Assembly: GCA_001898835.1 (NCBI GenBank)
Contig: MKVM01000003.1
Location: 661,852-725,851 of the forward strand
Source of the DNA: Micrococcales bacterium 72-143
Lineage (GTDB): Bacteria; Actinomycetota; Actinomycetes; Actinomycetales; Microbacteriaceae
Reading direction: 5' to 3'
DNA: 64,000 nucleotides
Below, piece after piece: positions 1 through 64,000 of the stretch. Below the pieces are notes generated by a model. That model did no database searches. It worked only from the letters and a program-made list of their open reading frames with translations, and was not told the DNA's origin. Position numbers and translations under genes: made by a program. How positions within the stretch are numbered: the stretch's first letter is position 1; every line of letters begins with the position of its first letter.

Positions 1-6
1 CGGCGG

Positions 7-882
7 ATGAGCATCTCGCGTCGTCGCGCCCTCCTCGGCTGGGCGTACGCCGCCCCGGCCGCCGCGTTCGTCGTGCTGCTCTTCCTCGTGCCGCTGGCGA
101 CCGTCGGCCAGATGTCCGTCAGCGACTGGTCGCTCCTCGGCGGGAACCGCGGATGGAACGCCCCCGACAACTTCACCGACCTCGCCGCCGACCCGCTGCT
201 GTGGCCGAGTGTCGGGTTCACGCTCTTCTACACGGTGCTCGTCGGCGTCATCGTGCTCGTGCTCGCCATGCTCCTCGCGCTGCTCGTGCAGGAGAGCACC
301 CGCTGGAACTCGATGCTCCGCACGGCAGTGCTCGTTCCGAGCGCACTCGGGCTCGCGAGCGCCTCGCTGCTGTTCTGGGGTCTCTACAGCCCGAACATCG
401 GGCCGATCAGCCCGATCCTGCAGTGGCTCGGCGTCATCCACGAGCCGATCTCCTTCCTCGGCACCCCGCAGGCGGCCCTGTGGTCGACGGTCTTCCTCAT
501 CGTCTGGCGCTTCACCGGCTTCTACATGCTCATCCTCATGGTCGGCCTGCAGGCGATCCCGGTCGAGGTGTACGAGGCGGCGCGCCTCGACGGCGCCTCG
601 CGGTGGACGACCTTCTGGAACGTCACGCTGCCGTTGCTGCGGCCCTCGATCGCGCTCGCGGTCGTGCTGAGCGTCACCGGGTCGCTGCTCGCCTTCGACC
701 AGTTCTTCATCCTCACCAAGGGCGGACCCGACAACAGCACCGTCACGATCGTGCAGCTCATCTACCGGGCGGCGTTCCAGCACTTCAACCTCGGTGTCGC
801 CGCGGCTCTCTCGCTGCTCGTGCTGCTCGCACTGCTCGTCATCAACGTCGCGCAGTTCCGCGCGCTCCGACCGAAGGACTGA
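7..882 (+). CDS. CUT1-family carbohydrate ABC transporter permease (MalF-like)
   Basis: Inner-membrane permease of a binding-protein-dependent sugar importer; it pairs with the next gene to form the translocation channel. The 291-residue protein has an N-terminal cytoplasmic Arg-rich start, a first membrane segment at about residues 11-33, and five more hydrophobic segments. The EAA loop that contacts the ATPase is visible at residues 190-196 (EAARLDG). It ends 3 bases before the start of the partner permease, so the two are one operon. The solute-binding protein, usually directly upstream, would lie outside the window, and no ATPase is present; actinobacterial CUT1 systems often share an MsiK-type ATPase encoded elsewhere. 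The substrate is not readable from the sequence; the adjacent GH127 enzyme suggests an arabinose-containing oligosaccharide. Confidence 0.93.
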   Translation: MSISRRRALLGWAYAAPAAAFVVLLFLVPLATVGQMSVSDWSLLGGNRGWNAPDNFTDLAADPLLWPSVGFTLFYTVLVGVIVLVLAMLLALLVQESTRWNSMLRTAVLVPSALGLASASLLFWGLYSPNIGPISPILQWLGVIHEPISFLGTPQAALWSTVFLIVWRFTGFYMLILMVGLQAIPVEVYEAARLDGASRWTTFWNVTLPLLRPSIALAVVLSVTGSLLAFDQFFILTKGGPDNSTVTIVQLIYRAAFQHFNLGVAAALSLLVLLALLVINVAQFRALRPKD

Positions 883-885
883 CCG

Positions 886-1710
886 ATGCGCGCCTTCAGC
901 CGTCTCGTCCGCACGCCGTACTACGTGCTCACCGGCGGGATCGCCCTCGTCTTCATCTTCCCGCTCGTCTGGGCCGGCTACGCCTCGGTGGCGCCGCAGG
1001 GCGGCACCGCGCAGACCGACGGCTTCGGCTTCGGCAACTACGCGAAGCTCCTGAACTACGACGCGGGACTCCTCGCCTACCTCGGCAACAGTGCGCTCGT
1101 CGCCCTGCTGACGGTCGTCATGACGACCCTCGTCTCGCTGCTGGCCGGTTACGCCTTCGCCCGGTTCACCTTCATCGGGAAGAACGTGCTGTTCTTCCTC
1201 GTGCTCGGCATCCTCATGGTGCCGTCGGCCTCCCTGCTCATCCCCCTCTACGTGCTGCTCGGCTCGGTCGGGCTCGCGAACTCCCTCTTCGGGCTCTCGC
1301 TCGTGCTCACGATGTACCAGCTGCCGTTCTCGATCTTCATGATGCGGATCTCCTTCGAGGCGGTCCCCGCCGAGCTCGAGGAGTCGGCGCTCGTCGACGG
1401 CACGAACAGCTTCGGCGCTCTCTGGTACGTGCTCGCCCCCGCCGTGCTGCCCGGCATCGTCACGGTGGCGCTCTACGCCTTCCTCGCCGCCTGGAACGAC
1501 TTCATCTCGCCGCTCATCCTCATCAACGACTCCGATCTCGCACCCCTCCCGCTCGCGATCGCCAACCTGCGACAGCAGGCGATGGGCTCGATCGACTACG
1601 GCGTCACGGAGGCCGGAGTCGTCGTGCTCGCCCTGCCGTGCGTCGTGCTGTTCCTGCTGCTGCAGCGCTTCTACATCCGCGGGTTCATGTCGGGGGCGCT
1701 GAAGGGATGA
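886..1710 (+). CDS. CUT1-family carbohydrate ABC transporter permease (MalG-like)
   Basis: Second permease of the sugar importer. The 274-residue protein has a first membrane segment at about residues 15-34, a periplasm-side loop typical of MalG-type proteins, and further membrane segments to the C terminus. The ATPase-contact loop is at about residues 165-172 (EESALVDG), a degenerate form of the EAA motif. It starts with ATG 3 bases after the first permease, and its stop codon overlaps the ATG of the GH127 gene (ATGA at 1707-1710). Importer and hydrolase are therefore translationally coupled, which supports a shared substrate. Confidence 0.93.
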   Translation: MRAFSRLVRTPYYVLTGGIALVFIFPLVWAGYASVAPQGGTAQTDGFGFGNYAKLLNYDAGLLAYLGNSALVALLTVVMTTLVSLLAGYAFARFTFIGKNVLFFLVLGILMVPSASLLIPLYVLLGSVGLANSLFGLSLVLTMYQLPFSIFMMRISFEAVPAELEESALVDGTNSFGALWYVLAPAVLPGIVTVALYAFLAAWNDFISPLILINDSDLAPLPLAIANLRQQAMGSIDYGVTEAGVVVLALPCVVLFLLLQRFYIRGFMSGALKG

Positions 1711-3665
1711 GTCCGACCGCCGCCCGTCCCGACCCCGACGACACCACGAGGATCCGCCCCATGACCTACGTCGCCACCCAGACCGCCCCGTCCCCCGTGC
1801 AGCCGCGGGCCGGACGGTTGAGCCCGCTCGGCCTCGACGAGGTGGAGCTCGCGCCCGACGGCTACTGGGGCAGGTGGCAGCAGCTCAACGGCGACGTCAT
1901 CATCGAGCACTGCCGCTCCTGGATGGAGCGCGTCGGCTGGATCGGCAACCTGGAGGCCGCCGCGGAGGGTACCCTCCCGGCCGCCCGCCGCGGACGCGAG
2001 TTCACCGACTCCGACGTCTACAAGCTCGTCGAGGCGATGAGCTGGGAGCACGGTCGCAGCGGGGATCCGGCGCTCGACGACCGCATCCGGGAGCTGACCG
2101 CGATCATCGGCCGCGCCCAGGAGCCCGACGGATACCTCAACACCAACTTCGGTCGGCCCGGCCAGGCGCCGCGTTACTCCGACCTGGAGTGGGGTCACGA
2201 GCTCTACGACTACGGCCACCTCCTGCAGGCGGCCGTCGCCCGCCACCGCACCGCGGGCCGCGACGAACTCTTCGACATCGCCACGCGCGTGGCCGACCAC
2301 GTCTGCGAGGTGTTCGGTCCGGACGGCATCGACTCCGTCTGCGGGCACGCCGAGATCGAGGTCGCGCTCGCGGAGTTCGCCCGGCTCACCGGCGAGCCCC
2401 GCTACCTCGACCAGGCACGCCTCTTCATCGAGCGCCGCGGGCACGGCAGGCTCGGCGAGATCGAGTACGGCCCCGAGTACTTCCAGGACGACGTGCCGGT
2501 GCGGGAGGCCACCGTGCTGCGCGGACACGCCGTCCGCGCGCTCTACCTCGCCGCCGCCGCGGTGGACGTCGCCGTCGACACCGGCGATGCCGGACTGCTC
2601 GCGGCGGTCGAGACGCAGTGGGAGAACACGGTCGCCCGGCGCACCTACATCACGGGCGGCATGGGCTCGCACCACCAGGACGAATCCTTCGGCGAGGACT
2701 TCGAGCTGCCCGCCGACCGGGCCTACTGCGAGACCTGCGCGGGGGTCGGATCGCTCATGCTGAGCTGGCGGCTCCTGCTCGCGACCGGGGAGCCGCGCTA
2801 CGCGGACCTCATGGAGCGCACGCTGCACAACGTCATCGCCACCTCGCCGGGCCGCGACGGGCACTCTTTCTTCTACGCCAACACGCTGCACCAGCGCGTC
2901 CCCGGCCACCCGAGCGACCCCGACGAGCAGAGCAGGCGCGCCTCGGCGAGCCAGCGCTCGGCCTGGTTCGAGGTGTCGTGCTGCCCCACCAACGTCGCGC
3001 GCACCTTCGCGACGCTCGGCTGCTACCTCGCCACCTCGACGGACGACGGGGTGCAGTTGCACCTGTACGCGGCCGGTCGCATCCGCGCGCAGCTGGCCGC
3101 CGGCCCGGTCGAGCTCGACGTGGCCACCGCGTACCCCGCTGACGGCCGCATCCGCGTCGTGGTCGGCGAGGCCCCCGCGAGCGACTGGACGCTGACCCTT
3201 CGTGTGCCGCAGTGGGCCGAGGGCGCCCGGCTCACCGTTCGCGGCGAGGTGGCGGATGCCGCGCCCGGAACGGTCGAGGTCCGCGGTCTCGGCACGGGCG
3301 ACGCGGTCGTGCTCGAGCTCCCGATCGCGCCCCGGTTCACGAGGCCGGACTCCCGGATCGACGCGGTGCGGGGAACCGTCGCCGTGGAGGCCGGACCGCT
3401 CGTCTACTGCCTCGAGTCCGCCGACCTGCCGCCCGGGACGCGCGTCGACGGCATCGTCGTGGACGACGCGGTACCGCCCCGCCCCGAGCCCGACGCCGTG
3501 GTCGTGCGTGGCGCCGTGGTCTCCGCCTCCGAGGGGGGCTGGCCCTACGGCGACCCCGTCGCGACGGGGTCGCGCGAGCCGCGGGAGTTCCGGCTCGGCC
3601 CCTACAGCGAATGGGGCGAGCGCGCGCCCGGGACCATGCGCGTCTGGCTCCCGGTCGCCGGCTAG
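1707..3665 (+). CDS. GH127 beta-L-arabinofuranosidase
   Basis: Glycoside hydrolase family 127 enzyme. The family removes beta-L-arabinofuranose from disaccharides such as those on hydroxyproline-rich plant glycoproteins, using a zinc-bound cysteine nucleophile. All key residues of HypBA1 have counterparts: acid/base Glu326 in DESFG, zinc ligands Glu342 and Cys344 in CETC (16 residues from acid/base to ligand, as in HypBA1), and the Cys425-Cys426 pair in SCCP, with Cys425 as the expected nucleophile. No signal peptide is seen, so it is cytoplasmic and would act on imported sugar. The 652-residue length fits the family. The first ATG overlaps the upstream stop; ATG 1761 (residue 19) is an alternative start and better matches where homology begins. 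GH127 members also include other beta-L-arabinosidase activities, so exact linkage is inferred. Confidence 0.93.
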   Translation: MSPTAARPDPDDTTRIRPMTYVATQTAPSPVQPRAGRLSPLGLDEVELAPDGYWGRWQQLNGDVIIEHCRSWMERVGWIGNLEAAAEGTLPAARRGREFTDSDVYKLVEAMSWEHGRSGDPALDDRIRELTAIIGRAQEPDGYLNTNFGRPGQAPRYSDLEWGHELYDYGHLLQAAVARHRTAGRDELFDIATRVADHVCEVFGPDGIDSVCGHAEIEVALAEFARLTGEPRYLDQARLFIERRGHGRLGEIEYGPEYFQDDVPVREATVLRGHAVRALYLAAAAVDVAVDTGDAGLLAAVETQWENTVARRTYITGGMGSHHQDESFGEDFELPADRAYCETCAGVGSLMLSWRLLLATGEPRYADLMERTLHNVIATSPGRDGHSFFYANTLHQRVPGHPSDPDEQSRRASASQRSAWFEVSCCPTNVARTFATLGCYLATSTDDGVQLHLYAAGRIRAQLAAGPVELDVATAYPADGRIRVVVGEAPASDWTLTLRVPQWAEGARLTVRGEVADAAPGTVEVRGLGTGDAVVLELPIAPRFTRPDSRIDAVRGTVAVEAGPLVYCLESADLPPGTRVDGIVVDDAVPPRPEPDAVVVRGAVVSASEGGWPYGDPVATGSREPREFRLGPYSEWGERAPGTMRVWLPVAG

Positions 3666-3703
3666 ATCACAGTCCTCCATTTCAGAGACGAAGGAGTCTT
3701 TCG

Positions 3704-6700
3704 ATGAACCACCGCATCCAGCGCGCCCTCGCGCGTGCGACGGTCGCCGCGCTCGCGGTCGCCGCGCTCATCGGCGGCACTGTGACGCCCGCCGCCGCCG
3801 ATGACGGGGCGACCGTCATCGGCACCGTCGACGGAACCGAGTTCCGGCTCGCGGAGATCGCGGGCGGCGGCTACGCGCTCGAGGCGTCGCGGGGCGGCTC
3901 CGTGCTGTGGCGCACGACGGCCGGGGCCGTGTCGGCGCGACTGCAGGGGGTCGCGGCGGCGGTCTGGGCGCACTACGCGAGCGTCGAGGCGACCGCGGCG
4001 GGCGTCGTGGCGGTGGCGGAGCTCGGCACCCCGGCCGGCTCGGTCCTGCGCGTCGTGGACAGCTACGCGATCGGCACCGACGCGCTCGAGGTGCATCGCG
4101 ACTTCGCGGTCACCTCGCTCGCCGCCGCGGACCAGGGGCGCGGGATCGCGCTGCAGTTCGCGATCCGCGACACCGCCGCACGAGAGCCGCAGTCCTACCA
4201 GTGGTTCGCCCCGGGCGCCTGGTACGGCAACGGCGCCGACACCTTCTCGGACCGCACCAAGCTCGCCTTCGACGGTGTGGAGACCGCGACGCCGGTCGAC
4301 GCGCTCGGCGCCCCCCTGTTCGCCGCATTCGACCCGCAGAACGGAATCGGCCTGACCCTCGCCGATCGCACCGACGGCGCGCGCGAGACCGTCGCATCCG
4401 ATCAATTCCCCCAGAACGCGAAGACGATCGTCGACGCCCGCCTCAACCTGCCGGGGCTGGGGCTGCGCAAGGTGACGGCCGACGGCTCGCACAGCGAGCT
4501 CGTGCAGTCCTACCCCGGGTGGAACATCAACTTCCGCAACCGGTACTCCGGCAAGCCCGTCGTCGCCCGCTACCTCCCGCTCGACGCGCAGCTCACGGGC
4601 GACACGGCCTTCGCGCTGCGCCTGCGCGGCTACGACGACTACGCGGATGCGCTGCGCACCATCTGGCGCGCCGCCTACGCCGACGACGCGAAGATCGCGC
4701 GGCGGTTCGACACCAAGGTCCACTTCGACACGCTCGTCGACTACGTCGACGCCTCCTACGGGCTCGACCAGGGGCGCCGGGCGTACTACACGAACTACGC
4801 GCTCCACCTGCCGTACAGCGGCTTCCTCTGGCGCAACGCCGACACCGCGTGGGTCATGCTCGCCCAGGGCTGGAACCGCCAGGACGCGGGCATGCGCGAG
4901 CGCGCGCGGAACGTGATCGCCGACCAGCTGTCGCAGGGCGGCCTCGTCACGAGCAATCCGCGGACGGCGGCCGAGTCCCACCTCAACCTGATGCGCGCCT
5001 ACCTCGAGGACCGCGCGCACGGCGTCGAGAACCCGAGCTGGCTCGCCGAGGTCCGCTCCTACGCGGACGGGCTGCCCGCCGCGGCCCCCTACTACGCGGC
5101 GGAGGTGCTGCTCATGCTGGCCCGCTTCACGGGCGAGGAGGGCTATCGGACGAAGGCGAAGGCCGGAGCCGAGGCCGCCTGGCAGGACGGGCAGAAGGAC
5201 TTCCGGTTCCGCGGCGCCCTCGAGGACTACGCGGGCGGCCCGGCGGAGCTCGACCGCGAGGCCGGGTACATCGCGCTGACGGCGTTCCTCGCGCTCTACG
5301 ACGACGCGAGCGATCCGGCGGAGCGCGCCCGGTGGCTCGGCTACGCGCGCACCGCGGCGGACTACTGCGAGACCTGGACCTTCGTGCAGGACATCCAGCT
5401 CGTTCCCTACGACGCCGACCCCTCGCTGCTCATGTACGGCAACGAGGACGTCCCCGCGTACGGCATCACGGGCATCCACCTCGGTGCCGCGGGCGGCGAC
5501 GCCTACGAGGCGATGCACGCGATCGACTTCTCCCGGCTCGCGGACGCGACCGGCGACGAGCACTACCGCGACTTCGCCGTGTACATCGAGAAGAACTCGA
5601 TCCTCTACACCAACCTCGGCGACAAGGCCGGCCTGATGGCCGACTCGACCAAGAACACCGGTCTCGGCTTCGGCAACGAGTATCTCGGCACCTCGGCCAA
5701 CGACTACTGGAACAACAACCAGCGCGGCGACGGGAACGCGAGCAACATCGGGTGGCTCACCTACGGCCTGCTGGCGATGACGCAGCGGACCATCGATGCG
5801 ACCGCCGGCTACACGCTCGACGGCTCGACGGTGACCACGATCAACGGCCTGAACGCGTACTACCAGTTGGTGAACAAGGCGACCGGCGAGGTGCTGGATG
5901 TGGCGGACGACTCGCGCCTCGACGGCGCGGCGGTCGTCACCACCGGGCGCGATGCGGGAGCGGATCGGACGCGGCAGTGGCTTTTCCAGCCCACGGGCGA
6001 CGGCTCGATGAAGCTCGTGAACCGGTCGACGGCGAAGGTGCTGACGGTTCCGGGCGCTGACCCGACCCCCGGCGCCGGACTGACGCAGGCGGTCTTCTAC
6101 CCCGACCTCGCCTACCGGTTCAGCCTCGCGGACGCCGGGGACGGATGGGTGACGATCACCAGCGCCTCGACCTCGCGCCTGGTGGAGGCGACTCCGACGG
6201 CGGAGGCGGATGGGCATCGGGTGCAGCAGAACGTCGCGACGGGGAGCGACTTCCAGCGGTGGCGTCTGGTGCCGGTCGGTGATCTGCAGCTGCTGGATGC
6301 GACGCAGCCGCTGGCGCTGACCTCGGCGGGCGGTGCGGCGGTGCCGACGGCGTTCGACGACGACGCGACGCTCGCGCAGCGCTGGGTCGCGCGCGACGCC
6401 GACGAGGGCTACCTGGGTCTGGTGGATCGGTCGACGGGTCTCGCGCTGACGGTGCGGGACGGCTCGTGGGTGCTGGAGCAGCCGGAGGGCGCCGACTTCG
6501 GCGGGTTCGGGTTCGCGCAGCAGTTCCGGCTCACCCTCGGCGGCGACGGGAACGTGACGCTGACCTCGCGCGCGGATGCCGCCGCCAGCCGGGTGATCCG
6601 TCTGCAGACCGCGGGCCCCGCCACCGTCGACACGCCCGTGTCGATCGTCGGGGCGGACACCGTGCAGCGCACCGTGGAGCACGGGCAGGCGGCGACGCCG

Positions 6701-9700
6701 CCGGCGACCGTTCCGGTCAGCTTGAGCGACGGGACGGCGTCGACCTCCCCGGTCACGTGGCCGGCCCTGCCGACGGCACCGGGGCGCCACGAGCTTCGGG
6801 GCTCGCTGCCGGGCACGCAGCTGCAGGCGTTGCTCGTGCTCGCGGTGCTCCCGGCGGGCGGGATCGCCTCGATCGACCCGATCGCGGTGTCGACGACCGC
6901 CGGCAGCGCGCCGGTGCTCCCGGCGACCGTCACGGGCCGCGGCGGCGGCGCCGCGGTCGAGCTGCCGGTCGTGTGGGACGCGATCGACCCGGCGCAGTAC
7001 GCGAGCGTGGGGGAGTTCACGGTTCGCGGCACCGTCGACGGGGTCGCCGTCCGCGCGGAGGCGGTCGTCACGGTGACGCCGGCCCCGACGCGTACCGTGG
7101 TGTCGATCGACCCGGTGCGGGTGCGCACGGTGCCGGGCACGGCGCCGGCGCTGCCTGCGGAGGTGCTCGCGCATTTCGACGACGGCAGCTCCGAGACCGT
7201 CCCGGTCGCCTGGGACGCGATCGACCCGTCCGCGTACGCCTCCGCCGGGTACCTCGCGGTGCCGGGTACCGGCGGCGGCGGCGACGTCACCGCTCACGTG
7301 ACGGTGGCGTGGTTCGTGGACACCTTCACGCAGGCCGACGGCCCGACGAGCTGGGCCACCGGCGGTGCCGCCACCTGGCGCGTGACGGATGGGGCGCTCC
7401 TCGTGCCGGTGATGGGGAGCGGCGCCTCCTCCTATGCGATGGCACGGAGCGGCGGCCAGCCGGTCACGACCTCCGGGGACTTCGTCTACGAGGCCGACGT
7501 CACCCTGCGACAGGTCGGGAACGGCGGGCTGTTCTTCCGGGCGCCGGGCGGCGACGATCGCAACGGCTACTACTTCGGACTCGAGGGCCACACCCAGCAG
7601 TTCGTGGTGGGCAAGCAGGTCAACAACGCCTGGAACGAGTTCCGCTACGCGCCCGCGGGTGCGGCGACGGGGGTGACGCACCATCTGCGCGCCGTGGTCC
7701 GCGGATCGACGATCAGCTACTACGTGGACGACATGGTCACGCCGCTCTACACGGCCACCGACACCCAGTTCACGGTGGGTTCGATCGGCGTGCGGTCCTG
7801 GCAGTCGGCGATGACGGTCGACAACGTCGTGCTGCGCCCCATCCCGGCGCTCCTCGCCCCCGAGCCGATCGCCGACGTCCACACGCGGGTCGGCACCGCC
7901 CCGACCCTGCCCGGGACCGTGCGCATCGTGGATGCCGCGGGCGACACCCGCGGTGCGTCGGTGACCTGGAACGCGATCCCGTCGAGCGCCTATCAGTCCG
8001 CGGGCAGCTTCGAGGTGCAGGGCACGGCGGCCGGCCTGCCGGTCCGGGTGACCGTGGTCGTCGATCCGGCGGCCCGCATCACCTCGATCGACCGGCCGCT
8101 CGTGCTGACCGCGCCGGGGACGGCGCCGCAGCTGCCGGCGACGGTCGTCGCGCACTACGACGACGCCAGCTCCACCGCCGTGCCCGTCACCTGGGACGCC
8201 CTCGCACCCGGGGACTACGCCGCACCGGGCTATGTCGAGGCGCACGGACACCTCACGGGCGCGCCGGACATGGCGGTCACCGCCGCGGTCGGAGTTGCGG
8301 TGTTCGCCGCCGACTTCGCCGACGGCAGCGCGGCCGGCTGGACGCCGTATGGCGGCAACTGGACCGTGGACGCGCAGAAGCGCTACGGCGTGACGATCTC
8401 CGGATGGAGCGGGCTCGGCGAGAAGTCGGTCGCCTCGGCGGCGCCCCGGGCCGACCTGGTCTACCAGGGCACCGTCGTCGTGACGAGCGGCAACGATGCG
8501 GGCTTCATCTTCCGGGTGACGAATCCGAGCACGGGCGCCGACTCCTACAACGGCTACTACGTCGGCATCTCGCTGGGTCAGCGCTCGGTCGTGCTCGGCC
8601 GCGCCAACGGTGCGTGGACGCAGCTCGCCGCGACCCCGAACTGGCCCGGCATCGCGGCGGGGGCGACGATCCCGCTGCGGGTGATCGCGAGCGGCACGCA
8701 CCTCGAGGTGTACGCCGGGGACATGACCACGCCCGCGATCGTGTTCGACGACCCCTCCCCCCTCGCTCCGGTGTCCGGCGCGATCGGGGTCCGCGGTTAC
8801 GCGTCCTCGTTCCGGGTCGACGACCTCCTCATGGCGGCACTGCCGCCGGTCACCGAGGTGGCCGAGGTCCGCCTGGAGACGCTCGAGGGGCTGGCCCCGT
8901 CACTGCCGCGCGAGGTGCAGGTCACCCGGATGGACGGGGCGATCGAGCGCCGCGCGGTGACGTGGGATGTCACGGGACTCGACTACCACCAGTCGGAGGT
9001 GGCGATCACCGGGACGGTGGCCGGCACCTCCCTGCCGGCGAGGGCGGTGGTCGTCGTCCACCCGGCCGTGCTCACGAGCACGGTGCCCGCGGACGTGATC
9101 ACCGAGGTCGGGGTCGCGCCGGTGCTGCCGCCCTCGGTCGCCGGCCGGTTCAGCAACGGCGACCTCCGCGACCTCCCGGTGGTCCGGTGGGATGCCGTGG
9201 CGCCGGAGCGCTACGCGTCGGTGGGGCAGTTCCGGGTCTCCGGGGTGCTCGCCTCCGGTGGTGGCGTCGGGGCACGGGCGAACGTGATCGTGGTGGATCC
9301 CGCGGTCGTCCGGGGGCCGATCGTCGCCTTCCGCGCCGTCTCCGTTCAGACGGTGGCCGGGGTCGCTCCGCAGCTGCCGACGACGGTCGTCGCCGTCCAC
9401 CAGAACGGGTACGAGGAGAACCTGCCCGTCGTGTGGGATGCGATCGACGCGGCGCAGTACGCGACCGCCGGGAGCGCGTTCCTGGTGCAGGGAACCGTCG
9501 ACGGCACGCAACTGCGTCCCTCGGCCGAGGTGTCGGTCACGGCGGCGGAGGGTCCGGCCGAGGTCGCCGTCCGCCTCTCGGCGACCTCGGTCGCCCAGGG
9601 CGGCACCGTGCAGGTGGACGCATCCGGTTTCGCCTCCGGTGAGGCTGTTCAGGTGTGGCTGCACTCCGAGCCGCGGCTGCTCGCGACCACGACAGCGGAT

Positions 9701-9934
9701 GGCACGGGCCGGATCTCGGTGACGGTGCGGATCCCGGCGGGTACCCCGGCCGGTGCGCACACCGTGGTGGTGTCGTCCGCGGCGGCGAGCGGTTCGGCTG
9801 CGCTGCAGGTGACGGCGTTCACGCTCGGCGCCACGGGCGCCACTGTGGGCGGCGGGATCGGAGCAGCGGCCATCCTCCTGCTCTTGGGTGCGGCGCTGCT
9901 CGGGGTGCGCCGCCGCCGGGCGTTCACCGCCTAG
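3704..9934 (+). CDS. secreted multidomain glycan-active protein: predicted (alpha/alpha)6 barrel, ricin lectin, Big_4 repeats, C-terminal anchor
   Basis: A 2076-residue surface protein, preceded by GAAGGAG about 10 bases before the ATG. Residues 1-32 are a signal peptide (cleavage likely after Ala-Ala-Ala). About 40-280 is a beta-rich domain and 286-706 an alpha-helical, Trp/Tyr-rich region resembling an (alpha/alpha)6-barrel hydrolase. About 716-980 resembles a ricin-type beta-trefoil lectin (YYQLVNKATGEVLDV followed by QW repeats). From about 983 to 1946 there are eight bacterial Ig-like (Big_4) units, each marked by a W-D/N-A core, interrupted by two concanavalin-like domains at about 1205-1379 and 1533-1709. 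The C terminus carries LGATG (2041-2045), a hydrophobic helix and RRRR, like a sortase signal with Gly in place of Pro/Ala. It follows GH127, a pairing reminiscent of bifidobacterial HypBA1/HypBA2 (GH121), but I cannot assign the catalytic family. It probably releases oligosaccharide outside the cell. Confidence 0.82.
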   Translation: MNHRIQRALARATVAALAVAALIGGTVTPAAADDGATVIGTVDGTEFRLAEIAGGGYALEASRGGSVLWRTTAGAVSARLQGVAAAVWAHYASVEATAAGVVAVAELGTPAGSVLRVVDSYAIGTDALEVHRDFAVTSLAAADQGRGIALQFAIRDTAAREPQSYQWFAPGAWYGNGADTFSDRTKLAFDGVETATPVDALGAPLFAAFDPQNGIGLTLADRTDGARETVASDQFPQNAKTIVDARLNLPGLGLRKVTADGSHSELVQSYPGWNINFRNRYSGKPVVARYLPLDAQLTGDTAFALRLRGYDDYADALRTIWRAAYADDAKIARRFDTKVHFDTLVDYVDASYGLDQGRRAYYTNYALHLPYSGFLWRNADTAWVMLAQGWNRQDAGMRERARNVIADQLSQGGLVTSNPRTAAESHLNLMRAYLEDRAHGVENPSWLAEVRSYADGLPAAAPYYAAEVLLMLARFTGEEGYRTKAKAGAEAAWQDGQKDFRFRGALEDYAGGPAELDREAGYIALTAFLALYDDASDPAERARWLGYARTAADYCETWTFVQDIQLVPYDADPSLLMYGNEDVPAYGITGIHLGAAGGDAYEAMHAIDFSRLADATGDEHYRDFAVYIEKNSILYTNLGDKAGLMADSTKNTGLGFGNEYLGTSANDYWNNNQRGDGNASNIGWLTYGLLAMTQRTIDATAGYTLDGSTVTTINGLNAYYQLVNKATGEVLDVADDSRLDGAAVVTTGRDAGADRTRQWLFQPTGDGSMKLVNRSTAKVLTVPGADPTPGAGLTQAVFYPDLAYRFSLADAGDGWVTITSASTSRLVEATPTAEADGHRVQQNVATGSDFQRWRLVPVGDLQLLDATQPLALTSAGGAAVPTAFDDDATLAQRWVARDADEGYLGLVDRSTGLALTVRDGSWVLEQPEGADFGGFGFAQQFRLTLGGDGNVTLTSRADAAASRVIRLQTAGPATVDTPVSIVGADTVQRTVEHGQAATPPATVPVSLSDGTASTSPVTWPALPTAPGRHELRGSLPGTQLQALLVLAVLPAGGIASIDPIAVSTTAGSAPVLPATVTGRGGGAAVELPVVWDAIDPAQYASVGEFTVRGTVDGVAVRAEAVVTVTPAPTRTVVSIDPVRVRTVPGTAPALPAEVLAHFDDGSSETVPVAWDAIDPSAYASAGYLAVPGTGGGGDVTAHVTVAWFVDTFTQADGPTSWATGGAATWRVTDGALLVPVMGSGASSYAMARSGGQPVTTSGDFVYEADVTLRQVGNGGLFFRAPGGDDRNGYYFGLEGHTQQFVVGKQVNNAWNEFRYAPAGAATGVTHHLRAVVRGSTISYYVDDMVTPLYTATDTQFTVGSIGVRSWQSAMTVDNVVLRPIPALLAPEPIADVHTRVGTAPTLPGTVRIVDAAGDTRGASVTWNAIPSSAYQSAGSFEVQGTAAGLPVRVTVVVDPAARITSIDRPLVLTAPGTAPQLPATVVAHYDDASSTAVPVTWDALAPGDYAAPGYVEAHGHLTGAPDMAVTAAVGVAVFAADFADGSAAGWTPYGGNWTVDAQKRYGVTISGWSGLGEKSVASAAPRADLVYQGTVVVTSGNDAGFIFRVTNPSTGADSYNGYYVGISLGQRSVVLGRANGAWTQLAATPNWPGIAAGATIPLRVIASGTHLEVYAGDMTTPAIVFDDPSPLAPVSGAIGVRGYASSFRVDDLLMAALPPVTEVAEVRLETLEGLAPSLPREVQVTRMDGAIERRAVTWDVTGLDYHQSEVAITGTVAGTSLPARAVVVVHPAVLTSTVPADVITEVGVAPVLPPSVAGRFSNGDLRDLPVVRWDAVAPERYASVGQFRVSGVLASGGGVGARANVIVVDPAVVRGPIVAFRAVSVQTVAGVAPQLPTTVVAVHQNGYEENLPVVWDAIDAAQYATAGSAFLVQGTVDGTQLRPSAEVSVTAAEGPAEVAVRLSATSVAQGGTVQVDASGFASGEAVQVWLHSEPRLLATTTADGTGRISVTVRIPAGTPAGAHTVVVSSAAASGSAALQVTAFTLGATGATVGGGIGAAAILLLLGAALLGVRRRRAFTA

Positions 9935-9945
9935 CGGAGAGCGGC

Positions 9946-9983
9946 GCGGGGCCCGGCCGGGTATGGAACCGGCCGGGCCCCGC
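9946..9983 (+). terminator. strong hairpin terminator after the glycan locus
   Basis: A perfect 15-bp inverted repeat (9946-9960 and 9969-9983) around an 8-base loop starts 12 bases after the stop of the large secreted protein. There is no U-tract, as is common for GC-rich actinobacterial terminators. Confidence 0.85.
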
Positions 9984-10020
9984 GGTGCGCCCCGCGACTC
10001 TCGGCCGCGCACCGAGCGCC

Positions 10021-10044
10021 CGAGGGGCTGACGGGAATCGTCCC
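10021..10044 (-). repeat. duplicated tRNA-Gly 3' fragment
   Basis: Positions 10021-10040 repeat exactly the 20 bases at 10167-10186, which are the 3' end and T-arm of the tRNA-Gly gene, in the same orientation. The rest of the T-loop has decayed (GACGATT instead of TTCGATT). No D-arm or anticodon arm is recognisable next to it, so it is a fragment, not a second tRNA. Such copies of a tRNA 3' end are typical of integrase attachment sites, but no integrase or cargo lies in the 126 bases between the copies. Confidence 0.75.
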
Positions 10045-10129
10045 CACCGCATGGCCGGCGCGCGACCGCGCCGCGCGCCGGAACTGGCGGCGTGGGCCCA
10101 CCCGCGGTTCGATTCACCGCGCAACACGA

Positions 10130-10166
10130 AGGTCCTGCCGGCGGCCGGTGGCCACCGTCAGGACCT
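10130..10166 (-). terminator. hairpin downstream of tRNA-Gly
   Basis: Arms AGGTCCTG (10130-10137) and CAGGACCT (10159-10166) pair perfectly, and the 21-base loop contains the palindrome CGGTGGCCACCG. It begins 3 bases past the tRNA 3' end in the direction of its transcription, so it is a likely tRNA terminator. Confidence 0.6.
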
Positions 10167-10168
10167 CG

Positions 10169-10239
10169 AGGGGCTGACGGGAATCGAACCCGCGCTGTCT
10201 GCTTGGGAAGCAGAAGTTCTGCCATTGAACTACAGCCCC
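10169..10239 (-). tRNA. tRNA-Gly (CCC anticodon)
   Basis: Read on the minus strand, the 71-base gene folds as a full cloverleaf. The acceptor stem is GGGGCTG/CAGCCCC with a T discriminator base, and the D stem is GTTC/GAAC. The anticodon arm is TCTGC-TTCCCAA-GCAGA, giving anticodon CCC, and the T-arm is GCGGG-TTCGATT-CCCGT. CCA is not encoded. It reads GGG glycine codons. Its 3' end is duplicated 146 bases away. Confidence 0.97.
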
Positions 10240-10266
10240 GCAGCCGCGAACGGCTACCGCTAGAGC

Positions 10267-10923
10267 CTATACGAGCCGCTCGACCGCGGAGGGACGGAAG
10301 CCGCGGAAGGTCAGCCACAGCCCGAGGCTCAGCTCCCACAGGGCGATGGGCGCGGCGGCCGCCGCCGCCACGGGCGAGGTCTGATCGAAGGCGCCGAAGA
10401 GCGTCGCGCACGCGGAGGCGGCGAGCAGGGGGATGCCGACGATGCCGACGAGCGGGATCGCCCGGGGAACGAGGCGGCCGCGCAGCAGCGCGGGCGCGAG
10501 GAAGAGGGCGTTGACCGCGGGGATGAGGCCGGGCCCGAGGAGGAACGCCCAGCGGTGCGCCTCGACGAGGGAGGCCGCGAGCGGGTCGTCCGCGTCCACG
10601 CCGGCCGCGCGCGCCCCGGCGAGCACGAGCACCGTCACGACCCCGAGCACGATGATCGACGCCTCGAGCGTCCGCGCGGCCGCGAAGCCGAACGCGGCGA
10701 CCTCGCTGACCCGTCGCACGACGGGCGCGAGCACGACCGCGGTGCCGATGCAGGTCACCGCGAGCAGCACCTCGAGGAGCGCCGCCACCCGGATGCCGGT
10801 CGGGTCGGGATGCGCCGCCCCGGCGAGCAGAGGCGCGTAGAGCGCGGCGGCCGGGATGGAGGTGGCGAAGGTGGCGAGGTACAGCAGGCCCGCGGCGAGG
10901 GCGAGGCGGCGATGGGCGGGCAC
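10267..10923 (-). CDS. DUF4386-like integral membrane protein
   Basis: A 218-residue protein made of about six hydrophobic helices (first at about residues 7-27), with a short Arg-rich C-terminal tail. It resembles the DUF4386 family of membrane proteins, whose function is not established. The chosen start is GTG at 10923, which follows GAAAGGAC at good spacing and gives an N terminus that runs directly into the first helix. It is divergent from a TetR-type regulator, with two palindromic operators between the genes. The expected arrangement is a membrane protein whose expression is held down by its neighbour, as for TetR-controlled efflux genes, though nothing here shows transport. Confidence 0.78.
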   Translation of the reverse strand: MPAHRRLALAAGLLYLATFATSIPAAALYAPLLAGAAHPDPTGIRVAALLEVLLAVTCIGTAVVLAPVVRRVSEVAAFGFAAARTLEASIIVLGVVTVLVLAGARAAGVDADDPLAASLVEAHRWAFLLGPGLIPAVNALFLAPALLRGRLVPRAIPLVGIVGIPLLAASACATLFGAFDQTSPVAAAAAAPIALWELSLGLWLTFRGFRPSAVERLV

Positions 10924-10941
10924 GGGGGTCCTTTCGAGAAG

Positions 10942-10960
10942 AGGTGTACGGCGTACACCT
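10942..10960. promoter_or_regulatory. TetR-type operator 1 (perfect palindrome)
   Basis: A perfect 19-base palindrome, AGGTGTACG-G-CGTACACCT, lies 19 bases from the GTG of the membrane-protein gene. Its centre is 33 bp (about three helical turns) from a second copy beside the regulator gene. Confidence 0.8.
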
Positions 10961-10974
10961 TGCAGGGTGAGGCT

Positions 10975-10993
10975 AGGCGTACGGTGTACACCT
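10975..10993. promoter_or_regulatory. TetR-type operator 2 (near-palindrome)
   Basis: AGGCGTACG-G-TGTACACCT is the same 19-base operator with 7 of 9 positions symmetrical, ending 14 bases before the regulator's ATG. It is the likely autoregulation site. Confidence 0.78.
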
Positions 10994-11007
10994 GTCAAGA
11001 TGACGGG

Positions 11008-11688
11008 ATGAGCGCACAGGGCGAGACGCGGCGGGCGCCGCTCGACCGCGCCCGCGTCCTCGCCGCCGCCGTCGCCGCGGCGGATCGCTCGGGCCTCGAC
11101 GCCCTCAGCATGCGCTCGCTCGCCGCCGAGCTCGGCGTCGTGCCGATGGCCCTCTACAAGCACGTCGCCGACAAGGACGACCTCGTCGGGGGCATGGTCG
11201 ACACCGTCATCGCCGGTTACGATCCCGCGGATGCCGTGGGGGGGCCCGCCGAGGTGCGCGCCCGCATCCGCTCCGCCCGCGCCGGGCTGCTCGCGCATCC
11301 GTGGCTGCGCACCGCCATCGAGAGCCGCACGCGCCGCACGCCCGCGGTGCTCGCCCACATGGACGCCGTCGCGGGCGCCTTCCTGCGCGGCGGCTACAGT
11401 GCCGACCTCACCCACCACGCCATGCACGCGCTCGGGCACCGCATCTGGGGGTTCAGCCCGGAGGCGTTCGAGGAGCCGCCAGCCGAGCCGCCCAGCCCCG
11501 CCGAGCGGGAGGCGATGCTGCGGACGATGGCCGAGCGCTTCCCGCACATCACCGCCATCGCGATGGACACCGCGGCGCGCACCCCGAGCGGGACGTGCGA
11601 GCCGGAGGGGGAGTTCGACTTCACCCTCGACCTGCTGCTCGACGCGTTCGAGCGGCTGCACGCGGCCGGGTGGACCTCCAGCGCCTAG
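11008..11688 (+). CDS. TetR-family transcriptional repressor (TetR_C_1 type)
   Basis: A 226-residue one-component regulator. Residues about 12-58 form the N-terminal helix-turn-helix ([22 protein letters not shown], recognition helix around VPMALYKH), followed by [10 protein letters not shown], a classic TetR boundary. The C-terminal ligand-binding half is of the tetracycline-repressor type (TetR_C_1). It is divergent from the DUF4386-like gene, and the shared 84-base gap contains two 19-base palindromes, the expected TetR operators. Its ligand cannot be read from sequence. dcd follows after 19 bases with no visible terminator, so read-through is possible. Confidence 0.92.
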
Positions 11689-11707
11689 CGCCCGATACGC
11701 TCGACGC

Positions 11708-12313
11708 ATGCTGCTGAGCGACCGCGACATCACCGCCGAACTCGACGCCGGGCGCATCGGCCTCTCCCCGCTCGACCGCGAGATGATCCAGCCCTCGAGC
11801 ATCGACGTGCGCCTCGACCGCTACTTCCGGCTGTTCGACAACCACAAGTACCCCTTCATCGATCCCGCCGAGGAGCAGCCCGAGCTCACCCGTCTCATCG
11901 AGACGAAACCGGGCGAGCCGTTCATCCTGCACCCGGGTGAGTTCGTGCTCGGCTCCACCTACGAGCTCGTCACCCTCCCCGACGACCTCGCGGCCCGCCT
12001 CGAGGGCAAGAGCTCGCTCGGCCGCCTCGGCCTGCTCACCCACTCGACCGCCGGCTTCGTCGACCCCGGGTTCTCCGGGCACGTGACGCTCGAGCTCTCC
12101 AACGTCGCGACGCTGCCCATCAAGCTGTGGCCGGGCATGAAGATCGGGCAGCTGTGCTTCATCCGCACGAGCTCGCCCGTCGTCAACGCGTACGGGTCCG
12201 GCCCCTACGCGAACCGCTACCAGGGTCAGCGCGGTCCGACGGCGTCGCGCTCCTGGCAGAACTTCCACCGCACGGATGTCACCGTGACGGACGCGGGAGC
12301 GCCGGGCGAGTAG
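11708..12313 (+). CDS. dcd: dCTP deaminase (probably bifunctional, dUMP-forming)
   Basis: Cytosolic enzyme that deaminates dCTP on the way to dUMP/dTTP. The 201-residue protein shows the family motifs: [14 protein letters not shown], the [12 protein letters not shown] loop containing the conserved Ser-Ser-Gly-type catalytic segment, [19 protein letters not shown], and C-terminal [11 protein letters not shown], which closes over the nucleotide. Actinobacterial members of this length are often bifunctional and also hydrolyse dUTP to dUMP; that is inference from the family. It converges with idi, leaving only 6 bases between stop codons and no terminator-like hairpin. Confidence 0.95.
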
Positions 12314-12319
12314 CCTGCG

Positions 12320-12862
12320 CTACTTGCCGGCCGGCCAGGCCGCGAGCTGCAGCGAGAACCACGGGCTGAAGGCGAACGGAGCGGCGGAGACCGCCATCCG
12401 CAGCGAGATCGGGTCGACCCACACCCACTCGGCGACCTCGTCCTTCGCGGGCTTCGGGTCGGCGTCGACGATCGCCCGGAACACCGGGCAGATCTCGTTC
12501 TCGACGATGCCGTTCGCGTCGGCCGCGCGGTAGCGGAAGTGCGGGAGCACGATGTCGACGTCGCGCACCGGCACGCCCAGCTCGTCCTCCGCGCGGCGGA
12601 GCACGGCGTCGACCGCCTTCTCGCCGGGGGCCGGGTGCCCGCAGAAGGCGTTCGTCCACACGCCCGCGAAGGTGTCCTTGGTGAGGGCGCGCCGGGTCAT
12701 CAGCATGCGTCCCGCGGGGTTGAAGACGTGGCACGAGAACGCGAAGTGCAGGGGCGTGTCGGTCGTGTGCACCGTGGCCTTGGGGGCGGTGCCGACGGGC
12801 TTTCCCCCGTCGTCGAGCAGGAGGACGAGTTCGGTGCCATCAGGGGCGGACGACATGGCCAC
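12320..12862 (-). CDS. idi: isopentenyl-diphosphate delta-isomerase, type I (Nudix)
   Basis: Interconverts isopentenyl and dimethylallyl diphosphate, balancing precursors for isoprenoids such as menaquinone, carotenoids and polyprenyl carriers. The 180-residue protein has the type I signature: catalytic Cys74 in WTNAFCGHP, the Nudix-like helix RRAEDELGV (about 89-97), metal-binding and catalytic glutamates in ENEICPVF (Glu121, Glu123), and the WVW motif near residues 145-150. The frame opens with GTG at 12862; the ATG two codons later (12856) may be the real start. It is divergent from nothing and lies head-to-tail with the MarR-like gene on the same strand, 41 bases away. Confidence 0.95.
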   Translation of the reverse strand: MAMSSAPDGTELVLLLDDGGKPVGTAPKATVHTTDTPLHFAFSCHVFNPAGRMLMTRRALTKDTFAGVWTNAFCGHPAPGEKAVDAVLRRAEDELGVPVRDVDIVLPHFRYRAADANGIVENEICPVFRAIVDADPKPAKDEVAEWVWVDPISLRMAVSAAPFAFSPWFSLQLAAWPAGK

Positions 12863-12903
12863 AGACTAGCGGGAATGCCGGACCACGGCCGGAGCCGGTG
12901 GCG

Positions 12904-13317
12904 TCAGGCGTCCCAGCCGAGGTTGCGCGCCATCCGCTCGAGGAGGGCGATGGTGGACTCCTCCTCCTCGGGGGTGATGCCGTCGAGCACGCGGACGCGC
13001 AGCTCGGCGACCGCGTCGAGGATGTGCCCGTGGGCCGTGCGACCGCGCTCGGTGAGCCGGTAGGCGTCGGCCGCCTCCACCCATCCGGACTCCACGAGCT
13101 CGCCGAGCTGCTCGGCGGCGGTCGCGTCGTCGTCGAAGGCGGGGAGGTCGGCGAGCGCGGCGTCGAGCTGGTCGGCGGTCGCGGGGCCGTCCCCGAGGGC
13201 GGTCAGGATGCGCCACTGCATGCGCGTGATGCCGTGCTCGTCGAGCGCCCCCGCGAAGCCGCGCTCCACGAGGCGGTCGACGAGCGCGAGCCAGTAGGCC
13301 AGGGTCCGCGTCGACAT
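12904..13317 (-). CDS. MarR-like winged-helix regulator
   Basis: A 137-residue protein with a helical start (LAYWLALVDRLVERGF), a winged helix at about residues 30-95 (MQWRILTALGDGPATADQLDAAL, then LVESGWVEAADAYRLTERGR) and a C-terminal helix, the usual MarR layout. The LTERGR wing is characteristic. It is transcribed toward idi and lies between idi and an MFS transporter gene on the same strand. The 246-base gap upstream of it contains a perfect long inverted repeat and a G-rich tract. Its target and ligand are unknown. Confidence 0.75.
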   Translation of the reverse strand: MSTRTLAYWLALVDRLVERGFAGALDEHGITRMQWRILTALGDGPATADQLDAALADLPAFDDDATAAEQLGELVESGWVEAADAYRLTERGRTAHGHILDAVAELRVRVLDGITPEEEESTIALLERMARNLGWDA

Positions 13318-13354
13318 GTCCCCACGCTAGCCCCGTCATCCGCTCCGGTCACCC

Positions 13355-13436
13355 CAGAAATGCAGGAGATTCTGGCGTGGGTCACCGCGGATGCGGCGGT
13401 CGGCGGCCCGGCGGAGTGGAATCTCCTGCATTTCTG
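13355..13436. repeat. long perfect inverted repeat (18-bp arms)
   Basis: CAGAAATGCAGGAGATTC (13355-13372) and its exact complement (13419-13436) flank a 46-base GC-rich spacer, 38 bases upstream of the MarR-like start. The arms are much more AT-rich than their surroundings. It could be a terminator for the MFS gene, a regulator site or a member of an intergenic repeat family. Confidence 0.8.
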
Positions 13437-13441
13437 AGAGT

Positions 13442-13555
13442 CGGCCGGGGCCGGGGCGGGGGCCGGGGCCGAGGGACGGGGACGGGGCCGAGGGACGGGG
13501 CCGGGGCCGGAGGTGGGAGTCGGAGGTGGGGGCCGGAGGTGGGGGCGGATGCGGC
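13442..13555 (+). repeat. G-run tract with G-quadruplex potential
   Basis: About 110 bases composed of runs of three to five G separated by CC, GA or GT, with at least twelve G-runs on the + strand. It ends 8 bases before the MFS transporter stop codon, at the 3' end of that gene. No reading frame is plausible here. Confidence 0.7.
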
Positions 13556-13563
13556 GGCGGAGC

Positions 13564-15318
13564 TCAGCCGAGGGTGAGGGCGGGCAGCACGCCGAACTGG
13601 GTGAGCAGCGCGAGTGCCGCGCCGACGACGGCGAGCGCCGCGAGCACGAGCACCGTCTTGCCCACGCCCGCTCCGGACTCGCCCGTGGTGCGGATGCGGC
13701 CGAGGCCGCGCAGCGCGAGCACCCCCGAGATCGCGGCGACGAGGAACGCGCCCGCCGCGATGACGAACCCGCCAGGGATGTAGGCGGCGCCGGTGACCGA
13801 GAAGATCGCGGCGCCGACGCCCACGAACAGTGCGAGGGTCAGGCCGCGCAACACGTCGACGTTCCATCCGCTCAGGTGCTGGAACTCGCCGCTCGCGACG
13901 ACGCCCTTCGGCAGCCGCACGAAGACGAGCAGCAGCAGGCCGACTGCGACCACGAGCACGACGCCGATGATGCCGAACACGGTGCTCGCGAACACCGTGA
14001 TGAAGATGGTCCACGCCGCTGGGGAGAGGATGCTGGCCACGCGCCCGGTGGTCGCGTACAGGCCGAACACCTCGCCCTGCATCCCCGCCGGGGTGACCCG
14101 GGTGAGGAGCGAGCGGCTCGCCGCCTGCGCGGGGCCGGTGAACGCCGACAGGGCGAGGCCGCCGATCCAGAAGGCGATCGTGCCGAGGTCGCGTGCGAAG
14201 AACACGAAGAGCCCCATGACGATGAGTCCGCCGAGCGCCGTGACGATGACAGCCTTGGCGCCGAACCGGTCGTCGAGGCGACCCGCCACGATCGTCGACA
14301 CGCCCGCCACCACGTTGGCGATGAGGCCGAAGATCATGACCTCGTTGGAGGTGAACCCGAAGCCGACGGCCGCGAGGATGCCGCCGAACGCGAAGACGCC
14401 CGCGAGACCGTCGCGGTAGATGGCGCTAGCGAAGAGGAACCAGAACGTGGGGCGCGACTGCTGGAAGAGGGCGATCATGTCCTTCACGAGCTCGACGTAG
14501 CTCGAGAAGAAGCCCACCTTCGGGCGGTCGTCGACCGCCCGGTGCTCGGGCACGTTGAGCACGAGCGGGATGGCGAACACGATCGTCCACACCGCCGCAC
14601 CGACCGCGATCAGCCGGTAGGCGAGACCGCCGGAGGTGTCGAGGCCGAACCAGTCGAGCTGCGTGAGCACGACGACGATGATGAGCGCGACGACGCCGCC
14701 GAGGTAGCCGAGACCCCAGCCGAGGCCGCTCACGCGTCCGGCGGTCGCGGGGGTCGAGACCTGGTGGAGCATCGCGTTGTAGTTGACGCCCGCGATCTCG
14801 GAGACGACGGCGCCGAGCGCGAGCACGATCGCGCCGTAGGTGAAGTAGGCGGGGTCCTCGTAGACGAAGAAGAGGGCGAACTGCGCGAGCGCGAGCAGCG
14901 CCGTGAACGACACGAGCCAGCGCTTGCGGCCCCCGCTCACATCCGAGCGCACGCCGAGCACGGGGGCGAGCGCGAAGATCAGCAGTCCCGCGATCGCCGT
15001 CCACGCGCCGTACTGGCTCGAGAGCCGGGCGAGCGCCTCGACCTTCGCGGGGCTCCCGTCGGGCAGGGCGGCGACGTCGGCCGGCAGGAAGTGCGCGGAG
15101 ACCAGATAAAGGGGTGCGAAGACGAAGGTGAGGATGACGGAGTTGAACGGCTGCGTCGCCCAGTCCCACATCGCCCACGAGACGAACTGCTTGCGGGGGA
15201 CCTTGCCGGCGACGAGCTCGCCCTCCGTCATGACGCGCATGGCCGCGGTGCTCGCGGTCGGCGCGGGGGCGGGCACGGATGCGGGGGCCGAGGCGTCGTC
15301 GCCGGTCGGGTCGGTCAT
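13564..15318 (-). CDS. MFS transporter, UMF1/Atg22-like
   Basis: A 584-residue membrane transporter with about twelve or more hydrophobic segments. It has the UMF1-type N terminus (KQFVSWAMWDWATQPFNSVI, about residues 43-62) and the YNAMLHQVSTPATAGRVSGLGWGLGYLGG-type central region (described by its ends at about 175-203). The family includes Atg22-like vacuolar amino-acid exporters in yeast; the substrate in bacteria is undefined. The first 30 residues are Ala/Pro/Thr-rich and weakly supported, and no Shine-Dalgarno sequence precedes 15318, so the real start may be one of the Met residues near 28-31. It is divergent from dnaK across 197 bases, so HspR bound at the distal HAIR site may also influence it. 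Confidence 0.87.
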   Translation of the reverse strand: MTDPTGDDASAPASVPAPAPTASTAAMRVMTEGELVAGKVPRKQFVSWAMWDWATQPFNSVILTFVFAPLYLVSAHFLPADVAALPDGSPAKVEALARLSSQYGAWTAIAGLLIFALAPVLGVRSDVSGGRKRWLVSFTALLALAQFALFFVYEDPAYFTYGAIVLALGAVVSEIAGVNYNAMLHQVSTPATAGRVSGLGWGLGYLGGVVALIIVVVLTQLDWFGLDTSGGLAYRLIAVGAAVWTIVFAIPLVLNVPEHRAVDDRPKVGFFSSYVELVKDMIALFQQSRPTFWFLFASAIYRDGLAGVFAFGGILAAVGFGFTSNEVMIFGLIANVVAGVSTIVAGRLDDRFGAKAVIVTALGGLIVMGLFVFFARDLGTIAFWIGGLALSAFTGPAQAASRSLLTRVTPAGMQGEVFGLYATTGRVASILSPAAWTIFITVFASTVFGIIGVVLVVAVGLLLLVFVRLPKGVVASGEFQHLSGWNVDVLRGLTLALFVGVGAAIFSVTGAAYIPGGFVIAAGAFLVAAISGVLALRGLGRIRTTGESGAGVGKTVLVLAALAVVGAALALLTQFGVLPALTLG

Positions 15319-15404
15319 GCGGCAACGGTACTGCCGTCGGGTGAACAGCGGGATACCTCCGGCCCCGCGCGTCTCGGCGGATCGGACGAGATCTGCGGGG
15401 CCGC

Positions 15405-15425
15405 CTTGAGTCGAGTCGACTCAAT
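15405..15425. promoter_or_regulatory. HAIR element 1 (HspR operator) upstream of dnaK
   Basis: CTTGAGT-N7-ACTCAAT matches the HspR-associated inverted repeat CTTGAGT-N7-ACTCAAG with one mismatch. It lies 4 bases upstream of the -35 box and 52 bp, about five helical turns, from HAIR 2. Confidence 0.9.
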
Positions 15426-15429
15426 CTTC

Positions 15430-15456
15430 TTGACAGCGCCTGCGGCGGGGTGCAAA

Positions 15457-15458
<2 letters not shown>
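15430..15458 (+). promoter_or_regulatory. dnaK promoter (-35 TTGACA, 17-bp spacer, -10 CAAACT)
   Basis: A perfect -35 hexamer (15430-15435) is spaced 17 bases from CAAACT (15453-15458). The last two bases of that -10 are the first two bases of HAIR 2. The clpB promoter has TAAACT in exactly the same position relative to its HAIR, which supports this choice of -10. Confidence 0.75.
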
Positions 15459-17369
<1,911 letters not shown>

Positions 17370-17371
17370 GC

Positions 17372-17992
17372 ATGGCTGACAAGGACCGCGACGACACTGG
17401 CCGTGATGGCCGGGGCCGTGAGGACGAGGAGCCGAAGGTCCAGGACAAGCGGAAGATCGACCCGGAGACCGGCGAGCCGCGGGCGGGTACGCCCGCGGCC
17501 GACCGGGCCCCCGAGTCGGATGACGGTCTGAGCGACGACGACCTCGCGCTGCTGGCCGACGCCGAGAGGGACCTCGTGGCCGAGTACCGCGAGATCGCGG
17601 CGCGGGCCCAGGCCGACCTCAAGAACTTCCGCACCCGCGTCGAGCGCGACCGCGCGGCGAACCGCGAGGCCGTGATCGCCGAGGTGATCCGCTCGCTGCT
17701 CCCCGTGATCGACGACCTCGACCGGGCCGACGCCCACGGCGACCTCGTCGAGGGCGCGCCGCTCACCCTCGTGTCCCAGAAGCTGCGGGCCGGCTTCGAG
17801 AAGTACGGCCTGAAGCGGGTCGGCGAGGTGGGCGAGGCCTTCGACCCCAACATCCACGAGGCGGTCGTGCACCTGCCCGACCCGGAGGCCGAGGGCGAGA
17901 CCGTCAAGGACGTCATCCAGACCGGATACGTGCTCGGCGACCGCCTCATCCGGGCCGCCAAGGTCGCCGTGAGCGCACCCCCCGCCAGCTGA
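17372..17992 (+). CDS. grpE: nucleotide exchange factor GrpE
   Basis: Releases ADP from DnaK and so resets the chaperone cycle. Of 206 residues, the first 70 or so are acidic and disordered; a long helix follows (EYREIAARAQADLKNFRTRV, about 72-91), which would form the dimer coiled coil. The C-terminal beta domain carries the signature region KYGLKRVGEVGEAFDPNIHE at about 145-164. It starts 2 bases after the dnaK stop, so the genes are coupled, and dnaJ follows after 22 bases. Confidence 0.98.
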   Translation: MADKDRDDTGRDGRGREDEEPKVQDKRKIDPETGEPRAGTPAADRAPESDDGLSDDDLALLADAERDLVAEYREIAARAQADLKNFRTRVERDRAANREAVIAEVIRSLLPVIDDLDRADAHGDLVEGAPLTLVSQKLRAGFEKYGLKRVGEVGEAFDPNIHEAVVHLPDPEAEGETVKDVIQTGYVLGDRLIRAAKVAVSAPPAS

Positions 17993-18014
17993 ACGACAAC
18001 CCGAGAGGAGTCCG

Positions 18015-18977
18015 ATGGCCAGCCAGGACTGGTTCGACAAGGACTTCTACGCCACGCTCGGCGTCGCGAAGGACGTCTCCGACGCCGAGCTGAAGAAGGT
18101 CTACCGCAAGCTCGCGCGGCAGTATCACCCCGACTCCAACCCGGGTGATGCGGCCGCCGAGGCGCGGTTCAAGGAGATCAGCGAGGCGTACGCTGTGCTC
18201 TCCGACGCGCAGGAGCGCGCCGAGTACGACCAGCTCCGTGCCATGGGCGGCGGCGCCCGGTTCACCTCGGGCGGCCAGGGCTTCGAGGATGTCTTCGGCG
18301 GCATGTTCGGAGGCGGGGGTCGGCAGATGTATACCGCCGGCGGATTCGAGGACCTGCTCGGCGGCATGTTCGGCTCGGGTCGCTTCGGCAACTCGACCGG
18401 CGGCTACCGCGGCTTCGGGGCGCCGACGCCGGGCGCCGACATCACCGCGACCACGACGCTCGACTTCCTGACGGCGATCCACGGCGACACCGTCACCCTG
18501 CAGCTGCCGGGCGGCAAGGCCACGAAGGTGAAGATCCCCGCCGGCGTCAAGGACGGCCAGAAGATCAAGCTGCGCGGCAAGGGCCAGCCGAGCCCCGACG
18601 GCGGCGAGCCGGGCGACCTCGTGCTGACGGTGACCGTGCGTCCGCATCCGGTGTTCGAGCGCGACGGCGCGAACCTGCGCGTCGACGTGCCCGTGACCTT
18701 CACGGAGGCGGCGCTCGGCGCGACGATCGAGGTGCCCACCCTCGACGGCGCCCCCGTGCGTCTGCGCGTGGCCCCGGGCACGCCGAGCGGTCGCGTGCTG
18801 CGCGTCAAGGGCCGGGGCGTCGCGACGGGCAAGTCGACGGGCGACCTGCTCGCGACCGTGCACGTCGTCGTGCCGAGCCACCTCTCCGGCGAGGCGAAGA
18901 AGAAGCTCGAGGACTTCGCGGCGACGCTGCCCGCGGAGAATCCGCGGGAGGAGCTCATCGAGAGGGCGCGCGGCTGA
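18015..18977 (+). CDS. dnaJ: DnaJ-family co-chaperone without zinc finger (type II)
   Basis: J-domain protein that delivers clients to DnaK and stimulates its ATPase. The J domain spans about residues 9-72, with HPD at 38-40; a Gly/Phe-rich stretch follows (about 80-135), then two substrate-binding beta domains and a C-terminal helix. None of the four CXXCXGXG zinc motifs of classic DnaJ is present, so this is a CbpA/type II form at 320 residues, shorter than the usual 370-390. GAGAGGAG precedes the ATG, and the stop overlaps hspR by one base. Confidence 0.95.
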   Translation: MASQDWFDKDFYATLGVAKDVSDAELKKVYRKLARQYHPDSNPGDAAAEARFKEISEAYAVLSDAQERAEYDQLRAMGGGARFTSGGQGFEDVFGGMFGGGGRQMYTAGGFEDLLGGMFGSGRFGNSTGGYRGFGAPTPGADITATTTLDFLTAIHGDTVTLQLPGGKATKVKIPAGVKDGQKIKLRGKGQPSPDGGEPGDLVLTVTVRPHPVFERDGANLRVDVPVTFTEAALGATIEVPTLDGAPVRLRVAPGTPSGRVLRVKGRGVATGKSTGDLLATVHVVVPSHLSGEAKKKLEDFAATLPAENPREELIERARG

Positions 18978-19393
18978 TGGACGAGTCGACGCCCCTGTTC
19001 GCGATCGCAGTCGCCGCGGAGCTCGCCGGCATGCACCCGCAGACCCTGCGCCAGTACGACCGGATGGGGCTCGTGAGCCCGCAGCGCACGGCAGGCAAGT
19101 CGCGCCGCTACTCGATGCGCGACGTCGCCCAGCTGCGTGAGGTCGCGCGGCTCTCCGCCGAGGGGCTCAACCTCGAGGGCATCCGGCGCATCCTCGAGCT
19201 CGAGAACCAGGTGTCCGCTCTGAGCGCCCGCGTGCGCGAGCTGGAGGCGGCGCTCGCCGACGAGCTGCTCGCCCGGCCCGGTCGCCGCGTCTTCGCGGCG
19301 GGCGCCGCCGGCGAGGTAGTGTCGTTGCGCGCCGGCGAGCGGCTCAAGCGGAATCAGGTGGTGGTGTGGCGACCCTTGGGGCCGGGCCGGTAG
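18977..19393 (+). CDS. hspR: heat-shock repressor HspR (MerR family)
   Basis: Repressor of the actinobacterial heat-shock regulon that binds HAIR sequences, with DnaK as co-repressor. The 138-residue protein begins with a MerR helix-turn-helix (LFAIAVAAELAGMHPQTLRQ, then YDRMGLVSPQRT), followed by the RRYS wing, a second helical pair (LNLEGIRRILELE) and a coiled coil at about 70-96. The C-terminal tail (about 100-138) is the HspR-specific segment. Its ATG shares one base with the dnaJ stop, so it is translated from the operon it represses. Matching HAIR operators are present before dnaK and before clpB. Confidence 0.96.
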   Translation: MDESTPLFAIAVAAELAGMHPQTLRQYDRMGLVSPQRTAGKSRRYSMRDVAQLREVARLSAEGLNLEGIRRILELENQVSALSARVRELEAALADELLARPGRRVFAAGAAGEVVSLRAGERLKRNQVVVWRPLGPGR

Positions 19394-20781
19394 ACGACGG
19401 AGCGCGCGACGGGCAGCTGACCTTCCCGGACGCCGCCTACTTCATCGCGGCGAGCCGGCTGCGCCCGGGGCTCGACGGCGGCTACACCGTCGCGACGCTG
19501 CAGCGGGCCATGCACCTCGAGCAGGTCGCGGGCGTCATCCCGACGCTGCTCACCTTCGACCCGGCGCCCATGGAGGGCGTGCTCGAGGGCTTCCGCGGGC
19601 TGGGCCTCGCGACCGAGCGCACCCGCATCCGGAACCTCTTCGAGGAGCTGCGCGAGCGGCCGGAGCTCGTGCGGGATGCGGTGCTCCACCCCTTCACGGA
19701 GCCGGCCGACGCCGACCCGGCGCCCTGGACCGACGTCGTCGCCCACGACGGGACCGTCGTGCTGCGGCTGCCGTTCATCCGGCAGGTCGACTGGTTCCGG
19801 GTGCCGGCGCCGCTGCCGGTGCTCGCCGCGGATGGCGGCGTGCTCGGCGCGCTGCACGGCTTCGGCGAGCTCTACCGGCTGTGGGTCGACGCGGTCGTCG
19901 CGGAGGTCGCCCCGCGCGATGCGGTCGTCGTCTCGGAGGCGAAGCAGGTGGGCGAGCTGCTCGTCGGCGGACCGCGCGACTACACGCTCGTGCACACGGT
20001 CCACAACGCGCACACGCGGCCGCCGCACGCCTGGGACTCCGAGATGGACCCCCTGTGGTCGGGCTGGTTCGACGTCATCGACCGGTTCGACGGGGTCGTC
20101 TGGCTGACGCGCGCGCAGCGGGCGGATGTCGTGCGCCGCTTCGGCGAGCACGAGGGCTGGGCGGTGATCCCGCATCCGGCGCAGCCCGCCGCCGCGCCCC
20201 CGGACGCCGCCTCCCGCGATCCGTTCCGTGCGGTCATGATCGCGCGGCTCGTCGAGCAGAAGCGCGTCGAGGACGCCGTGCGCGCCTGGCCCGCGGTGCT
20301 CGCCGCGGAGCCGCGCGCGCGACTCGAGGTGTTCGGCGAGGGTCCGCTGCGCGGCGAGCTCGAGGAGCTCATCGCGGAGCTCGGGGTCGGCCACGCCGTG
20401 ACCCTGCGCGGCTACGTGCCGCGCGCATCCGACGAGCTCGCGACGGCCGGCCTGCTCGTCGTCTCGAGCCGACACGAGGGCTGGCCCCTGTCGATCACCG
20501 AGGCGCTGTCGGGCGGCTGCCCGGTCGTGAGCTACGACGTGCCCTACGGCCCGGCGGAGATGATCCAGGCGGGGGTCGACGGCGAGCTCGTGGCCGCGGG
20601 CGACGTCGAGGGGCTCGCGGCGGCCGTCGGGCGGGTGCTCGGCCGCCCCGACCGGATCGCCGCGTACTCGGATGCCGCGCTCGCCTGGGCGCGGGCTCAC
20701 GGCCCGGAACGTGCGATGGCCGCGACCAGCGAGCTGCTGGTCACGGCCATCGAGAGGTCGCGGAGGCGTCGTCTCAGCTGA
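19366..20781 (+). CDS. GT4-family glycosyltransferase
   Basis: A 471-residue GT-B enzyme. The N-terminal half has unusual long loops. The C-terminal half has the GT4 nucleotide-sugar fold: RLVEQKRVEDAVRAW near 290, FGEGPLRGELEELI near 324, and the EX7E motif with Glu371 and Glu379 (EGWPLSITE), followed by GGCPVVSYDVPYGPAEMI. It resembles poly(glycerol-phosphate) alpha-glucosyltransferase (TagE-like) and related wall-polymer transferases; donor and acceptor cannot be fixed. No signal peptide is seen, so it acts in the cytoplasm. The GTG start overlaps hspR by 28 bases, so it probably shares the heat-shock transcript. Its 3' end overlaps the convergent PLDc_N/SHOCT gene by 8 bases. Confidence 0.88.
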   Translation: MATLGAGPVDDGARDGQLTFPDAAYFIAASRLRPGLDGGYTVATLQRAMHLEQVAGVIPTLLTFDPAPMEGVLEGFRGLGLATERTRIRNLFEELRERPELVRDAVLHPFTEPADADPAPWTDVVAHDGTVVLRLPFIRQVDWFRVPAPLPVLAADGGVLGALHGFGELYRLWVDAVVAEVAPRDAVVVSEAKQVGELLVGGPRDYTLVHTVHNAHTRPPHAWDSEMDPLWSGWFDVIDRFDGVVWLTRAQRADVVRRFGEHEGWAVIPHPAQPAAAPPDAASRDPFRAVMIARLVEQKRVEDAVRAWPAVLAAEPRARLEVFGEGPLRGELEELIAELGVGHAVTLRGYVPRASDELATAGLLVVSSRHEGWPLSITEALSGGCPVVSYDVPYGPAEMIQAGVDGELVAAGDVEGLAAAVGRVLGRPDRIAAYSDAALAWARAHGPERAMAATSELLVTAIERSRRRRLS

Positions 20782-21163
20782 GCGCCTTCGCCTTGAGCGC
20801 GTCGAACTCGGCCTGCGTAATCGCTCCCGCGTCGAGCAGGGCCTTGGCCTTGGCGATCTCGTCTGTGGGTGTGGCGGTGCCGGCGACCTCGCGGATGTAG
20901 CCCTCCGCGACCTGCTGCTGCGCCCGGGCGGCCTTCTGGCTGCGCTCCGCCATGCCGTTACCGCGCGCGATGAGGTAGACGAGCGCGGTGAGGAAGGGCA
21001 GGAAGATGAGGAAGATGATCCAGAGCGCCTTCCACCAGCCGTTCAGCTTGTGGTCGCGGAACAGGTCGCCGATGATCGCGAAGATCGCGAACAGGTAGGC
21101 GACGAACGCGAACGCCCAGAACAGGGCCCACAGGAAGTCCCAGAAGTTGCTGAGGAAGGTCAT
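20774..21163 (-). CDS. small membrane protein with PLDc_N-like segment and SHOCT domain
   Basis: A 129-residue protein with two N-terminal membrane helices (about 5-32 and 43-68) resembling the PLDc_N module, with LIARGNGM after the second. A helical linker follows, then a C-terminal SHOCT motif (DEIAKAKALLDAGAITQAEF, about 101-120), a short domain often fused to membrane proteins and thought to mediate oligomerisation or bacterial contacts. The start was placed at ATG 21163, which has AAAGGC 6 bases upstream and begins the hydrophobic segment. It is divergent from the giant surface-protein gene across 170 bases. Confidence 0.88.
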   Translation of the reverse strand: MTFLSNFWDFLWALFWAFAFVAYLFAIFAIIGDLFRDHKLNGWWKALWIIFLIFLPFLTALVYLIARGNGMAERSQKAARAQQQVAEGYIREVAGTATPTDEIAKAKALLDAGAITQAEFDALKAKALS

Positions 21164-21333
21164 TGCGTGCCTTTCGTGTGACGGCGACCTCCCTATGAGA
21201 TCTCCTTGGGGCATTTCTACACCCCGGCGGGCCGTCGCCGCGCCCGCGGCCGGGTGAACGGCGGGGGCGGGCGCGGCTGGATGATGACGCGCCATGAAAC
21301 TGGGACTCGTGCCGAGCGCCCGTCATCGTTAGC

Positions 21334-24300
21334 ATGAGCCGCAGCGCGGATGCGAGTGCCTTCCAATCCCCTGTCAGGCGCCCCCGATCCGTCCGTGCAC
21401 CCCAGATGAGCCCTGATGCCGTGAGCCACGGTGCGTCCGAGCGACGCGCTTTCGCCGCGCTCGCTGCGCTCGTCGCCGCGGTGGTCGCGGTCGCGACGAT
21501 GACGGGTGCGTCCGCTCCTGCCGCCGCCGCCGTCGTCGTCGAGGCGGAGCCGACCTCTGTCGGCCTGCCGCTCGGCCCCGTGGCTCCGCGGATCCCGGTG
21601 GTCGTCGCCCCCGCCGTGCCGGAGGCACCCGCCGTCGAGACCCCGGCTCCCGCGCCCGAGCCGGCCCCCGCGCCGCGCACCCGGGTCGTCGTGGTGACCA
21701 CGACGCCGGCCCCGAACCCCAACCCGGGCGGCACCTCGAACTGCGTCCTGCAGGTGACGGGCGGCGACGGCGGATCGGGTTCCTCGACGTCGTCCTCGAG
21801 CTCGACGAGCCGCACGCTCGTCTGCGGCCCCGGCACGGTCGGCCCGACCACGGTCGGCTCGTCGACCGGAACGGGCGGGACCGGCGGGACCGGGAACACC
21901 GGCGGGGCCGGGAACGCAGGCGGGACCGGGAACACGGGTGGCACCGGGAACACGGGTGGCACCGGGAACACGGGTGGCACCGGGAACACGGGTGGCACCG
22001 GGAACACGGGCGGGACCGGGAACACGGGCGGGACCGGCGACACCGGAGCCCCCACGACCCCCGGCGGCACCACCGATCCCGCGGGCGGCACCGACGACTC
22101 GGACGACCCGGCCGCGGCCGCCCCCGACTACTCCCTCCTCTCGCTCGGCGCTCCGGTCGCCTTCGCCGACGACCCCGCCGACACCGGCTCCCCGGACGCC
22201 TCCGCCCCGGACGCATCGGCCGCCCCCGAGCCCCTCGCGGACGGCCAGCCCTCCACCTTCGTCACGCTCGACGCGCCGGCCGCCGAGGACGACGACCCGC
22301 CCGCGCCCGCACCCCTCTCCGTCGGGAGCGCCGGCGCGAACGTCTCCATCACCGTCTCCGGCGACCAGCTCGTCGTGACGGTCGACGGCACGACGACGAG
22401 CACGCCGCTCGCCGAGATCGCGAGCCTCTCGGTCACCGGGGGCGTCATCAGCATCGGCGAGGGAGTGCTCGCCGCGCTCGCCGGCGTCGGCGCCCCGCTC
22501 GCCGTCACCGGCTCCGGGACGAGCAGTCTCACCGTCCACGGCGCCTCCGTCGGGTGGACGCTCGGCGCCTCCGGCTCGGGTTCGGTCACGATCGGCGCGA
22601 CCTCCTTCGGCTACACGGGGATCGCGACTGTCCAGGTCGTCGGCGCGGACGCGACGCTCACCCGCTCGGGCTCCTCGGCGGCGATCACCTGGACGGTCGA
22701 CACCGCGGGCGGGGGCGAGGTGGCCGGCATCCGGTTCAGCGGCTTCGCGCACCTCGTGGGTGCCGCGTCCGACGACGACGCATTCGTGGTCGACGTGGCG
22801 GCCGGCGGATCCGTCGCGACGGTCGACGGCGGCACGGGCGGCCACGACTCGCTCGAGCTGCGCGCGGCCGGTGGCCGGGTCGTCTCGGTGCCGAGCGGCG
22901 CCGACCAGGGCACCCTCTCCGGCGATGCCGTCTCGGTCGCCTACGACAACCTCGAGCCGCTGGCCGTCTCGGGCACCCCCGCCCAGGTCGCCGTCACGAC
23001 GACGACCGACGGCGACCAGCTGGAGGTCAGCCAGGACTCCGGCACCCACGAGATCACGGTGCGCAGCACGATCGGCTCGATGGAGACCGTCGTGCTCGTC
23101 GTGCCGACCGAGGTGTTCGAGATCCTCGCCTCCGCGCCGAACGTGACCGTCACCGTCATCGGCGACCTGTTCCTTCCGGGCGTGACCTTCCGCATCGTCG
23201 CCGCCCACATCCTCGTCGGGGCATCCGTCATCGACACGACCGGCACCGGCACCCCGGGCGACATCGAGCTGACCGCGGGCACCGCCCACGACGCCGACGC
23301 GAGCGTGGCGCTCAGCGGCTCCACACTGCGCGGCGGGGCGATCACGCTGAGTGCCACGGCGACCGCGACCCCCGCCCCGGCGGCGACGATCACGAGCTCC
23401 GCGCAGGCGAGCACCGTGCTCACGGACACCACCCTCGCCGCGACGGGCGACGTCACCGTGTCGGCCGCACTGCTCGCGACGATCGCCGCGAGCGACACTC
23501 CGGGCGCGGGCGGCACCGACGACACGGATGCGGCGCTCGCCTCCGCGACCGTCACGACCTCGGCGACGGCGCTCCTCACGGGCACGACCGCGGTGACCGC
23601 CACCGGCGTGCTCACGGTGCGGGCGCACAACACGACGAACGTCGCGGTCACCGCGGACGCCTCGGCCGCGACAGCCGGCGGCGCGATCGCCACCGCCGAC
23701 ATCACCGCGAGCTCCTCCGCCCGCATCGCGTCGTCCTCGGGCATCACGGCCGCCTCCGTCGCCGTCGACGCCGACACCACGGTCGACGCGCGGGTGACCG
23801 CGATCGCGAGCGCCGGCGGTGCGACCGCGAACGACGCGAGCCCCGACAGCACGACGGGCGGTGCGGCGCAGACCCCCGGCGGAACCCTCACGGTCGCGGG
23901 GGCGATCGCCAACCTCGCACTGACCCAGCGCTCCTCGGCCACGATCGCGCCCGCGGGCACCGCCGGGATCGTGGCGCCCGCCGGCGTCAGCGTGACGGCG
24001 GCATCGCGCGGCGGCTCCGTGTCGTCGGCCGACGGCAGCCCGGTGGCCGCCGGGTCGACGGGCGTCGGCGTCGCGGTCGCCGTCAACCGCAGCGACGTCG
24101 CGACCGAGGCGACCGTGACGGGCGGCCGCTACACGGCGTCCGCGTTGACTGTCCGCGCGGTCACGGCGCCGACCGTGTCGGGCGCCGCGAACGACTACGC
24201 GGCGACCGCCGTCTCCGGCGCGTCGAGCGGTTCCGGATCCGCGACCGCCGCTGTCGCCGTCGCGGGAGCCGTCGCGGTCTCCCTCGCCACGCTGGCCACC

Positions 24301-27300
24301 CTCGCCGCGATCACCGGCGACGTCGTGCTGCTCGCCCCGGATGCCGAGGTCGCGATCGCCGCCCGTGCCGCGACGAAGGTGCGTGCCGCCGCCTCGCCGA
24401 AGGCGGCCGTGGCGGGACAGACCGCGGGTGTCGGCGCGAGCGTCGCACTCGGGGAGCTCACCGGCACGACGACCGCGGAGCTCGCCGACGGGGCCGGCCT
24501 CGCGGGCGCGCACGGCCTGTCGATCACCGCCGACGCCGCCATGGCGAGCGAGACCACGGCCGCGGGTGGCGCGACGGGCACGGGGGTGAGCGTCGCGGGC
24601 GCCACGGCGATCGGCGTCTCCGCCCTCGCGACCACCGCCCGCATCGGCACCGGCGCGCCGCTCACGGTGACGGGCGACGTGAGCGTCACCGCCGATCAGC
24701 GCGCCCCCGTGACCACGACCGCCACCGGTGCCGCGGAGTCCGGCGACGCCGCCGTCGGGCTCGCCCTCGCGCTCGCCTTCGTCGACCACACCGTGCGCGC
24801 GACCGTGCTCCGCGACGTGACCGCAGGCGGCGTCATCGTCATCCGCGTCACCGGTGCGACGGGGGCGACGACGACGGCCGAGGCCTCCGCCGGGGGTGCG
24901 CCCGCGGAGGGCGCCGCCGACCAGCAGGGCGCCGGCTCCTCGCTCGCAGACGCTCGGCAGTACGCATCGAGCCAGGGAACCGGAGGGTCGACGCTGCCGG
25001 CCACGCCGAGCCCCAGCACCCCCGCGGGCACGGTCTCGGTGGCCGCCGCCATCGCCGTCACGCTGCTCACCTCGGTGGCCGACGCGAGCGTCGCGGGCGT
25101 GCACCTGGCGGCCCCGGCCGTCACGCTCGAGGCGCGCCACCACGACCTCGCGGAGTCCACCGCGACCGGCCAGCCGGCCGACCGCGGACCGCCGGGCGTC
25201 ACCATCGGAGCCGGAATCGCGATCACCGACGCGGACGTCGTGATCACCGCGAGCACCGGATCCGGAACCACCATCGACGCCGACGCGCTCACCCTCGTCG
25301 CGGGTGTCGACAGCAGCACCGCAACGGGGGACCCCGCCACCGCGCACCGCTTCGCCGCGACGTCCGTCGCCGGCGCCGGATCGGGTGGCACGCTCGGCCT
25401 CGCCGGAAGCCTCGCGCTCGCGATCGTCCACCTCGCGACCACGGCATCCGCGGGCGGCGCGATCGACCTCGACCTCGACGGGGACGGCGTCGCCGGCTCG
25501 CTCGCCGTCATCGCCGTCTCCCGTGCCGTGACCGTCGCGGATGCGAAGGCCGCGAAGGGCGCGGGCGGATCGACCGTCGGCCTCGGCGCGTCGGTCGCGG
25601 TCGCGAGCGTCGCGCACCGCACGATCGCCGAGCTCGCCCCCACCGCGCAGTTCGCCGCGACGAGCCTCGCGGGCGGCGCGATCGCGGTCTCCGCCGACAC
25701 GAGCGACACGACCACCTCGCGCGCCGCGGGAGCCGCCGCCGGAACCGGCGTCGCGGTCGCGGGCTACGCGGCCACCACCGTCTCCACCGTCGTCACGACG
25801 GCGCGCATCGCCGCGGGAGCCGCTCTCGCGACCGGTGCGAGCGTCACCGTCGCGGCCACGCAGAGCGCGACCGCCGCCGCGATCGCCGACGGGAGCACCG
25901 CCGGCGGAACCGCCGCGATCGGTGCCGGCCTCGCCCTCGTGCTCGCCGGCCACGACGTCGTCGCGACCGTCGCCCGCCCGGTGAGCGCCGCATCCGCCAC
26001 GCTCTCCGCCGCGGGCACCTCGACGACGACGGCGTCCGCGACGGCCTCCACCGCCGGGGCGGAGCCGACGACGGGTGGCGCCGGGGGCGCGGGCGACGGC
26101 GTCGACCAGCAGCTCTCCGGTCAGGCCGGCCACGCGAGCTCCCTCGGCGGCGGCGCGGCCCCCGCGCTCCCCTCCGCTTCGACCTCGAGCGGCGGCGTCG
26201 ACGTCGCGGCGGCCGTCGCACTCGTCGTCGCGGCCGTCTCCGTGACCGCCGGCCCGAGCGGGGCGGGCACGCTCGCCACGACCGGCGCCCTCGCGATCAG
26301 CGCGACGAGCACCACGACGGCCTCGAGCACCGCCGACGGCTCGGCCACGGCCCCGGGCGGAGCCTCCGTCGGTGCCGCGGTGGCGCTCACCGACCTCGAC
26401 CTCACGACCGCCGCCACGGCGGGATCCGGCACCGTCGGCTCCCTCACGGTTACGGCGGACGCGACCACCACCCTGGGCGCGACCTCCACCGCCGGGGCGA
26501 GCGGCGGCTCCATCTCGGTGGCGGGCTCCGTCGCGCTGCTCCTCGCCGAGCTGACCACGACCGCCGAGCTCGGGGGCGTCCTCGTGCTCGCCGGCGGCAC
26601 GGGCGACGTCGAGGTGCGGGCCGGCTCGACGACCACCGCGACGGCGACCGCCGGATCCTCCGACGGCGTGGCCGGGTCGAGCGTCGGCATCGGCGGCTCG
26701 GCCGCCGTGGCGGTCGTCGACGACCTCACCGCGGCGCGCATCCTCGACGGCGCGGCGCTCACGGGCGCACGTGCCGTCACGATCGCGGCGGCCGGCACCG
26801 GCTCCGTGGCCGTCGTCGCGCGGATGGGCGCCACCGGCGGCGGCGTCGCCGTCACGCCCGCGGTCGCCACGGCGCGCGTCACCCAGACGACCCTCGCCCG
26901 CCTCGGCTCGGGCGCGACCCTCGTGGCATCCGGTGCCGTCGCGGTGACCGCGAGCCAGGACGCGACCGTCTCGGCCACCGCCGGTGCGACGGCCAGCGGC
27001 GGGCAGGTCGGCGTCGGCCTCGCCCTCGGCCTCGTGCTCGCCGATCTCGACGTCACCGCCGCCCTCGCACGCAGCCTCGCGGCGGCGGGCGACGTGACCC
27101 TCTCCGCGACGGGCCTCGCCGACCTCGACGCGAGCGGCACCGCCTCGACCGCGGGTGCCGACGGCGAGACCTCGAGCGGACCCGACGGCAAGGGCGCCGC
27201 AGGCGACGGGGTCGACGCGGCCGTGGCGAAGGAGCGCACGCACGCCGACGGGCTCTCGACCAGCGGCGCACCCGGCGCCACCCCGAGCGCCTCCACCTCG

Positions 27301-30300
27301 CAGGGCGGGGTCAGCATCGCCGCAGCCGTCGGGGTCGTCGTGGCGCGCGTCCAGGCGCAGGCGCTGCTCGAACCCGGGGTCGTCACGATCGGCGGTGTCG
27401 CCGTCACGATCGCGTCCGCGCTGCAGACGGATGCCGCCTCGGTCGCCGACGGATCCACCACCGCACCCGGCGCGGCGGGCATCGGCGCCGCGGTCGCCCT
27501 CACGAAGCTCGACGCCGTCAACCGCGCGATCCTCCCCGCGGGGGTCACCGTCACGGCCGACTCCCTCCGGGTGGCCGCGACCGTCGCCGCCGACGGGGCC
27601 GACACGGTCTCGCAGCTCGGCGCATCCGCATCCGCGGGTGCCGGCGCCGGCAAGGTCTCGATCGCCGGATCGGTCGGCATCGCGATCGTGGACTCGGCGA
27701 CGACTGCGCGGGTCGACGGCGCGGTCGTGCTCACGGGCGCCCTCACTGTCGTCGCCGCCGGGTCGCTCACGACGACCGTCACGGCCCTGCCCGCGGTCGA
27801 CGGTGTCAGCGGCGAGAGCGTCGGCGTCGGCGCGTCCGCCGCGATCGCGATCGTCACGGATGCCGTGAGCGCGTCGATCGCGAGCGGCGCCACCGCGCAG
27901 GCGGGTGCGGTCGAGGTCACCGCGACCTCCGACTCCACGGCGAAGGCCACGGCGCGGATCGGCGCGAGCGGCGGCTCGGTCTCGGTGGCGCCGGCTGTCG
28001 CCACGACGCTCCACACCGCCCGCACGAGCGCGACGATCGGCGCGGGCGCACTGCTCGGCGCCGCGAGCCTCTCGCTCACTGCCACGCAGACCGCGACGGC
28101 GGAGGCCACCGCGACCGCGGGGGCCGCGGCGGGCAACGCGGCGATCGGCGTCGCCCTCGGTCTCGCCATCGGCGACCACGAGGTCACGGCATCCCTCGCC
28201 CGCACGGTGCGTGCGACGGGCGCCGTCGCGATCGCCGCGACGGGCAGCTCGCACGTGACCGGATCCGCCACGGCCTCCTCCGGCGGGGCGGACACCGGCT
28301 CCGGCGGCTCGACCGTCGACGGGCAGATCGCCCAGGAGAAGGACCACGCGGCGGGGCTCGCCGGACCCGGGGCGTCGAACCCGGACGCGCCGAGCGCGTC
28401 GACCTCGAAGGGCGCGGTCGGCGCCGCGGCGGCGGTCGGCGTGGCCCTCTCGACCGCGACCGTCACCGCCGTGATCCTCGCCGGCGGCCGCGTCGAGGCC
28501 GCGAGCCTCACCCTCGTCGCGTCCGGCGAGGCCGACGCCGCCAGCGCGGGCACCGGCTCGGCCGCCGGCGGCTCGAGCGTCGCCATCGGCGCGGGCGTCG
28601 CCGTGACCCTCGCCACGACCCGCGCCACGGCGGAGCTCGCCGGCAGCGCGCGGGCCGGCTCGATCACCGTCGAGGCCACGAGCCCGGCAGGCTCCGAGCT
28701 CGCCGCCCACGCGACCGCGGGCGCCGCGGGCGGGGTGTCGATCGCCGGCTCGGTGGCGATCGCGGTCGTCGACCGCGTCACGCGCGCGCGCCTCTCGGGC
28801 TCCGCCGAGACGACGGGCGCGGGCGAGCTGCGGATCTCCGCATCGTCGGAGGCGGCGGTCGAGGCGACCGCGGTCCCCGCCGACAGCGGCGCCGCGGGCA
28901 CGGGCGCCGTGGGCGTCGGCGCGGCCTTCGCGCTCGTGATCCTCGACGAGTCGACCCTCGCCGAGCTCGCGAACGGCGCGACGGCGACCCTCACGGGCGC
29001 ACTCACCCTCGATGCCGCCGCGACGACCGCGGCCGCGACGACTGCGACGATGGGTGCGGCCGGCTCCGTCGGGCTCGCGCCCGCCGCCGCCGTCACGCTG
29101 TCGACCGTCGAGGCGCGCGCCCGCATCGGCACCGGTGCCGTGCTCGCGATCCCGGGCGCCGTCACCGTCCGCGCGCGCACCACCGCGGGCTCCGCCGCCA
29201 CGGCGGACGCGGCGGCGACGGGCAGCACCGCCGCCGTCGGCCTCGCGCTCGGCCTCGCGAGCGGCACGCACGCGGCACGCACCGAGCTGGCTCGCTCCCT
29301 CGCCGGCGCGGGCGCCGTCGTCTTCCAGGCGACCGCCGTCTCCGACGTCACGGCATCCGGAACCGCCTCCGCGGGCGGCGGCGAGGAGGCCGCCGACGCC
29401 GACACCGAGGTCGCGGGCAAGAAGGGCGTCGACAAGGAGATCGCCGCCGAGCGCGGTCACGCGGACGACGTCGCCGGCGCCCAGGGCGTCGCGGGGTCGG
29501 GCGCCTCCGAGACGCCCGGTGCCGAGACCTCCGAGGGGCCGGTCTCGGCGGCCGCCGCCGTCGGCGTCGCCCTCTCCACCGTCACGGCGGAGGCCCTCTT
29601 CACGGGAAGCGTCTCCATCGTCACGACGGGCGCCGTCACCCTCGACACGGCCGTCAACGCCGACGCCGCGGCTACGGGCGACGGCTCCTCGACCGGAGGC
29701 TCCGCCTCCATCGGGGCCGGCCTCGGCCTCGTGCTCGCCCGCACCGTGAACCGCGCGGTCGTCCCCGTCGGCCTCGCCGTCACGGCATCCGGGCTCACCC
29801 TGCGGGCCGGCGTCGCGGATGTCGGCGGCGACACCACCTCGACCGTCACGGCCCGCTCGGTCGCGGGCGCCGCGGGCGACGTCTCCTTCGCGGGCTCCCT
29901 CGCCATCGCCCTTGTCGACCACACGACGACCGCCGCGCTCGAGAGCAGCGTGACCCTCGCGGGCGGCGACCTCGTGCTCGACACGGATGCCGCGGTCGCC
30001 GCGACCGCGACCGCGCTCCCCGCGGGCGACGGCTCCGTCGGCGGCTCGGTCGGCATCGGCGCGGCCGTCGCGCTCGTGGTGCTCGACGTCGCGACCGAGT
30101 CCGTCCTGCGCGGCGGCGTCGGCGTGACGGGCGCACGCGACATCGCGCTGGCCGCCGACACCACGAGCTCGGGCTCCGCGTCCGCCCGCATCGGCGCGTC
30201 CGGCGGGGTGGCGGTCGCTCCCGCCGTCGGCATCGTGCTCTCGACCGTCACGACCCGCGCGACGATCGGCACGGGTGGCGCGCTCGCCCCCGGCCGCGAC

Positions 30301-33300
30301 CTGAGCCTCGCCGCGACCCAGCACGCCACCGCGACCGCCGCGGGCGGCGCGAGCGCCACGAGCTCCGGCTCGGCCGCCGTCGGCATCGCCCTCGGCCTCG
30401 TCCTCGCGACCCACGAGGCCGCCGCGACTCTGCAGCGCGTCGTCAACGCCGGCCGCGATCTCTCGCTCGCCGCCACGAGCATCTCGTCCGCATCCGCGAC
30501 GGGCTCCGCCTCCGCCGGGGGCGCGCCCGCCGAGGGCGACCCGGGCGCCCCCGACACGACCACCCCCGTCGACGGCAAGACGGGAGTCGACAAGCAGGTC
30601 GCCGGGCAGCGCGGCTTCGCGGACGGGGTCGCCGGCCACAACGGCATGCAGACCTCCGGCGCCGCCGAGCCGCCGAGCGCCGCCACCTCCGACGCGCCCA
30701 TCGCCGTCGCCGCCGCGGTGGGGGTCGTCGTCTCCACCGTCACCGCGCGCACCGTGATCGACACGATGGTGCCGACGCTCTCGGCGGGCGGCACTGTGCG
30801 GCTCACCACGCGCGCGGCGGCCGACGCGGCGAGCACCGCCGACGGCTCCTCGACCTCGCCCGACGGCTCCGCCTCGATCGGCGCCGGCGTCGCGCTCACC
30901 CTCTCCGAGCTGCGCAACCTCGCGGTGGTCCCCGCGACGGTCGTCATCACCGCGCACGGCCTCGAGGCCCGCGCGGAGCTCGCGCCCGACGGCGGCGACG
31001 ACGCCTCCACCGTCGCGGCGACCGCATCCTCGGGCGCAGCAGGCAAGGTGTCGGTCGCCGGCTCGGCCGCGATCGCCCTCATCGACCACCAGACCGTCGC
31101 CCGCGTGCTCGGCACCCTCGACCTGCGGGGCGGCGACCTGCTGCTCTCGGCGAGCTCGGCGCTCGTCGCGACCGTGAAGGCGCTGCCGGTCGGCGCCGGA
31201 TCGACCGCCTCGGGCAGCGTCGGCGTCGGCATCTCCTTCGCGTTCGCGCTCGTCGACGACGCGACGACGGCCGAGATCGGCGACGGCGTCGCCGTGACGG
31301 GCGCGCGCGACGTGACGCTCGAGGCGACCGCCGCATCCGCCACCTCGGCCGAGGCGCGGATGGGCGCGGCCGGTGGCGGCGTCACCGTCACGCCCGCCGT
31401 CGCCCTCGTGCTCTCCAATGTCTCCGCGGTGGCCCGGGTGGGCGCCGGAGCCCTCGCCCTCGGCGGCTCGCTCCGCGTCGCCTCCGCCCTCCACGCCTCC
31501 GCGTCGACCACCGCGGGCGCCGAGGCGACGGGCGCGAGCTCCGCCGCGGTCGGCATCGGCCTCGGGCTCACGATCGCCACCCACAGCTCGCTCGCGACCC
31601 TCGCGCGCAACGTCGTCGCGGGCGCCGCCCTCACGCTCTCGGCGACCGCCGTGTCCGCCGTCTCCGCCACCGGCGCGGCATCCGCATCCGGTGCGCCCGC
31701 CGAGACGCCCGCCGACACGAGCGACGCCGACAACGACGGGAAGACGGGCGTCGACGAGACCGTCGGCGCGCAGCGCGACCACGCCGACACGGTCGCCGCG
31801 GACCGGCACCTCTCGGGTTCGGGCTCCACCGCGACCCCCTCCGCGGAGACCTCCGGTGGCTCCGTCGCGGTGGCCGCCGCGGTCGGCATCGCGCTCTCGA
31901 CCGTCACCGCGCGCACCGACATCACCTCGGCCGTCACCTCGATCGAGGCCGGCACGGCCGTCACCCTGGCCTCCGCCCTCAACGCGGATGTCGCGAGCGC
32001 CGCCGACGGCTCGGCAACCGACGGCGCGAGCGCCGCGATCGGTGCGGGCGTCGCGCTCAGCTACGCGAAGCACCGCAACGAGGCGATCGTGCCGGCGACG
32101 CTCACGGTGCGGGCGCACGACCTCGTGGTGTCGGCGACGGTCGCCGTCGACGGCGCCGACGACACGGCGACCATCACGGCCGCGGCCTCCTCGGGTGCCG
32201 CGGGCGGCGTCTCGGTGGCGGGCTCGGTCGCGCTCGTCATCGTCGACCAGCTCACCCGCGCCGCCGTCGAGGGCACCGTCATCGCGAGCGGCGGCGACGT
32301 CGCCATCACGGCCGCCTCGAAGGTCGCCGCGACCGCGACGGCGCTGCCCGTCGGCGCCGGGTCGACCTCGACCGGCAGCGTCGGCATCGGCGTCTCCTTC
32401 GCCTTCATCCTGCTCGACGACGAGGTGATCGCCGAGGTCGGCGACGGCGTCTCGATCACGGGAGCGCGCGACCTCCTGCTCGACGCGAGCACCAGGAGCT
32501 CGGCGACCGCCGAGGCCCGCATGGGCGCCGAGGCGCCCGGCAGCTCGGGCGGCTCCGGGGGTTCGGGCGGCTCCGGTTCGGGATCCGGCCGCTCCTCGAG
32601 CGGTGTCGCGGTCGTGCCGGCCGTCGCCCTCGTGCTCTCCAACGTCACGACGACCGCGCGCGTGGGCACGGCCTCCGGCGCTCCCTTCGCCGTCGCGCGC
32701 GACCTCGTCATCCGGGCGACGCAGCACGCGAGCGCCACGGCGACCGGCGGGGCGACCGCGACCGCCGGCAGCGTCGCCGTCGGCATCGGCCTCGGCCTCA
32801 CCATCGCGCCCCACGGCGCCACCGCGACGCTCGCGCGCAACGCGTCGGCGGGCCGCGACATCCGCCTCCTGGCGACCGCGATCTCCTCCGCCTCCGCCAC
32901 CGGCCAGGCGTCGGCGGCCGGGGCGCCCGAGGAGGAGACCCAGGACTCGGACGCGGACGGCAAGGGGCGCAAGGGCGTCGACAAGTCGGTCGGCTCGCAG
33001 CGCGACTACGCCGACAGCGCCGCCACGAAGAACGGCGTGAAGGGCTCGGGATCCGCCGCGACGCCCAACGCCGAGACCTCGGGAGGCGCCGTCGCCATCG
33101 CCGCCGCCGTCGGCGTCGTCATCTCCACCGTCACCGTCGAGGCGGGCGTCACGAGCGACGTGACCCTGCTCGACGCGGGCCGCACCGTCGAGCTCGCCTC
33201 GGCCGCCAACGCGGACGCCGCCTCCGCGGCGGACGGCTCGGCCACCGACGGCGGCAACGCCGCCATCGGTGCGGGTGTCGCGCTCACGCTCGCGAAGGTG

Positions 33301-36300
33301 AGCAACCGCGCGGTGATCCCCGCGTGGCTCCTCGTCACCGCGACGAACCTCGTGCTCTCCGCGACCGTCGCCGCCGACGCCGCCGACCACACCGCGACCG
33401 CGACGGCCGCATCGACCGCGGGCGCCGCGGGCGGCTTCTCGGTCGCGGGCTCGGTCGCCATCGTCATCGTCGACCAGGACGCCGTCGCCGCGGTCTACGG
33501 CACCGTCGCGCTGAACGGCGGCGACCTCACCGCGACCGCCGCATCCGACCTCGCGGTCACCGTCACGGCGCTGCCCGCGGCGGACGGCGTGAGCGGCAAG
33601 AGCGTCGGAATCGGCGTCGCCTTCGGCCTCGCGCTCGTCACCGACGACGTGCACGCGCTGCTCGCCGACGGCGTCTCGGTGACCGGTGCCCGCGACGTGA
33701 CGCTCGCGGCATCCGCGGTCGTCGTCTCGTCGGTCGAGGCGCGGATGGGCGCCGCCGCCACGAACACCTCGTCGAGCGGCGGCACGGGCGGGACCGGCGG
33801 CACGGGGGGCTCGGGCTCGTCCGGAGGCGTGGCGGTCACCCCCGCGATCGCCATCGTCATCTCCAACATCACGACCGACGCGAGAATCGGCCTCGCCGCC
33901 GTCGACGGTGCCGGCGCCCCGGTTCCGCTCGAGCTCACCGGCTCCCTCACCCTCACGGCCACCCAGGACGCGACGGCCGGCACCACCGCGGGCGCTAAGG
34001 CCTCCGCGAGCTCCGCCGCGATCGGCGTCGGGCTGGGCCTCACGATCGCGAACCACGGCGCCCTCGCCGAGCTCGCCCGCGAGGTCGACGCGGGCGCCGA
34101 CATCACCCTGCGCGCCTCGAGCCGTTCGGTCGCGACCGCAGCGGGCGAGGCGTCGGCGTCGGGCAACGCGCCCAAGGGCGACGAGGACAACGAGGACGCC
34201 AAGGAGCGCACGGGCGTCGACAAGGAGGTCGGCACGCAGCGCGACTACGCCGACACCGCCTCGACGAAGTACGGCGCCGCCGGCTCGGGCACCGCGAAGT
34301 CGCCGAACGCCAAGACCTCCGACGGCGGCGTCTCGATCGCCGCCGCCATCGGCATCGTCATCTCGACGGTCGTCGTCACCTCGCGGGTCACGACGGACGT
34401 CACACTGCTGACCGCGGGCGGCACCGTCACCCTCGCCTCCTCGGCCAACACCGACGCCACGAGCGCCGCCGACTCGTCGGCGACGCAGCCCGCCTCGAGC
34501 GGCTCCGGCTCGGGCGGCGGCTCCGGGGGAACCGGAGGAAGCGGCGGCAGCGGCAGCTCCTCGGTCGCCGTCGGCGCGGCCGTCGCCCTCACCATCTCGA
34601 ACGTCACCAACCGCTCCGAGGTCCCCGCGTGGCTCACCGTCCGCGCCCACGCGCTCGTCGTGTCGGCCACCGTGACCATCGTCGGCACCGACGACACCTC
34701 GACGGTCGGCGCGGCCTCCGCCTCGGGCGCCGCCGCATCCGTGTCTGTCGCCGGATCGGTCGCCATCGCGATCGTCAACCAGGAGAGCTATGCGGGAATC
34801 TCGGGCATCGTCGAGCTGACGGGAGGCGACGCCACGGTCACGGCGGCGTCACGGCTCGTGTCGACGGTCGCGGCGCTGCCGGTCGGTCGCGGTGCGGTCA
34901 CGACGGGCGGCTCGGTCGGCGTCGGCGTCTCCTTCGCCCTCAACCTGGTGCTCGACGAGACCACCGCCGCGATCGAGGCGGACGCGGTGCTCACCGGCGC
35001 CCACAACCTCACGATGTCCGCATCCGCGCGCGTCGACGCCTCGACGGAGGCGCGGATGGGCGCAGCGATCGTGTCGTCCGGCAGCGGGTCGGGCGGCACG
35101 GGTGGCACGGGAGGCAGCGGCGGATCCGGCGGTTCCGGCTCCTCCGGCGGCGCGGCGGTCGCCCCCTCGATCGCGGTCACGAGCTCGGACGTGAAGACCA
35201 CCGTCCGGATCGCCTCCCTCACCGGCGCGAACCTCATCGAGCTCACCGGGTCGCTCAGCGCCGTCGCGACGCAGCGCGCCTCCGTCGTGACCAAGGCGAC
35301 CGCCGAGGCCACGGGCGGCTCGAGCGCCTCCGTCGGCGTCTCGCTCGCGCTCACCCTCGCCGACCACGCCGTGCTCGCCCGCACCGACCGGAACGTGACG
35401 GCGGGCGGCGGCATCGAGTTCGGCGCCGTCGGCTCCTCCCACAGCGAGTCGAGCGCGGAGGCATCCGCCTCGGGCGCCAAGGGCAAGGCCGACAACGCCG
35501 GCGAGACCGCCCCCTCGAGCCAGGGGACCGTCGGCGACAAGCTCGGAACCCAGCGCACCTTCGCGAACAGCACCTCCGCATCCAACGGCGGCAAGGGCGT
35601 GCGCAACAGCTCCACCAACCCCGGTGCGAAGAGCTCCGACGGCGAGGTGACCGTCGCGGCGGCGATCGCGCTCACGATCGCCGACGTCTCCGCGATCGCC
35701 GAGCTGCCCGACGAGCTGACCCTCACCGCGGGCGGCGCGGTGGTGCTGCGCGCGAGCCAGAACGCCGACGCCATCTCCACCGCCGACGGCACCGCGGTGC
35801 ACGCCACGAGCGCGGGGATCGGCGCCGCCGTCGCGATCAACGTGCTCGACCTCGTGAACCGCGCGGGGCTCGGCCAGAACACGACGGTCGTCGCGAACGG
35901 CTTCACCGCATCCGCGACCATGACGGACGTCGACGGCGACCGCGTGCACACGGTCACCTCCACGAGCGAGTCGGGCGCGGGCTCGACCGACGTCGCGGTC
36001 GCGGGCTCCTTCGCCCTCAACGTCGTGACCGCGCAGACGCAGGCCGTCATCCCCTCGACCGCGGTCGTGGATGCGGGCACCGGCGACGTCGTGCTGCGGG
36101 CCGAGAACCTGCGGGCCGACACCGCGACGGCTAAGGCGGACGCCGCACTCGCCAAGTCCGGCAAGACGGGCGTCGGCGCATCCGTCGCCATCAACCCCGT
36201 GCTCGACAACGTCACCCGCGCCGAGATCGAGGACGGCGCCGTCATCACCGGCGGCCACGACGTCACCATCGAGGCGATCTCCGCCGACACGGTCACGACG

Positions 36301-39300
36301 ACGGTGAAGGCGGGCTCGGCGGGCTCCTCGGCCGCGGTGAGCCCGGCCGTCGGCATCACGATCGTGCAGCACACCACGATCGCGCGCATCGGCTCGTCGG
36401 CCGCGACCTGGACGGTCGGCGGCTCGATCGTCGTCCGCGCGCGGCACGACGGCTCCACCACGACCACGGGCGACGCGAAGGCCGTGGGCGACGGCGTCGC
36501 GGTCGGCGCCATCATCGCCGTCAACGTCGTCGACATCTCCACGACCGCCGAGACGCTCCGCTCGCTCTCCGCGTCCGGCTCGATCACCCTCGCCGCGCAC
36601 ACGGCGACCGTCGCCGTCGCCGAGGCGGAGGCGAGCGCGCAGGGCAAGGCGATCGCGGGGGCCACCGAGTCGAACTCCGACGAGCAGGCCCAGAACCAGG
36701 TCGACAACACCCCCTCCACCCAGGGCAAGGGCATCACCCTCCCGAGCTCGTCGACGCAGGTCAACAACGGCAACTCGACCGCCAACACGCAGGGTGGCAA
36801 GAAGTCGGACGGCGTCGGCCTCGGCGCCGCCGTCACCGTCAACTGGGTCACCATCGACACGCTCGCGCGGATCCCCGCCGACCTCACCATCACGGCGGGC
36901 GGATCGGTGGGCGTGCTCGCCGAGAACGGCGTCTCGGCGACCGCCAAGGCCACCGGGACCGCGCTCAAGCTGCCGAGCGGCGGCGGCAACAGCCCGAACA
37001 TCGGCGCCGCGGTCGCCCTCAACTACGTCGACGTCGTCGACCGCGGCATGATCGGCGACCGGGTCGTCATCCACGCGGGCGACACCGTCTCGGTCACCGC
37101 GAACACCCCCTCGGGCCTGCGCAACGACTTCATCGCCTGGGGCATCGCGGCCGCGGGCGGCAGCGGCGCCGGCGTCGCGGGTTCGGTCGCCGTGCAGGTG
37201 CTGCTGCTGCGCAACGAGGCGACCATCGGCCAGGACGTCGCGATCACGACCGACGGCGGCGTGCTGCTGTCCGCGAGCAACCCGATGGGTCTGCAGTCGG
37301 TCGCCGCCTCGGGGGCGCTCAGCACGAGCTCCGCGGGTGTGGGCGCGGGCATCGTGGTCAACGTCATCGACACGGACACGATCGCGCGCATCGGCTCGAC
37401 CACGAGCCACCCCGTCACGATCGACGCGCGCGGGGCGATCTCGCTCTCCGCCATCTCGGGGATCGTGGCGCTCGCCGTCGACCCGATCCTCGGATTCGCG
37501 ATCCCCGACGTCACCGCGGTGGCGCTCGGCGGCGCGGCGAGCGGGTCGAGCGCTGCGGTCGGCGGTGCGCTCATCGTCGACGTCGTCAGCATCACGACCC
37601 GCGCCGAGCTCGGCGACGGCGCCTCGATCAACCAGACCGTCGGCTCGCTCCCCGGCCAGTCGCTCTCGCTCGTCGCCCACGACGACACCGAGTTCGTCGA
37701 GCTCGCGGGCGCGATCGGGCTGAGCGCGGGCTCCGCGGGCGTCGGCTTCGCCCTCCTCGTCGACGTGTTCAACAAGGATGTGCGCGCCGTCATCGGCAGC
37801 AACGTGCGCGCCACGGTCGGCGGCTCGGTGCTCGTCGAGGCGATCGCGCGCGAGTCGTTCACGATGCTCGCCGCGGGCGCCGCCGCCGCGAGCTCGGCGG
37901 GCGTCACCGGATCCTTCGTCGTGCTCATCGTCAACCAGGGCGCCGACAGCGGCACCCGCGCCCAGATCCTCGGCGGCCAGGCGACGCCGAGCATCGTCGA
38001 GGCCGGCGGGAACATGACCCTCACCGCGCAGGACGACGTGCGCGACTCGCTGCTCTTCGCGGGCGGCGTCGCGGCGGGCGGCACGGCGGGCGTCGGCGTC
38101 TCCACCGTCGTGCTCGTGCGCACCGGCAAGGTCGACGCGGGCATCGCCGAGTACGACCGCGTCGTCGCCAAGGGCTCCTCGGGCCTGTCGATCACCGCGA
38201 CCCAGTCGGAGGACTTCGAGGCCATCGCCGTCGCGGGCGCGGCGGGCGGCACGGCAGGCGTCGCCGGGTCGGCGACCGTCGCGGTGCACGACAACACCAC
38301 GCACGCCCACATCGACCGCGGCGTCGTCGTCAACGGCGACAACCTCGGCGCCATGGCGACCCAGGGCGTCGCGGTCCGGGCATCCGACCGCACCACGAGC
38401 CTCGGCGCCGCGGGCCAGCTCGCCCTCGGCGGCACGGCAGGCGTCGGCGCGGGCGCCGACGTCCAGGTCATCACGAAGGACACCCGGGCCTGGATCGCGC
38501 CGGGCGCCGCGGTCGCCGCGAACGGCAACGTCACGGTCGACGCCGACTCCTTCGAGAAGCTCACCTCCATCTCCGCGGGCGGCTCGGGCGGCGGCACGGT
38601 CGGCGTCGCCGTCAACGCCGCGGTGTCGGTCATCGACGTCACCACCCGCGCGACCGTCGGCGAGGAGTGCGCGGCCGCGAACGCCACGGCATCCGGATGC
38701 GCGTCCTCGCGCACCACGGTCTACGCCGGCGGAAGCGTGCGCATCGCCGCGAACGACGCGCTCGAGCTCGACATCATCGCGGGCTCGCTCGCGGTCGGCG
38801 GCGTCGCCGGCGTCGGCGCCGCGGCGGCCGTGCCCGTCATCACGAAGGAGACCGTCGCCTTCATCGGCGACAACTCGATCGTGCGGGGGCTCGGGCAGCT
38901 CGGCAGCGGCATCCGGGTCTCGACCGGCGGCTTCCTGGTCGACCCCGTCGACACGCGCTTCACCCCGCAGAGCGCGGTGCAGTCCGACAACCAGACGATC
39001 CAGCTCGGCTACACGCACGGGCTCCGCGACGGCCAGACGGTCGTCTACGACGCGGGCGGCGGCACCGCGATCGGCGGCCTCACGAGCGGCGACAGCTACG
39101 TCGTGCACGTCGTCTCCCCGACGGCGGTGCGCCTGTCGCCCGTCGGCGGCGGGGCGATCATCACGCTCGTGAAGGGCGCCGCGACCGGTCAGTCGCACCG
39201 CCTCGTCGACGGGCGCGCGGCAGGCCTCCCGGCGAGCGAGTCGCCCTACTTCGACCCGAAGGCAGCCGGGGCGGTCTCCGGCACCACCATCACGCTCCCG

Positions 39301-42300
39301 TACACGCTCACCCCCGCCCTGCAGAGCGGCGACTCCGTCATCTACAGCTCGGGCGGCGGCGCGCCCATCGGCGGCCTCGTCGACGGCGGCAGCTACTACG
39401 TCAAGGTGACGGGCTCCGGCATCCAGCTCACGACCCAGAAGTGCCTCACCGAGTCGTCGGTGCCCGCCGGCTGCACGGGCACCTTCATCGCGCTCGACGC
39501 GGCGGTGTCGAGCGGGCGCGGGCACAGCATCGTCAAGCAGGGCGCGCAGCCCTCGCCCGACCCCGCCGCGACCTCCGGGGTGCGCACCGTCACGCCCGAC
39601 GCGGACGACGACTTCGTGGGCGTCGCGGTCACCGCGACCTCGAGCGACGACATCGCCGGCGTCGGCGTCAGCGCCGCGATCTCCGGTACCGCGGGCGTCG
39701 GGGTGGGTGGCAGTGTCAACGTCGTCACCAACCGCACGCTCGCGTTCGTCGGGCGCATCGCGCAGGTCACCGCCGGATCCGCCGGGCACCCCGCGTCGGT
39801 CATCGTCGCGGCGGGCCACGAGCTGAGCATGCTCATGGTGTCGGCGGTCGCCGCGGGCGGAACCGCGGGCGTCGGCGTGAGCGCGACCGTCGGCGTCGTC
39901 GACCTCGACACGGATGCGGAGCTGCGCCAGGGCGCCGTCGTCACCTCCACGGCGGACACCGTGGTGGCCGCGCACGGGCGGGAGAGCATGGTCGCGGTCG
40001 CCGCGACGGCGTCCGGCGGCTTCGTGGGCGTCGCGGGCGCCGTCACCGTCATCGTGCTCGACGTGCACACCCACGCGACACTCCAGCGGGTCACGGTCGA
40101 CGCGGGCGGAAGCGTCGTGGTCGACGCCTCCGACGACACCTCGATCGTCGTCGTCGCGGGCGGTGCCGCGGGCGGCTTCGTCGGCGTCGGCATCGGCGTC
40201 GGCGTCACCTCCGCCACGAAGGACACGCAGGCGTTCGTCGCGGCGGGCGCGGTCATCGACGCGGACGGCGCCGCCGACCCGGTCGGCGGCATCCTCACCG
40301 GCGGCTTCGGCGGCTCGGCGTTCGGCGACTTCGGGCTGCGGCCCGGGTTCGCGGGCGTCGCCGTGCAGGCCCGCTCGACACAGGACGTCTTCGGCCTCAC
40401 CGTCGCGCTCGGCGCGGGCGCGGTCGGCGTCGCGGGCGCCGTGACGACCACCCTCCTCACGGTCACCACACGCGCCGTGGTCGACTCCTCGGCGTCGGCA
40501 CCGACCCGCATCAACCTCAGCTCGACCCCCGGCGCCGCCCAGTCGGTCAGCATCACGGCCGCCAACGCGAGTCGCACCCTCACGGTCGCGGGCGGCATCG
40601 CGGCGGGCGCCGTGGGCGTCTCGGGCGGCGTCGACGTCGGCATCCTCGCGGTCAGCACGCAGGCCTACGTCGGACCGAGCGCCTCCATTCGCGTGGCCCG
40701 TGACTTCTCGCTCTCGGCCCTCGCGTCCGCGAGCATCACGAGCTTCGGCCTGAGCGTCGCCGGCGGCGCCGTGGGCGTCGCGGGAGCCGTCTCCGTGTGG
40801 ACCTTCGGCACCGAGGCGCAGGACGGCTACGGCGACGGCAACTCGAACGCCTCGGCCCTCTCGCCCGACGGGAACGACGTGCGCGACGACGCCGACGCCA
40901 CCGCATCCGGCCAGGGCTCGCACGGCTACACGAGCATCCTCCAGGGCGCGGGATCGAACACCGGCTCGAAGGCCGACTCCCACGTCGGCAGCGCGGTCGG
41001 CTCGGCGAACGGCGGGGTCGCGGCGAGCACGCCGGGGGCGAGCCTCGTGGGCGCCGCCTTCTCCGCCTCCGACCTGCCGCGCGGCACGAGCGCCACGATC
41101 GCCGCCGACGTCGTCATCGTCGCCGGACGGGATGTCGCGGTGCGCGCCGAGGAGGCGAACGACTACCTCGGCGTCGCGGGCGCCGCGGCCGTGGGGGCGG
41201 GCGCGCTCGGCGGCTCGGTGGCGATCGCGAACCTGCGCAGCAACGTCGACGCGGGCGTCTCGGCGCGCGTGTCGATCACGGCGGGAGGCAACGTCGCCGT
41301 CGCGGCCGTCACGACGGAGCGCACGACGGGGATGGCCTTCGCCGGCGCCGCAGGCGGCGTGACCCTGAGCGGCCAGTTCCTCGTGCTGAACAGCGACGCG
41401 GTGCAGACGGCGCACATCGACGACACGGCGGTCATCCCGCACGCGGGCGGCGTGGTCTCCGCCGACGCGACGGCCGACCGTCGCATCGAGGCGCTCGGCG
41501 TCGGCGTCGGCGTCGGCGGCGTCGCGATCGGCGCGGCCGTCGTCATCACCTCCCCGACGGGCGACACGACCGCCCGCATAGGCAAGGTGTCGATCGGCGC
41601 GGCGGGTGCATCCGGCGGCCTCCGGGTCGCGGCGTCCTCCACGATCGACGTGCCCGTCCGGGTGTACGCGGTCAACGCGGGCCTCGTCGGCGGCGTCACC
41701 GCGGCGGGCGGCGTCGCCCCCATCTCGGGACGCACCTCGGCCACCTTCGACGGCACGGCGATCCTGACGGGCGGGGCGACCATCTCGGCGACCGGCCGCC
41801 ACACCGCGAGCGTCTTCATGATCTCGGTCGCCACCGGGGCGTACTCGGCGGGCGCCAGCTACGCGACGGCGACGATCTCGCGCGACACCGTCGCGACCCT
41901 CACCGCGAACGCGATCATCACCGCCGCGGGTGCCGTCGCCGTGCGGGCGAACACCCGCAACGCGGCCCAGGTCTCCACCAACGGCGGCAACCTCTCCGGC
42001 ATGGGCTTCTCCGTCATGACGCCGACCGCCACCGTCTCGGGCGCGACCGACGCGCTCGCGCTCGGGCGCATCCGCGGCTCCGGCTCGGTCGCCGTCTCGG
42101 CGACGGGACAGAACCGCGCGGTCGCCGACGCGGTCCTCGTCGCCGTGTCGATCCTCGGCGGCGGGGCCGGCCTGCAGGTGACCGCCACCGTCACCCAGAC
42201 GGCGCGGATCCTCGCACGCCTCGCCTCGGCCGAGACGGTCGTGAGCTCGGGCGGGGTGCTCGTCTCCGCGGCGGAGGCTACCGACGGCGCAGGCGAGTCG

Positions 42301-45300
42301 ATCGCCTCTGCGAAGGCGCGCGCCGGATCCGGCGGCGGGGTGAGCGGCGCGGGCTTCGTGGCCGACGCGCTCTTCTCCGCACCCGTCACCGCCGAGTTGC
42401 AGGGCACCGTCGTCGCGGGGACCGGTGACACCGGCGCCACGGCGTCCTCGCACCGCTCGGCGATCTCCTCGCTCTTCGCGGTCGGCGTCTCCGGTCTCGG
42501 CGTCAGCGTCTCCCGTGCACGGGCGCTCATCCTCGCGACCGCCGCGACCACCGCGCGGGTCTGGAACGGCACCGTCACGACGGGCGGCGCCGTCGTCGCG
42601 ACCGCCGTGTCCACGCAGACCGCCGACGTCGACACCGACACGATCGCGATCGCGCTCGGCGGCGCATCCGTCACCCTGCCGACCGCGCGCATCTCGGCGG
42701 CCACCACGGCGAGCCTCGAGAACCCCACCACGAGCGTCGGCGGACGGTTCGAGGCGACCTCGCACAACCACGCGACGGTCGACGCGAACTTCGTCAGCAT
42801 CACGGGCGTCGGCTTCTCCGACGCGGGGGCCGTGGCCGTCGTCGACGCCTCGGCCAAGACGGAGGCCACCGTCCTCCTCGCCGGACAGCGCTTCGACGCC
42901 GGTGCGGGCGACGTGACCATGACGATCGGCGCCGACAACCTCGTCCACGCCTCGGTCGACCAGGGCAGCGGCGGCGGGCTCAACGTCAACCTGCTCACGA
43001 CCACCGCGACGCTCGACGCCCTCACCCGGGGGTACATCGCCGCGGGCACCGCTGTCAGCCGCGGCTTCTCCCTCGTGAACACCACGACCTCGCTCGTCGA
43101 GGCCGACGTGACCCTGCTCTCGATCGCCTTCGCGAGCGGCTCGGGGCTGAAGGCGACCGCCGTGCAGACCGGCAACGCCGACACGATCGCGGAGGTCGCG
43201 ATCGGCGGCGGCGGGCTCACCGCGAGCGGCACGGTCGTCGTCTCGGCGGACGCGACCAACACCGTCCACTCCGCCCTCACCACCCAGGGCGGCTCGGTGA
43301 TCCGCGGCGAGTCGACGATCGTCACGAGCGAGGGCCGCTCCGCGACCCGCGCCACCTTCGACGGCTCCGTGCTCGACTCGACCGGGGCCACGGTCTCGGC
43401 GGACGCCGACAACACCGCCACGGCTGACCTCACCAAGCGCGGCGGCAGCCTCGCGGAGGTCGCGCACGTGCAGGCCGGCGCCCAGCTCTACGCCGAGGCG
43501 GAGACCGCGGCACGCTTCGGGACCGGGGCGCTCGTGGTCCGCAGCGGCGGCGACGTCCTCGTCTCGGCCGAGGCCCGCAACACGACGAACGTCACCACCG
43601 ACTCGCTCGCCGCCGGCCTCGTCGGCGTCGGCGCGGGCCAGCCGACGTCTCAGATCGACAACCCGACGACCGCCGAGTTCCAGGGCCGGCTGAGCGGCGG
43701 CGCGACCGTCGGCATCCGCGCGGTCGCGGCGAACACGGCCACCATCCGCGGCGGCGGCCTCGCGGCGGGCCTCGTGGGCGTCTCGACGCTGCAGCCGCTC
43801 GCGAAGATCTCCTCTACTGCCAAGGTGACCGCGACGCTCGCCGCCGCCGCCCGGATCTCCTCGCCGCTCGCCGCGGTCTCGATCCGCGCCGAGAGCCGCA
43901 ACACCGCGACCGCGCGCGCCGGCGCCGTCGGGGCGGGATTCGTGGGCGTCGACGCGGCCGACCCGAAGGCCCGCATCGAGAACCTCACGGCCGCCTACGT
44001 CTGGGGCGACATCCGCGGTGCCGCCGACACCGTCCCCGGCGCGAAGAGCCTCGAGGTGGTCGTCGCGGGCATTGACCTCGCGACCGCGACGCTCAGCTCC
44101 ACGGGCGGCGGCGTCGTGCGGGCCGGCACCGGGTCTGCCCGCGCCGAGGTCGACAGCGACGTGACCCTCGAGCTCGGCCGCGCGGCGGCGGGCTCCGTGC
44201 CGGCCGGCGTGATCGTCGTGGACGGCGCGATCACCCTCACCGCCAACCAGACCCCGGGCGCCGTGTCGGCGACCGAGAGCGAGGGCGGCGGCGCCGTCAA
44301 CGTCGACACCAACTCGGCGAGCGTCTCCAACACCCCTGACCTCCGCCTCGAGATCCTCGACGGCACAAAGGTCACCGCGACGGGCTCCATCGCCCTCACC
44401 ACCGGCTACAACGTCAACGCGCCCGCCGTGCCCGACCCGAGCCGCTACTTCCAGGGGGTCGACGCGGGCACCGACCGCATCACCCTCACGGCGAAGCACG
44501 GCTTCAGCACGGGGATGACGGTGACCTACACGAGCGGCGGGGGCGCGGTCACCGGCGGCCTCGCCGAGGGCCTCGCCGCGAACGTCATCGTGGTCGACGA
44601 GTACACGATCATGCTCGGCAGCGAGTTCGAGGGCGCCCAGGTCGACGCGGGCACCAACGTCATCCGCTTCGGCCGCACCTACAGCTACACCGACGGCACG
44701 GGAGCCCACACCGTCTTCACGCCTCTCCCGCACGGGTTCACCGAGGGCCAGCGCGTCGTCTACCGCGCCAACGGGGCGAGCATCCCCGGCCTCGTCGACG
44801 GGCGCGCCTACCTCGTGCACGTCGTCGACGACACGGGCATCCAGCTGTTCGACCCGAACGCGCCGATGACGCCGCTCGTGCTCATCGTGGCGCACATCGA
44901 CGATACCGCCGACCCGGACGACCCGGACGACCCGGTCGACACGATCGGCGCGAGCAACTCGTACACCGACGGTCAGATCGTCATCTACCACGCACCCGCT
45001 CCCGCCGCGAGCTTCCAGGGCGGCTACGTCGACCTGCAGGTCGACGCCGGCGGCAACCTGGTACGCAACGGCACGAACTTCGTCACCGAGAACAACGACA
45101 CCATCTACCTCGGCGCGCACGGCTTCGCGACGGGCACCGAGATCGTCTACAGCTCGGGCACCGCCGCCCCCATCCCGGGGCTCGTCAACGGCGCCCACTA
45201 CTGGGTGATCCGGGTCGACGCGAACCGCATCCGGCTCGCCGACAGCTACTGCCGCGCGATGGGAGCCGCGGGCGGTGCCGTCTGCATCGTCGGCTACAAC

Positions 45301-48300
45301 GACTGGGACGAGCTCGTCGGCTACAACGACTGGGATGAGACGGTCGGCACCGACGGCAACGGCGTCCCGATCGTCGTGCACCACCACGATCCGATCTACG
45401 TGCACCACCACGACCCGATCTACGAGACCGTGACCGCCCTGCCCATCTCGGCGTCGGTCGGCGATGCCGAGCACAAGCTGTTCCGCATGGACCAGCGGCC
45501 GATCGACGGCCTCGTCGACGGCGGTCAGTACTACGTGATCAACGCGAGCGCCGACTCGTTCCAGGTGTCGGCGACGAAGGGCGGTCCGGCCATCGACATC
45601 TCCGTCGCCGGCCGCTGGATCCTCGACCTCATCGGCTCCTTCGTCTCCGGCCCCGTCGACCTCGACGCGGGCACCGGCACGGGACGCCTCGTGCTCGATC
45701 TCGGCGCCTTCGGCTCCTCGGCCGAGAAGCTCACCCCCATCGGCGCGAGCGAGCCGGTCCCCGCGGGCTCCTACACGACCTCCGCGACGGTTCGTTCGTC
45801 GGGCGGTGGCGCCGTCAACGTCGGCAAGGCGCGCACCTCCTCGTACGTCGACGCCGACATCGACATCATCATCGGCGCGGGCGCGCGCATCACGAGCGGC
45901 GCCGACGAGGCGATCACCGACACCGGCAGCTTCACCATCACGACCGACGCCTACGGCGACAGCCAGGCGCTCTCCACCAACGGCGGAGGCGGTCTCGTCT
46001 CGGTCGGCAACGCGCGCGCCGAGTCGACCGTCTACGTCGACACCGTCATCACGATCAAGACGGGCGCCGTGCTCACCTCCGGATGGGACCTCGTGATCCG
46101 CCCGGTCACGCGCGGCAACGTCACCGGCACGGCGTCGTCGAGCCAGGGCGGCCTCGGGGCCGGGGTGTCGGCGGAGGCGAACGGCGTCGTCGACCTGCAG
46201 ACGACCGTTGACGTCGACGGGTCCCTCATCGCCGAGCACCTGCTGACGATCGCCGGCTACGCGCAGCCGAACGGCAGCCTCGATGCACGTGCGAACGGCG
46301 CGGGCCTCGGCGCCGACACCTCCGGCAACGACTGCGGCAACTCCTGCCGCCTCTACGCACACGCGCAGGTCGACATCGACGTGGCGGGATCGACGACCGT
46401 GCTGCAGGGCGACGAACTCCGCATCATCGCCGTCATGGGCACCGACGCGGCGGGCAACCGCGGCAAGCTCACGTCCTACGCCTACAGCAAGGCGAAGGCG
46501 CTCGGCGCCGACTCGGACGCGACCGCCCGCATCGACATCGACGGCGGAGCGAACATCGTCTTCCACAGCGGCGTCCGCCTGACCGGCTGGGAGAGCATCC
46601 TGATCGCTGCGGAGACCCGCGACCTCGAGGCCAACGCGACCTCGAGCGCCAACTGCTCGTGCGGCGGCGGCGACACCGACTCGACCGCCCGCGTGTCGAC
46701 CTCGACCACGAGCAAGGTCACCGCCGAGCCCTCGGTGCTCGTGCAGACCTACCGCCTCGACGTCGAGAGCACCTACATCCAGGGCGGACGCGACGTGCAC
46801 GCACCCGCCGACGAGGCCTTCATCGACGGCGGCAGCCAGAGCGCGACCGCGCCGACGACCGGCAACCGGCCCATCGTCTGGGAGGCGGACGTCGTGCTGC
46901 ACGCCGCCGACCCGCAACTCGTCATCGACGCCAACGGCAAGATCCTCAAGTCGTACAACGTGGTCGCGCGGCACACCTCGGGCGGCACGGTCTACGCGGT
47001 CGGCGACCACGTCGACGCGGGCACCGTCTACGTCGACCAGATCGTCAACCTCGGCGGCGCGATCGCGAACTTCCGGATCAACGCGACCGGCATCGGCGGC
47101 GACCGCAACCTCACCGGCACCCGCGGCACCTTCCAGCTCCAGCCGACGTTCGACTTCGTGCACGTCTACAACTGGTCCGACCGCAGCATCCGGCTGTCCG
47201 GCATCGACGTCGTCAACCTCGTGAACCTCGCCGCCACCGTGAGCGAGTGGGCCTACAACGAGGCCACCGTCTTCCGGTACACGATCCGCAAGGCGGACTT
47301 CGTGCGCACCCACGTGCGGGTCGTCAACTACCCGGCGGGCGGCGCGTCGAACGACATCGTGCTCGCCGGTGAGATCTACAACCCGATTGGCGACGTGCTC
47401 GTCGACAACGGCAACGGCGACATCGTGTCGCAGAACCCCGGCGCCCTCGACATCGTCGCGAACGACGTCACCCTGTCGGCGCGCTCGGGCTCGGTGGGCG
47501 TGCTCGGGTCGACCCCCGCCAACCGGGTCGGCATCGCGGTGCGGCTCATCGAGTACCGCTCGGGCGCGACCGGCGCGGAGCTCATGCATCCCATCGCGAT
47601 CTCGCTCGAGGCGGCTCACGACCTCGTGGTCGACCTGCAGGCCTACCGCCGCAGCACGCAGACCGGGGCCCTCACCTGGACCATCGGCCGGATCGTCGCG
47701 GGCGGCACCGTCGACATCGCGGTGCTCGACAGCGCCGTCAGCACGACCGCGGCCGCTTTCCTCGGCCACGAGATCCAGGACGACGTGTACGACGCGCCGG
47801 GCGCCTCCTACGGCGGGCTCCTCTCGCCGCCGAACGGTCCGTCCGGGCGCTACTCCGTCTACTTCTTCAGCGGCAGCTACGGCGCGCCCCTCGACCAGCT
47901 GCCCGGTGGTGGCGGCTACTCCTTCGACGACGCCGTGCTCATCGCGTTCGACACCGACCCGGCCCACGCCGTGGCGACCGCGAGCGCCTACGTGTTCACC
48001 GACGTCCGGGCGGGGGAGGTGATCTCCATCCACCACGACTCGACGGCGACGGTCATCACCCTCACCGTGACGAGCGACGTCGACGCCGACCTCCCGAACC
48101 CCTACGTCACGGGCGCGTGGTGGTCGCAGAGCAACGGCAGCGGCCGGATCGACCTGTTCACGAACGGCTGGATCCGGGAGCACGAGACCACGGGCGACAT
48201 GCTCGTCGGCACGATCGAGTCGACGGGCGACGACGTCACGCTGCTCGCCGACGATGCGCTCGCCTCGATCGTCGACGCGACGGGTGACGCGGACGCCGAC

Positions 48301-50736
48301 GTCATCGGCACCCACCTGACGATGACGGCGAACGGCACGATCGGCGCGGCATCCGACCACCTCGAGATCCGCTCGTCGAACGCGGCGCGCGGCTGGGTCG
48401 TGGCTCGGGCACCGCACGGCATCTACCTCGACCAGACCACGGGCGACCTCGTGCTGCGCACCGTCACGGCGACCAGCTCGGGGATCGCGACCGGCGACGT
48501 GTCGCTCACCGCGCTCGACGGCTCGATCGTCAACGAGGTGAACGATGCGACCGCGCGCGTGGTCGGCGTCTCCATCGACCTGTTCGCGACGGGCGGTCAC
48601 ATCGGCAGCGCGGACGGCTCCGCCGACATCCGCATCGACACGGCCGTCGCCGGGCGCCTCGTCGCCGAGGGCGAGGACGGCGTGCACGTGACCGAGACGA
48701 GCGGCCCGCTGACCCTGCTGCTCGCCGCTTCGTCCGCGGGCAAGGTGCGCATCACCGTGCCGTACGCGGCGGGCCGCACGGACGCCGACCTGATCCTGCA
48801 GGCCACGGGCGACACGGTCGACGGCTCCCGCACGATCGCCGTGGGCGGGGCGGACGCCGCGGGCACCGTGGAGCTGCGCGCCGGGAACGACGTGCTCGCG
48901 CCGCTCGGCACCCGCATCCGAGGCGACCGCGTGACGGTGCGCACCGCATACGGGCAGAACCCGCTCGCCCCGGTCGGCACGACCGCGTACTTCGGCGGCG
49001 AGCTCACCGCGACCGGCGCCGTGCCCTACATCCAGGTCTTCGGCGGCAACGCGCGCGACGAGGTGACGTTCTTCGAGACGGTGATCGACGGGCACACGAC
49101 GGTCTACGGCGGGGCCGCCGCGGCGACCTCCGGGAACGACGGCGACGACCTCGTCACGCTCACCCGCATCACGATCGTCCCCGGGGTGCACGCGGGCGAC
49201 GGCGGCGACGACTTCGACGGTCTCGACGTGCCGAACTCCCTGCGGGTCGACGGGCAGAACGGTTCCAACCACGTCGAGGTGACCCTGTGGGGCATCGACG
49301 ACCCCGACCACCACGAGACGCGCATCGAGGTCGTCGGCACGGGAACCGACCCGCTCGCGATCAACACGCTGACCGTCAACGCCTCGGACGGGAACGACGT
49401 CGTGCTGCTGCGCGCCGTGACGCAGCTCGCCGGGCTGCCCGCGCGGCGTCCCGCGGTCGTCGCCGTCGCGAGCGGCGACAGCACGGTCGAGCGCGTCGCC
49501 TACGACCGCAGCGTGAACGGCAAGCTCACGGTCAACGGCCTGGACGGCGACGACCGCTTCGTGCTCGACGACACGAGCGCGCCCGCCACCATCAACGGCG
49601 GCGACGGCGACGACACCTTCCTCGTCGGCCAGTTCTACCTGAACCCGCGCACGGCGCCCTACGTCGACGCGCTCGACGCATTCGCGACGACCCTCACCGA
49701 CCTGGGTTACCTCAGCAACGGCGTGAGCCGCCCGGCTGTGCTCTACGGTCAGGCGGGCAACGACCGCTTCGTCGTGAGCTCCAACCTCGCTGAGCTCCGC
49801 CTCGAGGCGGGCACGGGCGACGACGAGTTCGTGTTCATCACGAGCACCGTCACCGACACGAGCGGCCCGGACCCCGTGACGGCCCCCGTCGGCCAGGGCT
49901 TCGTCTCGATCGACGCGGGCACCGGGCACTCGACGATCGTCGTGGAGGCGAGCGATCCGACCGCCGTGAACGTCGCCCCGGTGCTGCAGGACGTGCTGTG
50001 GTGGACCGTGAGCGGCCTCGGCCTCGCGCTCGACCTCTACGGCTTCGCGGAGTACCCGGCGATCGCCCTGCCGCAGCCGGTCGCGCAGCCCTACGGGCTG
50101 CCGGGAGAGACGGATGTGCGCCTGATGTTCCGTGCGCTCGCGGCCGACATCACGCCCCCCTACGTGTTCCTCGGCCGCGGTGGCGACGGGCTCGTCATCA
50201 TCACCGAGACCGGTGGCTGGACGAACGTCTCGCCGGCGGGGCCGCTCACCGACTCCTACACCGTGCGCCTCTCGCGCGCCGCGACGGCGACCGTCTACAT
50301 CACCTTCACCTCCGCCTACGGCGCGGGCACCCCGTTCGCCGAGTTCTCCATCGACGGCGGCCTCACCTGGGTGCTGCGTGCGGTGCTCGCCATCGCGGCG
50401 GGCGACACCTCGGCGCACACCGTGCTCGTGCGGTGGGCCGGCGCGGTCAACACGCTCGCCGACCTCCCGCCGGGGGCGAGCGTCGTGACCATCAGCCACA
50501 CGGTCGCGAGTGCGGATGCCGACTTCGACGGCACCGACGTGCGGAACGTCTACGTCAACCTCTTCAAGGATGCCTTCCTCGAGCCGACCGGCGGTGAGCC
50601 GGGCGGGCCGGGCGACCCCGGTGACCACCTCGCGCCGACGGGAGCATCGCCGCTGCAGCTCGCGCTCGTGGCGCTCCTCACGCTGCTCCTCGGCGCCGGA
50701 TCGCTGCTCCTCGCGCGCCGTCGTCGCCTCTCCTGA
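21334..50736 (+). CDS. giant repetitive cell-wall-anchored surface protein (9800 residues)
   Basis: One open frame of 29.4 kb, roughly 0.9 MDa by estimate. In order it shows: a signal peptide (hydrophobic core about residues 40-60, cleavage near 65); a Pro/Ser-rich spacer; a collagen-like Gly-X-Y stalk (181-240); a second spacer; an array of about eleven 370-435-residue Ala/Val/Gly/Thr-rich repeats (about 850-5170); shorter 75-100-residue repeats of the same beta character (about 5170-7690); modules of the form HGF-GxxVxY-GGLxxGxxYxV; a His-rich tandem duplication; an RTX-like GGDGDD segment (about 9237-9500); and LAPTG (9766-9770), a hydrophobic helix and ARRRR. LAPTG fits sortase E. The role is probably adhesion or a wall layer, by analogy with large beta-repeat proteins. 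ATG 21406 (residue 25) is an alternative start; neither has a clear Shine-Dalgarno sequence. Confidence 0.86.
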   Translation: MSRSADASAFQSPVRRPRSVRAPQMSPDAVSHGASERRAFAALAALVAAVVAVATMTGASAPAAAAVVVEAEPTSVGLPLGPVAPRIPVVVAPAVPEAPAVETPAPAPEPAPAPRTRVVVVTTTPAPNPNPGGTSNCVLQVTGGDGGSGSSTSSSSSTSRTLVCGPGTVGPTTVGSSTGTGGTGGTGNTGGAGNAGGTGNTGGTGNTGGTGNTGGTGNTGGTGNTGGTGNTGGTGDTGAPTTPGGTTDPAGGTDDSDDPAAAAPDYSLLSLGAPVAFADDPADTGSPDASAPDASAAPEPLADGQPSTFVTLDAPAAEDDDPPAPAPLSVGSAGANVSITVSGDQLVVTVDGTTTSTPLAEIASLSVTGGVISIGEGVLAALAGVGAPLAVTGSGTSSLTVHGASVGWTLGASGSGSVTIGATSFGYTGIATVQVVGADATLTRSGSSAAITWTVDTAGGGEVAGIRFSGFAHLVGAASDDDAFVVDVAAGGSVATVDGGTGGHDSLELRAAGGRVVSVPSGADQGTLSGDAVSVAYDNLEPLAVSGTPAQVAVTTTTDGDQLEVSQDSGTHEITVRSTIGSMETVVLVVPTEVFEILASAPNVTVTVIGDLFLPGVTFRIVAAHILVGASVIDTTGTGTPGDIELTAGTAHDADASVALSGSTLRGGAITLSATATATPAPAATITSSAQASTVLTDTTLAATGDVTVSAALLATIAASDTPGAGGTDDTDAALASATVTTSATALLTGTTAVTATGVLTVRAHNTTNVAVTADASAATAGGAIATADITASSSARIASSSGITAASVAVDADTTVDARVTAIASAGGATANDASPDSTTGGAAQTPGGTLTVAGAIANLALTQRSSATIAPAGTAGIVAPAGVSVTAASRGGSVSSADGSPVAAGSTGVGVAVAVNRSDVATEATVTGGRYTASALTVRAVTAPTVSGAANDYAATAVSGASSGSGSATAAVAVAGAVAVSLATLATLAAITGDVVLLAPDAEVAIAARAATKVRAAASPKAAVAGQTAGVGASVALGELTGTTTAELADGAGLAGAHGLSITADAAMASETTAAGGATGTGVSVAGATAIGVSALATTARIGTGAPLTVTGDVSVTADQRAPVTTTATGAAESGDAAVGLALALAFVDHTVRATVLRDVTAGGVIVIRVTGATGATTTAEASAGGAPAEGAADQQGAGSSLADARQYASSQGTGGSTLPATPSPSTPAGTVSVAAAIAVTLLTSVADASVAGVHLAAPAVTLEARHHDLAESTATGQPADRGPPGVTIGAGIAITDADVVITASTGSGTTIDADALTLVAGVDSSTATGDPATAHRFAATSVAGAGSGGTLGLAGSLALAIVHLATTASAGGAIDLDLDGDGVAGSLAVIAVSRAVTVADAKAAKGAGGSTVGLGASVAVASVAHRTIAELAPTAQFAATSLAGGAIAVSADTSDTTTSRAAGAAAGTGVAVAGYAATTVSTVVTTARIAAGAALATGASVTVAATQSATAAAIADGSTAGGTAAIGAGLALVLAGHDVVATVARPVSAASATLSAAGTSTTTASATASTAGAEPTTGGAGGAGDGVDQQLSGQAGHASSLGGGAAPALPSASTSSGGVDVAAAVALVVAAVSVTAGPSGAGTLATTGALAISATSTTTASSTADGSATAPGGASVGAAVALTDLDLTTAATAGSGTVGSLTVTADATTTLGATSTAGASGGSISVAGSVALLLAELTTTAELGGVLVLAGGTGDVEVRAGSTTTATATAGSSDGVAGSSVGIGGSAAVAVVDDLTAARILDGAALTGARAVTIAAAGTGSVAVVARMGATGGGVAVTPAVATARVTQTTLARLGSGATLVASGAVAVTASQDATVSATAGATASGGQVGVGLALGLVLADLDVTAALARSLAAAGDVTLSATGLADLDASGTASTAGADGETSSGPDGKGAAGDGVDAAVAKERTHADGLSTSGAPGATPSASTSQGGVSIAAAVGVVVARVQAQALLEPGVVTIGGVAVTIASALQTDAASVADGSTTAPGAAGIGAAVALTKLDAVNRAILPAGVTVTADSLRVAATVAADGADTVSQLGASASAGAGAGKVSIAGSVGIAIVDSATTARVDGAVVLTGALTVVAAGSLTTTVTALPAVDGVSGESVGVGASAAIAIVTDAVSASIASGATAQAGAVEVTATSDSTAKATARIGASGGSVSVAPAVATTLHTARTSATIGAGALLGAASLSLTATQTATAEATATAGAAAGNAAIGVALGLAIGDHEVTASLARTVRATGAVAIAATGSSHVTGSATASSGGADTGSGGSTVDGQIAQEKDHAAGLAGPGASNPDAPSASTSKGAVGAAAAVGVALSTATVTAVILAGGRVEAASLTLVASGEADAASAGTGSAAGGSSVAIGAGVAVTLATTRATAELAGSARAGSITVEATSPAGSELAAHATAGAAGGVSIAGSVAIAVVDRVTRARLSGSAETTGAGELRISASSEAAVEATAVPADSGAAGTGAVGVGAAFALVILDESTLAELANGATATLTGALTLDAAATTAAATTATMGAAGSVGLAPAAAVTLSTVEARARIGTGAVLAIPGAVTVRARTTAGSAATADAAATGSTAAVGLALGLASGTHAARTELARSLAGAGAVVFQATAVSDVTASGTASAGGGEEAADADTEVAGKKGVDKEIAAERGHADDVAGAQGVAGSGASETPGAETSEGPVSAAAAVGVALSTVTAEALFTGSVSIVTTGAVTLDTAVNADAAATGDGSSTGGSASIGAGLGLVLARTVNRAVVPVGLAVTASGLTLRAGVADVGGDTTSTVTARSVAGAAGDVSFAGSLAIALVDHTTTAALESSVTLAGGDLVLDTDAAVAATATALPAGDGSVGGSVGIGAAVALVVLDVATESVLRGGVGVTGARDIALAADTTSSGSASARIGASGGVAVAPAVGIVLSTVTTRATIGTGGALAPGRDLSLAATQHATATAAGGASATSSGSAAVGIALGLVLATHEAAATLQRVVNAGRDLSLAATSISSASATGSASAGGAPAEGDPGAPDTTTPVDGKTGVDKQVAGQRGFADGVAGHNGMQTSGAAEPPSAATSDAPIAVAAAVGVVVSTVTARTVIDTMVPTLSAGGTVRLTTRAAADAASTADGSSTSPDGSASIGAGVALTLSELRNLAVVPATVVITAHGLEARAELAPDGGDDASTVAATASSGAAGKVSVAGSAAIALIDHQTVARVLGTLDLRGGDLLLSASSALVATVKALPVGAGSTASGSVGVGISFAFALVDDATTAEIGDGVAVTGARDVTLEATAASATSAEARMGAAGGGVTVTPAVALVLSNVSAVARVGAGALALGGSLRVASALHASASTTAGAEATGASSAAVGIGLGLTIATHSSLATLARNVVAGAALTLSATAVSAVSATGAASASGAPAETPADTSDADNDGKTGVDETVGAQRDHADTVAADRHLSGSGSTATPSAETSGGSVAVAAAVGIALSTVTARTDITSAVTSIEAGTAVTLASALNADVASAADGSATDGASAAIGAGVALSYAKHRNEAIVPATLTVRAHDLVVSATVAVDGADDTATITAAASSGAAGGVSVAGSVALVIVDQLTRAAVEGTVIASGGDVAITAASKVAATATALPVGAGSTSTGSVGIGVSFAFILLDDEVIAEVGDGVSITGARDLLLDASTRSSATAEARMGAEAPGSSGGSGGSGGSGSGSGRSSSGVAVVPAVALVLSNVTTTARVGTASGAPFAVARDLVIRATQHASATATGGATATAGSVAVGIGLGLTIAPHGATATLARNASAGRDIRLLATAISSASATGQASAAGAPEEETQDSDADGKGRKGVDKSVGSQRDYADSAATKNGVKGSGSAATPNAETSGGAVAIAAAVGVVISTVTVEAGVTSDVTLLDAGRTVELASAANADAASAADGSATDGGNAAIGAGVALTLAKVSNRAVIPAWLLVTATNLVLSATVAADAADHTATATAASTAGAAGGFSVAGSVAIVIVDQDAVAAVYGTVALNGGDLTATAASDLAVTVTALPAADGVSGKSVGIGVAFGLALVTDDVHALLADGVSVTGARDVTLAASAVVVSSVEARMGAAATNTSSSGGTGGTGGTGGSGSSGGVAVTPAIAIVISNITTDARIGLAAVDGAGAPVPLELTGSLTLTATQDATAGTTAGAKASASSAAIGVGLGLTIANHGALAELAREVDAGADITLRASSRSVATAAGEASASGNAPKGDEDNEDAKERTGVDKEVGTQRDYADTASTKYGAAGSGTAKSPNAKTSDGGVSIAAAIGIVISTVVVTSRVTTDVTLLTAGGTVTLASSANTDATSAADSSATQPASSGSGSGGGSGGTGGSGGSGSSSVAVGAAVALTISNVTNRSEVPAWLTVRAHALVVSATVTIVGTDDTSTVGAASASGAAASVSVAGSVAIAIVNQESYAGISGIVELTGGDATVTAASRLVSTVAALPVGRGAVTTGGSVGVGVSFALNLVLDETTAAIEADAVLTGAHNLTMSASARVDASTEARMGAAIVSSGSGSGGTGGTGGSGGSGGSGSSGGAAVAPSIAVTSSDVKTTVRIASLTGANLIELTGSLSAVATQRASVVTKATAEATGGSSASVGVSLALTLADHAVLARTDRNVTAGGGIEFGAVGSSHSESSAEASASGAKGKADNAGETAPSSQGTVGDKLGTQRTFANSTSASNGGKGVRNSSTNPGAKSSDGEVTVAAAIALTIADVSAIAELPDELTLTAGGAVVLRASQNADAISTADGTAVHATSAGIGAAVAINVLDLVNRAGLGQNTTVVANGFTASATMTDVDGDRVHTVTSTSESGAGSTDVAVAGSFALNVVTAQTQAVIPSTAVVDAGTGDVVLRAENLRADTATAKADAALAKSGKTGVGASVAINPVLDNVTRAEIEDGAVITGGHDVTIEAISADTVTTTVKAGSAGSSAAVSPAVGITIVQHTTIARIGSSAATWTVGGSIVVRARHDGSTTTTGDAKAVGDGVAVGAIIAVNVVDISTTAETLRSLSASGSITLAAHTATVAVAEAEASAQGKAIAGATESNSDEQAQNQVDNTPSTQGKGITLPSSSTQVNNGNSTANTQGGKKSDGVGLGAAVTVNWVTIDTLARIPADLTITAGGSVGVLAENGVSATAKATGTALKLPSGGGNSPNIGAAVALNYVDVVDRGMIGDRVVIHAGDTVSVTANTPSGLRNDFIAWGIAAAGGSGAGVAGSVAVQVLLLRNEATIGQDVAITTDGGVLLSASNPMGLQSVAASGALSTSSAGVGAGIVVNVIDTDTIARIGSTTSHPVTIDARGAISLSAISGIVALAVDPILGFAIPDVTAVALGGAASGSSAAVGGALIVDVVSITTRAELGDGASINQTVGSLPGQSLSLVAHDDTEFVELAGAIGLSAGSAGVGFALLVDVFNKDVRAVIGSNVRATVGGSVLVEAIARESFTMLAAGAAAASSAGVTGSFVVLIVNQGADSGTRAQILGGQATPSIVEAGGNMTLTAQDDVRDSLLFAGGVAAGGTAGVGVSTVVLVRTGKVDAGIAEYDRVVAKGSSGLSITATQSEDFEAIAVAGAAGGTAGVAGSATVAVHDNTTHAHIDRGVVVNGDNLGAMATQGVAVRASDRTTSLGAAGQLALGGTAGVGAGADVQVITKDTRAWIAPGAAVAANGNVTVDADSFEKLTSISAGGSGGGTVGVAVNAAVSVIDVTTRATVGEECAAANATASGCASSRTTVYAGGSVRIAANDALELDIIAGSLAVGGVAGVGAAAAVPVITKETVAFIGDNSIVRGLGQLGSGIRVSTGGFLVDPVDTRFTPQSAVQSDNQTIQLGYTHGLRDGQTVVYDAGGGTAIGGLTSGDSYVVHVVSPTAVRLSPVGGGAIITLVKGAATGQSHRLVDGRAAGLPASESPYFDPKAAGAVSGTTITLPYTLTPALQSGDSVIYSSGGGAPIGGLVDGGSYYVKVTGSGIQLTTQKCLTESSVPAGCTGTFIALDAAVSSGRGHSIVKQGAQPSPDPAATSGVRTVTPDADDDFVGVAVTATSSDDIAGVGVSAAISGTAGVGVGGSVNVVTNRTLAFVGRIAQVTAGSAGHPASVIVAAGHELSMLMVSAVAAGGTAGVGVSATVGVVDLDTDAELRQGAVVTSTADTVVAAHGRESMVAVAATASGGFVGVAGAVTVIVLDVHTHATLQRVTVDAGGSVVVDASDDTSIVVVAGGAAGGFVGVGIGVGVTSATKDTQAFVAAGAVIDADGAADPVGGILTGGFGGSAFGDFGLRPGFAGVAVQARSTQDVFGLTVALGAGAVGVAGAVTTTLLTVTTRAVVDSSASAPTRINLSSTPGAAQSVSITAANASRTLTVAGGIAAGAVGVSGGVDVGILAVSTQAYVGPSASIRVARDFSLSALASASITSFGLSVAGGAVGVAGAVSVWTFGTEAQDGYGDGNSNASALSPDGNDVRDDADATASGQGSHGYTSILQGAGSNTGSKADSHVGSAVGSANGGVAASTPGASLVGAAFSASDLPRGTSATIAADVVIVAGRDVAVRAEEANDYLGVAGAAAVGAGALGGSVAIANLRSNVDAGVSARVSITAGGNVAVAAVTTERTTGMAFAGAAGGVTLSGQFLVLNSDAVQTAHIDDTAVIPHAGGVVSADATADRRIEALGVGVGVGGVAIGAAVVITSPTGDTTARIGKVSIGAAGASGGLRVAASSTIDVPVRVYAVNAGLVGGVTAAGGVAPISGRTSATFDGTAILTGGATISATGRHTASVFMISVATGAYSAGASYATATISRDTVATLTANAIITAAGAVAVRANTRNAAQVSTNGGNLSGMGFSVMTPTATVSGATDALALGRIRGSGSVAVSATGQNRAVADAVLVAVSILGGGAGLQVTATVTQTARILARLASAETVVSSGGVLVSAAEATDGAGESIASAKARAGSGGGVSGAGFVADALFSAPVTAELQGTVVAGTGDTGATASSHRSAISSLFAVGVSGLGVSVSRARALILATAATTARVWNGTVTTGGAVVATAVSTQTADVDTDTIAIALGGASVTLPTARISAATTASLENPTTSVGGRFEATSHNHATVDANFVSITGVGFSDAGAVAVVDASAKTEATVLLAGQRFDAGAGDVTMTIGADNLVHASVDQGSGGGLNVNLLTTTATLDALTRGYIAAGTAVSRGFSLVNTTTSLVEADVTLLSIAFASGSGLKATAVQTGNADTIAEVAIGGGGLTASGTVVVSADATNTVHSALTTQGGSVIRGESTIVTSEGRSATRATFDGSVLDSTGATVSADADNTATADLTKRGGSLAEVAHVQAGAQLYAEAETAARFGTGALVVRSGGDVLVSAEARNTTNVTTDSLAAGLVGVGAGQPTSQIDNPTTAEFQGRLSGGATVGIRAVAANTATIRGGGLAAGLVGVSTLQPLAKISSTAKVTATLAAAARISSPLAAVSIRAESRNTATARAGAVGAGFVGVDAADPKARIENLTAAYVWGDIRGAADTVPGAKSLEVVVAGIDLATATLSSTGGGVVRAGTGSARAEVDSDVTLELGRAAAGSVPAGVIVVDGAITLTANQTPGAVSATESEGGGAVNVDTNSASVSNTPDLRLEILDGTKVTATGSIALTTGYNVNAPAVPDPSRYFQGVDAGTDRITLTAKHGFSTGMTVTYTSGGGAVTGGLAEGLAANVIVVDEYTIMLGSEFEGAQVDAGTNVIRFGRTYSYTDGTGAHTVFTPLPHGFTEGQRVVYRANGASIPGLVDGRAYLVHVVDDTGIQLFDPNAPMTPLVLIVAHIDDTADPDDPDDPVDTIGASNSYTDGQIVIYHAPAPAASFQGGYVDLQVDAGGNLVRNGTNFVTENNDTIYLGAHGFATGTEIVYSSGTAAPIPGLVNGAHYWVIRVDANRIRLADSYCRAMGAAGGAVCIVGYNDWDELVGYNDWDETVGTDGNGVPIVVHHHDPIYVHHHDPIYETVTALPISASVGDAEHKLFRMDQRPIDGLVDGGQYYVINASADSFQVSATKGGPAIDISVAGRWILDLIGSFVSGPVDLDAGTGTGRLVLDLGAFGSSAEKLTPIGASEPVPAGSYTTSATVRSSGGGAVNVGKARTSSYVDADIDIIIGAGARITSGADEAITDTGSFTITTDAYGDSQALSTNGGGGLVSVGNARAESTVYVDTVITIKTGAVLTSGWDLVIRPVTRGNVTGTASSSQGGLGAGVSAEANGVVDLQTTVDVDGSLIAEHLLTIAGYAQPNGSLDARANGAGLGADTSGNDCGNSCRLYAHAQVDIDVAGSTTVLQGDELRIIAVMGTDAAGNRGKLTSYAYSKAKALGADSDATARIDIDGGANIVFHSGVRLTGWESILIAAETRDLEANATSSANCSCGGGDTDSTARVSTSTTSKVTAEPSVLVQTYRLDVESTYIQGGRDVHAPADEAFIDGGSQSATAPTTGNRPIVWEADVVLHAADPQLVIDANGKILKSYNVVARHTSGGTVYAVGDHVDAGTVYVDQIVNLGGAIANFRINATGIGGDRNLTGTRGTFQLQPTFDFVHVYNWSDRSIRLSGIDVVNLVNLAATVSEWAYNEATVFRYTIRKADFVRTHVRVVNYPAGGASNDIVLAGEIYNPIGDVLVDNGNGDIVSQNPGALDIVANDVTLSARSGSVGVLGSTPANRVGIAVRLIEYRSGATGAELMHPIAISLEAAHDLVVDLQAYRRSTQTGALTWTIGRIVAGGTVDIAVLDSAVSTTAAAFLGHEIQDDVYDAPGASYGGLLSPPNGPSGRYSVYFFSGSYGAPLDQLPGGGGYSFDDAVLIAFDTDPAHAVATASAYVFTDVRAGEVISIHHDSTATVITLTVTSDVDADLPNPYVTGAWWSQSNGSGRIDLFTNGWIREHETTGDMLVGTIESTGDDVTLLADDALASIVDATGDADADVIGTHLTMTANGTIGAASDHLEIRSSNAARGWVVARAPHGIYLDQTTGDLVLRTVTATSSGIATGDVSLTALDGSIVNEVNDATARVVGVSIDLFATGGHIGSADGSADIRIDTAVAGRLVAEGEDGVHVTETSGPLTLLLAASSAGKVRITVPYAAGRTDADLILQATGDTVDGSRTIAVGGADAAGTVELRAGNDVLAPLGTRIRGDRVTVRTAYGQNPLAPVGTTAYFGGELTATGAVPYIQVFGGNARDEVTFFETVIDGHTTVYGGAAAATSGNDGDDLVTLTRITIVPGVHAGDGGDDFDGLDVPNSLRVDGQNGSNHVEVTLWGIDDPDHHETRIEVVGTGTDPLAINTLTVNASDGNDVVLLRAVTQLAGLPARRPAVVAVASGDSTVERVAYDRSVNGKLTVNGLDGDDRFVLDDTSAPATINGGDGDDTFLVGQFYLNPRTAPYVDALDAFATTLTDLGYLSNGVSRPAVLYGQAGNDRFVVSSNLAELRLEAGTGDDEFVFITSTVTDTSGPDPVTAPVGQGFVSIDAGTGHSTIVVEASDPTAVNVAPVLQDVLWWTVSGLGLALDLYGFAEYPAIALPQPVAQPYGLPGETDVRLMFRALAADITPPYVFLGRGGDGLVIITETGGWTNVSPAGPLTDSYTVRLSRAATATVYITFTSAYGAGTPFAEFSIDGGLTWVLRAVLAIAAGDTSAHTVLVRWAGAVNTLADLPPGASVVTISHTVASADADFDGTDVRNVYVNLFKDAFLEPTGGEPGGPGDPGDHLAPTGASPLQLALVALLTLLLGAGSLLLARRRRLS
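21874..22053 (+). repeat. collagen-like Gly-X-Y stalk with 18-bp tandem DNA repeats
   Basis: Twenty consecutive Gly-X-Y triplets, mostly alternating GGT and GNT, encoded by 18-base units. Several central units are identical at every base, which suggests recent expansion by slippage. No proline occurs until the last triplet, so if it forms a triple helix it does so without hydroxyproline, as in bacterial collagen-like proteins. Confidence 0.85.
23880..36830 (+). repeat. array of about eleven long protein repeats
   Basis: Each unit begins with an AAAVGVALSTV-like strand, passes through ADGSAT, VSVAGSVAI, TALPVGAGS, EARMGA, TPAVA and VGIGLGL motifs, and ends with a charged linker of the form GVDK-V-QR-AD. 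Linkers start near 24914, 26095, 27202, 28309, 29418, 30577, 31741, 32968, 34206, 35518 and 36688, giving spacings of about 1.11 to 1.31 kb. Units in the second half (30.5-35.5 kb) look most alike. Confidence 0.85.
36831..44400 (+). repeat. shorter degenerate beta repeats of the giant protein
   Basis: After the last linker, the unit shortens to roughly 75-100 residues built around A-G-V-G/A-G-V-A turns, a T-x-A-x-I strand and a G-x-V-x-V-x-A strand (for example GGTAGVGVSTVVLV). Two HGF/GGL modules interrupt it at 38.98-39.54 kb. Past about 42.6 kb the repeat changes again to a form containing SIxNxTTA-like strands. Boundaries are approximate. Confidence 0.65.
45289..45426 (+). repeat. tandem peptide duplications, including a His-rich pair
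   Basis: VGYNDWDE occurs twice with a 27-base period (from 45289 and 45316), and VHHHDPIY occurs twice with a 24-base period (45376-45423). The copies are nearly identical in DNA. Six histidines and four aspartates in this stretch could bind metal. Confidence 0.85.
49041..49830 (+). repeat. RTX-like Asp/Gly-rich segment
   Basis: Imperfect GGxGxD-type turns recur (GNDGDDLVTL, GDGGDDFDGL, GGDGDDTFLVG, GQAGNDRFVV, GTGDDEFVF), each followed by a hydrophobic strand, as in calcium-binding beta-rolls. The spacing is irregular, so this is a loose RTX-like region and not a tight nonapeptide array. Confidence 0.65.
50629..50730 (+). other. LAPTG cell-wall sorting signal
   Basis: LAPTG at residues 9766-9770 is followed by a roughly 20-residue hydrophobic helix and RRRR, the classic tripartite sorting signal. 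LAXTG is the pattern recognised by class E sortases of high-GC Gram-positives. No sortase gene lies in the window. Confidence 0.85.
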
Positions 50737-50792
50737 CGGCCGAGGCACCGCATCCGAGATGCCCCGTGCATTTCGGCGCCCGCCGCGCTAAA

Positions 50793-50813
50793 CTTGAGTC
50801 ACCACAACTCAAG
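50793..50813. promoter_or_regulatory. perfect HAIR element with overlapping -10 upstream of clpB
   Basis: CTTGAGT-N7-ACTCAAG is an exact match to the HspR operator. TAAACT (50789-50794) overlaps its first two bases, the same geometry as at dnaK, and is the likely -10; no good -35 is visible. It lies 17 bases before the clpB ATG and 56 bases after the stop of the giant gene. Confidence 0.93.
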
Positions 50814-50830
50814 TCTTATTCCGGAGAATC

Positions 50831-53002
50831 ATGGCCAACATGCAGGGCGCTCCCTCCAGTCAGGAGGAGCCCAAGAGCGCTCTCGAGCAGTACGGCATCA
50901 ACCTCACCGAGATCGCCAAGAGCGGCAAGCTCGACCCGGTGATCGGGCGGGATGCCGAGATCCGTCGGGTGAGCCAGGTGCTGACCCGACGCACCAAGAA
51001 CAACCCGGTGCTCATCGGCGAGCCCGGCGTCGGCAAGACCGCCGTCGTCGAGGGGCTCGCCCAGCGCATCGTCGCGGGCGACGTCGCCGACTCGCTCAAG
51101 GGCAAGCAGCTCGTCTCCCTCGACCTCGCCGCTCTCGTCGCCGGCGCGAAGTACCGGGGCGAGTTCGAGGAGCGCCTCAAGGCCGTGCTCAAGGAGATCA
51201 ACGACTCCGACGGCCAGGTCATCACCTTCATCGACGAGCTGCACACCCTCATGGGCGCGGGCGGCGGCGAGGGCTCGGTCGCGGCCGCCAACATGCTCAA
51301 GCCCATGCTCGCGCGCGGCGAGCTGCGCATGATCGGCGCGACGACCCTCAACGAGTACCGCGAGTACATCGAGAAGGATGCCGCGCTCGAGCGCCGCTTC
51401 CAGCAGGTCTACGTGGGCGAGCCGTCCGTCGAGGACACCATCGCCATCCTGCGCGGCCTCAAGGAGCGCTATGAGGCGCACCACAAGGTGGCGATCGCCG
51501 ACAGCGCGCTCGTCGCCGCCGCCACCCTCTCGAACCGCTACATCACGGCCCGCCAGCTGCCCGACAAGGCCATCGACCTCATCGACGAGGCCGCGTCGCG
51601 GCTCAAGATGGAGATCGACTCGAGCCCCGTCGAGATCGACGAGCTCAAGCGCGCCGTCGACCGGCTCAAGATCGAGGAGCTCGCCCTCAAGAAGGAGAAG
51701 GACGCCGCCTCCAAGGAGCGTCTCGAGAAGCTGCGCACCGACATGGCCGTCAGGGAGAAGCAGCTCGACGCGCTGCAGACGCGCTGGCAGGCCGAGAAGA
51801 GCTCGCTGCACAGCGTCGGCGACCTCAAGTCCCGTCTCAACGACGCGCGCATCGAGCTCGACCGCGCGATGCGCGAGCAGCGCTACCAGGACGCGTCGAA
51901 GCTCAACTACGAGACGATCCCTGCGATCGAGTCGCAGCTGCTGCAGGCGGAGGCCATCGAGCAGCAGGGCCCCCGCATGGTGAACGACCAGGTGACCGAC
52001 GAGGACATCGCCTCCGTCGTCGCCGCGTGGACCGGCATCCCGGTCGACAAGCTGCGGCAGGGCGAGACCGAGAAGCTGCTCGGGCTCGAGGCCGAGCTCG
52101 GCAAGCGCCTCATCGGCCAGCGGGACGCGGTGCGCGCGGTCTCCGAGGCGGTGCGCCGCACCCGCGCCGGCATCTCCGACCCCGACCGGCCCACCGGATC
52201 CTTCCTGTTCCTCGGCCCGACCGGCGTCGGCAAGACGGAGCTCGCGAAGGCGCTCGCCGCCTACCTCTTCGACGACGAGAAGGCGCTCGTGCGCATCGAC
52301 ATGTCGGAGTACGGCGAGAAGTTCGCCGTGTCGCGGCTCGTCGGCGCCCCTCCCGGCTACATCGGCTACGAGCAGGGCGGCCAGCTCACGGAGGCCGTGC
52401 GCCGCCGCCCCTACTCGGTGATCCTGCTCGACGAGGTCGAGAAGGCGCACCCCGAGGTGTTCGACGTGCTGCTGCAGGTGCTCGACGACGGGCGCCTCAC
52501 CGACGGGCAGGGCCGCACGGTCGACTTCCGCAACACGATCCTCATCCTCACCTCGAACCTCGGCAGCCAGATCCTCGTCGACCGCGACCTCAGCTGGGAG
52601 AAGAAGCAGGAGGCGGTGCAGGAGCTCGTGCGGCAGGCGTTCAAGCCCGAGTTCGTGAACCGGCTCGACGACATCGTCGTGTTCGCGCCGCTGTCGGAGG
52701 CCGACCTGGGCCAGATCGTGTCGCTCTACGTCGACCGCCTCGAGCGCCGGCTCGCCGAGCGTCGCCTGCAGCTCGCGGTGACCCCGGATGCGCGTGCCTG
52801 GCTCGCGGAGCGCGGCTACGACCCGATCTACGGGGCGCGTCCGCTGCGTCGGCTCATGCAGCACGAGATCGACGACCGGCTCGCCCGGGCGCTGCTCGGC
52901 GGCGAGATCCGCGACGGCGACACCGTGCGGGTCGACCTCGAGCCGGGCGGGGACGGCCTCGCCGTGACGCGCTTCGACGACGTTCCCGCCTCCGCGGTCT
53001 GA
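50831..53002 (+). CDS. clpB: ClpB-type disaggregase lacking the N-terminal domain
   Basis: AAA+ chaperone that pulls polypeptides out of aggregates with DnaK. The 723-residue protein begins with a short tail (residues 1-20) and enters directly into the first AAA+ domain: Walker A GEPGVGKT at 63-70, Walker B with Asp136-Glu137. The coiled-coil middle domain specific to ClpB spans about 270-395 ([20 protein letters not shown] and on). The second AAA+ domain has Walker A GPTGVGKT at 462-469 and [21 protein letters not shown]. The roughly 150-residue Clp_N domain of standard ClpB (about 860 residues) is absent. The HAIR element and GGAG before the ATG support this start, so it is not a truncated call. 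Confidence 0.95.
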
Positions 53003-53011
53003 CGCCTCGGG

Positions 53012-54985
<1,974 letters not shown>

Positions 54986-55070
54986 CCGACGACGCTATCC
55001 GCGCATCCGCCGCCGCCCGAATCCGGGCGCAACCTCGTGTCACATGCGACGGTGGCCGCGAGCCCCCGGA

Positions 55071-56069
55071 TCAGGCCAGCGCCGGAATCACCGTCTTCTC
55101 GAAGAGCTCCACGCCCGAGCGGTCGTACGCCGACTCGGGGAAGTAGTGGATGCTGTAGCCCAGCCCGAGCGCCTGACGCTCGCGCAGCACCTCGATCACC
55201 TCGTCGGGCGTGCCCGCGATGCCCTCCTTCGACGGCATGCCGCGGAACTGCGCCACGACCTCCGCCGCCCGCCGATCGCCGATCGACTCGGCGAGCCGGG
55301 CCTCGTAGGCGTCGACCCTGCGGTGCACCTCGGCGCTCGTCTCGGCGATGATCGTGTTGAAGTTCGACGAGCGGGTGATGGCGCCGAAGTCGGTGCCGAG
55401 CGTCTCGCAGTGCCCGCGCAGGATCTCGCTCTTGTGGGCGAACTCCTCGGCGCCGCCGTTGAAGTTCGTGTAGCTCGCGTACTGCGCCGCGATCTTGAGC
55501 GTCACCTTCTCGCCGCCGCCGGCGACCCAGAACGGGATGCCGCCCTCCTGCAGGGGGCGCGGCTCGACGATCGCGCCGTCCACCTGCCAGAACTCGCCGT
55601 CGAGGCTCGCCGTGCCCGTGGTCCACGCCTGGTGCATGATCTCGACGCCCTCGCGCAGCGCGCGCAGCCGGGCGGGCGCATCCGGGAATCCGTAGCCGTA
55701 GGCGCGCCACTCGTGCTCGTACCAGCCGGCGCCGATGCCCATCTCGAGGCGGCCGCCCGAGATGAGGTCGACCGTCGCCGCGACCTTCGCGAGGTAGGCG
55801 GGGTTGCGGTAGGCGACGCACGTGCACATCTGGCCGAGCCGGATGCGGGAGGTCGACGCCGCGAACGCCGCCATGAGCGTCCACGCCTCGTGGGTGGCCT
55901 CCTCGCTCGGCACGGGGGTCGTGTGGAAGTGGTCGTAGACCCACAGCGACTCCCACGGGCCGGCCTCGGCCGACTGCGCGAGGTCGTGCATGACGCCCCA
56001 CTGCCGCGCGGGGTCGATCCCCACCAGGTCGAAACGCCAGCCCTGGGGGATGAAGATGCCGAACTTCAC
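55071..56069 (-). CDS. LLM-class (probably F420-dependent) oxidoreductase
   Basis: A 332-residue flavin/F420 enzyme of the luciferase-like monooxygenase fold. The TIM-barrel starts with KFGIFIPQGW; conserved strands and loops include YDHFHTTPV, SRIRLGQMCTCVAYRNPAYLAKVAATVD (given by its ends at about 75-102), GRLEMGIGAGWYEHEW near 107, and FWVAGGGEKVTLKIAA near 180. Family members of this type in actinobacteria usually use F420; the substrate is not known. The start is GTG at 56069, preceded by GAAGGG and overlapping the FadD-like stop by 4 bases (GTGA), so the two are translationally coupled and may act on one acyl or CoA-linked substrate. Confidence 0.9.
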   Translation of the reverse strand: MKFGIFIPQGWRFDLVGIDPARQWGVMHDLAQSAEAGPWESLWVYDHFHTTPVPSEEATHEAWTLMAAFAASTSRIRLGQMCTCVAYRNPAYLAKVAATVDLISGGRLEMGIGAGWYEHEWRAYGYGFPDAPARLRALREGVEIMHQAWTTGTASLDGEFWQVDGAIVEPRPLQEGGIPFWVAGGGEKVTLKIAAQYASYTNFNGGAEEFAHKSEILRGHCETLGTDFGAITRSSNFNTIIAETSAEVHRRVDAYEARLAESIGDRRAAEVVAQFRGMPSKEGIAGTPDEVIEVLRERQALGLGYSIHYFPESAYDRSGVELFEKTVIPALA

Positions 56070-57775
56070 GTGGTGCTGCCCTTCTCTGCTCCGGACTCGA
56101 TCAGCTGCTCGCGCACCTTGCGGCGCAGCACCTTGCCGATCATCGACTTGGGGAGCTCGTCGACGAGGTGCACGCGGCGGGGCACCTTGTAGGCGGCGAG
56201 CTGCTGCTTCGCCCAGGCGCGCAACGCATCCGTGTCGACGGTCGCGCCCGGCTCCGGCACGATCGCCGCGACGACGTGCTCGCCGTCGCGCGCGTTCGGG
56301 ATGCCGACGATCGCGACATCCGCTACGCCGTCGTAGCCGCGCAGCATGTCCTCGACCTCGGACGGCGACACGTTGAAGCCGCCCGTGATGACGAGCTCCT
56401 TGATGCGGTCGGTGATGGTGACGAAGCCGTCGTCGTCGACCGACACGATGTCGCCGGTGCGGAACCAGCCGTCGGTGAACACCGCCGCGGTCTCCTCGGG
56501 CTTGTTCCAGTAGCCGGAGAACACCTGGGGGCCCTTCACGACGAGCTCGCCGGGGGTGCCGGGCTCGACGTCCTGAGTCGGCTCGTCGGGGTCGACGACG
56601 CGCAGCTCGGTGCCGGGGAGCGGCAGCCCGACCGTGCCGGCGCGCCGGTTCGGCGCGACCGGGTTCGCCATGAGCACGGGGGAGCACTCCGAGAGGCCGT
56701 AGCCCTCCACGAGGTAGCCGCCGGTGAGCGCCTCCCACGGCTCCACGACGTCCTTCGAGAGCGGCATGGCGCCCGAGATGGCGATCTCGATGCCGTGCAG
56801 CGAGACGCCTTTCTCCTCGGCGGCCTTGCGCAGCCGGTCGTAGAGCGGTGGCACGGCGGGCAGGAAGGTCGGCGGGCGCTTCCTGAACACCGGCAGCACG
56901 AGGTCGGGGTCGGGCTTCGGGAACAGCACGAGCCGCGCGCCCATGCTCATCGCGAAGGTGAGGCACAGCGTGAGCCCGTAGGCGTGGAAGAGCGGCAGCA
57001 CGGCGTGCACGGATGCCGACCCGCGCGGGATCGACGGCACCCAGGCGCGCGCCTGCGCCGCGTTCGCCACGAGGTTGCGGTGGCTGAGGGTGGCGCCCTT
57101 CGGGCTGCCGGTCGTGCCGCTCGTGTACTGGATGAGGGCGACGTCCTCCGCCGCCGGGCCGGCGACATCCGCGGGGATCGCGGGACCGGTGAGCAGCTGC
57201 TCCCAGGTGACGGTTCCCTGCACCTCGGTGGTCAGCTCGGCGCGGCTCGTGCGGGCCTTCTCGATCGGCAGCTTCAGCAGCATCCGCATCTTCAGCGGGA
57301 AGGCGCGCGTCATGTCGACGGACACGATCGCGTCGAGCGCGAGGTCACGCGGGAAGTCCTGCAGCGTGGGAACGGTCTTGTCCCAGGCGATCGCGACGCG
57401 GGCGCGGTGGTCTTCGAACTGGTGGCGCAGCTCGCGCGGCGTGTAGAGCGGGTTGTGCTCGACGACGATGCCGCCGACGCGCAGCACCGCGTAGAACGCG
57501 ACGACGTGCTGCGGGCAGTTCGGCAGCACGAGGGCGACGCGGTCGCCGGGCTTCACGCCGATGCGGCGCAGGCCCTCGGCGGCGTGCTCGATCTGGGAGC
57601 CGAGGGCGGCGTAGCTCGTCTCGCGCCCGAAGAACTCGAGGGCCGTGTGGCCGGGGTACTCGGCGACGGATGCGGCGATGAGGTCGCTGAGCGAACCCGG
57701 CGGCACCTCGAACTCGCGGGGCACGCCGTCGGCGTAGGAGTCGAGCCAGGGCATCTCGGCGGGCGACCTCGTCAC
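56066..57775 (-). CDS. long-chain fatty acid-CoA ligase (FadD-like)
   Basis: Adenylate-forming enzyme that activates a fatty acid to its CoA thioester. The 569-residue protein has YTSGTTGSPKG at about 217-227, LPLFHAYGLTLCLTF, EGYGLSECSPV near 360, GWFRTGDIVSVDDDGFVTI near 430, DRIKELVITGGFNVSPSEVE near 450 and the C-terminal LPKSMIGKVLRRKVRE lysine motif. The length and motif order are typical of FadD. It is the first gene of a minus-strand pair with the LLM oxidoreductase, and a long hairpin lies upstream at 57825-57890. Confidence 0.93.
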   Translation of the reverse strand: MTRSPAEMPWLDSYADGVPREFEVPPGSLSDLIAASVAEYPGHTALEFFGRETSYAALGSQIEHAAEGLRRIGVKPGDRVALVLPNCPQHVVAFYAVLRVGGIVVEHNPLYTPRELRHQFEDHRARVAIAWDKTVPTLQDFPRDLALDAIVSVDMTRAFPLKMRMLLKLPIEKARTSRAELTTEVQGTVTWEQLLTGPAIPADVAGPAAEDVALIQYTSGTTGSPKGATLSHRNLVANAAQARAWVPSIPRGSASVHAVLPLFHAYGLTLCLTFAMSMGARLVLFPKPDPDLVLPVFRKRPPTFLPAVPPLYDRLRKAAEEKGVSLHGIEIAISGAMPLSKDVVEPWEALTGGYLVEGYGLSECSPVLMANPVAPNRRAGTVGLPLPGTELRVVDPDEPTQDVEPGTPGELVVKGPQVFSGYWNKPEETAAVFTDGWFRTGDIVSVDDDGFVTITDRIKELVITGGFNVSPSEVEDMLRGYDGVADVAIVGIPNARDGEHVVAAIVPEPGATVDTDALRAWAKQQLAAYKVPRRVHLVDELPKSMIGKVLRRKVREQLIESGAEKGSTT

Positions 57776-57824
57776 GGATCGAGCCTACGCCGCTCGGCGC
57801 GCGCCCTCCTCGGCCGTCTGCGAT

Positions 57825-57890
57825 CTAGCTCCAGCTAGTTGCGCCCGGACCCAGATGCGACTGGGTCCGAACGTGGCTAGTTGGAGCTAG
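57825..57890. terminator. long imperfect hairpin rich in CTAG
   Basis: Two 30-base arms (57825-57854 and 57861-57890) pair at 24 of 30 positions around a 6-base loop, with uninterrupted pairing at both ends. It is the probable terminator of the threonine aldolase gene, whose stop lies 24 bases away. Four CTAG tetranucleotides fall inside it, notable because CTAG is usually scarce in such genomes. Confidence 0.65.
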
Positions 57891-57913
57891 TGCACCCGAT
57901 GAGCGCGGGTGGC

Positions 57914-58975
57914 TCAGCGGGCGAGCTCCTCGCGGATGGCGGCGACGAAGGCGTCGACGTCGGCCTCCGTGGTGTCGAAGGCCGTCATCCAGCGCACCTG
58001 GCCCGCGGCCCGATCCCAGTCGTAGAAGCGGAACCGGGCGCGGATGCGGTCGGCCGCGTCGTTCGCGAGCACCGCGAACACGGCATTGGCCTGCGTCGCC
58101 TGGCTGAAGGCGAGGTCCGTGATGGAGCCGTCCGCCAGCCCCGCCTCGAGCGCCGCGCGCAGTCGCGCGGCCATCGCGTTGGCGTGCTCGGCCGCTCGCA
58201 GCCCGACCCCGTCGAACAGCGCGAGCAGCTGCGCGCTGAAGAAGCGCATCTTGCTCGCGAGCTGCATCGAGGTCTTGCGCAGCCGCACGATGTCGGCGAC
58301 CCGCTCCGGGTTCAGCACGACGATCGCCTCCACGCCGAGCGCGCCGATCTTGGTGCCGCCGAAGCTCAGGACGTCGACCCCGGCATCCGTCGTGAACTCC
58401 CGGAACGGCACGCCGAGCGCGGCGGCGGCGTTCCAGATGCGGGCGCCGTCCATGTGCACGGCGAGGCCCGCGGCGTGCGCGGCGTCGGCGATCGCGCGCA
58501 CCTCGTCCGGCGTGTAGAGGGTGCCGAGCTCGGTGGTCTGGGTGATCGAGACCGCCGCGGGCTCGGCGCGGTGCTCGTCGTCCATGCCCCACGCCTCGGT
58601 GGCGAGCAGCTCGGGCGTGAGCTTGCCGTCGGGGGTCGGCACCACGAAGAGCTTGAGGCCGGCGACCTTCTCGGGGGCCCCGCCCTCATCCGTGTGGATG
58701 TGCGCGGTGCTGGTCGCGACGACCGAGCCCCAGCGCGGCAGCAGCGCCGTGAGGGCCACCACGTTGGCGCCCGTGCCGTTGAAGACGGGGAACACCTCGG
58801 CGCGCTCGCCGAACTCGGCGCGGATCACCTCGCCGAGGCGCGCCGTGTAGACGTCCTCGCCGTAGGCGATCTGGTGCCCGCCGTTCGCGTCGGAGATCGC
58901 CGCGAGCACCTCCGGGTGGATGCCGGCGTAGTTGTCGCTCGCGAAGCCGCGGAAGGAGGTGTCGTGCAGAGTCAC
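57914..58975 (-). CDS. low-specificity threonine aldolase family PLP enzyme
   Basis: PLP-dependent enzyme that cleaves L-threonine or related beta-hydroxy amino acids to glycine and an aldehyde. The 353-residue protein has the family start FASDNYAGIHPEVLAAI, the cofactor segment HMDGARIWNAAAALG (Asp176, Arg179) and the PLP-binding Lys209 in SFGGTKIGALG. The start GTG at 58975 is preceded by GGAGGGG; an upstream extension would run through a hairpin and is rejected. It follows the ABC-2 permease gene on the same strand, separated by a perfect 18-bp inverted repeat. Stereospecificity cannot be told from sequence. Confidence 0.92.
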   Translation of the reverse strand: MTLHDTSFRGFASDNYAGIHPEVLAAISDANGGHQIAYGEDVYTARLGEVIRAEFGERAEVFPVFNGTGANVVALTALLPRWGSVVATSTAHIHTDEGGAPEKVAGLKLFVVPTPDGKLTPELLATEAWGMDDEHRAEPAAVSITQTTELGTLYTPDEVRAIADAAHAAGLAVHMDGARIWNAAAALGVPFREFTTDAGVDVLSFGGTKIGALGVEAIVVLNPERVADIVRLRKTSMQLASKMRFFSAQLLALFDGVGLRAAEHANAMAARLRAALEAGLADGSITDLAFSQATQANAVFAVLANDAADRIRARFRFYDWDRAAGQVRWMTAFDTTEADVDAFVAAIREELAR

Positions 58976-58984
58976 CCCTCCATT

Positions 58985-59042
58985 GTTCCCGTTCCGCGTG
59001 TTCGCACCCGTTCCTTCGGGAACAAACACGCGGAACGGGAAC
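58985..59042. terminator. perfect 18-bp inverted repeat with inner hairpin
   Basis: GTTCCCGTTCCGCGTGTT (58985-59002) is exactly complementary to 59025-59042, and the 22-base loop contains its own hairpin (GTTCC/GGAAC). It starts 2 bases after the ABC-2 permease stop and ends 9 bases before the threonine aldolase GTG, a likely terminator or attenuator between the two. Confidence 0.75.
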
Positions 59043-59044
59043 AC

Positions 59045-60139
59045 TCAGCCGCGGAGCGCCTCCGCGAGCTTCACGCGCTGGCCGAGGCGCAGCAGCGAGT
59101 TCTCGTAGATGCGCGCGCCGAGCGCGATGACCGCGAAGCAGGTCGCGACGAGGATCGCGAGCGAGAGGAGCGGCTCCCACCACTGGGCGTCACCCAGGAA
59201 CAGGCGCAGCGGCATCCCGATCGGCGCCGAGAACGGCACGTACGACATCACCGTGACGACGACCGGGTTGTCGTTGAAGAACACGGTCGCGAAGTACGGC
59301 AGCATGACGAGCATCGTGACGGGCGTCGTGGTGGAGCCGATGTCCTCCTGGCGCGACACCATGGCCCCGGTCGCCGCGAACAGCGCCGCGAGCAGGATGA
59401 AGCCGAACACGAAGAAGATCGCGAACCAGACGAACGGCATCCCGAGCCCGAGCAGCAGCTCGCTCTGGCCCGTGACGCTCAGCGACACGATCGCGATGGC
59501 GAGCAGCAGCGCCACCTGGCCGAGCGCGAGGATCGTCGTGCCGAGGATCTTGCCGGCGAGCAGCACGCGCGTCGGGATGGTCGCGAGCAGGATCTCGACG
59601 ATGCGCGTCTGCTTCTCCTCGACGACCGACTGCGCGATGGTCGAGCCGAAGGTCATCGCCGAGAGGAAGAAGACGAGTCCGAAGCCGATCGCGACGATGT
59701 AGCCGATGAACCCGGCCGCCCCGCTCGGGTCGAGCAGCTCGACCTTCGGCGACACGCTGAGGGCCTGCACGACGCCGGTCGGGATGCTGTCGTCGCCGAG
59801 CACGGCGAAGCCGAGCGGCCCGGAGTCGGGGATGAGCGCCGCGTCGACGTCGCCGGCCTTCAGGAGCTTCTCGGCATCCGCGCGGGTCGCGACGTCCTGC
59901 GGGTCGACGGAGGCACCCGCGGGCAGGGTGACGCCCTGCACGACCGCGACCTTCGGGTCGGCGGCGTTCGCGGACACGACCGCGCTCACCACGATCGACC
60001 CGAGGATGAGCACGAGCATGAGCCCGGTCGACACGAGGAACGCGACCGAGCGCAGGCGCACGATCACCTCGCGCATGGCGACGAGCCACACGCTGCGGCC
60101 GGCGGAGTAGGGGCGGGCGGTCTCGCGGACGGTGCTCAT
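59045..60139 (-). CDS. ABC-2 type exporter permease (NatB-like)
   Basis: A 364-residue membrane subunit of an ABC exporter. One membrane helix follows the cytoplasmic start (VAFLVSTGLMLVLILGSIVV, about 34-53). A large extracellular domain spans about 55-155, then five helices occupy the C-terminal half, including the conserved ESKQTRIVEIL-type motif seen here as EEKQTRIVEILLATI near 200. This layout is that of NatB, YhaP and related sodium or drug exporters. The ATG overlaps the stop of the partner ATPase by 4 bases (ATGA). The substrate is unknown; the kinase and regulator genes upstream suggest a stress-responsive exporter. Confidence 0.9.
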   Translation of the reverse strand: MSTVRETARPYSAGRSVWLVAMREVIVRLRSVAFLVSTGLMLVLILGSIVVSAVVSANAADPKVAVVQGVTLPAGASVDPQDVATRADAEKLLKAGDVDAALIPDSGPLGFAVLGDDSIPTGVVQALSVSPKVELLDPSGAAGFIGYIVAIGFGLVFFLSAMTFGSTIAQSVVEEKQTRIVEILLATIPTRVLLAGKILGTTILALGQVALLLAIAIVSLSVTGQSELLLGLGMPFVWFAIFFVFGFILLAALFAATGAMVSRQEDIGSTTTPVTMLVMLPYFATVFFNDNPVVVTVMSYVPFSAPIGMPLRLFLGDAQWWEPLLSLAILVATCFAVIALGARIYENSLLRLGQRVKLAEALRG

Positions 60140-61020
60140 CGCACGACCTCCTTGAAGATCTGGGAGAGGGACGGATGCTGACGCGCGAAGTCCGACACGG
60201 CGCCCCGTGCGACGGCCGCCTCCAGAACGCGCTGGGCGGCCTCCGGGGTCTCGGCGTCGAAGAGGGCGTAGCCGCCGTCGGCCTCGATGACGGCGACGCC
60301 GGGCTGCTCGCGCACCCACCCCGCGTCCCCGTCGGTCTGCAGCTGGTAGCGCAGGGTGGCGTGTTGCTCGCGCAGGGCGTCGCGGGAGCCGGCCGCGCGG
60401 ATGGTGCCGCCCGCGATGATCACCAGGTCGTCGCAGAGGCGCTCCACGATGTCGAGCTGGTGGCTGGAGAACAGCACCGGGAGGCCGCGGCGGGCGCGCT
60501 CGGAGAGCACCTCGGCGACCACGTCGACCGCCATCGGGTCGAGCCCGCTGAAGGGCTCGTCGAGCATGAGCACCTCGGGGTCATGCACGAGGGCGGCGGC
60601 GATCTGGGCGCGCTGCTGGTTGCCGAGGGAGAGCTTCTCGATCGCGTCGCCCGCGCGCTCGGCGAGGGAGAGGCGGGCGAGCAGCTCGTCGGTGTTGCGC
60701 TTGGCGTCGGCGGGGGTGAGGCCGTGCAGCCGCGCGAGGTAGACGAGCTGCTCGGCGAGCTTCATCTTGGGGTAGAGCCCCCGCTCCTCGGGCATGTAGC
60801 CGAAGCGGCGGCGTCCGGTCGGGCCGAGCGGGGCGCCGTCGAGGGTGACGGTGCCGGCGTCGGGCTCGAGCACCCCCAGCACGATGCGCATGGTGGTGGT
60901 CTTGCCGGCGCCGTTGCCGCCGACGAAGCCGGTCATCCGGCCGGGCGCGACGTCGAAGCTCACGTCGTCGAGCACGCGCCGCGTGCCATAGCTCTTGCTG
61001 ACGTCTCGGATCTCGAGCAC
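60136..61020 (-). CDS. ABC exporter ATP-binding protein (NatA-like)
   Basis: A 294-residue ATPase. Walker A GGNGAGKT is at 34-41, the Q-loop region YMPEERGLYPKM is near 75-86, and a degenerate signature LSLGNQQ is at about 130-136. Walker B LMLDEPFSGLDP follows from 151, and the H-loop SSHQLDIVERLCDD is near 186-199. A C-terminal extension of about 90 residues is typical of drug/sodium-type exporters. The start GTG 61020 is preceded by AGGGAGG. The stop overlaps the permease start, and the response regulator ends 85 bases upstream. Confidence 0.93.
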   Translation of the reverse strand: MLEIRDVSKSYGTRRVLDDVSFDVAPGRMTGFVGGNGAGKTTTMRIVLGVLEPDAGTVTLDGAPLGPTGRRRFGYMPEERGLYPKMKLAEQLVYLARLHGLTPADAKRNTDELLARLSLAERAGDAIEKLSLGNQQRAQIAAALVHDPEVLMLDEPFSGLDPMAVDVVAEVLSERARRGLPVLFSSHQLDIVERLCDDLVIIAGGTIRAAGSRDALREQHATLRYQLQTDGDAGWVREQPGVAVIEADGGYALFDAETPEAAQRVLEAAVARGAVSDFARQHPSLSQIFKEVVR

Positions 61021-61105
61021 GGAACCTCCCTGGGTCGTGCCCCACGCTACGACCGGCCACCGCCGTCCGCCTCCCCCTCGCGACGGACGCCGCACGGCGG
61101 AGCCG

Positions 61106-61756
61106 TCAGGGGCGCGCGAAGCCCGAGCGGTAGGCGTGCACGACGGCCTGCACGCGGTCGCGCACGCCGAGCTTCAGCAGGATGTTGGAGACGTGCGTCT
61201 TCACGGTCGCCTCGCCCACGTACAGCCGGCCGGCGATCTCGGCGTTGGAGAGCCCGTCGGCGAGCAGGCGGAACACTTCCGCCTCGCGCTCGGTGAGCTC
61301 CTCAAGCGCGGGGTCGGCGACGGCTGCACCGGATGCGGCACCCCCGAACCGCTCGATCACGCGCCTGGTCACGGCGGGGGAGAGCAGCGCGTCGCCCGCC
61401 GCGAGCACGCGCACCGCGTCGACGAGCTGCTCGGGGCTCGCCGTCTTCAGCAGGAACCCGGATGCGCCCGCCTCGAGCGCCTGGAAGAGGTAGTCGTCGC
61501 GGTCGAAGGTGGTGAGCACGAGCACCGCGGGCGCCCCGTCTCCCGCCACGATGCGCCGCGTCGCCTCGAGCCCGTCGAGCCCGGGCATCTGCACGTCCAT
61601 GCACACGACATCCGGCTCGAGCTCGGCGACGCGGGCGATCGCCTCGTGCCCGTCGCCCGCCTCGCCCACGACCTCGAGGTCCGGCTGGGCGTCGATGATC
61701 ACGCGGAAGCCGGTGCGCACGAGGGTCTGGTCGTCGACGAGCAGCACGCGCGTCAT
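61106..61756 (-). CDS. NarL/LuxR-family response regulator
   Basis: DNA-binding partner of the adjacent kinase. The receiver domain covers residues 1-120, with acidic pocket Asp8-Asp9, phosphoacceptor Asp54 in CMDVQMPGLDG and the conserved Lys in FLLKTASP. The LuxR-type helix-turn-helix is at about 150-210 (LTEREAEVFRLLADGLSNAEI then ATVKTHVSNIL; each given in part). The 216-residue length is standard. Its ATG overlaps the kinase stop (ATGA), so the pair is translationally coupled. The ABC exporter genes directly downstream are the most likely targets. Confidence 0.96.
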   Translation of the reverse strand: MTRVLLVDDQTLVRTGFRVIIDAQPDLEVVGEAGDGHEAIARVAELEPDVVCMDVQMPGLDGLEATRRIVAGDGAPAVLVLTTFDRDDYLFQALEAGASGFLLKTASPEQLVDAVRVLAAGDALLSPAVTRRVIERFGGAASGAAVADPALEELTEREAEVFRLLADGLSNAEIAGRLYVGEATVKTHVSNILLKLGVRDRVQAVVHAYRSGFARP

Positions 61757-63027
61757 CAGGCGGCCTCCGTCGCGAGGGGGATGCGCGCCCGCACGAGGTA
61801 GCCGCCGCGGCTGCGCGGCCCGAGCTCGAGCGTGCCGCCGGAGGCGGCGACCCGCTCCCGCATCCCGAGCTGGCCGAGGCCGCCCGGCATGCGGGCGATC
61901 GCGCGACCGCCCGTGTTGCTCACCTCGAGCTCGACGTGGTCGCCGCCGTACCGCACCCGCACGTCGGCCGTCGCCTCCGCCCCGCCGTGCTTGCGCACGT
62001 TGGTGAGCGCCTCCTGCGCGATGCGGTAGAGGTTGACGCTCGCGACCTGGGGAACGGGCACGGCGTCGCCGACGACCCGGTAGCTCGTCGGCACCCCGGC
62101 GTCCTCGGATGCGGTGATGAGCTCGGGCAGCCGGTCGAGCCCGCGCGCCGTGTCGACCACGTCGTCGGCCTCCCGCAGGGTCGTGAGCATGTCGTGCAGC
62201 TCGCGGATGGTCTCGCGGCTCGTCTCCTCGATGGTCTGCAGGGCGGCGGCCGCGGCCGGCGGGTCGGCGGAGAGCACGGTGCGGGCGGCGCCCGCCTGGA
62301 TGCCGATGACGCTCACGTGGTGGGCGACGGCGTCGTGCAGCTCGCGCGCGATGCGGATGCGGTCGAGCGCGACGGCCTGCGCCGCGGTGCGCTCGCGCTC
62401 GCGCTCCAGTTCGGCGCTGCGTTGCTCGAGCTCCCACCGGGCGTGGGCGGAGGCGAAGGCGCGGTCGCCGAACCACCACGCCCCCGCGAAGTACATGAGG
62501 TTGATGAGCACCTGGATGAGCATGTAGGCGACGAGCGGCGAGAACGCCCCGACGCGGGACAGCCCCTTGAGCGCATCCGGGTCGGTGGCCGACTGGAACA
62601 GCGCGATGAGCAGCCAGGCGGCCATGACGATCACGATGACGGCGCGTGTGCCGATCGCGAGGGACCGCCGCGACACCCACGCGCCGATCGTGTAGATGGC
62701 CATGAACAGCGTGATGTTGACGATCAGCAGTTCCGGCACCTGCAGGATGCCGGTCGCGATGAACCCCGCGGAGACGAGCACCCCGGCGACGATCGGGTGG
62801 CTGCGTCGCACGGCGAGCGGCAGCACGGCGAGCGCGAGCACGGCGAAGGTGACCACGCCGTCCGCGGGCTCGTCGTAGATGCCGGCGACCCGGTAGAGCT
62901 GCTGGCTGAGGATCGCCGCGACGTAGAGTCCGCCCGCGAGGGCGAGGTCGGTGAGGCGTTCGCGGCGGGTCGCCGGGGGCCGGCTCCAGCCGGCCGGGCG
63001 CGCGGATGCCGTGGTCGCGGTGCTCAC
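61756..63027 (-). CDS. NarL-type sensor histidine kinase (HisKA_3)
   Basis: A 423-residue membrane kinase. About five or six membrane helices fill residues 27-185 with very short outside loops, so it probably senses within the membrane. A coiled linker (196-222) leads to the HisKA_3 dimerisation segment with phosphoacceptor His231 in RIARELHDAVAHHVSVI. The ATPase domain follows, with an N-box (RIAQEALTNVRKHGGA), a G1-like SNTGG and the GGLGQLGMRERV G2 box. This architecture matches LiaS/DesK-like kinases of cell-envelope stress systems. Target signal not determined. Confidence 0.95.
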   Translation of the reverse strand: MSTATTASARPAGWSRPPATRRERLTDLALAGGLYVAAILSQQLYRVAGIYDEPADGVVTFAVLALAVLPLAVRRSHPIVAGVLVSAGFIATGILQVPELLIVNITLFMAIYTIGAWVSRRSLAIGTRAVIVIVMAAWLLIALFQSATDPDALKGLSRVGAFSPLVAYMLIQVLINLMYFAGAWWFGDRAFASAHARWELEQRSAELERERERTAAQAVALDRIRIARELHDAVAHHVSVIGIQAGAARTVLSADPPAAAAALQTIEETSRETIRELHDMLTTLREADDVVDTARGLDRLPELITASEDAGVPTSYRVVGDAVPVPQVASVNLYRIAQEALTNVRKHGGAEATADVRVRYGGDHVELEVSNTGGRAIARMPGGLGQLGMRERVAASGGTLELGPRSRGGYLVRARIPLATEAA

Positions 63028-63036
63028 GCCGCCACC

Positions 63037-63546
63037 CTAGGCGGCGTCGCCGGTCCGCGCCTCCGCCTCAGGGGGGACGGCCTCGGCGCACGCGGTGCCG
63101 AGCGTGGCGCGCATCCGCTTCGCGATCGCGCTCAGGGCGCGCTTCTCGTCGTCGTCGAGCAGGTCGACGAACCACTCGCGGATGGCGTCGGTGTGGTCGC
63201 GGGTGGCGCGCAGCAGGAGGCGGCTGCCCTCGGGGGTGAGCTCGACCCAGACGCCCCGCGCATCCGTCTCGCACTCGCGGCGCACGACGAGCCCGCGGGC
63301 CTCCATGCGGCTGACCTGGTGCGAGACGCGGCTCTTCTCCCAGGCGAGCTGCTCGGCGAGCTCTCCGGTGCGGAGGCTGTGCTGGGGGGCCTCCCACAGG
63401 CTCAGCATGAGCATGTAGTCGGGGTGGGAGATGCCCGCGTCGTCCTGGAGGCGCCGGTCGAGTGCGGTGCCGAGCTCCCGCGCGCCGCGGAAGTAGTCGC
63501 GCCAGAGCTCCCAGTCGGCGGGGCTCACGTCGGACACGGTGGACAT
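63037..63546 (-). CDS. MarR-family transcriptional regulator
   Basis: A 169-residue regulator. The winged helix spans about residues 42-115: GISHPDYMLMLSLWEAP, the recognition helix LAEQLAWEKSRVSHQVSRME, and the wing CETDARGVWVELTPEG. N- and C-terminal helices form the dimer. It is divergent from the NAD(P)H-dependent FMN reductase gene. The 88 bases between them hold two similar 14-base operator-like sites, so it probably represses that gene and itself. This arrangement is common for quinone- or redox-sensing MarR proteins, but no reactive cysteine pair is obvious here: one Cys in the wing (CETD) and one near the C terminus. Confidence 0.92.
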   Translation of the reverse strand: MSTVSDVSPADWELWRDYFRGARELGTALDRRLQDDAGISHPDYMLMLSLWEAPQHSLRTGELAEQLAWEKSRVSHQVSRMEARGLVVRRECETDARGVWVELTPEGSRLLLRATRDHTDAIREWFVDLLDDDEKRALSAIAKRMRATLGTACAEAVPPEAEARTGDAA

Positions 63547-63573
63547 GCGCCCCAGGATAGCCCGCGGGAATAG

Positions 63574-63587
63574 GTTGATGCGTCAAC
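63574..63587. promoter_or_regulatory. MarR-type operator site A
   Basis: GTTGATGCGTCAAC has outer arms GTTGA/TCAAC in perfect dyad symmetry. It lies 28 bases upstream of the MarR gene start and shares CGTCAAC with site B, with centres 26 bp apart. Confidence 0.65.
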
Positions 63588-63599
63588 TGGTTATGCTAC

Positions 63600-63613
63600 G
63601 GTGACACGTCAAC
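63600..63613. promoter_or_regulatory. MarR-type operator site B
   Basis: GGTGACACGTCAAC matches site A at 11 of 14 positions and lies 21 bases before the reductase ATG. Together the two sites would let one regulator control both divergent genes. Confidence 0.6.
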
Positions 63614-63634
63614 GAACCTCAGGAGGACGACGGA

Positions 63635-64000
63635 ATGAGCACCCCGCTCCGCATCGGCATCATCATCGGCAGCACGCGACCCGGACGCGTCGGCGACCAG
63701 GTCGCCCGCTGGGTCGAGGAGCACGCCAACCGACTCGGAGAAGCCGAGTACACGGTGGTGGACATCGCCGAGGCGAACCTGCCGCTGCTCGACGAGGCGA
63801 TCCCCGCATCCGCCGGCCGCTACGAGCACGAGCACACCCGCGCCTGGGCCGAGACCATCGACCAGTTCGACGGATTCGTCTTCGTCACCTCCGAGTACAA
63901 CCACGCCCCCTCGCCCTCGCTGCTCAACGCCATCTCCTTCATCTACCGGGAGTGGAACGACAAGGCCGCCGCCATCGTCAGCTACGGCGCCCTCTCGAGC
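63635..64000 (+). CDS. NAD(P)H-dependent FMN reductase family protein (cut by window end)
   Basis: The first 122 residues of a flavodoxin-like reductase. It has the phosphate-binding loop IIIGSTRPGRVGDQVARW (about 9-26) and the FVTSEYNHAPSPSLLNAISF motif (about 86-105) that holds the isoalloxazine ring in NADPH-dependent FMN/quinone reductases. AGGAGG lies 8 bases before the ATG. Such enzymes reduce quinones, azo compounds or flavins. It is divergent from, and probably controlled by, the MarR-family gene. The C-terminal part is outside the window. Confidence 0.93.
   Translation, partial: MSTPLRIGIIIGSTRPGRVGDQVARWVEEHANRLGEAEYTVVDIAEANLPLLDEAIPASAGRYEHEHTRAWAETIDQFDGFVFVTSEYNHAPSPSLLNAISFIYREWNDKAAAIVSYGALSS

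What the first reader, a model, noticed from the sequence alone, without database searches (positions are those of the whole stretch)
21334..50736. A single 9800-codon surface-protein gene lies between two HspR-controlled chaperone loci
The frame is open for 29.4 kb and has a signal peptide at one end and a complete LAPTG sorting signal at the other, with coherent repeats throughout, so it is a real gene and not a chance frame. Very large beta-repeat proteins are known mainly from Gram-negatives such as Chlorobi and proteobacteria. A sortase-anchored version of near-megadalton size in a Gram-positive actinobacterium looks poorly described. The size would allow a fibre far beyond the cell wall.
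Basis: partly seen in the sequence, partly recalled or inferred. Interest (0 to 1): 0.9.

Follow-up and report, generated by a model that had tools for sequence, protein, structure and literature searches.

The report
Giant wall-anchored surface fibre protein
An actinobacterium carries one real gene for a 0.93-megadalton repeat protein that is probably exported and tied to the cell wall by one end, and related giants with the same end pieces but differently lengthened middles occur here and there in its family.

Summary
The frame 21334-50736 is one gene; the start shared with three congeners is ATG 21406, giving 9,776 residues (932 kDa). Openness proves nothing here: the antisense frame is open for 5,295 codons too. 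What proves the gene is conservation: 4 of 9 same-genus genomes (own included) hold an uninterrupted copy (9,623-10,101 aa) at the same site; no copy was found in the other 5. Architecture: signal peptide, low-complexity linker, 11 head-to-tail repeats of 369-439 aa, a degenerate repeat zone, a conserved end, then LAPTG, a hydrophobic stretch and RRRR; 95 hits of a ~55-aa unit, 64 in the large repeats. LAxTG is the class E sortase signal, and the genome has a class E sortase. The C-terminal profile matches 13 of 398 genomes and 7 of 85 genera sampled in the family. In 8 proteins from 4 genera the first, second and last repeats are orthologous, while middle repeats multiplied separately by lineage. 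No Pfam family matches; the only named match is the repeat model LktA_tand_53. Most likely a Sec-exported, class E sortase-anchored fibre for adhesion or aggregation. No fold prediction was obtained (server full), so 'beta-solenoid' is inference. New variant of a known kind.

The parts
21406..50736 (+). giant surface-protein gene, 9,776 codons (the ORF as given starts at 21334)
   Evidence: open frame; shared start and copies in G002, G003, G008; dN/dS below 1 in 29 of 30 region-pair comparisons
21330..21335 (+). TAGCAT, candidate -10 element overlapping the rejected ATG 21334
   Evidence: TAGCAT in three and TAGGGT in one of the four leaders; promoter function is inference
21406..21531 (+). 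signal peptide (about 42 residues)
   Evidence: basic start, hydrophobic core, AxA end; similar layout in the three orthologues; judged by eye, no predictor run
21532..23868 (+). Pro- and Gly/Thr/Asn-rich linker and N-terminal region
   Evidence: translation, 18-bp tandem repeat 21883-22037
23869..36768 (+). 11 head-to-tail large repeats of 369-439 aa (starts 23869, 25015, 26179, 27292, 28399, 29524, 30682, 31846, 33073, 34312, 35629)
   Evidence: iterated profile search
36769..45555 (+). zone of degenerate ~53-55-aa repeats; holds the best LktA_tand_53 stretch of the second half (right border chosen by me)
   Evidence: NF012206 67.8 bits over cut-off 50 for the second half; 28 unit hits
45556..50628 (+). 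conserved C-terminal region with RTX-like GGDGDDTF motifs (motif name recalled; no Pfam match)
   Evidence: alignments A1 (from 46234) and A3 (from 47734)
50629..50733 (+). LAPTG sorting signal, hydrophobic stretch, RRRR tail
   Evidence: counterparts in 12 of 12 ends read in the own family sample plus L054, in 0 of 3 read outside it
18977..19393 (+). hspR (context, left side of the slot)
   Evidence: NF047375, 140.7 bits over cut-off 105
50793..50813 (+). HAIR-type HspR box in front of clpB (context)
   Evidence: exact match; motif recalled
50831..53002 (+). clpB (context, right side of the slot)
   Evidence: TIGR03346, 1152.8 bits (cut-off 1232.1 not reached; match starts at model position 148)

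Best explanation
The gene makes a Sec-exported fibre protein of 0.93 MDa that a class E sortase attaches to peptidoglycan by its C-terminus. Some 95 copies of a 55-residue unit, about six to a large repeat, stack into a long rod that carries the N-terminal end away from the wall; the rod most likely serves attachment to surfaces or to other cells. Its length changes by gain or loss of whole large repeats in the middle of the array, while the first, second and last repeats stay fixed. Shown: one conserved gene, the repeats, fixed ends with an expanded middle, an LAxTG-type end, a class E sortase in the genome. Inferred: export, anchoring, the rod fold, adhesion.
For: Uninterrupted copies in 4 of 9 congeners, own included, all four between hspR and clpB. 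Signal-peptide-like start in those four, by eye. Sorting-type end in 12 of 12 ends read in the family sample plus L054: LAxTG in 9, IAATG in 1, LAxSG in 2. Class E sortase match in 21 of 21 genomes, above cut-off in 20 of 21; of 14 named control genomes 1 is above cut-off; the own one has 222.9 bits against 160. Class E enzymes recognise LAXTG (PMC5148588, passages). Unit profile: 95 hits in the protein; 10 shuffles gave 0 hits nine times and 1 once (the profile was trained on this protein). Repeat tree: r01, r02 and the last repeat each form one clade of 8 of 8 proteins (support 1.0, 0.994, 1.0), middle repeats group by lineage. dN/dS 0.31-0.56 in the large repeats.
Against: No structure prediction was obtained, so the rod is unproven. 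No adhesive domain is recognised: 0 Pfam families at E up to 0.1 over the whole protein. The Pfam anchor model is not met (1 of 11 C-termini, at E 0.73). Two of the four congeners have Ser for Thr in the motif (LAHSG, LAASG). Three more distant relatives whose ends were read have no such signal. Class E sortases are equally present in the 5 congeners without the gene, so the sortase is not specific evidence. First 400 residues: dN/dS 1.0 for G000-G003. No transcript or peptide data.
Confidence: 0.68

Rival explanations
1. It is a coat or matrix protein: the chain lies along or around the cell, or is shed, and forms an extracellular layer (desiccation or phage barrier) rather than a fibre pointing outwards.
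For: No recognised adhesive tip; very high Ala/Gly/Thr/Ser/Val content and acidic pI 4.5; the A. kunkeei giants are described as possibly loosely attached to the envelope (PMC12863079, passages).
Against: The sorting-type end (12 of 12 ends read in the family sample plus L054) argues for fixation at one point.
Confidence: 0.2
2. It belongs functionally to the HspR heat-shock programme, for instance as a stress-induced envelope protein made together with the chaperones on either side.
For: Lies between the dnaK-hspR and clpB units in 4 of 4 congeners that have it; a relative in Microbacterium sp. NIBRBAC000506063 ends 2,573 bp upstream of dnaK; no terminator-like site found in 50400-51000, between the giant gene and clpB (hardly any were expected by chance, mean 0.2).
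Against: No HAIR-type box before the giant gene; the same slot holds other genes or almost nothing in 5 of 9 congeners; none of the 12 flank stretches of six relatives in three other genera matched dnaK, grpE, dnaJ, hspR or clpB (the 5' stretches of G232 and G036 were still inside the giant gene, so 10 real flanks were seen).
Confidence: 0.08
3. It is a large secreted weapon or toxin, as the name LktA_tand_53 (leukotoxin family repeat) might suggest.
For: The only named family match is NF012206.
Against: The model is described as a tandem repeat of a filamentous protein, not a toxic domain; no other Pfam or NCBIfam match at E up to 0.1; wall anchoring does not fit release.
Confidence: 0.03
4. 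Artefact: chance frame, or repeats misassembled in one genome.
For: High GC leaves antisense frames open as well; the Microbacterium copy is broken into many frames, but so is its dnaK.
Against: Four separate assemblies with one-to-one repeat orthology, GC3 0.96 in the sense frame, conserved ends.
Confidence: 0.01

Closest known systems
NCBIfam NF012206 LktA_tand_53 (tandem repeat-containing filamentous protein)
   Same: 53-55-aa tandem unit; second half of the protein passes the curated cut-off; 38 of 40 double repeats match at E up to 0.1
   Different: first half below cut-off; sortase-type actinobacterial end; higher-order array of ~380-aa repeats
LEPR-XLL giant proteins of alphaproteobacteria (Pseudosulfitobacter, CDS of 38,757 bp; Pontibrevibacter, 31,812 bp)
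   Same: C-terminal region similar at 26.6% over 73% of the query, E 3e-47, and 27.3% over 24%, E 5e-17; comparable size
   Different: those have periplasmic-adaptor genes downstream (HlyD family directly; RND type one gene further); here a signal peptide and an LAxTG end, no adaptor among the flanking genes scanned, and no LEPR tetrapeptide in the protein
Mobiluncus mulieris 7,651-aa adhesin (PMC10619420, passages read)
   Same: actinobacterium, giant single chain, sortase signal (LPxTG)
   Different: 51 Ig-like domains with covalent cross-links; no Ig-like family was found here
Apilactobacillus kunkeei Giant1-5 (PMC12863079, passages read)
   Same: Gram-positive, 3,000-8,000 aa, extracellular, elongated repeats, purifying selection
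   Different: Giant1-3 alpha-helical rods and Giant4 an array of beta-sheet domains, Giant1-4 with an N-terminal beta-solenoid, an SH3b-like end common to all five; no sortase signal was mentioned in the passages read
Rhodococcus antarcticus plasmid protein WP_265385170.1 (6,747 aa)
   Same: 30.2% identity over 54% of the C-terminal query, 12 hits of the large-repeat profile, 1 near-full
   Different: no sorting signal at the annotated end; plasmid-borne, annotated as hypothetical

Membership tests
Class E sortase substrate (LAxTG) | LAxTG, hydrophobic stretch, basic tail at the C-terminus | tested here: met
   LAPTG + hydrophobic stretch + RRRR at 50629-50733
Class E sortase substrate (LAxTG) | motif kept in relatives | tested here: inconclusive
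   12 ends read in the family sample plus L054: LAxTG 9, IAATG 1, LAxSG 2; 3 ends read outside (G863, Rhodococcus plasmid, Pseudosulfitobacter) have none
Class E sortase substrate (LAxTG) | class E sortase in the genome | tested here: met
   21 of 21 genomes at E up to 0.001, 20 of 21 over cut-off; the one below is G863. The 21 include 5 congeners without the giant gene.
Class E sortase substrate (LAxTG) | Pfam Gram_pos_anchor match | tested here: not met
   0 families for the last 150 aa at E up to 0.1; 1 of 11 homologues at E 0.73. Pfam's model is not specific to class E signals (recalled), so this lowers the claim only a little.
Class E sortase substrate (LAxTG) | covalent attachment to peptidoglycan | not testable with these tools
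   needs proteomics
NF012206 LktA_tand_53 | score over the curated cut-off of 50 bits | tested here: met
   second half 67.8 bits; the first half has only 26.6; single units in the genome scan all under 50
LEPR-XLL type giant of Gram-negatives | LEPR-XLL signature | tested here: not met
   the letters LEPR do not occur in the protein; no NCBIfam match other than NF012206 at E up to 0.1
LEPR-XLL type giant of Gram-negatives | adaptor (HlyD-type) gene beside it, as in the two records read | tested here: not met
   none among the flanking genes scanned
Fibrillar adhesin with known domains | recognised adhesive domain plus stalk domains | tested here: not met
   0 Pfam families over both halves at E up to 0.1
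Ig-like cross-linked giant adhesin (Mobiluncus type) | Ig-like ester or isopeptide domains | tested here: not met
   0 Pfam families; no PDB sequence match to A1 or A2 at E up to 1
Beta-solenoid fibre | stacked beta coils in a structure or a confident model | not tested
   Structure prediction never accepted the job (and eleven later tries)

The most novel reading that the evidence does not exclude
A previously undescribed family of one-megadalton, class E sortase-anchored rods in which both ends of the repeat array are kept across genera and each lineage lengthens or shortens the middle by whole 380-aa modules: a wall-anchored fibre whose reach is set by module number. Its C-terminal part is shared with giants of Gram-negative bacteria that lie beside adaptor-type export genes, so the same giant body would have been fitted with two unrelated export and attachment routes.
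Probability: 0.4. Interest if true: 0.72.

Novelty: new variant of a known kind. Interest (0 to 1): 0.58.

Why it matters
It gives a conserved, comparable set of giant proteins with natural absence in close relatives. Several questions become testable: whether a class E sortase can anchor a 0.93-MDa chain, how Sec handles one, whether module number sets fibre reach, and how giant proteins move between Gram-negative and Gram-positive envelopes.

Tried and rejected
Chance frame: rejected, although openness as such was found worthless as evidence. ATG 21334 as start: rejected. Link to the neighbouring glycosyltransferase (19366-20781, weak SdgA-like matches): tblastn found it in none of the hspR-locus stretches of the other 8 congeners or in L054, so I drop the idea that it is a dedicated glycosyltransferase. 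Heat-shock function: see rivals. PDB sequence searches gave nothing useful. Plasmid search with two large repeats: no match. Pfam hits at E 0.3-0.9, and one at 0.098 to a relative, taken as chance. Self-BLAST of the whole chain returned no off-diagonal match, replaced by tiles. Paper searches for a description of this family: (open-licence PMC library only); no listed title or abstract start described one, and only the papers cited were opened (PMC8286594 also, passages).

Structure prediction was tried with A2 and never accepted: ('being made ready', wait twenty calls), then. The alignments A2 (40 of the 41 double repeats; one crossed a piece border) and A3 (11 C-termini) are ready for it.

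Full report
What is there. Window 21334-50736 (+) is an open frame of 9,800 codons. The window lies at G000:C3:661852-725851 of a 3.33-Mb, 99.93% complete genome in 6 contigs. I take the organism to be one of or near the Microbacteriaceae: the only relative found among named genomes is Microbacterium sp. NIBRBAC000506063 (lineage), whose DnaK is 79-89% identical in pieces. No call named the genus. Codon-position GC is 0.69/0.61/0.96 in the sense frame.

Openness is not evidence here. At GC3 0.96 the antisense frame of the same gene is open for 5,295 codons, in G002 for all 9,742, and in 50 codon-shuffled copies the longest open antisense stretch averaged 7,486 codons. The large minus-strand ORFs in the list (4,477 and 5,299 aa) lie in that antisense frame; its codon-position GC (0.96/0.61/0.69) is unlike that of identified genes such as dnaK (0.64/0.40/0.98).

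What shows that it is a gene. In the genus, 4 of 9 genomes (G000, G002, G003, G008) match the repeat family at E up to 0.001, with open frames of 9,812, 9,763, 9,646 and 10,124 codons from stop to stop. With the shared start the proteins are 9,776, 9,741, 9,623 and 10,101 aa. G002, G003 and G008 are one-contig assemblies. ATG 21334 sits in a TAGCAT element kept in the leaders (TAGGGT in G003); at that place the reading frame of the other three has a stop, and the shared start is ATG 21406. Nei-Gojobori dN/dS for 6 pairs and 5 regions (30 values) is below 1 in 29; in the large repeats it is 0.31-0.56, in the C-terminus 0.33-0.74. The exception is the first 400 residues of G000-G003 (1.0). dS is compressed by the codon bias, so these are rough.

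Anatomy. Signal-peptide-like start; Pro-rich and GGTGNT-type linker; 11 head-to-tail large repeats of 369-439 aa (11 in G002 and G003, 12 in G008); a zone of degenerate short repeats; a conserved C-terminal region (70, 69 and 80% identity over the last 1,500 aa); LAPTG, a hydrophobic stretch, RRRR. A 55-aa unit profile finds 95 hits in the protein, 64 of them in the large-repeat zone, roughly six per repeat; ten shuffled proteins gave 0,0,0,0,0,0,0,1,0,0 hits. The profile was trained on this protein, so the shuffles test composition, not training. Mass 932 kDa, pI 4.5. No Pfam family at E up to 0.1; the only NCBIfam match is NF012206 LktA_tand_53 (26.6 bits for the first half, 67.8 for the second, cut-off 50). 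No PDB sequence relative (one search listed two matches at E 0.24 and 0.82, taken as chance).

Anchor. Twelve ends were read in the family sample plus L054: LAxTG in G000, G002, G279, G232, G036, G110, G065, G330 and L054; IAATG in G133; LAHSG in G003; LAASG in G008. Three ends read outside have no such signal: the 13,159-codon frame of G863, the Rhodococcus plasmid protein and the Pseudosulfitobacter protein. The ends of G057, G076, G631, G675 and the second G863 frame were not seen. The window genome has four sortase-domain matches, one of class E over cut-off and one of class C (the other two were not classified there). Class E matches: 21 of 21 genomes, 20 over cut-off, including the 5 congeners without the giant gene; of the 14 named control genomes 3 match and 1 is over cut-off. 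In G008, the LAASG species, that model finds a single sortase, over cut-off for class E. PMC5148588 (passages) states that class E enzymes recognise LAXTG. LAxSG was not covered by what I read.

Place. In all four positive congeners the gene sits between hspR and clpB; in the five others the interval is 85, 608, 1,294, 1,329 and 3,453 bp, with a PLDc_N-type ORF in three of them and other ORFs in G004 and G007, and the C-terminal profile finds no copy elsewhere in those genomes. A tree of the five chaperone proteins puts G005 (absent) beside G008 (present) with support 0.993 and G002 with G003 (0.972); one further node has 0.987, the others 0.23-0.89, and L054 has 807 of 2,004 columns missing. 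Repeated loss fits best, since repeats are one-to-one orthologous and the site is shared; I did not test this formally. The giant proteins of G002 and G003 are less alike (59-66% in the three large regions) than G000 and G002 (67-72%), which does not match the chaperone tree and may be a rate effect or transfer.

Relatives. With the C-terminal profile at E up to 1e-10: 13 of 398 genomes sampled in the family, 7 of 85 genera, own included; 9 of 396 in the order sample, with G000, G330 and G057 already counted; at E up to 1e-8, 3 of 296 in the phylum sample, own included. With NF012206 at E up to 1e-6, 2 of 296 in the phylum sample, own included. Open frames reach 12,277 codons in the family sample and 13,361 in the order sample. 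Frames of G232 (7,014) and G036 (6,166) stop short while giant-like sequence goes on upstream, and G279 is in two short pieces on two contigs. The named-genome scan, which uses exact short patterns, found only L054. Plasmid records: 8 of 72,556 match the C-terminus, among them LEPR-XLL proteins beside adaptor genes and a Rhodococcus plasmid protein; none match two large repeats.

Fixed ends, expanding middle. I aligned 99 near-full repeats from 8 proteins of 4 genera. In a midpoint-rooted FastTree tree (clades of 3-9 leaves printed) the first, second and last repeats each form a clade holding 8 of 8 proteins (support 1.0, 0.994, 1.0). Within the window's genus each of r01-r11 forms a clade of the four species (0.989-1.0), G008 having one extra copy that joins r07. 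Between genera the middle repeats group by lineage: G330 r03-r10 (0.986), G110 r05-r12 (0.964), G065 r08-r11 with G133 r10-r12, two species of one genus (0.998). In the six proteins compared, neighbouring copies are most alike in the middle (up to 0.94 in G110) and least at the two ends (0.32-0.41). Full arrays have 11, 11, 11, 12, 13, 13, 14 and 14 modules (in six of the eight, one search lists one more near-full hit far outside the array, which I leave out). This is the pattern of internal duplication between conserved caps.

How it most likely works. Sec export, sortase cleavage in LAxTG, covalent link to peptidoglycan, and a rod of stacked units that carries the N-terminal part outwards. 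If each 55-aa unit made two to three coils of 0.48 nm, about 9,000 residues would span some 150-240 nm; this is arithmetic on recalled solenoid geometry, not a result. The alternating small-hydrophobic pattern of the unit (GSVGVGAAVAVALVDVTTTARIGGGATLTAGGDVTVTATA) suits beta strands. No model was obtained.

Compared with what is in print. Giant surface proteins of Gram-positives exist in print: the 7,651-aa Mobiluncus adhesin (Ig-like domains, LPxTG, passages) and the A. kunkeei giants (passages). A survey of huge proteins (PMC11573180, passages) says that the four most frequent domains of its list are NRPS ones, with the biggest share from Actinobacteria. I found no description of this family in the searches named under Tried and rejected, which cover open-licence PMC papers only. 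Hence 'new variant of a known kind'.

Noticed in passing
50831-53002 (+): ClpB of 723 aa without the N-terminal domain: the TIGR03346 match starts at model position 148 of 853; the congeners' copies align from residue 1 at 93-98% identity (G001's copy is split in two pieces, G006's holds one TGA).
   Followed up: partly
3212-9934 (+): 2,240-aa ORF with eight Big_4 stretches, ricin-B-type lectin, 3-keto-disaccharide hydrolase and a weak HypBA2 match: perhaps a large surface glycosidase.
   Followed up: no
19366-20781 (+): GT4-type glycosyltransferase with matches far below cut-off to adhesin glycosyltransferases SdgA/SdgB, between hspR and the giant gene only in the window genome among the congeners' stretches searched.
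   Followed up: partly
19394-50830 slot; L049-L053: The hspR-clpB interval is variable across the genus: 85 to 3,453 bp without the giant gene, with different ORFs in G004 and G007.
   Followed up: partly
L113-L116 (G863): Two neighbouring giant frames of about 11.7 and 13.2 thousand codons on one contig of a distant actinobacterium; the second has no LAxTG-type end.
   Followed up: partly
L066, L069 (G057): Two separate giant frames of 11,102 and 12,277 codons in one genome.
   Followed up: no
L094, L096, L097: Giants of two other genera (G065, G330) both lie beside ORFs that look like sucD and purN (names recalled from the sequences), a second recurrent site.
   Followed up: no
21883-22037: 18-bp tandem repeat, 8.6 copies, coding GGTGNT, in the linker after the signal peptide.
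   Followed up: no
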